Assembly: GCA_964036295.1 (NCBI GenBank)
Contig: OZ038469.1
Location: 17,975,591 to 18,039,590 of the forward strand
DNA from: Plumapathes pennacea
Taxonomy: Eukaryota; Cnidaria; Anthozoa; Antipatharia; Myriopathidae
Reading direction: 5' to 3'
Length of the DNA stretch: 64,000 nt
Below the pieces are notes generated by a model. The model did no database searches. It worked only from the letters and a program-made list of their open reading frames with translations, and was not told where the DNA came from. Shown piece after piece: positions 1-64,000 of this stretch (position 1 is the stretch's first letter; the number at the start of each line of letters is the position of its first letter). The position numbers and the translations under genes were made by a program.

Positions 1-645
1 GGTATTCCCACCGAATAATTGTCAGCAATCTTACTCATAAACGCCAAACAAAGAAACCCCCTGAGAGGCTGGTCCAGAAATGCTATTTTCAGGAAGTGCA
101 ATTTTCCTCTGAATGACTCGACACGTCAATCAGTCGTGCCGGCTGGTCACCGCTGCGCATGACAATGAAACCCCCTCAGGGGAGGGGTTGTGTTGTTTCC
201 GAAAATTATCGACTATTTCAATATAAAAACCTCAAGATTGTTGCCGAGACGCTGGAAAAGACAAATATAATCCATCGTAGAAGCGTACTTTTGTATTTGC
301 AATGAAGTAAAGAAATTTTTTCCTAATAACGAGACAAGACTGTTCGCCCCCTCCCTCCCCTACATGGACATGAATAGTTCAGCGGCAAGTGACACAGTTA
401 TTCGTTGATTGTGTGTTTGGACACTTCGACATATTTTCGGTGTCTTCATAACTGGAGTTGTTTGGTGTATTTGGGGCACTTCGTGTGCAGTTTGAGAAGT
501 CATTTTCGTCCGGAAACCTCCGCCTTTGTTCGAGGACGCGTTCTTCGCGGGCATTTTGTTTGTGAATTGTGGTCAACAGGAGCATGAATGACCGACGGTT
601 GATTTTATGACTGCGGTTCACCAACAACTTCATCGTTCTTTAGAC
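1..645 (+). promoter_or_regulatory. 5' flank and probable 5' UTR of the Girdin/Daple-like gene
   Basis: No coding region is supported here. The open frames are short, on both strands, and match nothing I recognise. An in-frame stop at 589-591 precedes two in-frame ATGs, at 607 and 646. The second has the better start context (G at -3, G at +4) and gives an N-terminus most like vertebrate Girdin/Daple. I see no convincing TATA box, so the transcription start is undetermined. Confidence 0.4.
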
Positions 646-3600
646 ATGGCCTACATAAGTCCTACAGAGTTCATGCAAAGCCCACTTGTGATCTGGGTAA
701 GAGATTTTAATCTCTGAGAGTGTCAGCCATGCCGATTGATACAAGTACACATGAAGTGATAGATATTTATAGGCTTTTTGTTTGGTTCACTTCTCAACAT
801 TGCTTCTCTTTTATTAATACAACCTTTCAGGCCAAGACCACTTTCCAGGCCTCATCGCGCTTAGAATCGGTTGCAGATTTAGCCGATGGTGTCTATCTGA
901 ATGAGATCGCGTTTGAAATGTGAGTCATACATGTATATTCAATAATTCAATCCGCCCTCATCGTTTGTGTATGTTCTTTCCTCTCTGTGGGAAGCAAACA
1001 TGCCGTCATTTCCCAAAAGTTATGATATTTAGAACTCGTTCTAAGTAGCCTTTTATTACTTGCAGTGACCCGACATACTTCATATTTTCACGAATACACA
1101 AAGATGTTTCCGGAGATACGAACTTGCGAATTCAAAATTTGGAGACGCTTCTGAAGGAGCTAAAGGCATATTATCAGGTAATTGTCCCAAACAAAAACTT
1201 GTTTTTATAAAGAGATTGATGCTGTATCTTGTCATTTTTCATCTCTGCGAGATTGTTAGCACCTTTCTCTTTGCCAGAGCTTGTATTCTTTTGTAACGCA
1301 GAATATTATGAACCATAATCATGGTAGAGCTGCAAAAGTGAGGCTTTCCATGCACGGACTATTCATAGATGCATGCCTTCTTTGTATCGTACAGTACAGA
1401 ACCGCAAGTTTTAAAACGTGCGAGGACTAGCAATGGTCAAACAACTTTAATGAATATATGCAGTATTTTTGTCCAGTGCTGATTAGCTGGGTTTTATGCA
1501 ACCAGATCCAATTTGCCTTCGGATTGTGCTTTATGTTTGAATAGGATAGTTTGCCATGTTTCCTTGAGAACCATTTGCCCATTATATTCCAGCCTGTAAC
1601 AACTTGTCAAATTATTAAAGCGAACTGCATGCTTTTTATTGTCGAGCTTTTTGTTTTTTTGTTTTTTGTTTTTTTTGTAATTTAAATATAAAAATACCGT
1701 GGCAGTTTGCCGGGTGAATCAGCAGAAATTTAAACCTCACATTAAATGTAAAATTAAATTTTAATTTCTTCATGGAGGACAAAAAACTATATATTTTTCT
1801 TTCATTTTTGCATATCTCAGTGATAAGTTCGTTTTACAATTTATTCTGGCTCAAGTGAAGTAAATATTCATGTTTGATACTGTGTGTTCATTTTTGGCAG
1901 CTGTGTTTACAAGCCCTTGCAGCTTATGATTCTTTTTATTGCAATATTATATTTTCCCTAAAATAGGAGTTCAGAAATCAACTCAAAATATCAGTACAGG
2001 GATTGCAATTTGATAAAAATTTACACAAGTACTTTACGAATTGGAAACTTCTTGACTGTTTATGTTGAAATGAACATTAATTGATTCCATGATTAATAAG
2101 AACATTTGCAGGTATATGTTGAAGAGGTTTATCTGGGCTTTCAGTTCTACACCATAACTACTTGAGAAGAGCGTTTTATCGAATTGACCCCTGCTAATTA
2201 TATAATTTTGTACTTTTAAAAAATAGTACTTTGTAATGCCCACAGGATCAAATGCAAAATTTGTACCCTTTTCCCACGAGGAAATTTTCTCTAAGTTTTT
2301 ATCTGAGAAAGTTTTGTTTGTTTACTTTGCAATTTAAATAAATTACTGTAAAATGCATTAAATAACTTTTTAGCATTGCATGAATCCCTGGCACCACACA
2401 CTAACTGTTCATCATACCGTGCTTGGATCTTTTCTGCAGTCAACCATAACTACAGTATTGTTGAGTCCTTTGTTTACATGTAAAATATAACACTCAATAG
2501 GTCAGTACATGGGTGGTCACACTTGATTAGATATTCTCAAAATATCTGAACTGTGGGAAAATATCAGAATAGCGAATATTTATATTTTTTAGTAACTAAT
2601 CAAAAGTAAGATATTTAACTCTAATTTTTGGATTTTTATCAGACTTAATGGTATACAGGATTGATCAGTTTTTGCTTTACAAAGCCCAGAAGATTCATGA
2701 TAGCCTTAGAAGTGTCTGTTGAAAGAAAGCTTGATTCTCCTCAGCTGTGAAACCACAGTTTTTCTGGTTTATTCTAAGTGATATATTATATATTGCATTT
2801 AATGTATTGACTTCAAGTAGAACAATACTATATTTTTGTTCTCTTTTGTTTGTGCTTTATAAGCTTGAGTGAAGGAGTTAGTAGATAAAGAATCACCGAG
2901 TGTTCTATATTATCTAATCTTGTTCTGATCTTGTCATCATTGTCTTCAGGAAAAACACCAGCAGCTCTTGCTGATGAGAATCCCAAATGCTGTTGTAATT
3001 GCCTCTGATCCTGAAAGTGGTGAGTGTTGGATCCAGAGATAAGCAATTCAGCATAAATTTATTAATGTCAATTACAAAATTTTAAGATTAATTTCTTTTG
3101 TGTTGTGTGTTTCTGCTAATGGGGAGAATGACCAATAATAAATAAGAGGAGAACGGGATAGGCATGTAGGCAGGAGAGAATGGATGCAGAGGTGAAGTTA
3201 TAGGAAGTGAGATAAGATGAGATGAGATGAGATGAGATGAGGGGAGGGAAGTAGAGGGGAGGGAAGTAGAGGGGAGGACTGGGGAGAGGTGGGGAGAGAA
3301 GAAGCTCGGAGTAGAGGAGAGTGCTGACGCGAGAGGGGAGAGCAAAAGAGGAAAGTTAGGAAGGCTGTGGTTGGGTGGAGACAATACAATACATGTCTTA
3401 CTCACGAAGACCAAGTTCTGTGAATACTCAAAGCAGATAATAACGGTGTATCAATTTCCCGTACAGATGAAGCACTTACAGAACTTACAAGCATTCTACT
3501 TCTCATACTGGGATGTGCAGTGCAGGTAAAAAAAAGTACAAAACTGATCAATCTGTAGTTGCTTGGCTTTGTTGGTGTGTAATAACACTTATCATGACTT

Positions 3601-4194
3601 GTGTATATTTTAATAGTGTGACAAAAAAGAATACTTTATTGGAAAGATCACAGATGATCTGGACCTCAACACCAAGAGCTCGCTGATGGAACACATCAAA
3701 TCGGTGAGCTGACACATACTCTTTACAGATTTGTTATTGGTGCATTGTGTTGTTGATGTTACACATCATGTTTTTATATTTTTATATCTTTCAGATAACA
3801 CAAACTCCAGAAAATATTCTCACATATCGCTACAATGAAATTGCTGAGTTATCTTCAGAGTAAGTGGTGCTTAGGGTACAAAACAAAATATCACAAATAA
3901 CAAAAAACAATCATGCCAGTTGTCACTCATTGCTTGAATCTTTTTTTTTTTTTATCAGGCAACTGATTCTTTTTGTTGACTCCATGTTCTACCGGCTGTC
4001 ACAGATTGTGGACGAAAGAGACAGCTTTGTTGGTGTAAGTTCTTGTGTTTTCTTGCGTTAAGCTTTTCTTATTTACAGCATGACAATATGGTTTGAATTT
4101 TGAAAGTGATGAACTGGATGGTATGTTGTTTTATTCACAGATGATTTCTCATTTGGCTTTTGAAAAAGAGTCGATTCTTCAAGATAAGCACCGG
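646..4194 (+). other. HOOK-domain exons 1-9 of the Daple-like gene
   Basis: Exons: 646-696, 831-919, 1066-1177, 2950-3019, 3467-3525, 3617-3703, 3795-3859, 3959-4034, 4141-4194 (residues 1-221). Recognisable family blocks are FMQSPLVIW (exon 1), NLRIQNLETLLKELKAYYQ (exon 3), ILLLILGCAVQC (exons 5-6) and LSQIVDERDSFVG (exon 8). These follow the order and spacing of the Girdin HOOK domain. Intron 3 (1178-2949) is the longest in the gene; I see no exon or known RNA in it. Confidence 0.9.
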
Positions 4195-6111
4195 GTGAGT
4201 ACAGGGATCTACGACTCTTATTTTCAAAGGATGCTTTGCGTCAAAACAGTTCACAACATATAATATTAGACTACTCCTTTCTAACCACTAAGTCTTTTGT
4301 TTTGTTGTTATCTTTTTTACAGGCTTCTCCTCGGGTGTTCTCTCCACCACTGAGCCCAGTCCCCAAGCATGCTAAAGAGTCTCCATCTGTGTCAGCTGCT
4401 AAGGAAAAGTTGCGCGTGGTCACAGAAGAAGTGTGAGTTGGAAAATTAAAGAATGGTCATAATCATGCATGCCACATATAATTTACTTTTTTGTTCAGAC
4501 TGTGAAGATTCACTCTTCCCTCTCCCCAGCAGGTCTTTAGTCATCAAATATGAATATATTAAAATAATTATTCTCTGTTGCAGGGAGGAGAAAAATGTCA
4601 TTATTGCAGAGTTGAGAGATGAACTTATTGCCAGTAAACAGCTCATGGAGAAACTGCGACAAGAGGTAAAATTCTGCATTTTGATCAAGATCTGAAGTCA
4701 TGTTCCAGTGCAAAGTTCTGTTAATGCTAACAACAGTGATGTTACCGGTATGATTGTTACCTAAATCTGTTATTTGAGGTCATTTTTCTTTTTCAGAACA
4801 AAAACCTCTCCCAGGATGCACGATGGGTAAAGGCTTACCGCGATGAAATCGATGTTCTCAAAGAAAAGGTTAGTGTCTTTGTGACCATCAATGAGCAACT
4901 TGAATATTAACATCTTGTCATATGATCTGCATATCAGATGTTTGTTGTTTTTTTTTTGTCTGTTCAACACCATATACATCATTCTGTATGTTGTGATTTC
5001 TTCCAGGGGGATAAGGTAGATCGACTTGAAATGGAAAACAGTCGTTATCGTGACAAACTCCAGGATTTGGATTATTACAAGAAAAGAGTTGAGGTAAATG
5101 TTTTGTTTCGTACGAATTGTTGTGGCTGCTATCAGGCGGCACACTTGTCTAAAGAAAAATAGCTACACTACGTGTGCCGTGTTAAGGATGTGGTACTGGG
5201 CCCGGTTTTTCAAAGCACGATTAGGCTAATCCTGGATTAGGTCTAAACTTTCTTGTCATTTATAAGCCTGAAAATGTGAGGGTTTTGTCCTGCAAAGATT
5301 TCCTTGATACGTATTCAGCTAAAACAAGCTTTTAAATCCATATTTGAACAAAACCCTGCATTTTATCGGCAGAGAGGTCGTCAGAAAGAATTTCGTTAAT
5401 CCTGGATTAGCTTAATCGGCTTTCGAAAAACCGGGCCCTAGGGTCTTGAACTTATTGGCTTTTAGTTTATTTATCCTGGCAAGAGGTTTTGTTGTTTACC
5501 ATTTGCTTGTTCCCACAACAGGAGTTAAAGGAGCAGAACGAGCTGTTATATGAACACAAGCTGGTGTTGGAGGAGCAGGTTGCGGGACTGAGTTTCAAAG
5601 AGGAGAGAATTGGTGAGATGGCGTGATTCTACAGAACACCCATGTACTGTACAAGATCAGAGCTCTACATTTTACTCAAAATGTTCTTCTTTCCACCAGA
5701 AATACTGGAGGAGGAGAACAAGAAGCTCAAGTCGCACATCCACCACCTAGCTGAGGTTTGTTCATGATAACCTTGCTATCCAGCTCTTGGTATTTTCTCG
5801 CCGTCTTTGCGCAGCAACAGCTGTCGTTATTACTTTATCTTGCTCGCTTTTAGGAGAGGCAGTTCGACGCGGTCAAGTTGAAGGAAGTTATGGAAGAGAA
5901 TGCTCAACTTGTGCTGGACAAACAGAACAGGTGAGCAGCACTAACGTCTTTATTGAGCGACCATAGATACGTTACGTCTTTTTTTTTTTTTGCGCATCTT
6001 TATCAAGAAACTGAAGCCCCTCTGCCTTGTCCCCATTTGCAGTATGGCGGAGCTTGCGGCAGTGACGTCAGCGTTCGACTCCAGAAGCAAGAGCCCAACA
6101 GGTAGGGAGGG

Positions 6112-6142
<31 letters not shown>

Positions 6143-9100
6143 GGGGGGTCCCTTTTTTTCACTTGTTTGTGATTTTTTCTGCCTTGGGTACATCAATGTA
6201 ACATGAGCATTTCTGAACAAGACCTTGTGGACTCAAGTCTGTCGGCTTTTGCTGTTTTCAGCTTTGTCAAACCTCGCCAGCGAGTGGAGTGAATCCAGGT
6301 ACGTGACAGTGTTTCATACAACAAACCCACTTTCCTTTGCTTGTTGAAAACGTTTTACGTTTTTCTCTGCAGCTCTGTTGGCGTGTTGCGCTTGGAGCGA
6401 GAAAACCAGCAGCTCAAGAAATCTCTGGATCAACTGAAGACATCTAACACCAAGGTGTCTGACCTGGTCAGGGAAAAGAATGAGTTGCACGAAAAAGTGA
6501 TGGAAAGCAAGTCTACCATTCACAGCTTGAATGAGGTGAGATAAGGACATGTCCCCATGTAAACAAGACTGGTCAGTGTATTTTTTGATAATCTTGTGGG
6601 CCCAGCTTTCAACGCGCCTCTGTTTAGTATACTTTTGTTATTGTTGTTGATTCTCGTCATTGCGTGATTACTACTTGAACATCGGAACGTCATCAGTGCT
6701 ACATAGCGTTGTAACTTGATCATTCTATTTTCCAGGAAATCGCCCGAGTTAAAGTTCAAAACCAAGTCCAGGAAACTGAAATAACGAAGTTGAACCACGT
6801 GATGGAAAACCTGAAAGAGAACCTGTCCGGACAGCTAGCAGAGAAAAGAGAGATCCTCGTACAACAGGAAGTTGTGCTGTGAGTTCCTTTAGTGTCACGC
6901 CACGCTCTCTTACTCGTCACGCCATACACGTCACGCCATATCTCAATCTCCAGCTAGAGGGATTTACCATTTATGTTTCTTATTTTCCAGTAATAGCCAA
7001 TTACCAGACGAGCAATCGCAAAAAAGCGTTGATCATAATTTACAAAACGAGAAACTTACAAAGCTAGCGAGCCAAGCAGAGGAGCGGGGGAACAAGCTGG
7101 TAGAACTGAGTCAACTGGCCAAAGATAACGAGAACGTCATAGCAACCCTTGGTAAACAAATGGAGGAGAAGGAGAGCAAGGTGACGGCCTTGGTGGAGCA
7201 GTCCAGAAATCAAGAGAACACAATTGCCGCTCTCACTCAAGACGGGATAAATAAAGAAAAAGAGATCAAGGAACTTTGTCGGGAAGCGAAGAATAAAGAA
7301 AAGCAGCTAGCAGAGAGTAACAGAGCTGCAAATGATAAAGAAGAGAAAATACTCGAGCTAAATGAAGTCATCCAAACGCGGGAAAGACGTCTGCGAAGTT
7401 TGGAATCCAGGTATTGAAAGAATCCGGAATCTCCCTACATCATGTTTGTTTGTTTGTTTGTTTGTTTGTTTGTTTGTGTGTTTGCTTTTTGTTTGTTTGT
7501 GGGTTTGTATGCTCGTCCATCTATCTGTTAGTTTGTATACCTAGGTTTCCGCGTTCGCCTGTCGCAACAACTGCAACTTTAGAAGTGCAAGTGCTAAAGC
7601 TTGCACAGTTTATCTCGTTTGCTTGCTCTTGCGTTCAATGTGCTATTTCTGTCCGCAGACTTGGAGAGTCCGCTGAAGAGCAGGCTCAGGCAGATCACGT
7701 GCTAAGGCAACAGCGCAAACAAATAGCCGAACTACAAAACAGGTGAACACTTGCTTGGTTTTGCGCATGTGTAAAATATATTTTGCCGCTGAACAGTCAG
7801 CGACTTGTCTTTTATCTCGTTATGGCCAGCGAGCAGGCGAGAAAAAGGCACTCCACCAGCTATGCCTTTTGTTCTCATACCCCCCTCAACTTATTGGAGA
7901 GCTACAATCTTTCAATAATTAGGAAGTGTTAAACTTTATCGTGTTATCTCACAACTTTCTCGTGTAGGCTCGAGGAATTTTCGTCTGAGAAGAAGATGGT
8001 GGAGGAGCAAGTAAGAAGAAAGGAGGAGGAAATCACCGAGCTGGAAACCAGGTGCGTGAAGCTTTGTGGGAAATCATGCGAAATGGAGAATACAAAGACA
8101 TTTTCTCTAAAATGCCTCGCGTATTGATGGACAAGTGTCCAGTGGTCATACGGAACGCACTAAAATGTAGGAATAGCTAAGTTGTGGGCGATATCTCAAT
8201 AGAATTTCTATTCAATCTGCAGAGTTGAAGAAGTTGTGCAGTTGAGAGACAGATGGGACGAGAACAGTAAACGAAAGGACAAAGAGATGTACGAACTCAA
8301 GAACAGGTCAGTTCGCTTTCTCCTACCGTGGCGTTTACATGTTTGTTTGTTTTGTTTTTTGTTTTCTTTGCGCAGTAATGACTTTATTTTCCCGCAGGGT
8401 GGAGAAAAGTTCTGACGAAAATGAGCGTCTGACTGAAGAAGTCAAACTCAAGGAACACAAGGTCCACTCCCTGCAGAAAAGGTTAGAAAAAAATGCCTCA
8501 GCGCTGTCTGTTTCCCTCCTGGCCTGGACAACGCGCAAATACGTTTTCGGCCGTGCGGTCACTTTGCTTTTGAGTCAGGGGTCATTCACAGAACTGTGCA
8601 GCCAAGTACAGATTTTGCATCTTCAATAACGAAAGTGACGACAAAAACATATTTCCACCGTGTCGCTGGCCTGTTTGCAGTGCCGTCTGTACTTATAAGA
8701 GGTTTCTCATTTTCTGCTGACTTTTCAACTCTGCAGGGTCGAGGAGCTGCTCGTGTCTTTTGATGAGAATACGGAGAATCTGAATCACAACATCAGAGAA
8801 AAAGAAAAACAGAACAAGGAGCTGGGCAAAAGGTGTGCAGAACTGCGCGTGCGTGAATGTGCGTGTTTGTGCCCGTGGGTACCCCTGTGCTTTGTCACTA
8901 CACGGTTTAATGCTGGTTACTCCCACAATGCTGTGCAGGTTGGAGGAGCTCAATGAAGCTGTGGAGGAAGTGGAAAAGCTGAAAGAGCTGCTTAATCAAA
9001 AGGAGGAGAAACTAGTGAGCGTTAACAAGACTCTCGGTGCCAAGGAGAAGGAGGTGCAGGAGTTGGAGAGCAGGTATTTCCCTTGAAGAATTCCGGTTTG

Positions 9101-12100
9101 TCCGGTCAATCCTGTTATGAAAACATGGAGTTGACAATATTGTGTGTGGTAAAATTAGTAGATTGTCAGCTGGGTTTCTTTTTGTCCAGGTTGGAAGATT
9201 TAAACAGCAAGAACAACAAACTCCAGCACACGTTGAAACTGAAAGAGAAGAAAATTGTTGCCCTGGAGAGCAACTTGATCGAGGTGGAAAGTGTTACGTC
9301 AGTACAGAAGGACGATAAACTGGCGGAAATAAAGCGAGCTGCTGAAGGAAAGGACAATAAGATAGTGGAGCTGGAGAGCAGGTGAGGAAGAAGCATTCAA
9401 GAAATGTTGCTTTCTTTCATTTATCTTAACGCTTCTACCACTCCTTCGCTTACTCGAATTTCTTTGCAGGCTCGAGGACTTGGTGAACAGCAAAAACAAA
9501 TTGCAACAAAGTCTGAAGCTCAGAGAGGAAAAGATTACTGAACTAGAAATCCAGTGAGTTAAAGAATGGTTGATTGATGGAGACATTACAAGTGTGAAAA
9601 CCACCCGAGACCCCTTGTCTCTCAATGTGTGTGAAGGGGAAGGCAGGCGTTGAGCTTTATAAAATATGTAGCTATACTCGATTTTATCATATGCGCATCG
9701 TCTTCCGACACCACGACGAGCGTGACCCATTTGTCCTGATCAGAATTGTGCATTGCATGACCAAGTTTTGGGCATTACGTGACCGAGCTGTGTTGATCAG
9801 AGTTGTGCATTGTGTGACTCTCCTCGCAGGGTTGAAGAATTGGAGCACGTGACGTCAGAGAAAAACAGACTCGGCCAAAGTGTAGAAAACAAGACCAAGA
9901 AAATTCTGGATCTGGAAACGAGGTATTTAGATCGGGAAAAAGAAGGAAGGAAATAGAGACGTAAGAGGAAGTGAAAAGAAGAAGAAAGTATGGAAGGATG
10001 AAGGCAGAAGGGAGAACGGAATTAAGAGCTCGTGCACTAGCTTCCTTACTTTGTCAAATTGTCGCCATTTGTGTTGTGTTTTCAGACTCGAGGACTTGGT
10101 CAGTGATAATCAAAAGCTGAGGCATACCGCTGAGCAGAAAGAAGGGAAACTAAGGTCCACGGAAAACAAGTAAGGCTGTACACATCGTTACCGTACTTTA
10201 GATTGTGAGTGTTTTATCTTCTGTTCTTTTGTTGTAAGGCTGTACACATCTTCTGTTCTTTTGTTCTAAGGCTGTACACATCGTTACCTTACTTTAGATT
10301 GTGAGTGTTTTATCTTTGTTCTTTTGTTCTAAGGCTGTACACATCGTTACCGTACTTTAGATTGTGAGTGTTTTATCTTCTGTTCTTTTGTTTTGGTTTT
10401 CAGAGTCCTTGAGCTCGAGGAGTCGCTGGGCTCCACTCAGTTCTTACAACAAAGTGTGAAACAAAAGGAGGACAAACTGTCGACGCAGAGTCAACTCATT
10501 CAACACAAAGAAGAGACAATCGCTGAGCTCGAGAACAGGTCAGCGGTTCACACTTCTACGTTCATGTGTGCATGTGCATGTCGGTCTGCGCATGTGCGTG
10601 CGTGTGTGATAGCCTTGGGACTCTCTATCTCCGCGACATCTTACTTCCCGATGTATCTTTATGCAGGCTTGAAGATTCCCAGACGCACAACCGCAAGTTG
10701 TCTCACACTCTGAAGATCAAAGAAGAGAAGATGGAGGCTCTCGTGCGAAGGTAGCCATGACAAAATGTACACTCTTAAAAGAAGGACATAAACATTGTGT
10801 GTTGTCAGTCAAGCGTGCATGTGTCCCAACATGTCGGCAATGCACTTCAGCAGCCTTTTTCACTATTGTTTAGGATTGAAGAACTGGAAGATCTAGTACA
10901 CGAAAGTGAGAAATTGAACCAAGCTGTACAACAGAAGGACGAGAAAATCAAGAGCTTAGAAAGCAAGTAAGTTCACCACGTCAAACCTGACAGTCAGGTT
11001 TAAGGTCTAAAACGAGGCTCCGTCATGTTTACACCTCAAAAGTTAAGCGTCTCTTCTTATGAACTTGATAATTCGTATAGTTTGGTGTTCCCACAGTAAC
11101 TCTGTTCACATGTTGTGTAAATAGTTTGGTGTTCCCACAGTAACTCTGTTCACATGTTGTGTAATTATTGATAGTTGTTTTAGTATAGTTTGGTTTTATG
11201 AACATGAAGGCGGTTTTATGTTTAATCCAAGGTTGGACGAGTTAGAGGACACAGTGTCAAGAAATGACAAGTTAAATCAGAATCTGAAACTGAAGGAAGA
11301 GAAGATAACTCGCTTGCAGAACAGGTACCCCTCCTCGTGCGGTGAATCTGTTCCTCCCCTCCCCTCCCCCGTGCGGTGCACTTGTTTCAAGTCGCTCTAT
11401 TTATCAAACGCAAACAAAGGCACAAGCACACGCATAAATAGGGAAATAAATTCACTCCCATCCCCTCCCCTCCTCAGGCTGGATGAAATGGAAGACGCAG
11501 TGAACATCAATTCCAAACTGAATCAGACTTTACGCAACAAAGATGAAAAGATCAAAGCCTTGGAGACGAGGTAATGTATCCTGGCCTCAGCACCTTGTGG
11601 TGTAGTAATATTGACTTGATACATGCAACCCACAGAATTCAGTACACGGCAGTCGTAACACGGCATCAAGTGATGCGATTGCGTGATGTACTCATGATTT
11701 GATCCGCACCCCACCCCACACAGGATCAGCGAACTCGAGGCGGAACTGGACAAAAAAGACAGAGAAGCGTTGGAAAGTAAACGGCAAGCCGAAGCGAAAA
11801 TGCGAGTGTTGGAACAAAGGTACGTGTTTAACTAGGTCGTTCTGGACTCGCTGTTTACTGTTGCAGTTCCCGGATGTGCGTTTCAACACTGATTTGTTCC
11901 CAGAGAACACGCGGAGTAAACTAAAAATGTTGTGCGCATGACAGGAGAAAGACAGTGGCTTAAGTAGCGATACGAAATGAAAATGATAGCGAGGTAGCAA
12001 GAGAGACGGCCAGATGCTATAGGCATGAAAGGTAGTATTGAAACAGCCAATTACATCGTAAAAAGCTTGAAGTAAAACCAAGACAATAAAGTAGACTACG

Positions 12101-13405
12101 AAGACAGCGAGGAGTATAGTGTTAAACCAGCCGTACGAGGTACCGCTTATCAGGCAGAAGACTTTTAAACAAGACAGCAAAACAGAGGTCCGTTAATGAA
12201 CGTGTGATGTTTGATCGGTGTCTGTTCGCTGTAGTTTGGATCAACAGACTTCTATAAAAGTTCAACGTCAACACAGTGTAAAGAGACGAGAGGAAAAGAT
12301 AGTGGATTTGGAAAAGAGAAGAACCAGGTTTGCGGTTTTTCTGGTCCCGACGTCAAGTTTTTTTCTGTCTGTTTCACGCGAATAGTTCCAATTTCACTCA
12401 TAACAATCGCTAACCAGCGCTTCTAACTATAATCTAACATTAAGTTTCTAATTCGCTCAGCTCAAAGTAAGTTTAAAGTCGCTGTTTAAATAAATACATT
12501 ATCGTATAAGCCTAACTTATTATCCTAATTTATAATCCGAAATAATCTGTTACTAAACCTTGGTGGACATCAGTGTGCACGTGATGACACACTCATGCCG
12601 GGTTGTGTTATCTTGCAGACTTGAACAATACATGGAGGAAAAAGAAGGCAAAATTCACAACCTGCAGAGCCAGTGAGAACACTCGTATTATGTCCCTGTT
12701 GTTGTTGTTTTTGTTGTTGTACACAGCTGCGTGTTTGTAGACGTCACGTGATTTCCAAAATATCAAACATGGCGGCGCATCTATATTTCTGAGAACTCTA
12801 ACTGTTCTCTCTTTTTTTAAGACTCGAAGGCTCTGTTGATCGGTTCAGAAAGATGGATATGACAATTGGAGAGCGGGAAATGAAGATTGCGGAACTAGAA
12901 GCGCAGTAAGTCTTCTGTGTGATCTTCCATCCATCCGCATGTTTCTCCGTTCAACCGTTGTTTTTCTTTCTTTCTTTCCTTTTACTCTCTATTCTTTATT
13001 TGTATTAGGTTGCTCGATGCACAGGACTTCAGTCGTGAGAACCGTAAGCTAAACCACATCATGAAGACGAAGGATGTCAGGATAGAAAACTTGGAGTTAA
13101 GGTATGAAACGAGCAAAGCGCGGTAGACCATCTATAAACCTGTGTAGGTTTAGTGCATTGAAAGTGGACGATCTCGTGGTGATAACTGTTTTTATTTTTT
13201 AGACTTCAAGACTTAGAACCTTCTGTTGAACGTCTGAAAACGGAAAGTCGCGAGAAACAAGAGAAGATCGGAACTTTGCAAAAGAGGTGACGTCACGACT
13301 CAACCTGTAACGAGAGCGGGGGGAACGCATTTTATCTCTGACATGAAACTGTTTAGACGTTGATCACTACTTAATTTAATGATTGATTGATTGGCTGAAT
13401 CATTA

Positions 13406-13459
<54 letters not shown>

Positions 13460-16400
13460 GATTGAATGATTGATTGATCAATCGACCGTCAATCAATCAA
13501 TCGATCGTAAATTTGTTGTTGTTGCGATTTTAACATTTTGATGTTTGGTTTGTAAGTTCGTTTTGCGTTCTTTTCACCAGACTGGACGAAACTTTAAATT
13601 TGAACAACAAACTCGATCAGTCCGTGCGGAAAAAAGAAGAAGGACTCCGTACTGTAGAGAAAGCCTTGCAAGCAAACGAAAACAGGTAACCACGCTGAAA
13701 GCCACAAGTTGTTGCTGTTTGGACGGCGCCATCACGTCTTGTTTTTGAATGGCATCAGTTCTGTTTTCGTGTTTCTCGGATTTATTCGTAGTCTTCTCTT
13801 GCCTTCGTGTTTTCTGACTAAAAGTTCAACATTCCATTTCATTTTGTAGGATGGAGGAGTTAGAAGTTCTTCTAATAAACAAAAGTCAAAAGTTAGCGGA
13901 CTTCAAGAAAAAGTACGGACTACTTTCTTTTTCTATTGTTCTTGTTTTACCCGTCGAATGGTGAACGGCTTGACACCCGCTAGCTTATTCCGATGAAATA
14001 GCTTCTCACGTGATCGTTGACTTTAGATCACGCGATAAATTTGAAGTTGAACTATCTTTTTCTTTAGGGTTGAAGACCTGAGAAATACAGCGACGGAAGA
14101 GGAGAAAAGCGGCGGCGCCTCAGTGAAAGAAAAAGAAAGACAAATAGAAGAGCTGGAAGAAAGGTGCTGCGCCCATTCATTGTTTTCCCATTGTAATAAG
14201 TTTATTTTCTCATTTCTTCAATTTGTTGTTGTTGTTGTTCCTTTGTTTTCTCTACTTATTTTTCCTTGCTCGTGTTTGTTTGAGCTTCCGCGATCTAAAT
14301 TTGCTCTTCTGTTGTGTTCGTCAGGATTAAAGAATTGTCGAATTCCTCTGCACAAGTTGAGAAACTGAAAAAACTGAACAAGGAAAAGGAACAGAAACTG
14401 CTCGACCTTGAATCCAAGTATGTTAGCGGCAGGTCGAATTTCTTTGCTTTTATTTTTCTCATACAGCAAGTGTCGTGTTTGCGTCTTTTTTTCTGTTTTA
14501 ATTGCTAATGTTTTGTCATCTTCTGTGAAAGACTTGAAGACAACAACACAGAGAGAACTCGTTTGGAACACAATTTAAAACTGAACAAACAGAAGCTGGT
14601 GAATCAAGACAGAAGGTGGGAATTCTGCTGTAACGAGCCAACTATGAACCTGTCTCCCTCTTTTGTAGTTTTATATGTTGAAGTTGGCACAACTGTTGAC
14701 TGTGACCATTGATATGTAGGAAAAAGAACAAAAAAGAAAGAAAAGAAAGGAAGGTCCTCACAAAGAAACAGTAAAACATGGACAATAAACATTCGATACC
14801 GGGTCAAGTACTTTAGGGCGTCAAGCCCAGAGCCTCGACCGAATCCCGCCAAAACGAAAAAGAAAAATGCAGAACAACCACCGAACCCCACCACCATCAC
14901 CACAAACAAGAGGCTGCCACAGCTTGAACCTCGCCAAAACGAAAACTAGAATGATGTCATTTTATTGGATTAAATTGTCGTTGCTTCTCGCTTCGCCAGG
15001 ATCAAAGAACTGGAGTCACAAGACAACGACAACACTCAGTCACAAGGCAAAGCTCTGAAACAAAAGGAAGAGAAAATAGCAATGTTAAGACAGACGCTTG
15101 ACGAAAATCTCATCAAAATCGCGTCCCTAGAAAACAGGTAGAGTACCAGCCTGCTGCTGTTAACATTTTGTTATCGTGACCTTCGGAGGTTTCGCTATGA
15201 CTTTTGGTCATGATCTTTTTCAGTTGTACATGGCGATGTCGTTGTTGTGATTGTGCTTGTTGTTACGGAAAGTTTATTTCGTTCACACCCTACTCTGTGC
15301 CACACTACGCGCTATGAGTGTCAAAGCTTTAGTTCTGTTGCTGTTGTTGCCTTTATGATGTTGTTTTATGGGCAGCAGATGCGGTCTAAAAACAAACAAT
15401 TCAACTCTGTGAGCACTAAAACACAAAGGAATGGTTGCCCTATAAATCCAGCTAACAGCCAACATTTGTTTTACCAGCTTAGACGAAGAAAGCGCGAATT
15501 CGTTGAGGAGAAACAAGACACTGGAGCAGAGAGAAGAGCGAATTCGTAACTTGAAGAGCCGCCTGGAGGACGCCATGCATCAGAAGAACAAACTAAACCA
15601 CGCTATCGAGCAGAAGGACGAAAAACTGCTGTCGGTCGAGACGAGGTGCGCGCACTGTTTCCTGGCATTGAGTTTTTTTTGTCTTGTCTTGTATATGTGT
15701 CGGGTCCTGATTGGCTCAGTAGTCTCATAGTGTATTCTTATTTCCATCCCAGATTGGAGGAGACTAACAAGGATTTGTTGAAGTTGAGAGAGGTACACAT
15801 TGCAGCCGACGCTTTACCTGATTTCGCTGTTTGCTCTTCTTAACTGTCTTTGTGGATTTCTTGTTTTGCAGGAGCTTAGCGTTCAAAGCAAACCTCGGGG
15901 TGAAAAGGAACAAAAGCAGAAAGCCGGCACCTCATCTCAAACAATCATCTTCAAGCCGGCTGATAGGTATATACACTAACGTTTACTCTCAATACACCGT
16001 ATAATTTCGCGTTTCCCCCGCGTACAAATATTTGTAAAAATTACACACAGATTTTCCAGCAAGATTAACAGTGCTTTGTATTAAACTTTAATGTTCACTA
16101 CAAACAGCGCCGAGCAAAAGGCAGTTGAGTTACTGACCGAATCAGACAAGAGGACTCGACAACTCAACGCAGAAGTCCGGCTCCTGGAGAAGCAGGTAAT
16201 GACGCTTAAAGTCGAGGATGAATTCCCAATTTCAGACCTGTAAATTGTGCTAGCGGAATTGTAACTGGACCGATCAAACCACTGTGGAAAGTTACAGTTT
16301 TAAAACAGAGTTATCAGTGATAGTTAACTTACAGCTGATCTGGAGAATGACCATATTTACATGATATTTTCGCTCCTCTGTTATCTGTTGTGCATCACTT

Positions 16401-19400
16401 TTTGTTCAGAATGCCAAGATGGACGCTCAGATCGAGACTCTCTCGGGCAAAAACGTTCGCGTGGAGAGTGAGAACGAGTCGCTGAAGTCGGAGCTGCAGA
16501 ACCTGCAGGCGGATTACAGCGCGTTACAGACCGATATGAACGAAGCGCGGGAATATTATAACGAGGTTGACCTGGTCGCCTCCAAGATGGGACACCGCTG
16601 CGAGGTGAGCGGGGACTGGGGTCCACTACGACTTTGTTGATTTATGGAAATATCAGGTTTAGATGAAGCGAGACCAGTTAAGTGTTGTGGGCAAGTGTTT
16701 CATGGGATTACACTTTGTTTTTTTCTCGTCTTTGCCCGCATATTTCTTTTGCGTTGGGGAGGAGGATTTTTATGAAGGAAGAAGTGGAAAACAGAAGTCT
16801 TGAAATATTTTGAGAAGTCACGTAAGCTGTCACATGACGTGACACGTGTCCCGTGGGTTTGTTTTGCAGATGTTGACTCAGCTGAATGCAACACTCGAGG
16901 AAGAAAACAAAGCTCTTGTGGAGCAGATCAACAAACTGGTTGGTCAGGTTAGTAAAACCTGTTAATCCTCTTGCACACAAATACAGTTTTATTCACTGTT
17001 CTTTTTTTCGTCGCATTTTTTAGAATCAAGAACTCCTGTTTAAGTCACTGGAAGACAAGGATCTCTTCATGGAGGGAGAGCGGATCTTCTCGTAAGTCAT
17101 CCGTATCCCAGTGAAACGTTCTTGGTAATTTCATGTATGCACCGTCTCAATCATTCTTTCCTGTTTATTTGTTTGTTTGTTTGTTTGTTAGTGATCGTAT
17201 ATACGCGCTGCAGCGGCACAAGGAGAAACTGGAAGAGCAAGTGGACCTTGCCAACAGAGCCCTGGCGGAGAGTCTCCCGAAAAAGAAGTAAGGACTGAGC
17301 TGCACACTTGAGTGAAGAGGCCAGACTTTCTGCCACTCGACTTAACTCCATCTAACACACTCTGTTTGTTTCCAGGAAACCAAACTTATTTGTTCGTGGA
17401 GCCCACAAAGTTTTAAAGAGAGCTGGCCTAGCTAAGGTGAGGCGTGTGAACGTGGTAGTAGCACGTGTCAACGTGTACGTGAGTATACATGTAGCACGTG
17501 TCTCTAGCATGTGAAGCGTGTGTAGCACGTACTTGTGGCGGGTTTATCATGTTCCCAGCTATTTTACTGTTACTAAGCAACGTGCCAAATTTTGTTTCAG
17601 CAGAAGAGAGAGGAACAAGCAAAGAACAAAGGTGGAGTTCATCTGCTGAATCACACTCCCCTGCAGCAGTCTGATGTCAACAGCTCGCTCTCGTATGATC
17701 GTACGGACGACAACCCTTCACTACTGCTGGCCACTCCTGTACGCGGGCGCAACGAGCTTGACAGCGTGGGGTCACGCGATAGCTCTTTATCCGGAGACTC
17801 GAGCAGTAGGGGAATGACGTCATGGAACACGCTGGACTCGAGTTTTACGGGTAGTACCCAGTCAGATGTGGTCCAACGGAGACAAAGGAACAACACTGTC
17901 ATGTCTCCTATCAGTAGTGGGCACGCTTTTCAAGACAGAGAATTAGTTCAGCGACGGAAAGCAAGTCATGACGTGTCGGCCTTCAGAGCGAGGCAGACTC
18001 GCTCCGAGGTGTTTGCTGACAACTGGAGTCCAGGTTTGCTCGGCCGGCCCAGGAGCATGGAGGCCTTGGACAAAATTGTTAGCGAAGAGTCTGAGCATGC
18101 GTCCGACATGGGGGGCACAGTGGAGGCGTTTCACATCCGCAGCAGCCCACGCGTGTCACCCGCGAGACCACGCAAGTCCGAGTTACACAGTACTCCTTCT
18201 GGATCACCAGCAGTCCTGGGGCGGAGCAGCCCTATATTGGTGAGAAAGGAGTTATATCAAGATCAGGCCTCCCCCGCCACAACGCTCAGTCCGAGTACGA
18301 CAAGGAGTGGATCCAGCAGCCCCCCACACTCCCCACCCTCACCACGTGCGGCTTCTAAGAGCATCACCCTGGGAACATTCTCCAGCACAATGTTACGCAC
18401 TTCCCCTCCCCCTTCTCCCAGGAGTTCCCGCAGCTCCAGTCTTGCGAGCACGGGCTCACGTGGGTTTCACACCGCAGGACAGGTGAACAGTGGACTCAAG
18501 GAGCTGCCGGTACGGGTGGTCGACAGCAGCTTCGTGTCCAGTCCATTGAGCAGCAAGAGCCCCGCGACCGAGAGTCCCCAGAGTAACGCACGTGCGCAAC
18601 ACGTGAGAGAGCGGTCCTGGAGCGGAGACCGGAGGGACAGTCCCTCGGGAGAGATATTTCGTTCGTTCCGTCTCAACACAACTCGAGACGCTCCGGAAGA
18701 AGGAGCTGTCGCGAAGGAAGGGAGTCCAGCTGAACAGAGAAGTGAGCTACAAAGAAGGAACTCTAGTGCAGCAAAACTGAACACACGGGAAAGAAGCTTC
18801 AGTGGAGAACGAAACGGAAATGTAAACACACACAGAGCCTATTCAACATTACCTCGTGACTTCCAGTCCAGAGACAGGAGCACCAGTGGGGAACAAGATG
18901 AAGTGCCGAACAAGGGACCTTCTACACTGCCTCGCCTCCAAGAAAAGAGCCTGGATACAGAAAACAGAACTCCAGCGAGTTATAGCCAAGGATTTCAGTG
19001 TGAGAATGAAAGTAGTGATAGCCTGAAAGAAACTCAAAGCGGACTAAATAGTAGGGACACGCCTACACGACCCCCTCCCCCTGACGATGTGACTTCCCCG
19101 TCAGGAACACCAAGGCAAGGGGCTCCTGTAGTGGCACATTATACGTCTACCAGCTCACTAAAGAAGACCAATGGTGGCCCTGTCTCGTCTGAGGTCATCA
19201 GTACGGTTTCACCAAGGGACAACAGCGTCACCTTGGTGAACACACCAGCACGGCAGAGTCCCCGTGGGCCGCCCCCTCCTTACAATGGCTCTTCGTCACG
19301 TGACTCAACACCTCCAGCTAAAGTCCAATGGCAGTCGAGTGGAGTTGTGGAACCTTCAAATAACTCAAAAATTAAGTACATAGGAGTTTGTTTTGAGGAC

Positions 19401-19712
19401 AGGAACGACAGCACACCATCAGCAGCGGCTGGAGTTTCGGAACAAGACATGGAGCGGCAACTCTCCGGCGATGAAGACGCCAGGTCGACCGCTTCACAGA
19501 GTTTGGACTGCTCGCCGGCTGTGAGGCGACAACGAAGAGCCAAAAAAGCTGGACGCGAGAAAGAGATCTTCATTAATACACCACCGTGTTCAGATAGTGG
19601 CTCCGTCACTTCCGGTCAGAAAGCAGCGGATGGCAAACAAAGAGCGCGGTCGCTCGGCCAGGCTGACGTCACCAAGAAATCGGCGGTCTGGTACGAGTAC
19701 GGCTGTGTATGA
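646..19712 (+). CDS. CCDC88C-like: Girdin/Daple-like HOOK and coiled-coil protein (CCDC88 family), 58 exons, 2553 aa
   Basis: Joining 58 exons at GT-AG junctions gives one frame of 7662 nt (2553 residues plus stop), with no break. The N-terminus (FMQSPLVIW, then LADGVYLNEIAFEIDP) aligns with the HOOK domain of Girdin/Daple, which binds dynein light intermediate chain and microtubule-linked cargo in that family. Residues about 222-1830 are almost continuous coiled coil. A lysine-rich stretch at about 1829-1850 lies where Girdin has its phosphoinositide-binding segment. Residues 1851-2553 are a Ser/Pro-rich disordered tail in one exon. The last three residues are Gly-Cys-Val, the PDZ ligand by which vertebrate Daple binds Dishevelled. 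The protein is about 500 residues longer than human Daple (about 2030), and the excess is in the coiled coil. The expected role is as a Wnt/Dishevelled and trimeric G-protein-linked cytoplasmic scaffold; that function is inferred from family. ATG 646 was chosen over in-frame ATG 607 on context. Confidence 0.93.
3118..3365 (+). repeat. Intronic polypurine tract with GATGA and GGGAGGGAAGTAGA repeats
   Basis: Intron 4 of the Daple-like gene carries about 250 nt that are nearly all purine on the + strand. It includes five tandem copies of a 5-mer (about 3210-3240), then G-rich repeats. Reverse-strand frames across it are low-complexity Ser/Pro/Leu and are not genes. Confidence 0.8.
5198..5438. 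mobile_element. MITE-like element in intron 13 of the Daple-like gene
   Basis: The element starts GGGCCCGGTTTTTCAAAGC and ends with its near-perfect inverted copy (GGGCCCGGTTTTTCGAAAGC read on the other strand). The terminal inverted repeats extend about 40 nt through GATTAGGCTAATCCTGGATTA. It is about 241 nt long and has no coding capacity, which is consistent with a non-autonomous DNA transposon. A target-site duplication is not clear. Confidence 0.7.
6112..6148 (+). repeat. GT run followed by 23 consecutive G, just after the exon 17 donor
   Basis: A short GT run leads into an uninterrupted G run (about 6126-6148) in intron 17. It starts about 25 nt downstream of the 5' splice site at 6101/6102. 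Confidence 0.9.
7444..7500 (+). repeat. (GTTT)n microsatellite in intron 21
   Basis: Tandem GTTT repeats follow the donor of exon 21 in the intron. Similar short GTTT runs occur in introns near 17165-17190 and 27785-27820. Confidence 0.85.
10170..10400 (+). repeat. Tandem repeat filling intron 31
   Basis: Units starting GGCTGTACACATC occur at about 10174, 10238, 10270 and 10333. Three are about 63-65 nt and one is truncated (about 32 nt). They occupy nearly the whole intron. Confidence 0.85.
11078..11165 (+). repeat. Direct duplication of about 43 bp in intron 34
   Basis: Two adjacent, nearly identical copies (11078-11120 and 11122-11165). Each contains an acceptor-like CCCACAG but is followed by no open coiled-coil frame. 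Confidence 0.85.
13379..13480 (+). repeat. (GATT)n microsatellite in intron 42
   Basis: A long run of GATT tetramers with a few interruptions, ending in the complementary AATC phase. Confidence 0.9.
15753..17436 (+). other. Distal coiled-coil and basic-segment exons 50-57 of the Daple-like gene
   Basis: Exons: 15753-15792, 15872-15966, 16108-16195, 16410-16604, 16870-16947, 17024-17091, 17192-17287, 17376-17436 (residues about 1610-1850). They encode the conserved distal coiled coil (YYNEVDLVASKMGHRCE, LTQLNATLEEENKALVEQI, RIYALQRHKEKLEEQV) that follows the repetitive region. Next comes the lysine-rich KKKKPNLFVRGAHKVLKRA, which sits where Girdin has a phosphoinositide-binding motif. These exons differ in phase and length and are not part of the repeated array. 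Confidence 0.88.
17601..19712 (+). other. Single 2.1-kb C-terminal exon of the Daple-like gene
   Basis: This exon encodes residues 1851-2553: a low-complexity tail rich in Ser, Pro and Arg, with many SP/SPR phosphosite-like motifs and repeats of the form RERSWSGDR / RERSFSGERN / RDRSTSGEQ at about 18608-18900. Residues 2105-2113 (ITLGTFSST) weakly resemble the G-alpha-binding-and-activating motif of Girdin/Daple but lack its acidic residue. The reading frame ends YGCV-stop at 19710-19712. Confidence 0.88.
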
Positions 19713-20311
19713 TGGACGTAGTCTGGTACGAGTACGGCTGACGGACGCTGTGACAAATTTAATTTAGTGTTTGTCATATTATGGTTTACTTAGGGAGCGT
19801 TCAATTTTTATATCCATACTGGGAGGGATGTGGGGTTCTTCGTTCAAATTTTTTCTTAACCACAGGAGGTTTGCATGACGCCCATATTGGATGGTAGGGA
19901 CAATAGACTGGGAAAGAAAGCTCTTGTGCAAAATATTTCATTGTTTCTTTCATCCAACATACACAGAGCGATATAGATATGTAATATTGCGAATATTGTT
20001 GTATTTGATATTTTCAGTTCTTTGTAAAGATGTACATAGTTGGAGCAGCCTTTTTCCTTCCCCACGTTCATCATGATGTATTAGTTTCTTTCGTAACGCA
20101 TTCAAGGAAATGGCTGTAGAAGCGAAGCAATCAAACAAGTCATTTTGTGACAAGACAGAAATGTATTTATATTTAAATAAGATGAATTCAGGATTCTTTG
20201 CGTGTTTGACAAATGTGACAGTGATGTCGTGGGCGTTAGATGTGATCGGCGGCAATAAACGTGTTGCTTTGTAGTCTGTATTATTATTACCTCGTCCTTA
20301 ATAAGAATAAA
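19713..20311 (+). terminator. 3' UTR and polyadenylation signals of the Daple-like gene
   Basis: The region after the stop is AT-rich and non-coding. AATAAA hexamers occur at 20254-20259 and 20306-20311. The first is followed by GT/T-rich sequence and is the likelier cleavage signal. Confidence 0.6.
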
Positions 20312-20879
20312 TCAGCGGCAAACAAGCAAAATGTTAGTCAAGGAACAATCGAATATCAGCAGTTGTCTAAAGTGCAAGCGTCGTTCGTGAGCCTGACAAA
20401 TAACACTCCTTGATTTTTTTTCTGTGTATTTTTGCAGTACGTATATCCGACGTTGGTTCGTAAAAAGTGCTTGCTAACCCATGGGTCCTTTGACAGGGGC
20501 GAGTGGGGAGTTAAAATCCGGAAGTGATTACAGACCATTATGATATCCATGATATAAAACAGAAAAAATCGAAATCCGCGCCAGAATCTCAGATAAATCC
20601 ACGATCTGCCGCACTTTGAAAATCCGCGCTTCCGTAAAATCCAAAATCCATGCGCTTTGGGGCCTAAATCCGTCGACCCGCAGACCTACGCACGCCCAAA
20701 TCGGAGGCCATGATATCTTTCTTTGCTTAGCTCGTTGTCTTATGATAACGTAAAACCACTTCATGTCTGTCTGTCTGTCACTGCTTTTTGTCTTCTGTCT
20801 GCTTTGTTACGGGTGGCCTGGGACGAGGCCGGTTGTTTGACCAGTCACGCGACGTGCGTATGTGACACGTGAGTGTCTG
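20312..20879 (+). promoter_or_regulatory. Intergenic region and probable promoter/5' UTR of DGLUCY
   Basis: About 570 nt without a gene. It contains AAATCCGCG-like short repeats (20560-20660) and a short GTCT run (about 20764-20780). No TATA box is evident. The frame of the downstream gene stays open a little upstream of 20880, but without an ATG. Confidence 0.35.
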
Positions 20880-23800
20880 ATGGCTTTCGTGTCCCTCCAG
20901 CGAATAAGGTATTCCGCCTGTAAAACCAGTGTAAAGATTGCACGTCGAACACTCCTGGTTGGTGTGTCGAACATGTCTTCTGATGGATCTTGTGGCACGT
21001 TTGCTGAATGGACGCCAACGGAAGCCAGACTTGAATTCAGAAGAAATGCTTTTCACGGCCGCTCAACTTCTGGATGGTGCCTTGGATCCCTTCAAGCCAA
21101 CGTAGCAATTCTTCCTTATTCATTAGCTGATGACTTTGAGCGGTTTTGTCGGCTGAATAAAGCGCCCTGCCCCTTGTTGTATCGCAGCGAACGGGGAGAA
21201 ATGGCGGCCGGACCTTTGTCCGACAGCTCCGACATAAGGTACGAATGTGATGACTACTTTCCACAGCAATACAGTCCACTGTTTATCATTGCCTTGTTCA
21301 GCAAAGAATTACATTATAGCTTAAGAGTGGCCGGGTATTGTGTGGTTCCAAAAGTTATCCATACCCCAATCCTTTTGAAGACCCCCCTCCCCCTCGGAAT
21401 TTACATTTTACCCCCACCCCCTCCCCTCCGGAATTTCCTGACCCCCTGGAAACTCGAGGAATGCGTTTTCAACCAAAGAACAACAATAAGCAGAATGGGA
21501 CATTGTTTAATTTTTTGATATTCCTGCAACATTTCATTGACCTTCAGAACAAAGACATTTTCTACATTTGGGTTTTGTTCACAGGACTGATGTCCCAAAG
21601 TATTGTATCTCTGAACACGGCAAAGACATTGGAGAATCCACAGACCTGCGAGAGTACCCTTGGGACGACATGGTCTCCTTCTACATTGGTTGTAGCTTCT
21701 CATTTGAGGAGGCACTGGTAAATGCAGGAATCTGTCAACAGCTCATCAAAAATGACTGTAATGTGCCCATGTTCAAAACCAACATTCAGTGCCATCCTGT
21801 TGGCCCATTTGCTTGTCCTATGGTGGTTTCCATGCGACCCATTTCTAAAGATCTGGTCGAGAAAGTGGTACAAGTGACATCATATTATGATGCAGTTCAT
21901 GGCACCCCAATTCACATTGGAGACCCATCAATCATTGGTATAAATGAAATTAATTCCCCTCACTTTGGACCTAACACATGTGAGATTGGAGAGGATGAAG
22001 TACCAGTGTTCTGGGCATGTGGTGTAACTTCATCATTAGCAGTCAGATCAGCAAGTAAGATTTTTTACATTTTTCAGTAGTTTATAGATTTCCTTTGCAA
22101 AGGATAGTTCAGTATTATGAGTTTATTACTAAAAGGGTTACTATAAATAGTGAGTCAAAATGCTGAATCTTATGTTTCTAATGTTCTGAGTGACACCAGT
22201 AGACAATGCAAGTTGATGAATCCCAATTGACCCTTTCAGTTAGTGTGTCACATGACCTGAAATGGGACAACACACCAACATGCATCTCTAAGTAACACAG
22301 TAAAATATCATGCAGTGTTACCAGATTTTTCACTCTCAATCAGATAATTTGCCCAGAAATATTTTATACTATATATTTTACACGTTTTATACTTTACAAG
22401 ACTGATATCAAATGGCCCCACCCCTTCCCACCCCATATGACATGTATTTGAATCTGGAGTTTTTGTTTATTTGGTCCTTTATGTATTCTTCCTTCTCAGA
22501 GCCTTCCTCTCCTTCAGTCATTCCCCCGGCTTCATGTTCATTTATCTTTGTGTTTGTACATTTCATTGTTTGTTTACATATTTTGTTCTTGTTGTTGTTG
22601 TGCTCTTCCTTTTTTCAGAGCCATCCCTCTCCTTTAGTCATTCCCCTGGTTTCATGTTCATCTGTGATACATCAGTGAACAAGTATTTTAAGATGCACCC
22701 ACCAGAACACGGAGATGCTGTTGCGAAGTTGGTTGTTGTCAAAGAGCAGCCATTCACTGCATCAGTCCTTTCTGATGCTGCAATGCGAACAGTCAGCCAA
22801 TTGGAGTCCACCATGCAACAGGACCTGGGAGGGCGTGGCATCGGCCCGCTGTGCATTCCGGGTGAGATGGTGAAGGCTGCAGCCAGGTTGTCACGTGCCT
22901 CTTCTGTTGCCATAACAACAGGATTTCCCAACCGCTTGAGTAAAAAGACTAATAAGCCAATGGATGAGAATGATGGCATCCCTGGAGCTGTTGCAGTTGC
23001 CAAAGCGCTACAAGCTCTCGGTAAAAGCGTAACCATCATTGCCTGTGATTATCAATATTCAGTATTGCAAGATGTCGTGAAGTACTGTTGTGATGCTGGC
23101 CTTCTGACGGATCCTGTAAAGATCTTGGCCTACAAGGCAGGCACTGGAGATGGTGAGACTGCCCGGAAAGTTCTATTTCCTTGTGGCATTGAAGAGAGGC
23201 CAGCTTTTGACATGATGGTAGCAGTTGAAGCTGGAAGTCGAAACGCGGATGGCAAGTATTTGACCATGAAGGCCATAGAAGTTCCCATCTTACAGGAATG
23301 CGGTGTAGATGAGCTCTTCATCGAAGGTAAGCCAGTGAATTAACTTCCCTTTTGAACTGCTGATCCTCAAACTCGCAAACAGTTAGTTCAAAAGTTATTT
23401 TGCTTTGGGTTCCACGTGTTGCACAGTTTTCATGCACGTTGATCGAACTCCGCTGTGCCTTGTGAAACTCACAGAAGTACAAGCCAACATCTGCAAAAGA
23501 AAATTCAAAATGAATATGAAATCTAAGCATGATGCGTCAGGGAAAATTCAGTGGCGTTCTTTGTTTAATTTGTTTGTTTGTTTGTTTTCAGCTTATAAAT
23601 CAGAAGGTATAATCGACACTGTGGGAATTGGCGATGGTGGAAACGAGATTGGCATGGGGAAGGTCCGAGAACAAGTCGTACGACACGTGTTGAACGGAGA
23701 GCAGATCGCGTCGTGTGTAAGCACCGACTTTCTGCTGGCAGCAGGAGTGTCCAACTGGGGAGGTTATGCACTGGCTAATGCCCTCTATGTGTTGCACAAA

Positions 23801-24515
23801 TGTCTTGTTCATTCCCGTTTTGTCAGGAGGGGAATTGGACAACACCATAGTCTGGAACTGAACCAGTTTGTCAATACTGTAGAACAGGTATGTTTGTTAT
23901 CTCTGAAGCTTACTCGTCAACACTACAACTCCTATAGAACTGATAGCTGCTGTTGTAAAACAAGTTTTTCAATAGTAATAGAGCAGGTTAGACTAGTCTA
24001 TAAAACAGGTTAGACTAGTCTATAAAACAGGTTATCCAATAGTATAGCCTGTATAGGACATATTTTGTCAACCTGTAGGACAGGTCCGGATTCACAAAAC
24101 TTGCGTACGAATGAAAATGTTCGTAAGCATAACTTACGCATCGTAAGTACGACTTACACACACTATCCCTCTCAAGATAGTATGCGTCATTCATTGTTTA
24201 GATGAGTAAATCATACTTACGAACATTTTCGTTCGTACGCAAGTTTTGTGAATCCGGCCCCAGGTTCCAGGAGACATGATCCGCTTGATAGAGATTTTTT
24301 TTTTTTTTTTTTTTTTTTTTCACCGTTTTCTTAATGGTCACCGCGCTGTGTTCTATCTTGTCCCATAGGAGAGAGAACTGCTTCGTTTCCTCGTGGGGCT
24401 CGGGTTGCATGATGGGATTACTGGACAGTGTGAGATGTCAGTCGATAACTTGCCGTTTGACCCAGATCACGCGAACATGCTGAGTCGGCTGCGGCAAATT
24501 GCTACTACAGAATGA
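20880..24515 (+). CDS. DGLUCY: Mitochondrial D-glutamate cyclase, 5 exons, 659 aa
   Basis: Exons 20880-21238, 21585-22054, 22619-23326, 23592-23887 and 24369-24515 join in one frame of 1980 nt. Residues 1 to about 30 are Arg/Lys-rich with no acidic residue (MAFVSLQRIRYSACKTSVK), a typical mitochondrial presequence. The first half is a DUF1445 hydro-lyase-type domain (YYDAVHGTPIHIGDPSIIGI in exon 2). The second half is a DUF4392 domain (AITTGFPN; GIGDGGNEIGMGK at residues 524-536). This two-domain order is that of vertebrate DGLUCY, which converts D-glutamate to 5-oxo-D-proline in the matrix. Length is close to the human protein (616 aa). The start is the first in-frame ATG. It lies in the same orientation as its neighbours with no sign of co-regulation. 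Confidence 0.95.
22490..22665 (+). repeat. Duplicated splice acceptor and start of DGLUCY exon 3
   Basis: The acceptor plus first ~45 nt of exon 3 (22619 onwards) also occurs about 120 nt upstream, from about 22500. The upstream copy has a good CTTCTCAG acceptor but lacks one C soon after it. Splicing there would shift the frame, so it looks like a decayed tandem duplicate. Confidence 0.75.
24083..24262. mobile_element. MITE-like element in intron 4 of DGLUCY
   Basis: About 44-nt terminal inverted repeats, nearly perfect: CCGGATTCACAAAACTTGCG at the left and its complement at the right, continuing through TACGAA(T/C)GAAAATGTTCG. CAGG occurs at both edges (24081-24084 and 24261-24264) and could be the target-site duplication. 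There is no coding capacity. Confidence 0.75.
24295..24320 (+). repeat. Poly-T run in intron 4 of DGLUCY
   Basis: An uninterrupted T run of about 26 nt lies shortly upstream of the last exon. Confidence 0.9.
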
Positions 24516-25680
24516 CCAGGAGCATGAGCTGTGTAGATCAGAGACTTTTATTTCAACTTTACCATATATGGACTCAACCAGAATGGCACTTACAGTTATT
24601 GCCTGAGACAGCAATTTGTTCAAAAAAGTTGGCGACACTCGGTCGTCACACTTAAAGATTGCATTAATGCAAATGTGGATTCAATTACTGACAGAAGTTG
24701 ATAATTGCGCCTCCTCAGCAGAATTTAGCACATTTTACAATTGTTTCACATTTATAGTTGATGTGATATCTGAAAGAACTTTACCGACTCAGTTTAATCC
24801 AGATGTAGTTCCAGGAGCAGATTGTGGGGCGAGGGCCTGGGGACGAGGAACAAGAAGCGGCATGATCTGTCACTCGATTTAATTCCGAAAACGATCAGGA
24901 CACCCGCGTGTATTTCAATAGAATTTAGGGTCCTCCTTAGAACTGGGTCGCATGAATAATGCGTTGTAAAGGCCACTTCACACTGGACGCGTCGCGACAC
25001 GCCGTAACTGCACGTGTCAACGCGAAAAAATTAGATCCCGGTCATTCCTTCAATCCGATTCACACCGGACGCGTCAACTCAGAGCGACGCCGTAAAAATA
25101 GAACAAGGGCTAATTTCAACGCGACAACGCGTTCAGTTACGGCGTGTCGCGACGCGTCCAGTGTGAATTTGCCTTAACAGGTACGAAAACGTAGTAATGT
25201 ATTTTAAAATATAACTTTATTTTGCTTCCAGCAAAAGAAGGTAGTTTGTTTTGTTTTTATTCTTCGACCATGTGAAGTCAAGAGCATCAATCTCTCCTCA
25301 AACTTAAAACAAGCTACACAAGACAGACAGACAGATAAACAGACGGACACGCGAGCGGAAACACAAAAAAAAGGTGAAGGTCTCGGTATCTACTCAGACC
25401 GCCAGCTGAGAGACAGAAAGTATCATTTTACCCGACTCTCCCCTCCCCCGGAAAAGTTTGGAACGGAAGCGCGTCACGAGAACGAGAGATGATCGTGATA
25501 TTTGCATTATCCGTGGGAACACTGATCCAGGAAGATCTTGGCAGAGAGCAAGAAGCTGTGAACAAATGTAAGCACGTCCGTGATTTCTCTTCAAAACCTG
25601 CATCGTTACTGTAATTTCGTAATAATGTGATAATCCATTTTGTGTACAGAAGACGCGCAAACAGGATACCCCTGTAGCTA
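24516..25680 (+). promoter_or_regulatory. DGLUCY 3' region and upstream region of peroxidase gene A
   Basis: No coding region is supported. It contains a MITE-like element (24968-25177), a short GACA run (about 25320-25335), and an acceptor-like TGTACAG at about 25643-25649 just before the start of peroxidase gene A. The last feature suggests a small 5' UTR exon. The first ~30 nt before the ATG resemble the same interval of paralogue B. No clear polyadenylation hexamer was found for DGLUCY. Confidence 0.4.
24968..25177. mobile_element. MITE-like element between DGLUCY and peroxidase gene A
   Basis: Both ends read inward as AAGGC, then TTCACACTGGACGCGTCGCG and ACACGCCGTAACTG. This gives terminal inverted repeats of about 45-50 nt. 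The middle contains further copies of GGACGCGTCAAC. It is non-coding. Confidence 0.75.
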
Positions 25681-27792
25681 ATGGACGGCACTTCTGTTAG
25701 TATTTCCTCGTACTGTGTGGTGTGGACCTTGGCTCTTGTGATGTGCTTTGGTGTTCAGTGCTCTACCTCATCCCAGGTGATTGGAGTCAGTGATGTTTTC
25801 GAAGTCGTGAACGGCGAAGTCACCTTTCAGCGAAATTTAGTGGATGACAAAGGAGACGTTTGGTCACGAAAGTCGGACCTGAGCAAGTTGGAAGTGCTAA
25901 CCAACGATCTAACTTTCAGTGTTCCCCCCGAGAGCTGCGTATTACAGAGAATGACAGGTCCGCTTGGTTCAGACAATAAACTACTTGAGTTTCAAGAGAA
26001 ACACCAGGTGAAGTATGGTGCAAATTATTTAATTGATTACAAGAGTTACATGCATTCACGCAAAGTGAATCCGCAATTCAACTAATTTAATTTTATGTAT
26101 ACATTATGTGGCGTGATGGGCGACTGTGCCTTTCGATCATTGCAAATAGCTTGCAGTCTTGTCAATTGCCAGCAAACATCCCAGTTAATATTTCACCCAA
26201 GAATTCACAGAATTTGAAGTCGCGCCGCAGATAACAGCAACACGTACGACGTTTGCAAAGAAACGTAAAATTTGTTTTTGAAGCATTGGACGTTTGATGT
26301 TACGTTTTGTTCAATCTTGTCGAAGAGGTGGTTTTCCTTTTCCTGACCGAAACTGACGCTTATAAAAAAGACCTGTTGATTATTTTCCTAGTTTAAATTT
26401 TACTATTTCGGATGTTGACCCCGAGTTAATACTATTTCCGGTATGTTCGCATCGCGCCGCCAAAAGCGGTTTCTCAAATAGATCCAAGAGACAACAGTAT
26501 TTACCGCGGTTACTTGTGAATTCTGTATTTTTCGGCTGAGGGAACATATTGCGTTTAGCAACAAAATGCAAAGAAAAACTCAAAAAGAAAAAAGTTAGGA
26601 ACAACAATGAGCATTGGATAATGAAAGACATTCGTTTCGAAAGTGCAAAAGGTCCCTACAGCGCGGCGTGTTCTTGGTATGTATCGTGCTCGATATTGGA
26701 ACTGAATTTCCTTTATTTCTCTGGATCCCAATCACTTTCATTTGTTTTAATGCAGGAAGCAGGATTTCGTCATGTTTACCGCGACTCCATGGCAGTCAGA
26801 CCGCACTGTGCGTTTGATATTGTCATTCCACACGTTAATGTGTCAAAGGAGCCCGCGCGCTTGAAAGGCGAGTTCTGTTTGCCGGAGCACATTAGCGCAG
26901 GTGCGGCTGTTGGCGACTACGATAACGACGGACTGCAAGACATTTTCTTCGCTGTGTTTCATGGAAGGAGCATTCTTTACAGGAACAATGGTATCTCCAT
27001 GCATGCTATCTGCCCTAAGTTTCATTTCCATCGATTAAGTACGAAACTAGACAAATTTAACAATATTTCTCGGACTCTTACAGGAAATGGCATATTCACT
27101 GACGTCACAGAAGATGCAGGCGTGGGGCCCAGTTCCTTTGCTAATGGCGCTGGGTGGGTGGACGTGGACCAGGACGGGGACCTGGACCTGTATGTGACGT
27201 CAGTCGGCGCCTCACGTCATCACTTGTACATCAACTACGGTGGGCACTTCCGGGAGGAAGCCGAGCAGCGAAACTGTTCCATGCGGTTTACTAATAACAG
27301 AAAGCTGTCGGGAATGACGCCGAACTTTGGAGATTTTGATAATGACGGATTTGTTGACATCTATGTGTCTGAGTGGATTCTGCGCAGTACAGGACAAGTA
27401 AGGGCGCCTTTATTGCGTCTTCAGTTCTCCATTATTCATTTCCTCATCGTCAGTTTTGATTGGTTGTCGTTTTGTTGCAGCCTTCTGCCTCTAGACTGCT
27501 GAGGAACAAAGGCTACAACGCTCCAGGGTAAGTGATCACATGACCGGGCGTGCGCTTTGACACTCAATCGTATTAAATATTGCTAAGTTCTGGTCGCCAT
27601 GTAGGATTTGACGCACGACAGAATAAAGCGTACAGCTTACAGAGGAGAGTCGTTGACCCTCTTGTCGATCTGATCTGAATCAGGGAGTGATGCAGACCAG
27701 AATTCTTATTCCTTCGCCTCTGTATTCTTTTCTACTTTGAATAAGGGAGTGATGCAGACTACAGTTCTCTGTTTTTCTTTTTTTTGCTTTTG

Positions 27793-27824
<32 letters not shown>

Positions 27825-30389
27825 TCAGCTATTTTGAAGACGTCACGGATCACGCCGGTGTCAACATGGACATTTACAGTGAGCGGCTGAACCGAGGTAC
27901 ATATACGTTCGGCGCGTCTTTCACGGTGAGTAACTCTATAACAAGCTACCAGCTTTGTGAAAGCCATAAGGCTTGTTATTTTGTTGTTGTTGTCGGCAAT
28001 TAGAAAGTTTACGTTTATGTACCTTCCGGTCAAACCACGGTCAACAAATGAATACCTGATTGGTATTCTCTTTATTATAGGATTTTGACAGTGACGGCTG
28101 GCCAGAGTTACTGGTGACCGCGGACTACGGCGACAGTCGAATGTTCTGGAATAACGGGGACAACACGTTTCAAGAATGCACATCGTACTGTGGCCTGCGA
28201 GGCGAACAGGTAATGTACGCTTTAGACTGACCCAGAAGGATGGGGAGGGGAGGGAGGGGAGGGTGCGTATTACAATTAAGGTTCTAATGTCCGTTGTTCA
28301 TCAGGACGCGATGGGTCACGCTATTGGTGACTGGGACAACGATGGCATGCTGGACTGGTTTTCCAGCGCAATCTTTCATAACGGAACCGATTGCGCCGTC
28401 TCAGGCTGCACGTTTGGCGATAAAGGAAACAAACTTTTCCGAAACCTGGGGAAACGAAACTTTGAAGACTCAACCGACAAGGTACGCCTCTCACAACCCT
28501 GCCGGTTCCTCACGTCTGAGGCGTTATATTTTGTTCTTATATTCTTTTCGTTTGTCTGTCCTTGCGCCTATCCATTTACTCCTCCGTTGTACTGTCTGTC
28601 TGTTTGTCTGTCTGCTTGTCCAGGCTGGTGTCCAGAATGGTGGTTGGGGGTGGGGTGCGGCTTTCCTGGACTTTGACAACGACGGATATCTCGATATTGT
28701 CATGACAAACGGTGAGCAACATTAGAACTGGAACAAAGTTTGTGGTGCTGTGCTGATTTAAACTAATTTTCAAGTATCGTTTTTTATCATACTTTGTTTT
28801 GTTAAAGCCACTGCGAGCTGTAGTAATAATGTGACGTCACGGCCGCTTTAGGTTTCGACACCCCGTCCACGACTGTCGACGACATGTTTCAGAAAGGGCG
28901 CATGCGCCTTTGGAAGAACTTGGGTCCTGGATACAACGGAAAAACAGAAGAGGTTTGTTCAATGACGCTCGTTCATGTACGTGACACCGGTACCTGCCTG
29001 TCAATGTATTTGAACGTGACGCCTTTATCATCGTAAGTTTCTGTCTCTTTATTTATATCTCCGTAAGCTTTGTTGTACGCCTCCCTGTGCCTGAAACTCT
29101 CTTGGTGTCTATTTTTAAGTCTGATGTTTCAGTATTTTGTTAATCTGTCATCTATTGCCGATGAAGCCAGCGGAACCCGATATAGTGATCACGTGTTCTT
29201 TACGTTGTCAGGTGTCACGTGCTTTTGGGCTGAACTCCACAAGTCAGGGGCGTGGTCTGTTGAAGTGGGACTATGATGGTGAGCTCACTTCTCCAATCTT
29301 TTGTGTCCAGTTGCCCTGGTCGCCATTTTATCACGGACGTGTGTTGCATTCATCTGGTCGCCATTTAGATTACTGTGTTTCTTCTGTCTTCCTCTGTGTC
29401 AGATGACGGTGATGAAGATGTGGTCATATGCAACAATGTTGGATCACCTTTTCTTTACAACAACCTTGGAGGAAACCAAAACAAATCGATAAGAGTTCGG
29501 GTCAAGCACCGGTTAGTTCCCAGGAAAGCAGGAGCAATCTCGCTGCTGATTTGCGTGAGACACTGCGGGCTTATCCTGTCTGTTTATAATTTGTTGTTGT
29601 TGTTGGTGTTGTTGTTGTTGTTCTGACCACATTGTTTTGTTGTAATCTCAATATACTAAGATGCGCGAAGGAACAATGGAAGCTTTGTGACAGCTACGGT
29701 GCTCGCGTCCAAGTTATCTCGGCTGATAATCATACACAGGTAATTTTATTTTACACAATCACACACAGGTATTACTAATAATTAAACACACTTATTAGTC
29801 CTAATCACACACAGATATTACTCATAATCACACACACGTATTACAAATAAGCACACACAAGTATTACTCATAATTACACACGCGTATTACTTATAATCAC
29901 ACACACGTATTACAAATAATCACACAGAAGTATTTCTCATAATCACACACAAGTAGTAGAGCTATTTATCGATGCATTACGTCACCAGTCAGTAAACACA
30001 TGGGGTCCATCGGACAACTAACCAGTCTTTAGTGTTTCAGTTATTCTGATGATGAATCAGTCAGGATATAATATTGGTAAAAACTATATCTGCGGGGCAA
30101 TCATGCATCCATTCATTTATCACGAGACAGTTGGTTAGCAGGCAGCGAGACATCTATTCGCCTTCAACAGCATCGAACAGGTACTATATTTTATCGCACT
30201 TTTTTCTCAGACTCAAGAGATTGGCTCCAGTACACACTTCCTTGGACAGAGCGAGATGACGGCTCATTTTGGACTGGGGAGAGACAACAGAAATGTAACG
30301 GTGCGCGTAAGCTGGCCAGCGGTCGGCAAACAAATTACGTACACAGAAGTTCCTCCCAACACGAGGCTGCGAGTCGTGAGACCGGACGA
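25681..30389 (+). other. Paralogue A exons 1-13: signal peptide, propeller and ASPIC domain
   Basis: Exons: 25681-26007, 26756-26990, 27084-27397, 27481-27527, 27829-27925, 28081-28209, 28305-28481, 28624-28711, 28852-28952, 29212-29278, 29403-29511, 29661-29739, 30211-30389. Motif blocks: DYDNDGLQD (exon 2), DVDQDGDLD and DFDNDGFVD (exon 3), DFDSDGWPE (exon 6), DWDNDGMLD (exon 7), DFDNDGYLD (exon 8), DYDDDGDED (exons 10-11). The ASPIC part ends with [19 protein letters not shown] in exon 13. Exon 7 has a two-cysteine insertion ([11 protein letters not shown]) that paralogue B lacks. Confidence 0.9.
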
Positions 30390-33300
30390 GTAAGTACTCA
30401 GTACCAACACGAACCGACCAGTAGCATGTCGCTATCTTATCCCTCTCCATGCCTCGATTTGCAGATCGAATTCGCCGGAACAGAACGAGACGTTCTCAAA
30501 TTTGAAACAATGTCCATCTTTACGAGTTGTGGCCATTGACGAACAGGTAACCTCGCCCCACCCAGCACTTGTTTTTTTTTATTATTATTTATTTATTGCA
30601 ATTGGCCATTGGACGAGATGCCTGATGCCTTTGTTTCAAAAGATTTAGTACGAATCCTTCTTTTGTGAAAAATATTTTTCATTTTTATGCACATTAAATT
30701 CATCTTCATAAGAAAGGCTTTGCTTCAGGCCTCGTTGTGAAGCACGGAGCAGTATGTACTTTATATATGACAATATGTAAAATGCAAAGGGTAGTTGTTT
30801 TCAACATGCAGGTCGACATTCGCTTGCTTTTAAATAAAACCTCAAAAAATTAAACGACCGCCTCTCATTCAGAAACACTAAAATTTTATGACAGCAATTA
30901 ACAAAAGAATGGTCGCTCTCCACTTTAATTCCAGCCTTCACACGGGCTTGTGACGATTAACCCGGACGGCAAATCCGTGGCGTTTCAACCGAAGCCGAAC
31001 TCAAATGTTCGCGAGCTTCAAACACAAATATTCGTCTACCAAGTGGCCCTTGTACCAAGCCCAGACGGAGAACGGCTGACCTCAAATGTCACCAGCTATA
31101 TCCAGTTTTTGTTTAACTCAACTGACAAACCAGGGGAAAAAGAATGCATAAGCGGGAGGAGAGTAGGACCCACTCCTACTCCGACAGATGCACGGTAAGC
31201 TATTCCTTCCATGATATTCGCTCTGTAGTTTCATCGACCGTGCGTTATTTTGTTAGCATTTCTATCTCCACATTTTTTTCCGTTGTAGGAGACTGGACGG
31301 AATATCCAACAACAAACGCCACCCCTGGTGGGGTGCTGCCATGGAAACCCTGACACGTGACTTCGCACCAGCGTACGCTGACCGTGTGGCAATGCCCGCT
31401 GGCGCATGTTCTACTGAGCAGAGAGAACAGAAGACGTGTCGGTATCCAGTGGAACTCGGGGGGTTGGGTTCCAATCGTCCTTCGCCAAGGAACATTAGTA
31501 ACGTATTATTTCACCAGGTGAGTTTATTCTGAAACAAATGTTGAAAACATCTCAAGTTTGTACTGATCTGCTCGCCATCCCTGCCTTTTTCAGGTTGAAT
31601 CCCGCATCAGTGTAAGGCGTCTGAATGACTTGCATGCACATTTTGGTCAGGTAAGCACAACAAAATGTCTGTCGTTCAGTTTGTCCTGTGTCTTATGTGT
31701 CATTTAGTTTGTCTTGTGTGTAATGAGCGTTCATTGTTCAGTTTGTCTTCTGTCTCATATTTTCGTCTTTCAGTTTTTCTTTTATTACCCTTATGATTGA
31801 TGTTCTTGTTACCTTCTCTGGTTCTCAGTTTCTCGCTCATGATACGGATTTTTCAAGCCCCCTGCCTCGGTTCGAGTTCCAAAGTGTATTGAATGACGTG
31901 TGGCTGCCCATCAAAGTACCGAAGGTTAGCGCATGTGCTTAGTTCGTGTCCTGCTGACCAAACTGAAGATCACTGTTCTGTTTGCAATGTTCCACCATTC
32001 CGAGTATGGCGCGATTCAAACAATCCGTATAAAACTAAACTAAACTAATGTTTCTTGGCAGGGAGATATTAATTTTGATCCGCGTAACCGAGGGACTGAG
32101 TACTTGCCTTTTGTGCGCTCAACTTATAACAGGTGAGTAGTTTTGTGTAATCTCCATTTTCTGTGCGCATGCCCGTAGTTTTGAAAAAAGTGAGCCATTC
32201 TTATCTTATTTTTACGAAGCTGAGTACAGCTCACATCTAGCTCCACCAGTGAGTTCTTGTTCTCATCAGCACATTCCTTATCGAATCTGTATTTTTATAC
32301 AGGTGCTCCGGTCGATATTTCGGATCTCCTCGTGAACAAATCAATAAACTCTCGTCGTTTATCGATGGTTCTATGATTTATGGGCAAACCAAAGGAAGAA
32401 ATAAACATCTGCGAACATTGAAACAAGGCAAGATGAAACTTGGACCCCATAACATATTGCCGGTATGTAACCTACATGCATTTGACGAGATAATACTCGC
32501 TGATTCAATAATCATCTTTTTATTCAACTCCAGAAAAACACTATGGGCCTGGCAAACGACAATGTGGTGGGGCGCGAACAAAGCATACTTTTTGTCGCAG
32601 GAGACACTCGTGTGAATGTGCAGCCGGGTTTAATTGCACTGCACTCACTGTTTGTGCGTGAACACAATCGTCTGTGCGACGAGTACCTCAAGGATCACCC
32701 CCAGGTGGGTCTGAATACGTTGATTTAGTTCCATCAAACCAGGGGCACGCGCCCCTGCCCCTCCCCTCCCTCTATACTAATACTTCATGTTAACCTGTAG
32801 GCTAGCGATGAGGAAATCTTTCAGTTCGGTCGTCGTATCGTGATCGCCGAGCTTCAATCAATAACTTTTCGTGAGTACCTACCGGCGCTGCTCGGGGGTA
32901 CCGAACACTTTCCGGTGTACCAGGACTACAGAGAAGAGGTCAACGCGGGCTTCGGGAATGCTATGGCAACTGCAGCTTTTCGGTAAGACGTGTCAAAAAC
33001 CTTTCCGCACGAATGTGATAGTCAATCAATTCCCTTCTTTGTACGGCACCGGACAGAATTTTAAGTGTGTTGGAAAGTTCCCTTTACATTCTGTACAGTG
33101 TTTTCATCGTGCTGATTATGGTGTGTAGAGCTTGTGAAACAAAAGTTCATTTTATGTTTTATGTCTTTTTCCCTCTCCAAGGTTCGGCCACAGTCAAGTG
33201 AACAACATGTTGTGGCGCCTGGAAGAAGACGGGAGCATCTCTCGCTACGGTCACCTCCCCCTGAGGGACGCTTATTTTGCCCCTGAACGCGTGGAGCGGG

Positions 33301-35036
33301 AGGGAGGGTTGGAACCGATATTACGTGGAGCTGTCAATCAAGCAGCGCAGGAAATTGACGCTAAGGTGATGACAACCTTTTTATAGAATCAACATATCGT
33401 CTTATTTATTTAAATCGAATATTTCCTCTCATGTATTCTGTTCCTCACTTCCGGCCCCAGTCTCTTTTTCTTGCATACACTTCACTTGGATTTAGCACAT
33501 AAGTCTGTCATTATATAGCAATAAGGCGATAAATATTATTACTTTTAGTGATCATGCAGGAGAAAGCACTTGTGAGAGTCTAGAAATGAGCGTTTTCCGG
33601 GTGAGCAGTCCTTCGAACTCCCGTCATAGTTCGGCTTTGCTGGGCCAATTATATGGGCCTACGGATTTCTCACACCTGGCCACGCCTATGCTAGGGTAAA
33701 TAATATGTTTTGTATCTTCCTGTGACTCACAAGATGGTAGGTGATCTGCGTAACGTGTTGTTCCCGGTGGGTCGACACAATGGCCTGGATCTAGCGGCCT
33801 TGAACATACAGCGGGGCCGAGACCACGGGCTGCCCGACTACAACACGGTCAGGATGCATGTGGAGGCTGGGGGTGAGTTAGATTGAAGCATTGGAAATGT
33901 TTAGGTGGCAAAAGAAATGTATGAACGAGAAACAATCCCCTGATTTTTAAAGTTCAATAGCACAAGTAAGACCACAAAATTGCGCATAGAAACAAACGAG
34001 CGAGCAACAGTGGCATTTCATGTTGATCTCATTGCATTCTGGTATGGGAACAACACCAATTTAAGAAAGCAGCCAGTCAAGCGGTGGTGTCTTAGGAGAC
34101 TGACCACTTGCGAGTGATGAGGACACAAAGTTCATTGGCTCCCGCCCCGCCTTCTTTTTTCTCTCAGCGATTACAAAGTTCACGGACATCACAAATGACG
34201 CAGAAGTGGCGTCCAAGTTGAAGGAATTGTACGGCGACGTGAACCAGATTGACTTATGGGTAGGCGGGCTGGCTGAGGACCACGAGCCAGGAAGTGAGCT
34301 AGGACCGACATTTAGAAAGTAAGGCTATCCTTTCCATATATGGGAGTATGTACCTTTACTAAAGGTTTCATTGCCACTGTCTATCTTGTAAAAAGTTTCC
34401 AACAAGAGCTTGTCGTTCTACGCTTCATTTCAAAGACTCTGTTTTGATTCTTTTCACTCTTTTTTAGGATTCTCGTGACAAACTTCTTACGACTCAGAGA
34501 TGGCGACCGGTTTTGGTACGAAAGAGTTTTGTCCGATGAGGTGCGTGAGTCTGCCAGATACTGAGTTGGGGTTACGTTATAGATAGACAATATATTGTTT
34601 TATTTTCCAGGAAATCCGCATGGTTCATGGTCTGACCCTGAGTCGGATCATCAGTTTGAATACAGACTTCCAAAGCGTTCCTAACAACGCATTCTTTTCA
34701 TCGCTTTACTGCGCAGCCGTCAAAAATCACCAGTGCGTTCTCCGTGACGTCACTTGCCACGACCTGAACACGTGCCAAGCCATCAACTCGAGGCTGAGGA
34801 ACACAGTTACTCAACTCAGAAATGTCTGTCACAGAAATGCATCAAATTCACAGGAGATGCCGGCCACACAGAATTTGGAAGTGGCTCTCGTCGTTGGTGT
34901 GGTGATCGCGTGTTTGCTGATTTTGTTGATGGTGGTTATTTTTGTAGTTCGTCGATTGAAACGGACTCAACTTTCAGTTGAGGAAGTGGATGTATTGCCC
35001 ATGCGTGACAAGTGCTTTCAAAATGAGGCTGTTTAA
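25681..35036 (+). CDS. CRTAC1-like beta-propeller / ASPIC / haem peroxidase transmembrane fusion, paralogue A, 1409 aa
   Basis: Twenty-seven exons join in one frame of 4230 nt. Order: signal peptide (1 to about 28); seven DxDxDG calcium-type FG-GAP/VCBS motifs (residues 163, 214, 271, 341, 392, 458 and 525), which fits a seven-bladed propeller; an ASPIC/UnbV domain (about 545-650); a linker; a full animal haem peroxidase (about 764-1300); a transmembrane helix (1359-1381); and a 28-residue cytoplasmic tail. The first half resembles CRTAC1 (cartilage acidic protein 1). Peroxidase residues present are distal Gln859 and His863 ([10 protein letters not shown]), catalytic Arg994 (AGDTR), proximal His1089 (RFGH) and its partner Asn1171 ([12 protein letters not shown]). 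The two carboxylates that esterify haem in myeloperoxidase are Ala862 and Val997 here. Expected topology is type I, with both catalytic and propeller parts outside the cell or in a vesicle lumen. Substrate and function are unknown. Confidence 0.92.
29757..29960 (+). repeat. Minisatellite in intron 12 of paralogue A
   Basis: About seven or eight degenerate units of about 28 nt built on TAATCACACACACGTATTAC. The matching intron of paralogue B lacks the array. Confidence 0.8.
30465..35036 (+). other. Paralogue A exons 14-27: linker, haem peroxidase, transmembrane segment and tail
   Basis: Exons: 30465-30546, 30935-31194, 31289-31517, 31594-31650, 31829-31924, 32062-32132, 32303-32462, 32534-32704, 32801-32982, 33182-33365, 33734-33872, 34168-34318, 34468-34540, 34611-35036. 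The intron between exons 17 and 18 falls inside the distal-site motif (FGQ / FLAHD). Exons 23 and 24 use CAAG-type acceptors with weak pyrimidine tracts, as do the matching exons of paralogue B. The membrane-proximal segment has three cysteines ([16 protein letters not shown]) that are missing from paralogue B. Confidence 0.9.
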
Positions 35037-36180
35037 GCCTGACGTCAATTGTGCTCAGCAACATTTTGCATTGCTGTCACTCGATAATTTGTGAAATTTA
35101 GTTATTTATAGCCTGACCACAGTGGCAACGGATTCCTTATTAGTCTTATTAACATGGAGTCTCTGCAATCTGCGTGGACAAACGTACACAACAGTTTTCT
35201 CTTGAATGGAACTAAAGACCAATTTCTACAAACATCTGGGACTAGATTTAGGAGGGGGGTCCACTTTTTGTCTCTTTGCTCCAAAGGGAGAGGAAGCATA
35301 AACAGTTTGAACTGCACCATGATTATTTTGCCGAAATTGTGTAATTTGAATAACTTTGTCCTGCTGAGTTTTTTTCGAATTCTACTGCCGTCTAACCGCA
35401 TACCGAAATATACTACAATATATGCTTTGACAATGCATTTAACCTTGGGATGAAACAAAAGGCTTTTTATGACTCGTGCGAAACATAAGGCACTGTTTTG
35501 CAGTCAGATAATCTTGGGCAAAATTGTTAACACATTACCACCTCCATTATACCAAATAATCATTTTTAACTGTACAAAGATGGAAAGTGTTTATTTGTTT
35601 TATGGAACGACAATGTAAAAAAGCCACGTCAGTTCACACTGGACCAAATCCGCCATTTTAAGAAAAGGGGGCGGAGCTTCCGGTGGGAGGAGCAACCCCT
35701 TTTACAGCGAAGGTCCATGTATAAGAGCGAGAAACAACCGTGATATCTTTACTTTTACAGCGAAGGTCCATTGTATAAGAGTGAGAAACAACCGTGATAT
35801 ATTTACTTCCCCCCGTGAGAGCAATCCGGCAAGACTCCAGAACCAAGGAGCTGTGGAAAGTTTGGTAAGCACAGACATTTTCCTCAAAATCTGGATTGTT
35901 AGTGTACTTCGTATTAATGTCCTTTCTGTGTGCAGAAGACGTTTAAGGCGTGTCCTCTCTGTGCTACAGCATTGCTGCATCAGTTTAAGAATTTATTTGT
36001 GTGCATTGGAAGCATATACCAAAATTAGAAACCTTGAGAAATTTGAGTGTTGTAGACTGTCAACTTTGGAGTGGTTAGCGAAATTAAGGTTTTTTCCTAA
36101 TCTTGTAATTTACTTCAAAAGCGTGCATTTGCAAAAAAAAATCCGTAAAAAATCTCTTTCCAAAGGCAAGTTATAAGTAA
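35037..36180 (+). other. Intergenic region after peroxidase gene A
   Basis: No gene is supported. A 53-bp tandem duplication lies at about 35700-35806 (TTTACAGCGAAGGTCCA at each start). No clear AATAAA follows the paralogue A stop. Short open frames on both strands match nothing recognisable. Confidence 0.5.
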
Positions 36181-37030
36181 ACTAGACTGGCGTTGCCAGT
36201 GAGCTCGCGGCGTGAGTTGGGTCGACACCAGAATATAAAATGGAAAGTAAGGGACAAGAGCGGAACTCCCAAGAGAGACTTCCAGTTTCTCACCATAAAA
36301 ATATCACACAGCATAGAGAACTTGGCTTTTGACACCTTGCTCTTTTGACACCTTGATTAAACTAAAAATTATCATTACAACACTCCTACACTTGCTTCTT
36401 AAAGGTTGAGCGACCCTGCATTTTGAGAATGCGTGACGTACCTTTTTATGCACAATCGATTATGACAGTTTGACTTTGACTCTTATTTCTAACAAGACTG
36501 GAGTTGCCAGTGAGCTCGTTGGGTGGGGTCGAGACCAGAAGAAACTTAATTGGAAAGTAGGGAGAAGAGCGAAACTCCCAAAAGAGAGCTTCAGTTTCTC
36601 ACCAGAAAAATATCACACAGTATGGATAACTTGACTTTTCACACCTTGCTCAAATGAAACCTATTGGTATAAATTGTCATTACAACACTCATACACTTGC
36701 TTCTTAAAGGTTGAGCGACTCTGCATTTTGAGCTTTGGAGTGAAAAGTTAGCCAGAAAGAAAAGAGTAATGTGTGACTTATCTTTTCATGCACAGTCGAT
36801 CCACGATAAGCTAGCCTTTGCTTCAATACTTATGTTTTTTTTACTAAATGCGTTTCTTCTATGAGGCTTCGAGTATTCGCGCTCTGTAACAAATATAAAT
36901 TGAAAGCGAGGAATGTAACATGAGACTTGTTTACAATATTATTGCGGTTTTGTTCACAGCGTTTTCAGTCATTTGTGACTAACAAACTCAATGTTCAGGA
37001 CTATTTCTGTGTATTTGCTCGCGGCTGCGG
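36181..37030 (+). repeat. Two direct partial copies of the CTAGACTGG repeat element
   Basis: Copy 1 (36181 to about 36500) and copy 2 (about 36500-37030) both start with a form of AGACTGG(C/A)GTTGCCAGTGAGC. Both continue with sequence homologous to 45566-46090 (+ strand) and to the reverse complement of about 40500-41040. There is no intact coding region. Confidence 0.75.
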
Positions 37031-37117
37031 CAACCTTAAAAACGGAGTTTGTTTGTTTTCGTTTTTGACTCACGGATATGCGTAGCATATCTGGGAGTCA
37101 TTGGTGTCTACAATCTG

Positions 37118-37144
37118 TCGCTCACTCACTCACTCACTCACTCG
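37118..37144 (+). repeat. (CACT)n microsatellite
   Basis: A short run of CACT units about 5 nt after GTCTACAATCTG. It follows a small palindrome (GATATGC gta GCATATC). Confidence 0.8.
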
Positions 37145-37581
37145 GTGTGTTAGCTTTTTGGCGCGGTTGCTAAGTAAGTACGTGTCCCACCATGGCGGTG
37201 AGACGGCTGAATGTTTGTCAAATTCTGCTATGAGCTGCCGCCAAGTTTAACAGAGCCTCAACAAAACCTATGATTAACACTGCCACAGCTGTAGCTGCAC
37301 TCATCCGGAGCTGTAACCACAGTAGAAGCAGGCAGATGTTAGCAACTGTAAACGATATCATCTTCCGGCGTAACCTTTGCCCTGATCAATGAGATGAATA
37401 CTGCTTTGATGTCGGGCCAATGTTAGCGCAAACTGTATATCTAAGCAATGTCGCCGCCAAGCTCGCCTCGTTGCCTATAGCCTTTTGAAAGTTCTGATTC
37501 GGATTCCCTAAAGTTCGATTATACGATTGGCAGGCCATATTTGTCGCACTTGTGGCAGTTAAAGCCTTGACCGGCTGGTCA

Positions 37582-38580
37582 CGTTCATCACGGGTGTAAC
37601 GAAAACGAAGACCCCGAAAACGAAGACCTAAGACCCAGAAAACGAAGACCCCAAAATAAATTAACATAAATTTGCGGGGTCTCGTTTTCGGTTTTCGGTG
37701 GTGGGTGTATCGAAAACGAAGACCCCAAAGGGAATCGTCCACTTTCCTGTATTTGCGCATGGTTTCTCTTGAAGTGATCTGTCTACGGTGTTTTGTAGCG
37801 CTTATCGTGCTGTCAGCTTTTCTGCCATGTTGTTTACTTGTGGCGTAGCACCGCTGACCGGCTCACCTTTCGCGCGCACAAGCAACACGCGCCAGACAAT
37901 GCAAATTTAACCAAGTTCACATGAAAATCAACGTAAATTAAAAACGTTGAGTCGGTTTATTTCAAGTTTGATATTAAACAGACTGCAAAGAATCTCTTCA
38001 GGAGATCCTCAGCAGGAAGGAACGATGGACATATCGAACAACAGTAGCAAGAATACAGAGTTGCCAGGAAAGTTACTTCTATGAAATGTTGTAACAATAG
38101 AGCTCTTTTTAGGGACACAGTGAAAATTTAATGATTGCTTAGAATCTTAGTAGGAACGAATGATGCACCTATCGAACAACAGTAACAAGAAGACTAAAAT
38201 GATAGGAAAGTTACTTCCATAAATAGTTGTAACAATAGAGCTCTTTTGCACAATTTTGCTACACAAACAAAACAAAACACAGTAGACAGATCACTTCAGA
38301 AGAAACCACGCGCAAATACAGGAAAGTGGACGATTCCCTTTGGGGTCTTCGTTTTCGATACACCCACCACAGAAAACCGAAAACGAAGACCCCGCAATTT
38401 TTGCCACTCGTCGTAAAGCTTGAACAAGCAGTATGAAAGAGAGTGCCACTTAGGGAAGCTGTTGGCTATTATTGTTGGGGTCTTTGTTTTCGGTGTCTTC
38501 GTTTTCGATACACCCACCACCGAAAACCGAAAACGAAGATCCAGAAAACGAAGACCCCGCAAATTTATGTTAATTGCTCG
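37582..38580. mobile_element. Palindromic element family with CGAAAACGAAGACCCC ends
   Basis: Inverted arms of about 110 nt (37676-37785 and 38283-38394) enclose about 500 nt. The interior includes a roughly 120-nt direct duplication (about 37985-38110 and 38140-38250, each ending in TTGTAACAATAGAGCTCTTTT). Further arm fragments lie at 37582-37670, 38475-38575 and, inverted, 41042-41125. The structure suggests a non-autonomous DNA transposon with nested copies. No transposase frame was seen. Confidence 0.65.
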
Positions 38581-38637
38581 CGGGGGCCTGGGGCCCAAGC
38601 GAGCTTAAAAATGGGCATTTTTATTTATTTATTTTTT

Positions 38638-38666
38638 GAAGCTATTTGCAATATGCAAATAGCTTC
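38638..38666. repeat. Perfect 13-bp palindrome with 3-nt loop
   Basis: GAAGCTATTTGCA (38638-38650), ATA, then its exact reverse complement (38654-38666). It contains an ATTTGCA octamer-like core on both arms. Confidence 0.9.
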
Positions 38667-39237
38667 TATGTCGGCGTTTGGGCGATAGTTGAATCGCCGT
38701 TCGGCCCATCTCATTAGGTCATTAAAATGCTCCTCCTCTAGGGGACAAAAACTACTGAGTGGGGAGGAGCATGAAGTGTTATCCATATAAAAGCCGCCGT
38801 GGTACAGGTCCTGTGAGAAAGTTTGTCTTTTATTATCTACTTAACACAAAGAATGCACAGAGAGATTTCCAGTGAAGGGTTTCCGTGCTAATGTTATAAC
38901 TTTGCGACAGAATGTCAGAAGCTAAATTACCTCTCCGGGGAGGGGTTTTCTAAATATAATTGGCTCTCTCGCACGTGGAAGTCATTATTTAATGGCGGCT
39001 GTGAGCGTTGCCGATTCTTTGGTTGCATGTGGAAATCTGCTCCCCCTTCAGGCCCCGGCTGACATATCCGTAGTATCTGGCAAACAGGCGACACAGATTC
39101 ACATTTAGAGCGACATTTCTGGACACATTTGCGAATATACGCTCCGCTCACAAAAGAAGGAACACAGCTGTATGGTGTGACCATGACATAGGTTTTGGCA
39201 AAGGTAAAAGCTTATTCCGAGTTTTTTTGCGTTCGCT

Positions 39238-39719
39238 GATATGTTTGTTGACACATGATTTCATGCCATAATTGCAAATGCAGATCGACTGTGGTATGTC
39301 TGAGTTGTTTGTTTATAAAATTGTCTCGAGCGGATTCTGTCACTAATGAAAAATCGACAGGAAATTTTACTGTGAATCCTTTTCACCACCGTTCGAATAG
39401 CACGAGAAACAGGTTTGTTCGGCTGGAGTGTGTTACGTTACGAAACTATTATAACCAGTCAAAATCTGGTTTACCTCGCATGATATGTTTGTTGACACAT
39501 GATTTCATGACCAGATCGACTGTGGTTTGTCTGAGTTGTTTGTTTACAAAAATTGTCTCTAGCGGGTTTTGTCGCTAATGAAAAATCGACGACAGGAAAT
39601 TTTACTGTGAATCTATTTCACCACCGTTCGAAGAGCACGAGAAACAGGTTTGTTTGGCTGGAGTGTGTTACGTTAATACGAAACTACTAGAACGAGTCAA
39701 AGTCTGGCTTACCTCGCAG
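39238..39719 (+). repeat. Tandem duplication of about 240 bp
   Basis: Two adjacent copies (39238 to about 39479 and about 39480-39719). Each begins TGATATGTTTGTTGACACAT and ends in CTTACCTCGCA or TTTACCTCGCA, with a few substitutions and small indels. It is non-coding. Confidence 0.85.
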
Positions 39720-40056
39720 AAATTTACAGAACAACTTGAAATATTTTGGCAAGCTATACTTTCCTCCTTCTATGTCGATCAGCTCAAAATAATCATATAA
39801 TAAACTGTCATGTTTGTGCATTTGTGTTTGGTCATGCATAGTACGTAGCTGGCATAGTAGAACATAGTGTAAAACCCCGATCAAACGGTGATAATATTCG
39901 ATGATAGTTCGTGCCCCGTTGTAACACGAACTACCTATCATAGACTATCATCAACTAGCAAATAGCTTCACGTACGCTTTGCGGACCTATGTTTCTTTTT
40001 GTGGGTCGAGAATCAGCACACGGTGATTGGTTCATATTATCACGTGCTGGGCGATG

Positions 40057-41043
40057 ACGTAATTGACTTCGCTAAACAACTCGAGATGCGGCCAGTGAAT
40101 TGCTCGTTACTCGTGTGTAAAAGTTAACTGCATCCCATCCAAACTCAACACCATTTGGCTCTGTGGAATAGGCACGGATAAACTGGATTTTCGGGAACGA
40201 TTTTGGCTCGCGTTCACCGCGGAAGCTTTGAGAATAGCCGTAAACAAATATTTGATGGTACCGCTGTCGCCGATAAGTATTTAGTCCCGACGAAACTTTC
40301 TGTGGCGACACGAAATACTTTTGGGAAGATAACAGGGCGAAAACAGAAACCAAAGCTACGGTGAGCTTTAGCCGTAAAACAATAACGCTTTATGCTTTAC
40401 TCTGTACATGACATCTGTTGCCTCATAAAATTCTTTTATAAAATTCATAAAATGTTTCTTTCATTCGATCATGTAGTCTTTGTTTCGCAATGTTCATTAA
40501 ATACCAGAAATGAAAAATATACCGAAATAATTCTGAGGATTGAATTTGCAGTCACAAATGACTGAACACACTGTGAACAAAACCGCAATAATATTGTAAA
40601 CGTCTCTCGTGTGACATTCCTCGCTTTCAATTTTATATTTGTTACAGAGCACGAATACTCGAAAGCCTGATAGAAGAAACGTATTGAGTTAATAAAAGAA
40701 AACACATAAGTAGTGAAGCGAAGGCTGGATTAATCGTGGCCTCTGATTAGAAATATGAGTCAAGGTCAAACTGTCATAATCGATTGTGCATAAAAAGATA
40801 TGTCAGGCACTCTCAAGATGCAGGGTCGCTCAACCTTTAAGAAGCAAGTGTATGAGTGTTGTAATAATAATTTTTAGTTTAATCAAGGTGTCAAAAGCCA
40901 TGTTCTCTATACTGTGTGATATTTTTATGGTGAGAAATTGGAAGTCTCTCTTGGGAGTTCCGCTCTTGTCCCCTACTTTCCATTTTATATTCTGGTCTTG
41001 ACCCAACTCACGCCGCGAGCTCACTGGCAAGGCCAGTCTAGTT
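40057..41043 (-). repeat. Left arm of about 1-kb inverted repeat (CTAGACTGG element, minus orientation)
   Basis: This is the reverse complement of 45564-46582, with scattered mismatches and small indels. It ends at 41040 with the complement of the element start (CCAGTCTAG). An arm fragment of the CGAAGACCCC family abuts it at 41042-41125. No protein-coding frame is conserved between the copies. Confidence 0.75.
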
Positions 41044-41329
41044 TATTTTGGGGTCTTCGTTTTCTGGGTCTTAGGTCTTCGTTTTCGGGGTTTTCGTTTT
41101 CGTTACACCCCGTTCATCACGCAAGTCGCAATACCTCCATATACAGATTTCAATGCAAAATTTATGAAAGTCAACCTTTGTCCGAATAGATGTGTTGTAC
41201 GTCGCCTGGCCAAGAAATACGCACAGTGATCCACCCGGCTGCTTCTTTTCTACGGCTTACGAGTGCCACAAATCATAAAACTAAAACTAAACAATGATAT
41301 GAAATCAGATTCCTGATTCATTTGTTTAC

Positions 41330-41740
41330 CGCCTTTGCGGTCAAGGTATTCGGTGCACATATACGTATGACATGGAACTTCGACATCAAAAATTTGAAGG
41401 AAAGCTTTGTGTGCCCAAAGTTCGTCGGGACTAAATAATTAGCGGCGACAGAGTTATTTGCAATCCTGTAGCGGTAGGCATTAAATATAATCGAATCCGG
41501 CATCAAACATTTGTTTACGGCTATGACGGTGAACTAACGCAAGCCAAAAATAGAATGGAAGAAACATTTCAACAGGCATTGTGTGATAAGCAGAAGCATT
41601 TTTTGAGCCAACAGATGTCATGTACAGTGTAAAGCATAAATCGCCATTGTTTTACGGCTAAAGCTCATCGTAGCTTTGGTTTCCGTTTTCCTATCACTCC
41701 GTCACAAATAGGAAGTTGTTACAGCCGTTTCGGTTTCAAG
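41330..41740 (+). repeat. Further partial copy of the same element, plus orientation
   Basis: This resembles 46140-46390. Shared blocks include GGCGACAGAG, TTTACGGCTA, GAAACATTTCAACAGGCA and AGCTCATCGTAGCTTTGG. Confidence 0.6.
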
Positions 41741-42815
41741 TTTGGTCATGACGAACTTCATGCGACTTTAACGCACTCTGCGGGAGTTTGGTCAAATTTC
41801 CGGTGTTAGCATGGAAACGCGCGTAATTAAATTACAGTTTCCAACAACCCACACAGCTTCGGTTGGAGTGTTGACATGTAGAATGAAACTCGAGAAGGGC
41901 AAATTTAGTTATTTATCACGCGCGGAGATCGAAGTGTTGTCGCTCCGTTCAATCTCTCCGTGAAAGTAGTGATGCTGTTCGTTTTTGGTCAAACTCTCGA
42001 TGCCGTTAAATCTCGCAGTGTCACTCGCAGCGAAAACTTTGTGCATTTCTTTTCGACTTTATGGAAACAGACTTCGAAGCCTGATCGGCCTGTTCGGCTC
42101 GTCACAAAAAGAAATTCAGAGACGCAGTGCTTGTGGCGACATCTTTTGGGACTTTGGCACACTCATCGAGAAAGAGAAAACTGGAAATGGACGATTTTTC
42201 ACTCATAAAGTTCCGATCCGTTCTATCGCGCAATGAGTTTGTTTGTCGAAGCGCGGGAATGAGATGGCGATGTTCCCGCCATTTTTGTGAACTGATCGAT
42301 CGAAGGAGCTGCTGTCCGCCGTGGAGGATCTGGATTTACTTCTTGCAATTGGCACAATTTCGCCTTACGCTGGTGAATAAAGCGAGCCATAATCGCAGAA
42401 ACAGCAGCAAAGAGGCACCGGCGCCCTGTGGAATTCAATCTCGCAGCTTGACAAAATGTGCTAAAACTTTCAATGTTGGACAGACCTGGGTGAGCAAGAT
42501 TCTTTGACTTTACGCAGTATTTATATTTGAGCCGTTTTCTTCTGTTTCGCTTGCTCAACATCTTGTAACTGAATTTTTATCATATTAACTGCCCTGAATT
42601 GGCCCCAACCCTCAAAATGTTGTTCCGACATTGCACAGATGTACTCTCAGTCATGCCATTCAAACTGTGCTCCTGATCTTGCATAGTGTCTTTCCTACAT
42701 ATATCATACTCTGTCACCTTTCTTTAAATATTTTGTAAAACCAGTCTCTTGCATTAAATTCTGTACCTTTGCAGTTTATTAACCAGATATAGAAAATTGC
42801 ACCGTAGCAAGGGTT
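41741..42815 (+). other. Non-repetitive interval before the tandem array, no gene recognised
   Basis: Three short overlapping open frames lie at 41960-42507, but none matches a family I know. 41741-41770 recurs inverted at about 45240-45275. A decayed upstream exon of the kinase-like tail at 44477-44628 could be here but cannot be identified by eye. Confidence 0.3.
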
Positions 42816-42819
42816 TCAT

Positions 42820-44476
42820 GACAAGTGACTGTGTAAATCAATTGGACACCTTGAAGCAGCAGAGAAACTTGGCTGAAAGGCTGTGACTCTGTGAAACATA
42901 TTTTTGTTTCTTGATGCTTCATTAGGAACTAAAAAGCGTTTGATGTTTTTCAGATAAAAAGTTTTTTCATAACAATTGTATGTTCGATCAAATGAACACC
43001 TTGAAGCAGCAGAGGAGCTTGGCTGAAAGGCTGTGACTCTGCGAAACATATTTTTGTTTCTTGATGCTTCATTGGGCACTAAAAAGCGTTTGATTTTTTT
43101 TTTCAGATAGAATTCGTTTTCATAACAATTGTATGTTCAATCAAATGAACACCTTAAAGCAGCAGAGGAGCTTGGCTGAAAGGCTGTGACTCTGCGAAAC
43201 ATATTTTTGTTTCTTGATGCTTCATTGGGCACTAAAAAGCGTTTGATTTTTTTTTTCAGATAGAATTCGTTTTCATAACAATTTTATGTTTAATCAATTG
43301 GACACCTTGAAGCAACAGAGGAACTTGGCTGAAAGGCTGTGACTCTGTGAAACATATTTTTGTTTCTTGATGCTTCATTGGGTACTAAAAAGCGTTTGAT
43401 ATTTTTCAGATAGAATTCGTTTTCATAACACTAAATTGTATGTTTAATCAATTGGACGCCTTGAAGCAACAGAGGAACTTGGCTGAAAGGCTGTGACTCT
43501 GTGAAACATATTTTTGTTTCTTGATGCTTCATTAGGAACTAAAAAGCGTTTGATGTTTTTCAGATAAAAAGTTTTTTCATAACAATTGTATGTTCAATCA
43601 AATGAACACCTTGAAGCAGCAGAGGAGCTTGGCTGAAAGGCTGTGACTGCGAAACATATTTTTGTTTCTTGATGCTTCATTGGGCACTAAAAAGCGTTTG
43701 ATTTTTTTTTTTCAGATAGAATTCGTTTTCATAACAATTGTATGTTCAATCAAATGAACACCTTAAAGCAGCAGAGGAGCTTGGCTGAAAGGCTGTGACT
43801 CTGCGAAACATATTTTTGTTTCTTGATGCTTCATTGGGCACTAAAAAGCGTTTGATTTTTTTTTTCAGATAGAATTCGTTTTCATAACAATTTTATGTTT
43901 AATCAATTGGACACCTTGAAGCAACAGAGGAACTTGGCTGAAAGGCTGTGACTCTGTGAAACATATTTTTGTTTCTTGATGCTTCATTGGGTACTAAAAA
44001 GCGTTTGATATTTTTCAGATAGAATTCGTTTTCATAACACTAAATTGTATGTTTAATCAATTGGACGCCTTGAAGCAACAGAGGAACTTGGCTGAAAGGC
44101 TGTGACTCTGTGAAACATATTTTTGTTTCTTGATGCTTCATTAGGTACTAAAAAGCGTTTGATGTTTTTCAGATAAATTTGTTTCCATAACAGTTGCATG
44201 TCCAACCAATTGGACACCTTGAAGCAGCAGAGGAACTTGGTTGAAAGGCTGTGACTCTGTGAAACATATTTTTGTTTCTTGATGCTTCATTGGATACTAA
44301 AAAGCGTTTGATATTTTTCAGATAGAATTCGTTTTCATAACAGTTGTATGTTTAATCAATTGGACGCCTTGAAGCAGCAGAGGAACTTGGCTGAAAGGCT
44401 GTGACTCTGCGAAACATTATATTGTTTCTTGATGCTTCACCGGGTACTAAAATAAGAAGCTTTTGATCTTTTTCAG
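42820..44476 (+). repeat. Tandem array of about 152-bp units with a 609-bp higher-order period
   Basis: The landmark GGCTGAAAGG (or TTGAAAGG) recurs at 42871, 43021, 43173, 43328, 43481, 43631, 43783, 43936, 44090, 44239 and 44389, so there are 11 units of 149-155 bp. Unit-specific variants recur exactly 609 nt apart: an AAAAAGTTTTTTCATAACAA variant at 42957 and 43566, and an ACTAAATTGTATG variant at about 43429 and 44038. This gives a four-unit higher-order repeat. Most units read TTTTTCAG, then a frame ending KQQR(S/N)LAERL-stop. The last, partial unit runs into the candidate exon at 44477. Confidence 0.9.
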
Positions 44477-44628
44477 ATAGAATTTGTTTTTATAACAATC
44501 TGTGTTTAAAATCAATTGGACACCTCGAAACAGCAGAGGAATGTTTAGTTTCCCAGGCAAAGAAAGAAAATCCAGACGACAGGCCAACTGTCGATGAACT
44601 TGCTCGCTTTCTTACCGAATACATTTAG
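44477..44628 (+). pseudogene. Candidate terminal exon of a protein kinase (C-lobe end), probably an orphan fragment
   Basis: After an acceptor-like ATCTTTTTCAG, one frame stays open for 152 nt to TAG at 44626-44628. It ends AKKENPDDRPTVDELARFL followed by TEYI. The DDRPT-x-x-E-L pattern followed by a hydrophobic helix is typical of subdomain XI at the end of protein kinase domains. No catalytic loop, DFG or upstream kinase exon was found in the window. I treat it as a fragment, although a real gene with distant exons cannot be excluded. Confidence 0.35.
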
Positions 44629-45194
44629 CCAGTAATTCTATTGGAGTTTTCCTAAATTGCGTCGAATAGCTGCGCTAGCTATATTACGGCGGTTTTTTCA
44701 CGACCAAATTCGGGACCGAATTCCAGTTTGGCGTTCCAGTAATTTCATCTATTTCGGCTTGTACTTTTTGTTCTTTACTTTTGATACTTACTCTGACAAA
44801 ATATCTGTTATTGTTATTTAGCATTATTGTAAAGAAGGACGAGTCGACGACGGCAAGTTGTCCGAGGCAGTAGCAATAAAGTTTCATTCTTGTGTACTCT
44901 TCGTGTGATGCGCGGCTGTCCTTACACGGCCAGAACTGTCGGCCACATGCCCAAGAGAGAATAGGGTTAAGCATTAGAAGATCTGAGCAAAAGTCTTTCT
45001 AGTGAGCCTGCATTTAAGAACATGGTTTTAATTTGAACAAGCTGTTCGATTGCGTATTACACGCGTTTTTACAAAGCCGGTGAAAAACATGCCACAGAGA
45101 AACGCCTTCCGGCCAGTTTTAATTAAAAACAAGGCCCCCGTCGCTCATCTAATCACCTCGCAGAACTCTTCACACTAAGAGTGATAATTCGACT

Positions 45195-45237
45195 CCCTGC
45201 CGATGTTCCCGATTTGAAATCGGGAACATCGGCAGGG
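45195..45237. repeat. Perfect 21-bp inverted repeat with 1-nt centre
   Basis: CCCTGCCGATGTTCCCGATT plus T (45195-45215), G, then the exact reverse complement (45217-45237). No mismatch in 21 pairs. Confidence 0.92.
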
Positions 45238-45395
45238 GGCCGCGTTGTTAAAGTCGCATGAAGTTCATCATGGTAGTCTCCTGTCGAGTTTTCGACCGTT
45301 TCGGACATTTTGCTTTTTTTTTCGTTATGCATTGCCTTGCTGAAGAGGTGGACAAGCAATAAAATCACTAAGCAAAAAACAGCAAACAGGGTTGC

Positions 45396-45397
<2 letters not shown>

Positions 45398-45442
<45 letters not shown>
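45398..45442 (+). repeat. (GT)n microsatellite
   Basis: About 22 uninterrupted GT dinucleotides followed by a G-rich stretch. Confidence 0.95.
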
Positions 45443-45445
<3 letters not shown>

Positions 45446-45563
45446 AGAGGGGGTGGGGGTTGGGAATTGTGGGGGCTCAATCGAGTTTCTCTGGAGCCAT
45501 TTTATCATAAGAGTATTCAGTGTGTGTGATTGGAAATCTGTTCTTTGATGCTGTTACTATAAA

Positions 45564-46582
45564 GAACTAGACTGGCCTTGCCAGTGAGCTCGCGGCGTGA
45601 GTTGGGTCGAGACCAGAATATAAAATGGAAAGTAGGGGACAAGAGCGGAACTCCCAAGAGAGACTTCCAATTTCTCACCATAAAAATATCACACAGTATA
45701 GAGAACTTGGCTTTTGACACCTTCCTCTTGACACCTTGATTAAACTAAAAATTATTATTACAACACTCCCACCCTGCATCTTGAGAATGCGTGACATCTT
45801 TTTATGCACAATCGATTATGACAGTTTGACCTTGACTCATATTTCTAATCAGAGGCCACGATTAATCCAGCCTTCGCTTCACTACTTATGTGTTTTCTTT
45901 TGTTAACTCAATACGTTTCTTCTATCAGGCTTTCGAGTATTCGTGCTCTGTAACAAATATAAAATTGAAAGCGAGGAATGTCACACGAGAGATGTTTACA
46001 ATATTATTGCGGTTTTGTTCACAGTGTGTTCAGTCCATTTGTGACTGCAAACTCAATCCTCAGAATTATTTCGGTGTATTTTTCATTTCTGGTATTTAAT
46101 GAACATTGCGAAACAAAGGCTACATGATCGAATGAAAGAAACATTTCAACAGGCAATGTACGATAAGCAGAAGAATGTTATGAGGCAACAGATGTCATGT
46201 ACAGATTATAAATCGCCATTGTTTTGCGGCTAAAGCTCATCGTAGCTTTGGTTTCCGTTTTCGGCCTGTTGTCTTCCCAGAAGTATTTCGTGCCGCCACA
46301 GAAAGTTTCGTCGGCCGGACTAAATATTTAGCGGCGACAGAGAAATTTGCAATCCCCCAGCGGTATTCATCAAACATATGTTTACGGCTATTCTCAAAGC
46401 TTCCGCGGCGAACTTAAGAACGCAAGCCAAAATCGTTCCCTAAAATCTATTTTATCCGTACATGTTCCACAAAGCCCAACGGTGTTGAGTTTGGATGGGA
46501 TGCAGTTAACTTTTACACACAAGTAACGAGCAATATTCACTGGCCACTCGAGTTGTTTAGCGAAGTCAATTACATACATACA
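45564..46582 (+). repeat. Right arm of about 1-kb inverted repeat (CTAGACTGG element, plus orientation)
   Basis: Starts CTAGACTGGCCTTGCCAGTG and is the reverse-complement partner of 40057-41043. It ends in GTTGTTTAGCGAAGTCAATTAC and then a CATA microsatellite (46571-46610). It is non-coding. Confidence 0.75.
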
Positions 46583-46774
46583 TACATATTATTACATACA
46601 TACATTATCTTATTTCTTTCATGTACTATAATTGGTCAGTAATTATTATGCAAAGTTTCAAAACAGTCACCGCAACTTCATTTTCAATGGAATCACCTTA
46701 AGGCGTTATTCCAGGAGCTTCATGAACTACATTGTTATGCTGCTATTTTTATGTGATGCGTAAGAACCTTTAAG

Positions 46775-47002
46775 CCCTGTCAAACAGTCACAACATTTGT
46801 CTCAACATTGTTAAGAACCGGTGTTGAGGCCGTTTGACACCCCCTCTCAACATTGTTGAGACATGTAAGAAGAGTTTGGGTTTTGTTTAAACTTTGTCTC
46901 GACATCGTCTCAACATTTCTTTTGTTCTAGAAATTTTGAGGCCGTTTGACACGACATGGCACGGAACGTTGAAACAACTGTTGTGACCGTTTGACAAGGG
47001 CC
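46775..47002. mobile_element. MITE-like element with CCCTGTCAAAC ends
   Basis: The left end is CCCTGTCAAACAGTCACAAC. The right end is the complement of CCCTTGTCAAACGGTCACAA. Internal CAACATTGTTGAGAC and GGCCGTTTGACAC blocks are also inverted. It is about 228 nt and non-coding. Confidence 0.75.
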
Positions 47003-48112
47003 TAAAGGAAACAGATAAACAGTTTCCTAGTGCATCAACATAAATAGAGTTACACGGCGGCGCGAAGATATGAATTTTATTTTCGAGTGGTAAAAATAAT
47101 ACTAATTTTACGAACGAGCGCTTCGCGTGTTTGTATAATAATAGTCATTAAGTCAGTACAATGTTACCTCTGATTGGACCAAGTAAAAGTGTAAAGCACG
47201 CAACCCCAAACAACAGCAACGCAAAACAAGACTGAAGACATTGATGCTGGTTGCTTGAAGTTTCGGTAAGTAACTTAAGAGTCAGGACCAACAAACTTAC
47301 GATGGTACATCAAATCATATCTGTAACTGTCATGCAAAAACGAAGAAGCGCGCCAGCACTAGTATTAAATCAGAAACAACAAATGTCCACATAGTAAAGT
47401 TCGAAATGATTCTGACCGGCTGCTTGATCACTTCCGTATTTCTCTGCGAATTAAAGACTGGGGCTCTGTCATGAGCTGTGACGCGCGGTACTCTCAGCTT
47501 GCAAAACGTTTGATTAATGGCGGATGAAGCAAAGCACAACAAAGTACAAATTACACCTTAAAAATGAGATACATTATCAGGAAGGAAAAGCAAAGTTCAT
47601 TCGGTGAAAATCGAGCAGTCGCCAAGACAAATTTCACCGTTTCTAAAATGTAATTGCCGAAATGTTTTGCGTTTGCATGAAAACTTCTGCCTTGGTATAT
47701 CAACTGTTACCTGCCTTTGTAGTAAAGTGCTACCTACATGTTTGCTACAGTTTATTGTCGACTTTTCTTCTATTATTTCTCGTTGACATATTTCAATGTT
47801 CTGCAAATAGAATGAAGAGTAAGTCGAATGACGAAGCGTTTGTTTAGTCGAAATTCCATCAGAATTAAAGGCAGAAATTCCTAAGCTTTTGTAAACTACA
47901 TTATTATGCTGCTAATGTGATGCGTTGGCACCAATATACCAACAACGGAAAATATGCGGTTTCTCCTGTACCGAAAACCACTTACCGAAAATTGTACAAA
48001 GCTACTACTTAAAATATGGCATTTGATGTGGTGGCAGAAATTTTATCTTAAAAGTTAACATTCTAAGTGTATATAAATCAGGTTTGCCATTTATGAATAA
48101 GGTGTGTATGAT
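47003..48112 (+). other. Upstream region of peroxidase gene B, no gene recognised
   Basis: AT-rich sequence with only short open frames on both strands and no recognisable protein or RNA gene. AAATATGGCATTTGATGTGG at about 48010 is unremarkable. No TATA box can be placed with confidence. Confidence 0.4.
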
Positions 48113-48192
48113 CACACGATCGCTGGATTTTGCGCACGTCCTCGTGTGTGATCGTGAGAGATCATCCTGACGCAAAATCCAGCGATCGTGTG
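48113..48192. mobile_element. Short inverted-repeat element just upstream of peroxidase gene B
   Basis: CACACGATCGCTGGATTTTG plus CG (48113-48134) and its exact complement (48171-48192) flank 36 nt. It ends 44 nt before the ATG of paralogue B and so probably lies in its promoter or 5' UTR. Paralogue A has no such element in the corresponding place. Confidence 0.8.
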
Positions 48193-48236
48193 CTATCATA
48201 TGGAAACCAGGCTTAACAGGATACTCTTGTAGCAAC

Positions 48237-50540
48237 ATGAGCGGCACGCGTGTCAGCATTTCCTCGTGCTGTGTGGTGTGGACCTTGGCTCTCGTCTTTG
48301 GTGTTCAATACTCTACCTCATCCCAGCTGAGTGGAGTCAGTGACGTTTTCGAAGTCGTGAACGGCGAAGTCACCTTTCAGCGAAGTTTAGTGGATGACAA
48401 AGGAGACGTTTGGTCACGAAAGTCGGACTTGAGCAAGTTAGAAGTTCTAACCAACGATATTACTCACAATGTGACTCTCAAGAGCTGCGTACTACAGAAA
48501 GTGACAGAACCGCTTGGCTCCAATGATAAACCACTTGAGTTTCAAGAGAAACACCAGGTGAAGCGCATATTGTTTGATTGTTTACTTACTGTCAAGAAAT
48601 AGACTGTAACGTTCTTTTGATTAAAATAAGAATTAACCCTCCCTGGGTTTGTTTATTTTTATATTTTTATGTCGTTTTCTATTATGTCGACTGAAGTTGA
48701 GTTGTTATTTCCATATTCGCAAACAAAAGAAATGACCTCATCAATAATAGAGTGGATAATGAGAAAATGGTTTCATTGGTGTACAAAAGTTCGCCTGCGA
48801 AACAAACTAAAAGTCAGTGTCAAAATAAAGAAGGCAGTGGAACAGAGGCTCACCAAGCGACCTGTCTGTGTTCCCAAGAAGCTATTTTCTAGTAGAAGTT
48901 AGTAACTCTTTCCCACATCTAACATATAGTATACTTGTTGTCATCTCATCTACTAAAATAGGCCCCTCGTCCCCCCTCTCCCCTACAAAGTCAATTTAAA
49001 AAGACACCGGGGGCTTATTAGAGCTATAAAATAAATGGGTTTCGGCATGAATATGTTCGTTCCACTCTTGGCGAGGGGTAATGATCGGAAGGCATTCCGT
49101 TCATTCCGGAATAGGAATCTGTCACCCAAAACTCCATTTTGCAAACAAACCTTGTAGTCTCAATCCTGGAATAGTTAGGGTGCATTATTTTGGGACTGTT
49201 CCAGAATAAGTGGTGTGTTCTTTCTGCTCAATATTGGAACTGAATCTCCTTTATTTCTCTGGATCTTAATCACTTTGTTTGTTTTATTGCAGGAGGCAGG
49301 ATTTCGTCATGTTTACCGCGACTCCATGGCAGTCCGACCGCACTGCGCGTTTGATATTGTCATTCCACAGGTTAATGTGTCAAAGGAGCCCGTGCGCTCG
49401 AAGGGCGAGTTCTGTTTGCCGGAGCACATTAGCGCAGGCGCGGCTGTTGGCGACTACGATAACGACGGACTGCAAGACATATTCTTCGCTGTGTTTCATG
49501 AAAGGAGCGTTCTTTACAGGAACAACGGTTTGTCAATACATGCTATCTGCCTTAAGTTCACTTTTCATATCCATCGATTAATTACAAAAAATTTAACCTA
49601 TATTTCTCGGACTCTCACAGGAAATGGCATGTTCACTGACGTCACAGAAGATGCAGGCGTGGGGCCCAGTTCCTTTGCTAATGGTGCTGGGTGGGTGGAC
49701 GTGGACCAGGACGGGGACCTGGACCTGTACGTGACGTCAGTCGGCGCCTCACGTCATCACTTGTACATCAACTACGGTGGGCACTTCCGGGAGGAAGCCG
49801 AGCAGCGAAACTGTTCTATGCGGTTTACTAATAACAGAAAGCTGTCGGGAATGACGCCGAACTTTGGAGATTTTGATAATGACGGATTTGTTGACATCTA
49901 TGTGTCTGAGTGGAATCTGCGCAGTACAGGAGAGGTAAGGGCGCCTTTATTGTGCTTCCAGTTCTCTATTATTCATTTCCTCTTCACCATTTTTAATTGG
50001 TTGTCGTTTTGTTGCAGCATTCTGCCTCTAGACTGCTGAGGAACAAAGGCTACAACGCTCCAGGGTAAGTGATCACATGACCGGGCGTGCGCTTTGACAA
50101 AACTCAATTTGTTTTCTTTTTGACTGATGATTATGTAGGATTTGACAAAACTCAATTTGTTTTTTTTCTGACTGATGTAGGATTTGACACGACAAAATAA
50201 AGCGCACTGTTTACACGGAACAGACGTCGACATTACATACGATTCTCCTGTCGATCTGAACTGCGCCTGGGTCATTTAAAAAATCATGGCTGAAAGAATA
50301 AAAAGATAGAAAGAGAAAGAGGGAATGATGCATACCATAATTCTTATTTCTTGGCTCATTTCTTTTCAGCTATTTTGAAGACGTCACGGAAGACGCCGGT
50401 GTCGATATGGACATTTACAGTGAAAACAAACGGCTGAACCGAGGTACATACTCGTTCGGCGCCTCTTTCACGGTGAGTAACTTTATAAAAAGTTACCAGT
50501 TGATAGCCAAAAGACTTTTTATTCTGTTGTTGTTGTTTTT

Positions 50541-50599
<59 letters not shown>

Positions 50600-53055
50600 C
50601 ATTATTATTATTAATATTATTATTATTTTTGTAGTTGTCAGCTTGGGTACTCTTAGCTTATGTACCTTCCCATAAAACAGTGGTCAGCGGATGAATAACC
50701 TGATTGGTCACCTACATTTTCTAGGATTTTGACGGTGACGGCTGGCCAGAGTTACTGGTGACCGCGGACTGCGGAGACAGTCGAATGTTCTGGAATAACG
50801 GGAATAACACATTTCAAGAATGCACATCGAACTGTGGCCTGCGAGGCGAACAGGTAATGTGCGCTTTAGACTAACCCAGAGGGACGGGAAGGGGAGGGTG
50901 CGCATTACAATCAAGGTTCTAATGTCCGTTGTTCATCAGGATGCCATGGGTCACGCAATTGGTGACTGGGACAACAATGGCTTGTTGGATTGGTTTTCCA
51001 GCGCAATCTCCCATAACGGAACCGGTAAAGGAAACAAACTTTTCCGAAACCTGGGGAAACGAAACTTTGAAGACACAAGTGAGAAGGTACGTCTGACACC
51101 CTGCCAGCCCCTCATGTTTGAAGGTTGTTTTGTGTTTTGTGTTTCATGAGTTTATCGTTCAGTGTCTCTCCTGTCATTCAGTTTGTTAGGTTCTTATGTG
51201 TGTGTCATTGTTTATGTTGTATCTAATGCGTGTCTTATGTGTCACTTCAGTTTGTCTAACCCTACCACCTTTCTTGTGTCAACCAATTCACTGGTGTTCT
51301 GCAATGTATGTCTATCTGCTTGTCCAGGCTGGTATCCACAATACTAGCTGGGGTTGGGGTGCGGCTTTCCTGGACTTTGACAACGACGGACATCTCGATA
51401 TCGTTGTGACAAACGGTGAGGAAATTCAGAACCATCCGAAAGTTTCGTGAGGTTTTGCTGAGAATAAACTAACTCTCAAGTGTCGTTTTAGGTCTATTTA
51501 TTATCATTATTATTTATTTGTTATTTATTTATTATAATCTGTTAACGCTACCACGACGTCACTTTTGTATCTTAGTCTTCATTCTTGTTGTTTCTCTGGT
51601 CGCTTTAGGTTTTGACACCCCGTCCACGACTGTCGACGACATGTTTCAGAAAGGACGCATGCGTCTTTGGAAGAACTTGGGTTCTGGATACAACGGAACA
51701 ACAGAAGAGGTTTGTTCAATGACGCTCATTCATGTACGTGACGTCGGCACGTGCCTGTCAGTGTGTTTGGATGATGTTAGGGAGTTTGTTCATGTTTGTC
51801 ACGTGATACAGTGTATTTGGATGAGGTTTGCTTGGTGTCATTGCACGTTTTCGTGTCAGTGTTCGTACCCGTGTCTGCTTCTCTGTGTTCACACGCATTT
51901 TCATCATCGTAAGATTTTGTCTCTATATTCATATCTCCGTAAGCCTTGTTGTACGCCTGAGACTCTCTTGGTGTGTATTTTTAAGTCTGTCGTTTCCACA
52001 CTTGTTGGTTAGTAGTCTTATCCTGCACACATCTAAAAAATTTCTATTGCCGAAGAAGCCAGTTGCGCGGAACCCGATGTGGTGGTCACGTATTTTTACG
52101 TCGTTAGGTGTCACATGCTTTTGGGCTGAACTCCACAAGTCAGGGGCGTGGTCTGCTGAAATGGGACTATGATGGTTAGCTCACTTCTTCAATCTTTTGC
52201 ATTCACCTGGTCGCCATTTTATCATGGACGTGTGTAAACTACTGTGTTTCTTATCTTCCCCTATGTCAGATGACGGTGATGAAGATTTGGTCATATGCAA
52301 CAATGTTGGATCACCTTTTCTTTACAACAACCTCGGAGGAAACCAAAACAAATCGATAAGAGTTCGGGTCAAGCACCGGTGAGTTCCTAGCAAAGCAGGA
52401 GTAAGCTTGCTGCTGAGCTGCGCAAGACACTGTGGGCTCATCTTGTCTGTTTTTAATTTGTTGTTGTTGTTCTAACCACATTGTTTTGTTGTAATCTCAA
52501 CATATAAAGATGCGCGAAGGAACAATGGAAGCTTTGTGACAGCTACGGCGCTCGAGTCCAGGTTATCTCGGCTGATAATCACACACAGGTATTCTTACTA
52601 AACACATTATCACTGCATTATGTCCCCGGCCAGTGAACAAGTCGGGCTTATCGTAAATTCATCAGTCTGTTGTTGTTTTTTAGTTCTTCTGCAGATAAAT
52701 CAGTCGGGTGAACACGACATTAATAAAAAATTTGTCCGCTTGGCAGTCAATTTTATGCATGCAGCCATTTATTTCACGAGAAAGTTGGTTAGCTAGCAGG
52801 CAAAGAGAAAACCATCGCATGCACCTCCTTCAACAGCACCGGCCAGCTACTAAGTTTTATGGTACTTTTTTCTTAGACCAAAGAGATTGGCTCCAGTACA
52901 CACTTCCTTGGACAGAGCGAGATGACGGCTCATTTTGGACTGGGGAGAGACAACAGAAATGTGACGGTGCGCGTAAGCTGGCCAGCGGTCGGCAAACAAA
53001 TTACGTACACAGAAGTTCCTCCCAACACGAGGCTGCGAGTTGTGAGACCGGACGA
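48237..53055 (+). other. Paralogue B exons 1-13: signal peptide, propeller and ASPIC domain
   Basis: Exons: 48237-48557, 49293-49527, 49621-49934, 50018-50064, 50370-50472, 50725-50853, 50940-51086, 51328-51415, 51609-51709, 52108-52174, 52270-52378, 52510-52588, 52877-53055. Exon 5 has two extra codons compared with A. The coding sequence is very close to A in exons 2-4 and 8-13. Introns are alignable mainly near their ends. Confidence 0.9.
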
Positions 53056-56000
53056 GTAAGTACTCAGTACCAACACGAACCGACTAATAGCATGTCGCTA
53101 TCTTATCCCTCTCTATGTCTCGATTTACAGATCGAATTCGCCGGAGCAGAACGAGATGTTCTCCAATTTGAAAGAATGTCCATCTTTACGAGTTGTGGCC
53201 ATTGACAAACAGGTAACCTCGCCCCACCCTCATCCCCACCCCTTGCTTTCGTTACAATTAGACGTCCGCCATTTGTTGCTTGTGTGCAACAATGAGTAAG
53301 CACGGAACAGTATGTGCATCACATATGACATTACATAAGACGCCCTCCACTTCATTTTCAGCCTTCACACGGAAATGTGACAATCAACCCAGACGGCAAA
53401 TCCGTGTCATTTCAAGTGAAGCCGAACTCAAATGTGCGCGAGCTTCAAACACAAATATTCGTCTACGAAGTAGCCCTGGTACCAAGCCCAGACGGAAAAC
53501 CACTGACCTCAAATGTTACCAGTTATATCCAGTTTTCGTTGAACTCAACTGACAAACCAGAGGAAAAAGAATGCATGAATGGGAGGAGAGTAGGACCCAC
53601 TCCTACTCCGACAGATGCACGGTAAACTATTCCTTCCACGATATTCGTTCACTTTTTCTGGTCTCATTGACTGTGCGTTGTTTTTTGTAGAATTTCGATC
53701 TACACACATTATTTTTCCGTTGTAGGAGACTGGACGGAATATCCAACAACAAACGCCATCCCTGGTGGGGTGCTGCTCTGGAAAGCCTGACACGTGACTT
53801 TACACCAGCATACGCTGACCGTCTGGGAATGCCCGCTGGCGCATGTTTTGCTGAGCAGAGAGAACAGAAGACGTGTCGGTATCCAGAGGAACTCGGGGGG
53901 TTGGGTTCTAATCGTCCTTCGCCTAGGAACATTAGTAACGTATTGTTTCACCAGGTGAGTTTACTCTGAAACAAACGTTGAAAACATCTCAAGTTTGCAT
54001 TGATCTGCTCGCCATTCCCGCCTTTTTCAGGTTGAATCCCGCATCAGTGCAAGGCGTCTGAGTGACATGCATACAAATTTTGGTCAGGTAAGCACAACAA
54101 AATGTATTTCCTCTCTCTGTTAACAGCATGTGTTTATAGTCCGTTTGTGTTTATGCCAGTGCCTTTGTCTTGTGTATCAATGTCTAATCTGTTATGTGTG
54201 TATCGTTCAGTTTGTTTTGCGTCTTATGTGTCGTCCAATTTCTCTTGTGTCTGAATGTGTGTTATGAATGTGTTGTTCCGGTTGACTTTCGTGTAGTGTC
54301 TTGTGAGTATTTTGTTCATTTTTTATTGGATCTGTTGTCTTATGAGTGTGCCAATCGATTAGTCTTGTGTTACATGTTTAACGTTGAGCTTCTTGTCACG
54401 TTTCTATTCTCAGTTTCTCGTTCATGATACGGATTTGACGGGTACCTTGCCTCGGAATAATTCCCAGTTCCAAAACGACGTGTGGCTGCCCATTACAGTA
54501 CCCAAGGTTAGCGCATGCGCTTTGTGTGTCCTGCTGACAAAACTGACGATCTTTCTTCACTTTTCAAAGTTTCACGACATGATGCATGCTTTATAGTAAC
54601 AACCCACAAAGCTCAAAACAAAACTAAACTAAATGCTCCTTGTCAAAAATGCATACCTATGTTCACAAAACACGACGTTTAAATTGTTCAGGGAGATGTC
54701 CATTTTGACCCGCGCAACCGAGGGACTGAGTACCTGCCTTTCATGCGCTCAGTTTATAACAAGTGAGTAGTTTTGTGTCATCTCCATCTTACTCGAGTTA
54801 TTCCCTGTGCACATGCCCGTGGTTTGTATTTCACATAACCTTACGTTTCATAAAAAGCGACCGATTTCTATCTTGTCTTTGTCCAGCTTGGTACATCTCG
54901 ACAGTAACCTACCCGGCCTCGTCTATGAGTATTTGCACCCATAAGCACATTCCTTATGGGATCCGTATTTTTTTAAAGGTGCTCCGGTCGATTTTTTGGA
55001 TCTCCTCGTGAACAAGTCAATAAAATCTCGTCGTTCATCGATGGTTCTGTGGTTTATGGGGAAACTGAAGAAAGAAATAAACATTTGCGAACTTTCAAAC
55101 ATGGCAGGATGAAACTTGGACCCCATAACATATTGCCGGTATGTGCCCTACGCGGGTATAGTATGGTACAGTACTCGCTGATTGAAGTACATTTTTATTT
55201 ATTTATTTTTTATTTTTTTACCAGAAAAACACCATGGGCCTCGCAAACAGTAATCCGATGGGGCGCGACCCAAGCAGATTATTTGTCGCAGGGGACACTC
55301 GTGTGAATGAACAACCGGGTTTAATTGCACTGCATTCACTGTTTGTGCGTGAACACAATCGTCTGTGCGACAAGTACCTCAAGGATCACCCCCAGGTGGG
55401 TCTGAATACGTTGATTTAGTTCCATCAAACCCGGGTTTTCTGTCTGTCTACACGCCCCTACTTTTGTACTAATACCTTTATGTTAACCTGTAGGCCAGCG
55501 ATGAGGAAATATTTCAGTTCGGACGTCGTATCGTGAGCGCCGAGATTCAATCGATAACTTTTCGTGAGTACCTACCGGCGCTGCTCGGAGGTACCGAACA
55601 CTTTCCGACGTACCAGGGCTACAAGGAAGGAGTTAACGCCGGCCTCAGCAATGCTATGTCAACTGCAGTTCTCCGGTAAGGCATCGTCAAAAATCTGACT
55701 CTTGGCCTTCTGCTTACTTTTTCGCAGAAATATTTAGTCATCCAACAAACTGCCGTTAACAAGTTGCGTCAAAACGCAGCTGAGAGATTAAGTGCATCGA
55801 AAAGTTCTCTGTGCATTCTATGACCTTTTTAAATTGTCTGATCATGGAGTGTGGAGTGTGAAAGCATGTGAAGCAATTTATTTTGTGTTCTTTTCTCTCT
55901 CCAACCTTAAAGGTTCGGCCACAGTCAAGTAAACAGCATGTTGTGGCGCCTGGAAGAAGATGGGAGCATCTCTCGCTACGGTCACCTCCCCCTGAGGGAC

Positions 56001-57597
56001 GCGTATTTTGCCCCTGAACGCTTGGAGCGGGAAGGAGGTTTGGAACCAATATTACGTGGAGTTGTCAATCAAGCGGCGCAGGAGATTGACGCAAAGGTAA
56101 TGACGTCATTTAGCCGACCCCTCTCTCTCTCTTGCTCGCTCGCTCGCACTTCAACTGGACTTGGAACATAGGTATGGGACTTTAGTGCAATATAAGGGTC
56201 TGTCTTGTGTCTAGTGTTTAACTTGCTGAATAGTTGTTTTGTATCTCTGTGACTCACAAGATGGTGGGTGATGTGCGTAACGCATTGTTCCCGACGAGTC
56301 GACACAATAGCGAGGATCTAGCGGCCTTGAACATACAGCGGGGCCGAGACCACGGGCTGCCCGACTACAGCGCGGTCAGGATGAACGTGGAGGCTGGGGG
56401 TGAGTTAGATTGATGGAAAGGATTACTCGAGCCATGCGTTTTGCTGACTGACGAAGTGCCAAGGGAAACAAACCTGTGATTGGACAAAGTTCACCATCAC
56501 AACAGAAAAACAACAAGCGAGCAAGTGTCTTTAATGTTCGTGCACTTAAATTGGTTGTATTTTGAAATATAACAACAAATTAATGAAACAAACAGCCAGT
56601 CAAACGATGCCGGGCGTTTTTAAGAGACATGCGAGTGAAGTTTATCGCAGAGCTCTCAACTGAGGTCATCTAGCTGTGACTCCTGCCCCGCCTTTTCTTT
56701 TTCTCTCAGCGATTACAAAGTTCACAGACATCACAAATGACACAGAAGTGGCGCCCAAGCTGGAGGAGTTGTACGGCGACGTGAACCAGATTGACTTATG
56801 GGTAGGCGGACTGGCTGAGGACCACGAGACAGGAAGTGAACTGGGACCGACATTTAGAAAGTAAGGTCAAGCTTTCCATTTATGGGAGTATGTACCTTTA
56901 CTGCAACTCAAAGTTTGAGGGTTTTGTTGGCTTCACTACACTGTCTATCGTTTAAAAAGTCCGGAGCACAGAAAAACAGTTACTAACAACGTCTTGTGGT
57001 TCTGCGATTCATTTCAGAGAATCCGTGTTGTTACAACTTCAGAGTAATCATTTTTATGAACATCGACAAGTTTGATCTTTATACTTTTTCTTTAGGATCC
57101 TTGTGAAAAACTTCTTACGACTCAGAGATGGCGACCGGTTTTGGTACGAAAGAGTTTTGTCCAATGAGGTGCGTGTGTATGCCAGATACTGAGTTATACA
57201 GGTTTACTTTATAGATAGACAATATATTTTGTTTATTTTCCAGGAAATCCGCATGGTTCATGGTCTGACCCTGAGTCGAATCATCAGTTTGAATACAGAC
57301 TTCCAAAGCGTTCCTAACAACGCATTCTTTTCGTCGCTTTACTGCGCAGCCGTCAAAAATCACCAGTGCGTTCCCCGTGACGTTAAGAATACAGCAGAAC
57401 CGGGACAGGAGATGCCTGCCAATCAACGTTTGGAAGTCGGTCTTATCGTTGGTATTGTGATTGCATGTTCGTTGATTTTGTTGATGGTGGCTGTATTCGT
57501 AGTTCGCCGATTGAGAGGGACTAAACTTCCAGTTCAGGATGTGAATGTATTGCCCATGCGTGGCAAATCCTTTCATAATGAGGCTGTTCAAGCCTGA
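48237..57597 (+). CDS. CRTAC1-like beta-propeller / ASPIC / haem peroxidase transmembrane fusion, paralogue B, 1374 aa
   Basis: Twenty-seven exons with the same boundaries and phases as paralogue A join in one frame of 4125 nt. The domain order is the same: signal peptide, seven FG-GAP/VCBS motifs, ASPIC/UnbV, linker, animal haem peroxidase, transmembrane helix and short tail. Peroxidase residues present are His in FLVHDTD (exon 18), Arg983 (AGDTR), proximal His1078 and Asn1160. Glu986 is present where paralogue A has Val997, so one of the two myeloperoxidase-type haem ester carboxylates is kept. The other (Asp) is Val. The fifth calcium motif is altered to DWDNNGLLD. Exon 7 is 30 nt shorter, losing two cysteines. 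The membrane-proximal segment is 24 residues shorter and loses three more. No stop or frameshift is present, so the gene looks functional. Confidence 0.92.
50545..50630 (+). repeat. (TTA)n microsatellite in intron 5 of paralogue B
   Basis: Nearly 90 nt of ATT/TTA trinucleotide, interrupted once or twice. It is not present in the matching intron of paralogue A. Confidence 0.92.
53131..57597 (+). other. Paralogue B exons 14-27: linker, haem peroxidase, transmembrane segment and tail
   Basis: Exons: 53131-53212, 53362-53621, 53726-53954, 54031-54087, 54414-54506, 54692-54762, 54979-55138, 55225-55395, 55494-55675, 55913-56096, 56261-56399, 56710-56860, 57096-57168, 57244-57597. The last exon encodes the end of the peroxidase domain, the helix VGLIVGIVIACSLILLMVAV and a tail ending HNEAVQA. 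Exon 20 uses a TTTAAAG acceptor and exon 23 a TTAAAG acceptor, both with A before AG. Confidence 0.9.
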
Positions 57598-58862
57598 GGT
57601 CAATTATAGTCAGCAACATTTCGCATTATCAGTTATTTGTGAAATGTTAGCTAAACGCCCAACCACTGCCGTGCATATTTATTCAGGTGGTGGCGACGGT
57701 TTCACTATAACATGGAATCTGTCGACATGGCAAGCTTAGACAACAACTGCATGCTTCTCTTAATTGGAACAAAATGCCACATTAAGAAAATTCTGGATCA
57801 GAATTGTGCACCAAACTCGTCGTAGTCGATTTGGTCACGTGTTTCGTTCAATTTTGCTGGTAGCGTCACAGGCGGCCCAAACTGATTGACTGTGACGTCA
57901 CGGTTGGGTTTTATAAGAAAATGTATGGGAGATTTTAGTCGATCGATAACTCGAAAAATATTGCAAGAATAGAGCTTAGACTTGCTAACCTTGTTGTGGT
58001 GGTGGTTTTCTTGCTGCTGTAGCGATTTCAGCGTGTTTCGCTGAATTTTTCCTCTCTAACAGAAAGAATTTCAAGGCTGGCAACTCGGTCGATCTGGCAT
58101 CCAGAATGGCTCCAGAAAAGTCTCTCAAATGCGGCCTTTCAACCTCCGTATGGCCACAAAACCCAGACATATATCGAGTTGAATCCTTTTCCCATAAGAC
58201 TGTTGCAAAAACATTTCGAAAACGCCAGTTGAGTCCGAAGAAATTGCCAAAATCGGCCGTCAAAATGGTTGCTGACAAGCCGTGTGACCCACTCTTGGTC
58301 CACGGAAATGGCGTGATTCGCTGCCTCTTTCGCATACTAGTCAATTTACCGCGACACCGGGGAGGGGCAAGGCTACATTTGTAGTCGGATTTTCAAACGA
58401 ATACCGAATATTAGGCTTTGAAAACATCTCGGAAACATCTCTGAAACATTTAAAAACGTCAACAAAAACATTTCTCGGCTGGGTGAAAAGCCGGCATCGC
58501 TCCTAATGGCCGGCGCGAGACAATGGTTGTGACAATAATCCTCCCCTGGAGCTCGGTGTTCGTTTGAAAATCCGTACAAAAATACAAAAATACAAGTACA
58601 AAAATGCAGCTGTATCTCACTTAGGCCTCCCATTATGAGAAATTCCGCGGTAAGCGACCACTTAAACCTAAATCAAGCTTCATCATATGTAAATTGTTCC
58701 AGAAGATAAGGGCAAAAATGCAGCCTCATGCAGTGATTCATAAACACAGTTAAAATTGAGAAAATAGAAAGGGAAGCTCGGGAAATTATCTAAACAAAAT
58801 ATTGATTTCATCACACAGTGCAAACGCACTGCGAGTTCGTGACGGCGGCTCAGTTCACGTAA
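57598..58862 (+). other. Intergenic region between converging peroxidase gene B and the Na+/H+ exchanger
   Basis: No gene is well supported. Two overlapping open frames (58106-58384, plus; 57985 to about 58335, minus) are open across the same stretch and could derive from a dispersed repeat. No clear AATAAA follows either gene. Confidence 0.4.
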
Positions 58863-60626
58863 CTAATTTAAACGCGGGTCTTGTAACGCACTCTCTTCTA
58901 CAAAGATGGGCTTTAAGTATTTGTTATCAAATCTGGACCAGACCTGAACAAGCCACGCTTTCTCGTACTGTTTCTTTTCGATGCGTTCCTGTGCTGTGCT
59001 GGCAGACGGATCATTGATGTCCAGAAAACTCAACCGACGAGCTTTCTTCTCTTCTGCAATTTCATCGACGCCCGTTTTGATGTTCAACAAAGAGAGGAAA
59101 GGCATGGACAGCCCTCCCAGAATAATGACAGAGACTATGACGATGATGAGAGTTGCGGTAAGCATCATCTGTCGCGGAATGGAGACCGTATTCCTCACTG
59201 ACAGCGCGAACGCGATTGCACCGCGCAAACCAGAAAAAAACATCATGTGTTGGAAATTAAGGGAAATTTTACGAGTTCTGCCAAAGTTCATGATGAAAGT
59301 TAAAGGATAAATGTTGAGAATCCTGCCAACTTGAATCGACAAAAATGACCAAGCGATGAAGCCTGGATTCCATTGGTGACTTGTAAACGCGAACACGGAC
59401 AAGCCGATGTACGAGAAAATGAAGTTTTCGGCCAGGAAGTTGATTAGTTGGAAAGTCTGAAGTGTTCTGGTACGAGACTCTTCTGTTAGGTTTTTAAAGG
59501 TGTAGTGTTGTTGGGTTATACCGCAAAACAGCACAGCTACGATACCAGACCAGTTCGCTACTTCGGCGGCAAGAAACGTACAGTACGACATGAGAAAAAA
59601 TAGCGCGGTCTCCAGAATTGGAAAACTCCCGATCTTGGTGAGTTTTGTAACCAGAGCGTTTATGCACGACATCCCACAGCCAATGAGAAACGAACCACCA
59701 AATATAGCCAAGAAATCTCCGATGGCTTGTGCAAAAGAGAACAAATCGAACTGCCGTTCTTCACGGGGGTTGTACGCTAAATAACTCTCAATGGCGCGAT
59801 ATAGAACAATTGCTATGGCATCATTGAGAACACTTTCCCCAAACACTAGCGCGTACAAATCAACATCGACGTGCAAATCGTGAAAGATCGCTAGGATAGT
59901 GACGGGGTCCGTGGCAGAAATCAGAGCTCCGAACAGCAAGCACTCCGCGTAATCAAAATCTGGGGTCACTCCCGTCCACACGTTGAACCCAAAGATGAGC
60001 GAGCCTGTCGCTATACATGAGATCGTAGTTCCAAAGAACGCATAAGTAAGTATAGCCCCTAGATTTCTGAAAAAGTAGCGTTTTTGCATGCTGTAACCAG
60101 CGTAGAAAATTATTGGTGGTAGTAACACGTAAAAAAATATCTCTGGATTGAAAGACGACTTCGTTTCGATGTCGTTGCCTTCGTCCGTAAATGAACTTTG
60201 AGCAGGAAAGCGAATTCCGTCGAGTTTGTATGAATACTCCGTTCCGTTGATGTTCACAAACACATTATGAGGAGCCATGGTGAGGTTCTCGCAGTTTTTG
60301 ATTTTGACAGCCAGAGGCTTTTTTTTGTTGTGTATCTCAGAATATTTGATGATCGCACCAACTGCTACGCCAAAGATCATAGCTACACCAGTCTCGTGAA
60401 AGCACTGGAACCTACGGATCTTGAAGAGCCAGATCATCAGGATGTTGACTATTAGCAGGGTAATGAGGATCAGCATACTTAGGCTGTCAGTCTTGTGCGA
60501 ATGTTCCATTTCGTCTTCCTTTTTCCCTTCTAAACTCGTCGGCGTTTCAAACCCGCTACTTTTAACGACCAGGCAGGATGCGCCTAACATGAATGGGACA
60601 AAGGAATTGTGCTTGAAGGCCAACAT
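58863..60626 (-). CDS. SLC9A6/7/9-like: Endosomal-type Na+/H+ exchanger, intronless, 587 aa
   Basis: One uninterrupted frame from ATG (60626) to TAG (58863). The protein aligns along its transmembrane core with NHE6/NHE7/NHE9, which exchange luminal H+ for Na+ or K+ in recycling endosomes and Golgi. Key blocks: LLPPIIFYAGYS (residues 168-179, ion/inhibitor region), SATDPVTILAIF (237-248), GESVLNDA (263-270, with the acidic Asp269 needed for transport), VGRILNIYPL (433-442) and GLRGAIAFAL (466-475). Glycosylation sequons NLT and NGT lie at about 114 and 127. The cytosolic tail is only about 70 residues, shorter than in human NHE6/9 (total about 645-700). Vertebrate SLC9A6/7/9 genes are split into many exons, so the lack of introns suggests a retroposed copy. 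All key residues are intact, so it is probably functional. An acceptor-like ACTGCAG just upstream could mark a 5' UTR intron. Confidence 0.92.
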   Translation of the reverse strand: MLAFKHNSFVPFMLGASCLVVKSSGFETPTSLEGKKEDEMEHSHKTDSLSMLILITLLIVNILMIWLFKIRRFQCFHETGVAMIFGVAVGAIIKYSEIHNKKKPLAVKIKNCENLTMAPHNVFVNINGTEYSYKLDGIRFPAQSSFTDEGNDIETKSSFNPEIFFYVLLPPIIFYAGYSMQKRYFFRNLGAILTYAFFGTTISCIATGSLIFGFNVWTGVTPDFDYAECLLFGALISATDPVTILAIFHDLHVDVDLYALVFGESVLNDAIAIVLYRAIESYLAYNPREERQFDLFSFAQAIGDFLAIFGGSFLIGCGMSCINALVTKLTKIGSFPILETALFFLMSYCTFLAAEVANWSGIVAVLFCGITQQHYTFKNLTEESRTRTLQTFQLINFLAENFIFSYIGLSVFAFTSHQWNPGFIAWSFLSIQVGRILNIYPLTFIMNFGRTRKISLNFQHMMFFSGLRGAIAFALSVRNTVSIPRQMMLTATLIIVIVSVIILGGLSMPFLSLLNIKTGVDEIAEEKKARRLSFLDINDPSASTAQERIEKKQYEKAWLVQVWSRFDNKYLKPIFVEESALQDPRLN

Positions 60627-62440
60627 GTCAACAGCCTTGTAGTAGAATCCTTTAGTAAACTGCAGTAATATGTTCAGATTGAATTGAAATATTTCTTAAC
60701 CATTTATAAGTTGAATTCTCTGATGACATAATTGTAATCATTTCACGGGTATGAAGATGGAACGTTCGATTCATGCCACCTGCTTCTTGGTTACTGGTAC
60801 ATTGTCATCAGCAGGTACGGCCTAACAAAACAAAACAAATCATCTTTCCTCTCCCAAGCACAATCTATTTTCCTAAAGTGGCGAATAAGACATAAAGTGT
60901 ATATGTCTGGATGATAAAATACGGTGGTCAATCAAACAAGTCTGCTGTGGAACGCCCTCGCAACACGGCAGCCAGTGACACACAAAAAATCAAAGCACGT
61001 GTCAAAACAAGCCAATCAGCGTCATGTATTTCTCTACACCAGCACTATCCTGAATATGGCTTTCAAAAACCAAACCCACTGCAGGTATAACAACTTAAAA
61101 AGAAGCATTTGAAGTTGCACGCGAGAGCACGACGACCCCAAAATCAGATCAAATTCACATATTCATGTTCGCGTTTCATCGAAAATGGGCCAAAAATGGC
61201 AGTTATTTGAAAAATGGTAAGGCTAGAGTCCATGGTTTATTGCCAAAATCGACCAATATTAAACAAAATTTTAAACTCTTGAAATTTTTAGGAAACCTTC
61301 CTGGGACTGCAATGCATTTGACCTTGCATTTAACGGTTGACAACATACAGTAAGAAAACTACGCAAAACTTCGAGCTTATTTGTGGAATTTTCAAACATT
61401 ACGAGCACTATTAATCGTTAGTTGAATGAGCACACCAATGACCAATGATTACTAGTTAATAATATAGATGCAAAAATAGACAAGGTGAAGGAAGCCATTC
61501 CAAAGCAAAACCAACAATCAATGTCAAACGCGCGACTTTTTATTGGACGCTGAAAATTCACGCTGTGAAACTTTGCGTAACGCGAAACTCAAGTCAACGA
61601 GGATCACTGTCTTGAATAGCCTTCAATGAAAGACTGAATTTACCCTTAGCTTTGCTATGGAACTCGTTATGGATGAAAGCCACCGAACAGCAGAACCGCT
61701 GAAACGGCATAACTGGCTGCCGACAACATCCGAAAGAAAGAGAAACCTGAGTTTACGGCAAGTCTACATAGTTATATTTACTTAGTGAAGATTAAGAAAC
61801 CGTTGAAGCTGATGTTCAGTGAAAAAACTGCTATCGTATCGTGAAGACTTCAAGCTTCAATCATTCTGCAAAGCCCATCAACACACTCGCGAACATTGAT
61901 CGGCTAAACTTTCACAAACAAGCTTTTCAGCAGAAGAAACTGGATCGAAACTAGAGAAATCAACTTACGAAGTTTACTGATCACGACCTGTGGATGATCT
62001 CTTGAACTTTCAGACTATTCCCGCTGCGGATGGCTTGGCACTTTGCTGATCTCCGAACATATTAACTTGACTTCGGGCTTGTAGATTTGCACTTTCATTT
62101 GACGATAACTTTGCCAGCTCCTCCCGAATTTCTTACAGGCTTTTACATCCATGTTTTAGAGTCGATTTCGTGCTTTTGAATTTCCCAGTCTAAACTTTTA
62201 TGGCTGCTTTGTTTATGTTTTGGGAATCTCTCGCTCTTGGCCACCATTTTTTCTCGATGCAAAAGTTGAGCTTGCGTGATTGTCATGGCATCGAAGTGTG
62301 CAAAATCAATTAATCTGTGCAATTAACTCTGATTAACTACTTTTGCACACCTGATTAACTTTTTTTGCACACTTGCACACTGATTTAAATATAACAGCCT
62401 TGTTCTCAGCCAACCAGAATCGAGTATTTTTGCATCTATA
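60627..62440 (-). other. Upstream region of the exchanger gene, no other gene recognised
   Basis: Non-coding by eye on both strands. One copy of the dispersed GGTAAGGCTA...CATGGTTTATTGCCAAAAT repeat lies at about 61184-61350. Short repeats of TTTGCACAC / GATTAACT occur at about 62310-62385. A TATA-like element cannot be assigned. Confidence 0.4.
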
Positions 62441-62451
62441 TTATTAAGCCA

Positions 62452-62565
62452 GAAATGGCCGATTTTTGAAAAAATGGTAAGGCTAAAACCCATGGTTTAT
62501 TGCCAAAATTGGTCAATTTTGAACAAAATTTTAAACTCCTGAAACTTTCAGGAACCTTTAATCGG
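62452..62565 (+). repeat. Copy of dispersed repeat also seen at 61184 and 63212-64000
   Basis: It shares ATGGTAAGGCTA, CATGGTTTATTGCCAAAAT and TTTTAAACTC(T/C)TGAAA with 61184-61350. It also shares the GAAAC-TTT-AGGAA blocks with the tandem units after 63256. Confidence 0.7.
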
Positions 62566-62575
62566 GATAGGTTTT

Positions 62576-62808
62576 TATCGGGAGTGGTAAGTGTGCGTGA
62601 TAATTGGAAGTGGTACCCGGGAGTGGCAATCGGGAGTGGTAAGCGGGAGTGGTAATCCGGAGTGGCATTCAAGAGTGGTAATCGGGAGTGGTACCCGAGA
62701 GTGGTAATCGGAAGTGGTACCCGGGAGTGGTAACCGGAAGTTGTACCCGGGAGTGATAACCGGGAGTGGTAAATGTGAGTGATAATCATGAGTGGTAGTC
62801 AGGAGTGT
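62576..62808 (+). repeat. 12-bp minisatellite (CGGGAGTGGTAA-type), about 19 units
   Basis: Degenerate units of CGGGAGTGGTA(A/C)(T/C). On the minus strand this gives long open frames with a four-residue periodicity (Y-H-S-R, L-P-L-P), which are artefacts of the repeat. Confidence 0.9.
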
Positions 62809-62937
62809 CAATTACCACTCCCAATTACAACTGAGATTAGTACTGCATGATTTCGAATGCAATATGGAATAAATGAGCACAAGTAAATTTTCAAAGACCA
62901 CAAAATTGCACGAGCGCCGCGCGACAAAAATAGTAAT

Positions 62938-63199
62938 GGCCTGGCAAAACGAGGACACATTGTGGCAGCAACATTGCCTCCTTCGATGTTTCCAGGGTGG
63001 CAAAACGTGCGGCAACATTGTTGCGTTCCGCGTAGACACAACAAATGTTTCTGAAGTTTTTCAGAAACATTTTTTGTGTCCAGGACACAAATTTGTGTCC
63101 GCAACAAATGTTTCGCGCGTGGCAAAAAGGGGCAACACTTGGGAAACATGTGCGCGCTAGCAATGTTGCAGCCACAATGTATCCTTGTTTTGCCAGGCC
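62938..63199. mobile_element. MITE-like element with GGCCTGGCAAAAC ends
   Basis: Both ends read inward as GGCCTGGCAAAAC(G/A)AGGA(C/T)ACATTGTGGC(A/T)GCAACATTGC, giving about 40-nt terminal inverted repeats with three mismatches. The interior holds nested inverted GGACACAAA / TTTGTGTCC blocks. It is about 262 nt and non-coding. Confidence 0.8.
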
Positions 63200-63255
63200 T
63201 TAAAGATAACGCCCATAGTTTATTGGCACAATCGGCCATTTTTGACGAAATGACG

Positions 63256-64000
63256 ATTTTGACAAAATACTAAGGCTATAGCCCAGGGTTTTTTTGCCGA
63301 TTTTGGCCAAAAATTGAAAACTCTTGAAACTTTTAGGAAACCTTCCTGGGATTATAAGAGGACTTTCTGAAATACATTTGCCTTATGTATCTACATTCGT
63401 TAGCGAGATATAGCAGCAAAATCGCTTATAACTTTGAAATGTGTGATGTTTCAATTAGTCAAAGGTTTGCTCTAATTTCTCACGACGCGCGGGTTAAAGT
63501 TTACAAAAGCTACGCAGAAACCGTCCGCATAGTCCCAGGAACATTTCCTGAAAGTTTCATGCGATTCTGAGATGGTCGAAAAATCTTGGAATTTTGACAA
63601 AATACTAAGGCTATAGCACAGGGATTTTTGCCGATTTTGGCCAAAAATTGAAAACTCTTGAAACTTTCAGGAAACCTTCCTGGGACTATAAGGAGACTTT
63701 CTGCAATACATTTGCTTTATGTATCTTCATCCGTTGGCAAGATATAGCAGGAAATGCGCTTAAAACTTTGAAAGGTGTGATGTTTTAATTAATGCATGAT
63801 TTGCTCTAATTTGCTCTAATTTCTCACGACGCGCGGGCTTAAAGTTTACAAAAACTATGCAAAACGCGTCGGCATAGTCCCAGGAACATTTCCTGAAAGT
63901 TTCATGCGATTCTGAGATGGTCGAAAAATCTTGGAATTTTGACAAAATACTAAGGCTATAGCACAGGGTTTTTTGCCGATTTTGGCCAAAAATTGAAAAC
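63256..64000 (+). repeat. Tandem repeat of about 335-345 bp running off the window
   Basis: Units start ATTTTGACAAAATACTAAGG at 63256, 63591 and 63936. The first two are complete (335 and 345 nt, about 90% alike by eye) and the third is cut by the window end. No coding frame is conserved. Confidence 0.88.

Follow-up and report, generated by a model that had tools for sequence, protein, structure and literature searches.

Tandem genes joining an FG-GAP/ASPIC propeller to a putatively membrane-anchored animal haem peroxidase in the antipatharian Plumapathes pennacea

In the cnidarian Plumapathes pennacea, a window of 64,000 nucleotides (the whole stretch of DNA analysed, i.e., positions 17,975,591 to 18,039,590 of contig OZ038469.1) holds two tandem genes, A and B, which, as judged from reading frames and substitution rates, are shown to be unbroken coding fusions of a propeller-ASPIC module and an animal haem peroxidase, under purifying selection. 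The best overall explanation, which is considered probable, is that they encode calcium-stabilised type I membrane ecto-enzymes, i.e., peroxidases using H2O2 with weakened haem anchoring, within a family formed by the joining of two parts.

A sequence-only reading had proposed 27 exons per gene in two tandem copies, and this was borne out by spliced gene models, where gene A (25681..35036, + strand; 1409 aa) and gene B (48237..57597, + strand; 1374 aa) each comprise 27 exons with an unbroken reading frame and a single terminal stop, and have 26 of 26 introns in common, every one GT-AG and with phases identical between the copies. The two genes are spaced by 13.2 kb, the span 25681-57597 opening with the start of A and closing with the stop of B, and their proteins have the same residue at 1202 of 1411 aligned positions (85%). 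The domain order is the same, namely a signal-peptide-like start, an FG-GAP propeller, an ASPIC/UnbV domain, an Ig-like segment, an animal haem peroxidase, a transmembrane (TM) helix and a short tail. In gene A (all features on the + strand), exon 1 (25681..26007) encodes the N-terminal region with a hydrophobic stretch at aa 7-25, signal-peptide-like by hydropathy only; exons 2-11 (26756..29511) the propeller, with DxDxDG motifs at aa 163, 214, 271, 341, 392, 458, and 525; exons 12-13 (29661..30389) the ASPIC/UnbV domain (aa 576-643); exons 14-15 (30465..31194) the junction, where aa 669-730 weakly match the Ig-like family Big_9, under the Pfam cut-off; and exons 16 to the start of 27 (31289..34694) the peroxidase domain (aa 764-1296), followed by a TM helix on the Kyte-Doolittle scale (aa 1363-1381; 34893..34949), RRLKR and a short tail. 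Above the Pfam cut-off, A matches An_peroxidase (494 bits), FG-GAP_3 (139 bits over 5 stretches) and UnbV_ASPIC (53 bits); NCBIfam gave no match. By alignment to A, gene B (+ strand) encodes the propeller in exons 2-11 (49293..52378), ASPIC/UnbV in exons 12-13 (52510..53055), the junction with its Ig-like segment in exons 14-15 (53131..53621) and the peroxidase in exons 16 to the start of 27 (53726..57327, the domain end being placed by the same alignment), and hydropathy places a TM helix at aa 1325-1343 (57445..57501). The seven DxDxDG motifs expected per gene are all present in A, B having six exact ones plus DWDNNG; with seven Dx[DN]x[DN]G motifs, a calcium-dependent propeller appears reasonable. 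Hydropathy gives a hydrophobic segment at each end of both proteins, in agreement with the proposed signal peptide and single TM helix, and supports a single-pass membrane anchor near the C-terminal end. Of note, a candidate 39-nt exon in A (30142-30180) was dropped, as no GT donor is present at this place in B and the spliced protein can be aligned with the exon left out.

The join between the two halves is where a fusion can be told from two adjacent genes, CRTAC1-like then peroxidase, duplicated in tandem without any fusion. Such a pair of genes would fit with the stop met in both copies when intron 14 is read through, but exons 14 and 15 are joined by phase-0 splice sites in A and B alike, across an intron of only 388 bases in A and 149 bases in B, the latter leaving little room for the end of one gene and a new start. 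In the frame entering exon 15, an upstream stop is found at 2 (A) or 11 (B) codons with no Met between, a further upstream exon being possible. The dN/dS ratio between A and B is 0.35 overall, with 0.29 for the propeller, 0.04 for ASPIC, 0.33 for the junction, and 0.37 for the peroxidase, so that the junction exons are themselves under purifying selection. Finally, a diverged pair of genes, C and D, repeats the domain order with different introns, the intron preceding the peroxidase in C being 336 bases long. Altogether, two separate genes are most improbable, and the fusion put forward by the sequence-only reading is supported; given the identity of A and B at 1202 of 1411 positions with a dN/dS of 0.35, and the same order in C and D, it is not a chance arrangement.

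This second pair, absent from the earlier reading of the window, lies on another contig of the same genome and is 38% identical to A, with zero intron positions in common with A and B. In C and D, ASPIC and Big_9 are encoded in one uninterrupted exon; in C, the one of the two scanned with Pfam, the Big_9 match is above the cut-off and An_peroxidase reaches 506 bits. Between A and C, the N-terminal and linker stretches match weakly (7 and 36 of 1000 shuffles being as good). Both genes end soon after the peroxidase domain, and their first exon was not found by eye in the locus concerned (L013), the signal peptide thus being unseen. At each of the four ASPIC matches located in the genome a peroxidase lies alongside, within such fusions. 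The GFP family, taken as a possible anthozoan marker, gave no match in this genome nor in any control genome, and is uninformative. Lacking the proximal Asn and ending shortly past the peroxidase, C and D would be secreted and catalytically altered.

Regarding the first half, the cartilage acidic protein 1 (CRTAC1; PDB 9etn) resembles A in having an FG-GAP/VCBS propeller followed by ASPIC/UnbV, with E-values of 2.8e-17 from A alone and 5.7e-29 from a six-row profile, whereas A further possesses a peroxidase and a TM helix. CRTAC1 is called a calcium-binding matrix protein, with an EGF-Ca domain at the C-terminal end in human isoform A that is missing in fish Crtac1b, according to the accessible part of the source (PMC8536980); in A and C, neither EGF-Ca nor any other EGF family was matched by Pfam. 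The domain order proposed as CRTAC1-like stands, whereas the kinship with CRTAC1 is unsupported as stated. The propeller-ASPIC part of A shows 37-42% identity (254-367 bits) to five planctomycete proteins, against 23% and 64 bits over two joined stretches for human CRTAC1, the only animal CRTAC1 compared; even paralogue C, at 287 bits, scores below the best of the planctomycete proteins (up to 367 bits). These stand-alone proteins of the Planctomycetota (the phylum of genome G005; L048-L050, L052, L053) carry FG-GAP and ASPIC in four of the four scanned with Pfam among the five but, unlike A, lack any peroxidase match within their frame.

For the second half, peroxidasin (family 2) carries LRR and Ig domains beside its peroxidase, and Pfam found neither LRR nor Ig I-set in A. 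Peroxidasins and peroxinectins are, like the fused proteins, extracellular animal haem peroxidases, often multidomain. In the best tree, the fused peroxidases group with bacterial enzymes and Dictyostelium peroxidase A (DdPoxA; PDB 6erc), apart from the peroxidasin-like gene of the host (L016), L015 and lactoperoxidase (LPO). The fused rows lie on one side of a branch supported at 90/76, which falls short of what the program itself counts as firm support, and are joined with DdPoxA at 89/87; in the AU test, grouping the peroxidase with the animal families (1-3) gave p = 0.148 and this alternative is kept. The tree left out L019 (by eye very like L017) and L025 (partial), and included L015 without its middle part. 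The nearest bacterial peroxidases of the animal haem type (L017-L022, L038-L041) are 41-42% identical to A over 530-547 aligned positions, and the best PDB match is 8s6c (500 bits). They differ from the fused enzymes in keeping both haem-ester residues in 14 of 15 rows (two rows being the same sequence) and in that no propeller-ASPIC fusion was seen among them. DdPoxA adjoins the fused peroxidases in the tree and, like them, lacks the ester Asp, with the Glu present as in gene B; it is, in contrast, a secreted monomeric enzyme with a 511-residue chain, placed in family 6 by its authors as far as the available portion of the paper goes (PMC5787809), and A, C, and D lack the Glu as well. As such, the kinship with peroxidasin or peroxinectin initially advanced is unsupported as stated, and the peroxidase half seems to be of bacterial type, nearer DdPoxA than peroxidasin, as the best tree suggests without firmness.

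The two halves are both present among the 1,174 bacterial genomes sampled, but no fusion was seen, and in the frames read at nine bacterial peroxidase loci (L022 and L025 running off the contig end) no propeller was seen. A related arrangement is that of a planctomycete protein (G594/L043), where a single frame of 2013 aa encodes FG-GAP repeats together with a haem peroxidase of animal type, but which has no ASPIC match, contains seven HYR stretches and matches the query only weakly in its FG-GAP part (E = 3e-8). Viral contigs yielded at least three propeller relatives (26-30%). Of 82 plasmid records with a match (30 of them listed), none had a single place that covers 80% of C, and no propeller gene was annotated in the neighbourhood of the best peroxidase hit. 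Likewise, no described protein with this order was found, among the matches listed, in the openly licensed PubMed Central literature, a partial coverage with eukaryote architecture catalogues outside its scope, in line with the initial statement to that effect; the architecture may well be undescribed, short of proof.

From these comparisons, each half looks most similar to proteins encoded by separate genes in certain bacteria. The family would have arisen by the joining of an ASPIC propeller and a bacterial-type peroxidase, in the simplest case ahead of the divergence between the A/B and C/D lines. A single origin is favoured by the peroxidase tree, at the 90/76 branch short of firm support; against it, the four fused rows of the propeller trees form one group in no more than 17% and 13% of the bootstrap replicates, and the propeller of A scores higher to planctomycete proteins than to C, the AU test keeping a single origin (p = 0.321). 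A further scenario, rather unlikely, is that an anthozoan ancestor acquired the complete propeller-ASPIC-Ig-peroxidase gene, or each of the halves, from planctomycete-like bacteria. The gene would have been intron-poor at first, as A/B and C/D have no common intron position, with introns then gained separately in each line, a membrane anchor in one line and covalent haem bonds lost; the outcome would be a surface peroxidase that binds haem non-covalently, unlike any animal enzyme characterised. To our knowledge, the animal haem peroxidases known are peroxidasins, peroxinectins, MPO/LPO-type enzymes, cyclooxygenases, and dual oxidases.

The peroxidase had been regarded as complete, and this holds for the distal His, catalytic Arg, proximal His, and Asn, namely His863 (31838-31840), Arg994, His1089, and Asn1171 in A, and His853, Arg983, His1078, and Asn1160 in B, but not for the sites of the ester bonds, which are Ala862 and Val997 in A, and Val852 and a retained Glu986 in B. 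In the haem-site alignment, Gln, distal His, catalytic Arg, and proximal His are present in all four fused copies, the proximal Asn in A and B, whereas C and D have Gly, the ester Asp in none and the ester Glu in B only. In the available part of a published survey, families 4 and 7 are excepted from the ester-Asp motif, and the KGD integrin-binding motif is a feature of peroxinectin (family 3) (PMC4420034); KGD occurs in A (aa 891-893) and at the corresponding position of B, with EGD in C; it lies in a VPxGD stretch common to bacterial enzymes and may be a chance occurrence.

These substitutions could mean lost function instead of weakened haem anchoring, the domain having turned into a binding or scaffold module. 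With the ester Asp missing in four, the ester Glu in three and the proximal Asn in two of the four copies, and a peroxidase dN/dS (0.37) above that of the propeller (0.29) and ASPIC (0.04), such a pseudo-enzyme would have a counterpart in the dual oxidase peroxidase domain, reported as mutated and inactive (PMC4420034). It nonetheless appears unlikely, considering the four catalytic-site residues kept throughout, the Asn that A and B retain, and the Ca2+-site columns looked at in these two genes, where three of four are identical to LPO and the fourth is Ser for Thr. Moreover, DdPoxA is functional with Ile in place of Asp and a single ester bond, which goes with a lower redox potential, and it oxidises iodide and thiocyanate, not chloride, within what the consulted part of its description covers (PMC5787809). 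In the favoured membrane-bound, active enzyme, the Ca2+-loaded propeller and ASPIC would form a rigid extracellular platform that positions the peroxidase on the surface of the cell or inside a vesicle, beside a partner bound by the propeller. H2O2 would convert it to compound I, which would oxidise iodide, thiocyanate, and phenol or tyrosine groups rather than bromide or chloride, since no more than one ester bond would anchor the haem in B, and neither of the usual bonds in A. Matrix or mucus cross-linking, where the tethered peroxidase makes dityrosine links or iodotyrosine in extracellular proteins of the cell surface, is a tenable suggestion, raised for matrix by the sequence-only reading, short of an even chance; superfamily chemistry is compatible with it, the hydropathy-based membrane tether is in keeping with it, and the propeller family has matrix members, i.e., CRTAC1 in the part of the source seen (PMC8536980). 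It is a choice of substrate within the preferred explanation more than a separate enzyme, and the likelihoods of the two overlap.

A propeller peroxidase tied to the membrane and devoid of haem-ester residues would be a natural test of the purpose of the ester bonds, and a ready-made series stands beside DdPoxA, namely A (neither ester residue), B (Glu only), and C and D (neither, with the proximal Asn also missing). If both halves are indeed of bacterial kinship, extracellular parts of bacterial type would have been built into an animal surface enzyme.

Gene A (window 25681-35036, 1409 aa) and gene B (window 48237-57597, 1374 aa), the two tandem genes of the window, were modelled by hand over 27 exons each, and a script check of these models returned GT-AG at every intron, identical phases and a single terminal stop. 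Intron positions are common to both genes in 26 cases out of 26, and the proteins agree at 1202 of 1411 aligned positions (85% identity). Pfam matches over cut-off in A comprise FG-GAP_3 (five stretches, 139 bits), the FG-GAP family, UnbV_ASPIC (aa 576-643, 53 bits) and An_peroxidase (aa 764-1296, 494 bits), with a sub-threshold Big_9 match between ASPIC and peroxidase (aa 669-730). By hydropathy, each protein has one strong C-terminal helix (aa 1363-1381 in A, 1325-1343 in B) with basic residues after it, and the N end of both proteins shows a hydrophobic stretch weaker than this helix. Gene models, Pfam and hydropathy thus bear out the anatomy proposed in the sequence-only reading, i.e., signal peptide, propeller, ASPIC/UnbV, haem peroxidase and one transmembrane helix, to which the Ig-like stretch of A, not mentioned there, is an addition. 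The seven DxDxDG motifs it counted per gene hold for A, while B has six exact motifs plus DWDNNG. No further pieces of gene A were found in the rest of the window.

Between A and B lies a satellite-like array (window 42814-44541; 153-base unit, 11.4 copies, 90% matches), with the two arms of a roughly 1-kb inverted repeat, 87% identical, on either side of it (window 40059-41043 and 45565-46573). Upstream of A, frames at window 21541-23343 (plus strand) hold D-glutamate cyclase domains (PF07286, PF14336), and a 610-aa uninterrupted frame at window 58863-60695 (minus strand) holds a whole Na/H exchanger domain (240 bits).

Four lines of sequence evidence support a real propeller-peroxidase fusion. 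The dN/dS between A and B (Nei-Gojobori, own script) is 0.35 overall; by region it rises from 0.04 (ASPIC) through 0.29 (propeller), 0.33 (N-terminal part) and 0.37 (peroxidase) to 0.54 (tail). Exons 14-15, at the junction, also give 0.33, so this stretch seems to be constrained as coding DNA. Intron 14 measures 388 bases in A and only 149 in B. In a search of the own genome, 24 contigs totalling 290 Mb, done exon by exon so that counts are lower bounds, the UnbV_ASPIC profile matched at least four places, i.e., A, B and two on contig C9, both of the latter adjoining peroxidase matches; FG-GAP_3 matched at least one locus beyond the four genes, also on C9, where one 1435-aa frame holds six matches.

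The two C9 places correspond to a diverged tandem, intron-poor pair, gene C (L013, C9:4200536-4206571) and gene D (L014, C9:4230874-4236880), both on the minus strand and 98.7% identical. Each was modelled as five exons joined in frame, the upstream (first) exon being found in neither model. The domain order of C is FG-GAP, ASPIC, Big_9 (42 bits, here above cut-off) and peroxidase, with ASPIC and Big_9 in one uninterrupted exon, and BLASTP aligned A with C in one alignment spanning the junction (464/1222 identical, 38%). None of C's four introns coincides with any of A's (the nearest is 5 codons off and of different phase), so domain order has been kept while exon structure has not. The chain of C ends 14 residues beyond its peroxidase match, which leaves no room for the C-terminal helix and tail.

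The haem-site residues were taken from the peroxidase-tree alignment (the four fused rows A-D and 20 others), its positions being named after human MPO. All four fused rows keep Gln, distal His, Arg and proximal His, and the proximal Asn column has N in A and B and G in C and D. Devoid of both helix and proximal Asn, C and D would probably be secreted proteins, possibly with little classical activity. The ester Asp column has Ala in A, C and D and Val in B, and the ester Glu column has Val in A, C and D and Glu in B. Among the 20 other rows, Asp is absent only from Dictyostelium peroxidase A (DdPoxA; Ile there), and Glu only from bac_L036, also devoid of distal Gln and proximal His. DdPoxA has a single ester bond via Glu and a redox potential below that of two-bond enzymes; its oxidation of iodide and thiocyanate is very fast and that of bromide poor, while chloride is not oxidised (PMC5787809). 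By analogy with DdPoxA, one haem ester bond would be expected in B and none in A.

Among the loci compared, six bacterial enzymes (L017-L022) share 41-42% identity with the peroxidase of A over about 540 aligned positions, the host's peroxidasin-like L016 shares 35.6% (520 positions), and more distant bacterial loci (L023-L025) share 29-35%. The best PDB profile match of this peroxidase is 8s6c (500 bits), followed by DdPoxA (6erc, 395) and mammalian lactoperoxidases (318). In the 24-row peroxidase tree, a branch with support of 90/76 sets the four fused rows apart, DdPoxA joins them (89/87), and L016, L015 and lactoperoxidase (LPO) form a group of their own (100/100); DdPoxA and LPO have the longest end branches. 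Constraining the fused rows to group with L016, L015 and LPO cost 3.0 log units and was not rejected (AU p 0.148). DdPoxA is assigned by its authors to family 6 (PMC5787809), a family described as bacterial, its descendants occurring in Amoebozoa and further protists (PMC4420034). Elsewhere in the own genome, of the 103 animal haem peroxidase matches listed, 44 form a large cluster at C6:9.85-10.07 Mb and 20 another at C6:12.66-12.80 Mb.

The propeller-ASPIC half of A is 37-42% identical to five proteins from Planctomycetota (254-367 bits), 37% to its paralogue C (287 bits), 32%, 30% and 27% to Alteromonas, Granulicella and haloarchaeal proteins, respectively, and 23% to human CRTAC1 (two joined stretches, 64 bits). 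The fused rows were united in only 17% of bootstrap propeller trees with 13 rows and 13% with 10 rows, three long-branch rows being left out; branches are long, and holding the fused rows together was not rejected (AU p 0.321). A five-row planctomycete clade came near rejection (p 0.074). The propeller is thus compatible with two separate fusions as well as with one, though the peroxidase tree and the shared domain order favour a single fusion.

Bacteria were sampled with C's 1162-aa propeller-to-end part (E 1e-40) in 1,174 genomes of three phyla, 84 of which gave a match: 5/395 in Bacteroidota, 64/392 in Planctomycetota and 15/387 in the phylum of G009 (with an Akkermansiaceae locus). None of the matches listed spans propeller into peroxidase, though a fusion could have slipped by since scoring was limited to two candidates per genome. 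Eleven matches lie in frames above 1,060 aa (six in Planctomycetota, five, checked by BLAST only, in the phylum of G009); all eleven were inspected, and an ASPIC propeller joined to a peroxidase occurs in none of them. In nine genomes with every candidate scored, the long frames of G004 (Bacteroidota) match the propeller only. One G594 frame unites a peroxidase with FG-GAP repeats and seven HYR stretches but has no ASPIC, and some genomes hold both halves apart, e.g., G503, on two contigs.

Among the fetched loci, the peroxidase domain looks circularly permuted in two from Planctomycetota with two An_peroxidase stretches each: query part 731-1148 precedes part 612-752 in L044 (G524, 2735-6217, minus) and part 641-720 in L045 (G742, 4341-7715, plus). 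In L042 (G710, 2971-7206, plus), a 1412-aa frame carries sub-threshold vanadium chloroperoxidase and PAP2 matches, then a haem peroxidase, i.e., possibly two kinds of haloperoxidase within one protein. The 17.7-kb own-genome contig C24 is mitochondrial; translated with code 4, it reads COX3, COX1, ND4L, COX2, ND4, ND6 and ATP6 on one strand (9.9 kb read), COX1 being interrupted by a LAGLIDADG frame. This content fits a hexacoral, most likely a sea anemone; the GFP family had no match, an outcome that has no bearing on the placement.

The superfamily and both modules are already known; as far as our searches reach, the literature does not describe the module combination, its membrane anchor or the loss of ester residues, although automatic architecture listings may already include the combination without any description. 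A and B would be made in the secretory pathway and anchored by one helix, with propeller and ASPIC outside, calcium bound by the Dx[DN]xDG loops, whose motif is reported to bind calcium across diverse families (PMC3123361), and the peroxidase between this platform and the membrane. H2O2 would convert the ferric haem to compound I, which would draw electrons from iodide, thiocyanate or phenols, and the products would act near the membrane on microbes, mucus or matrix proteins, or a propeller-bound protein.
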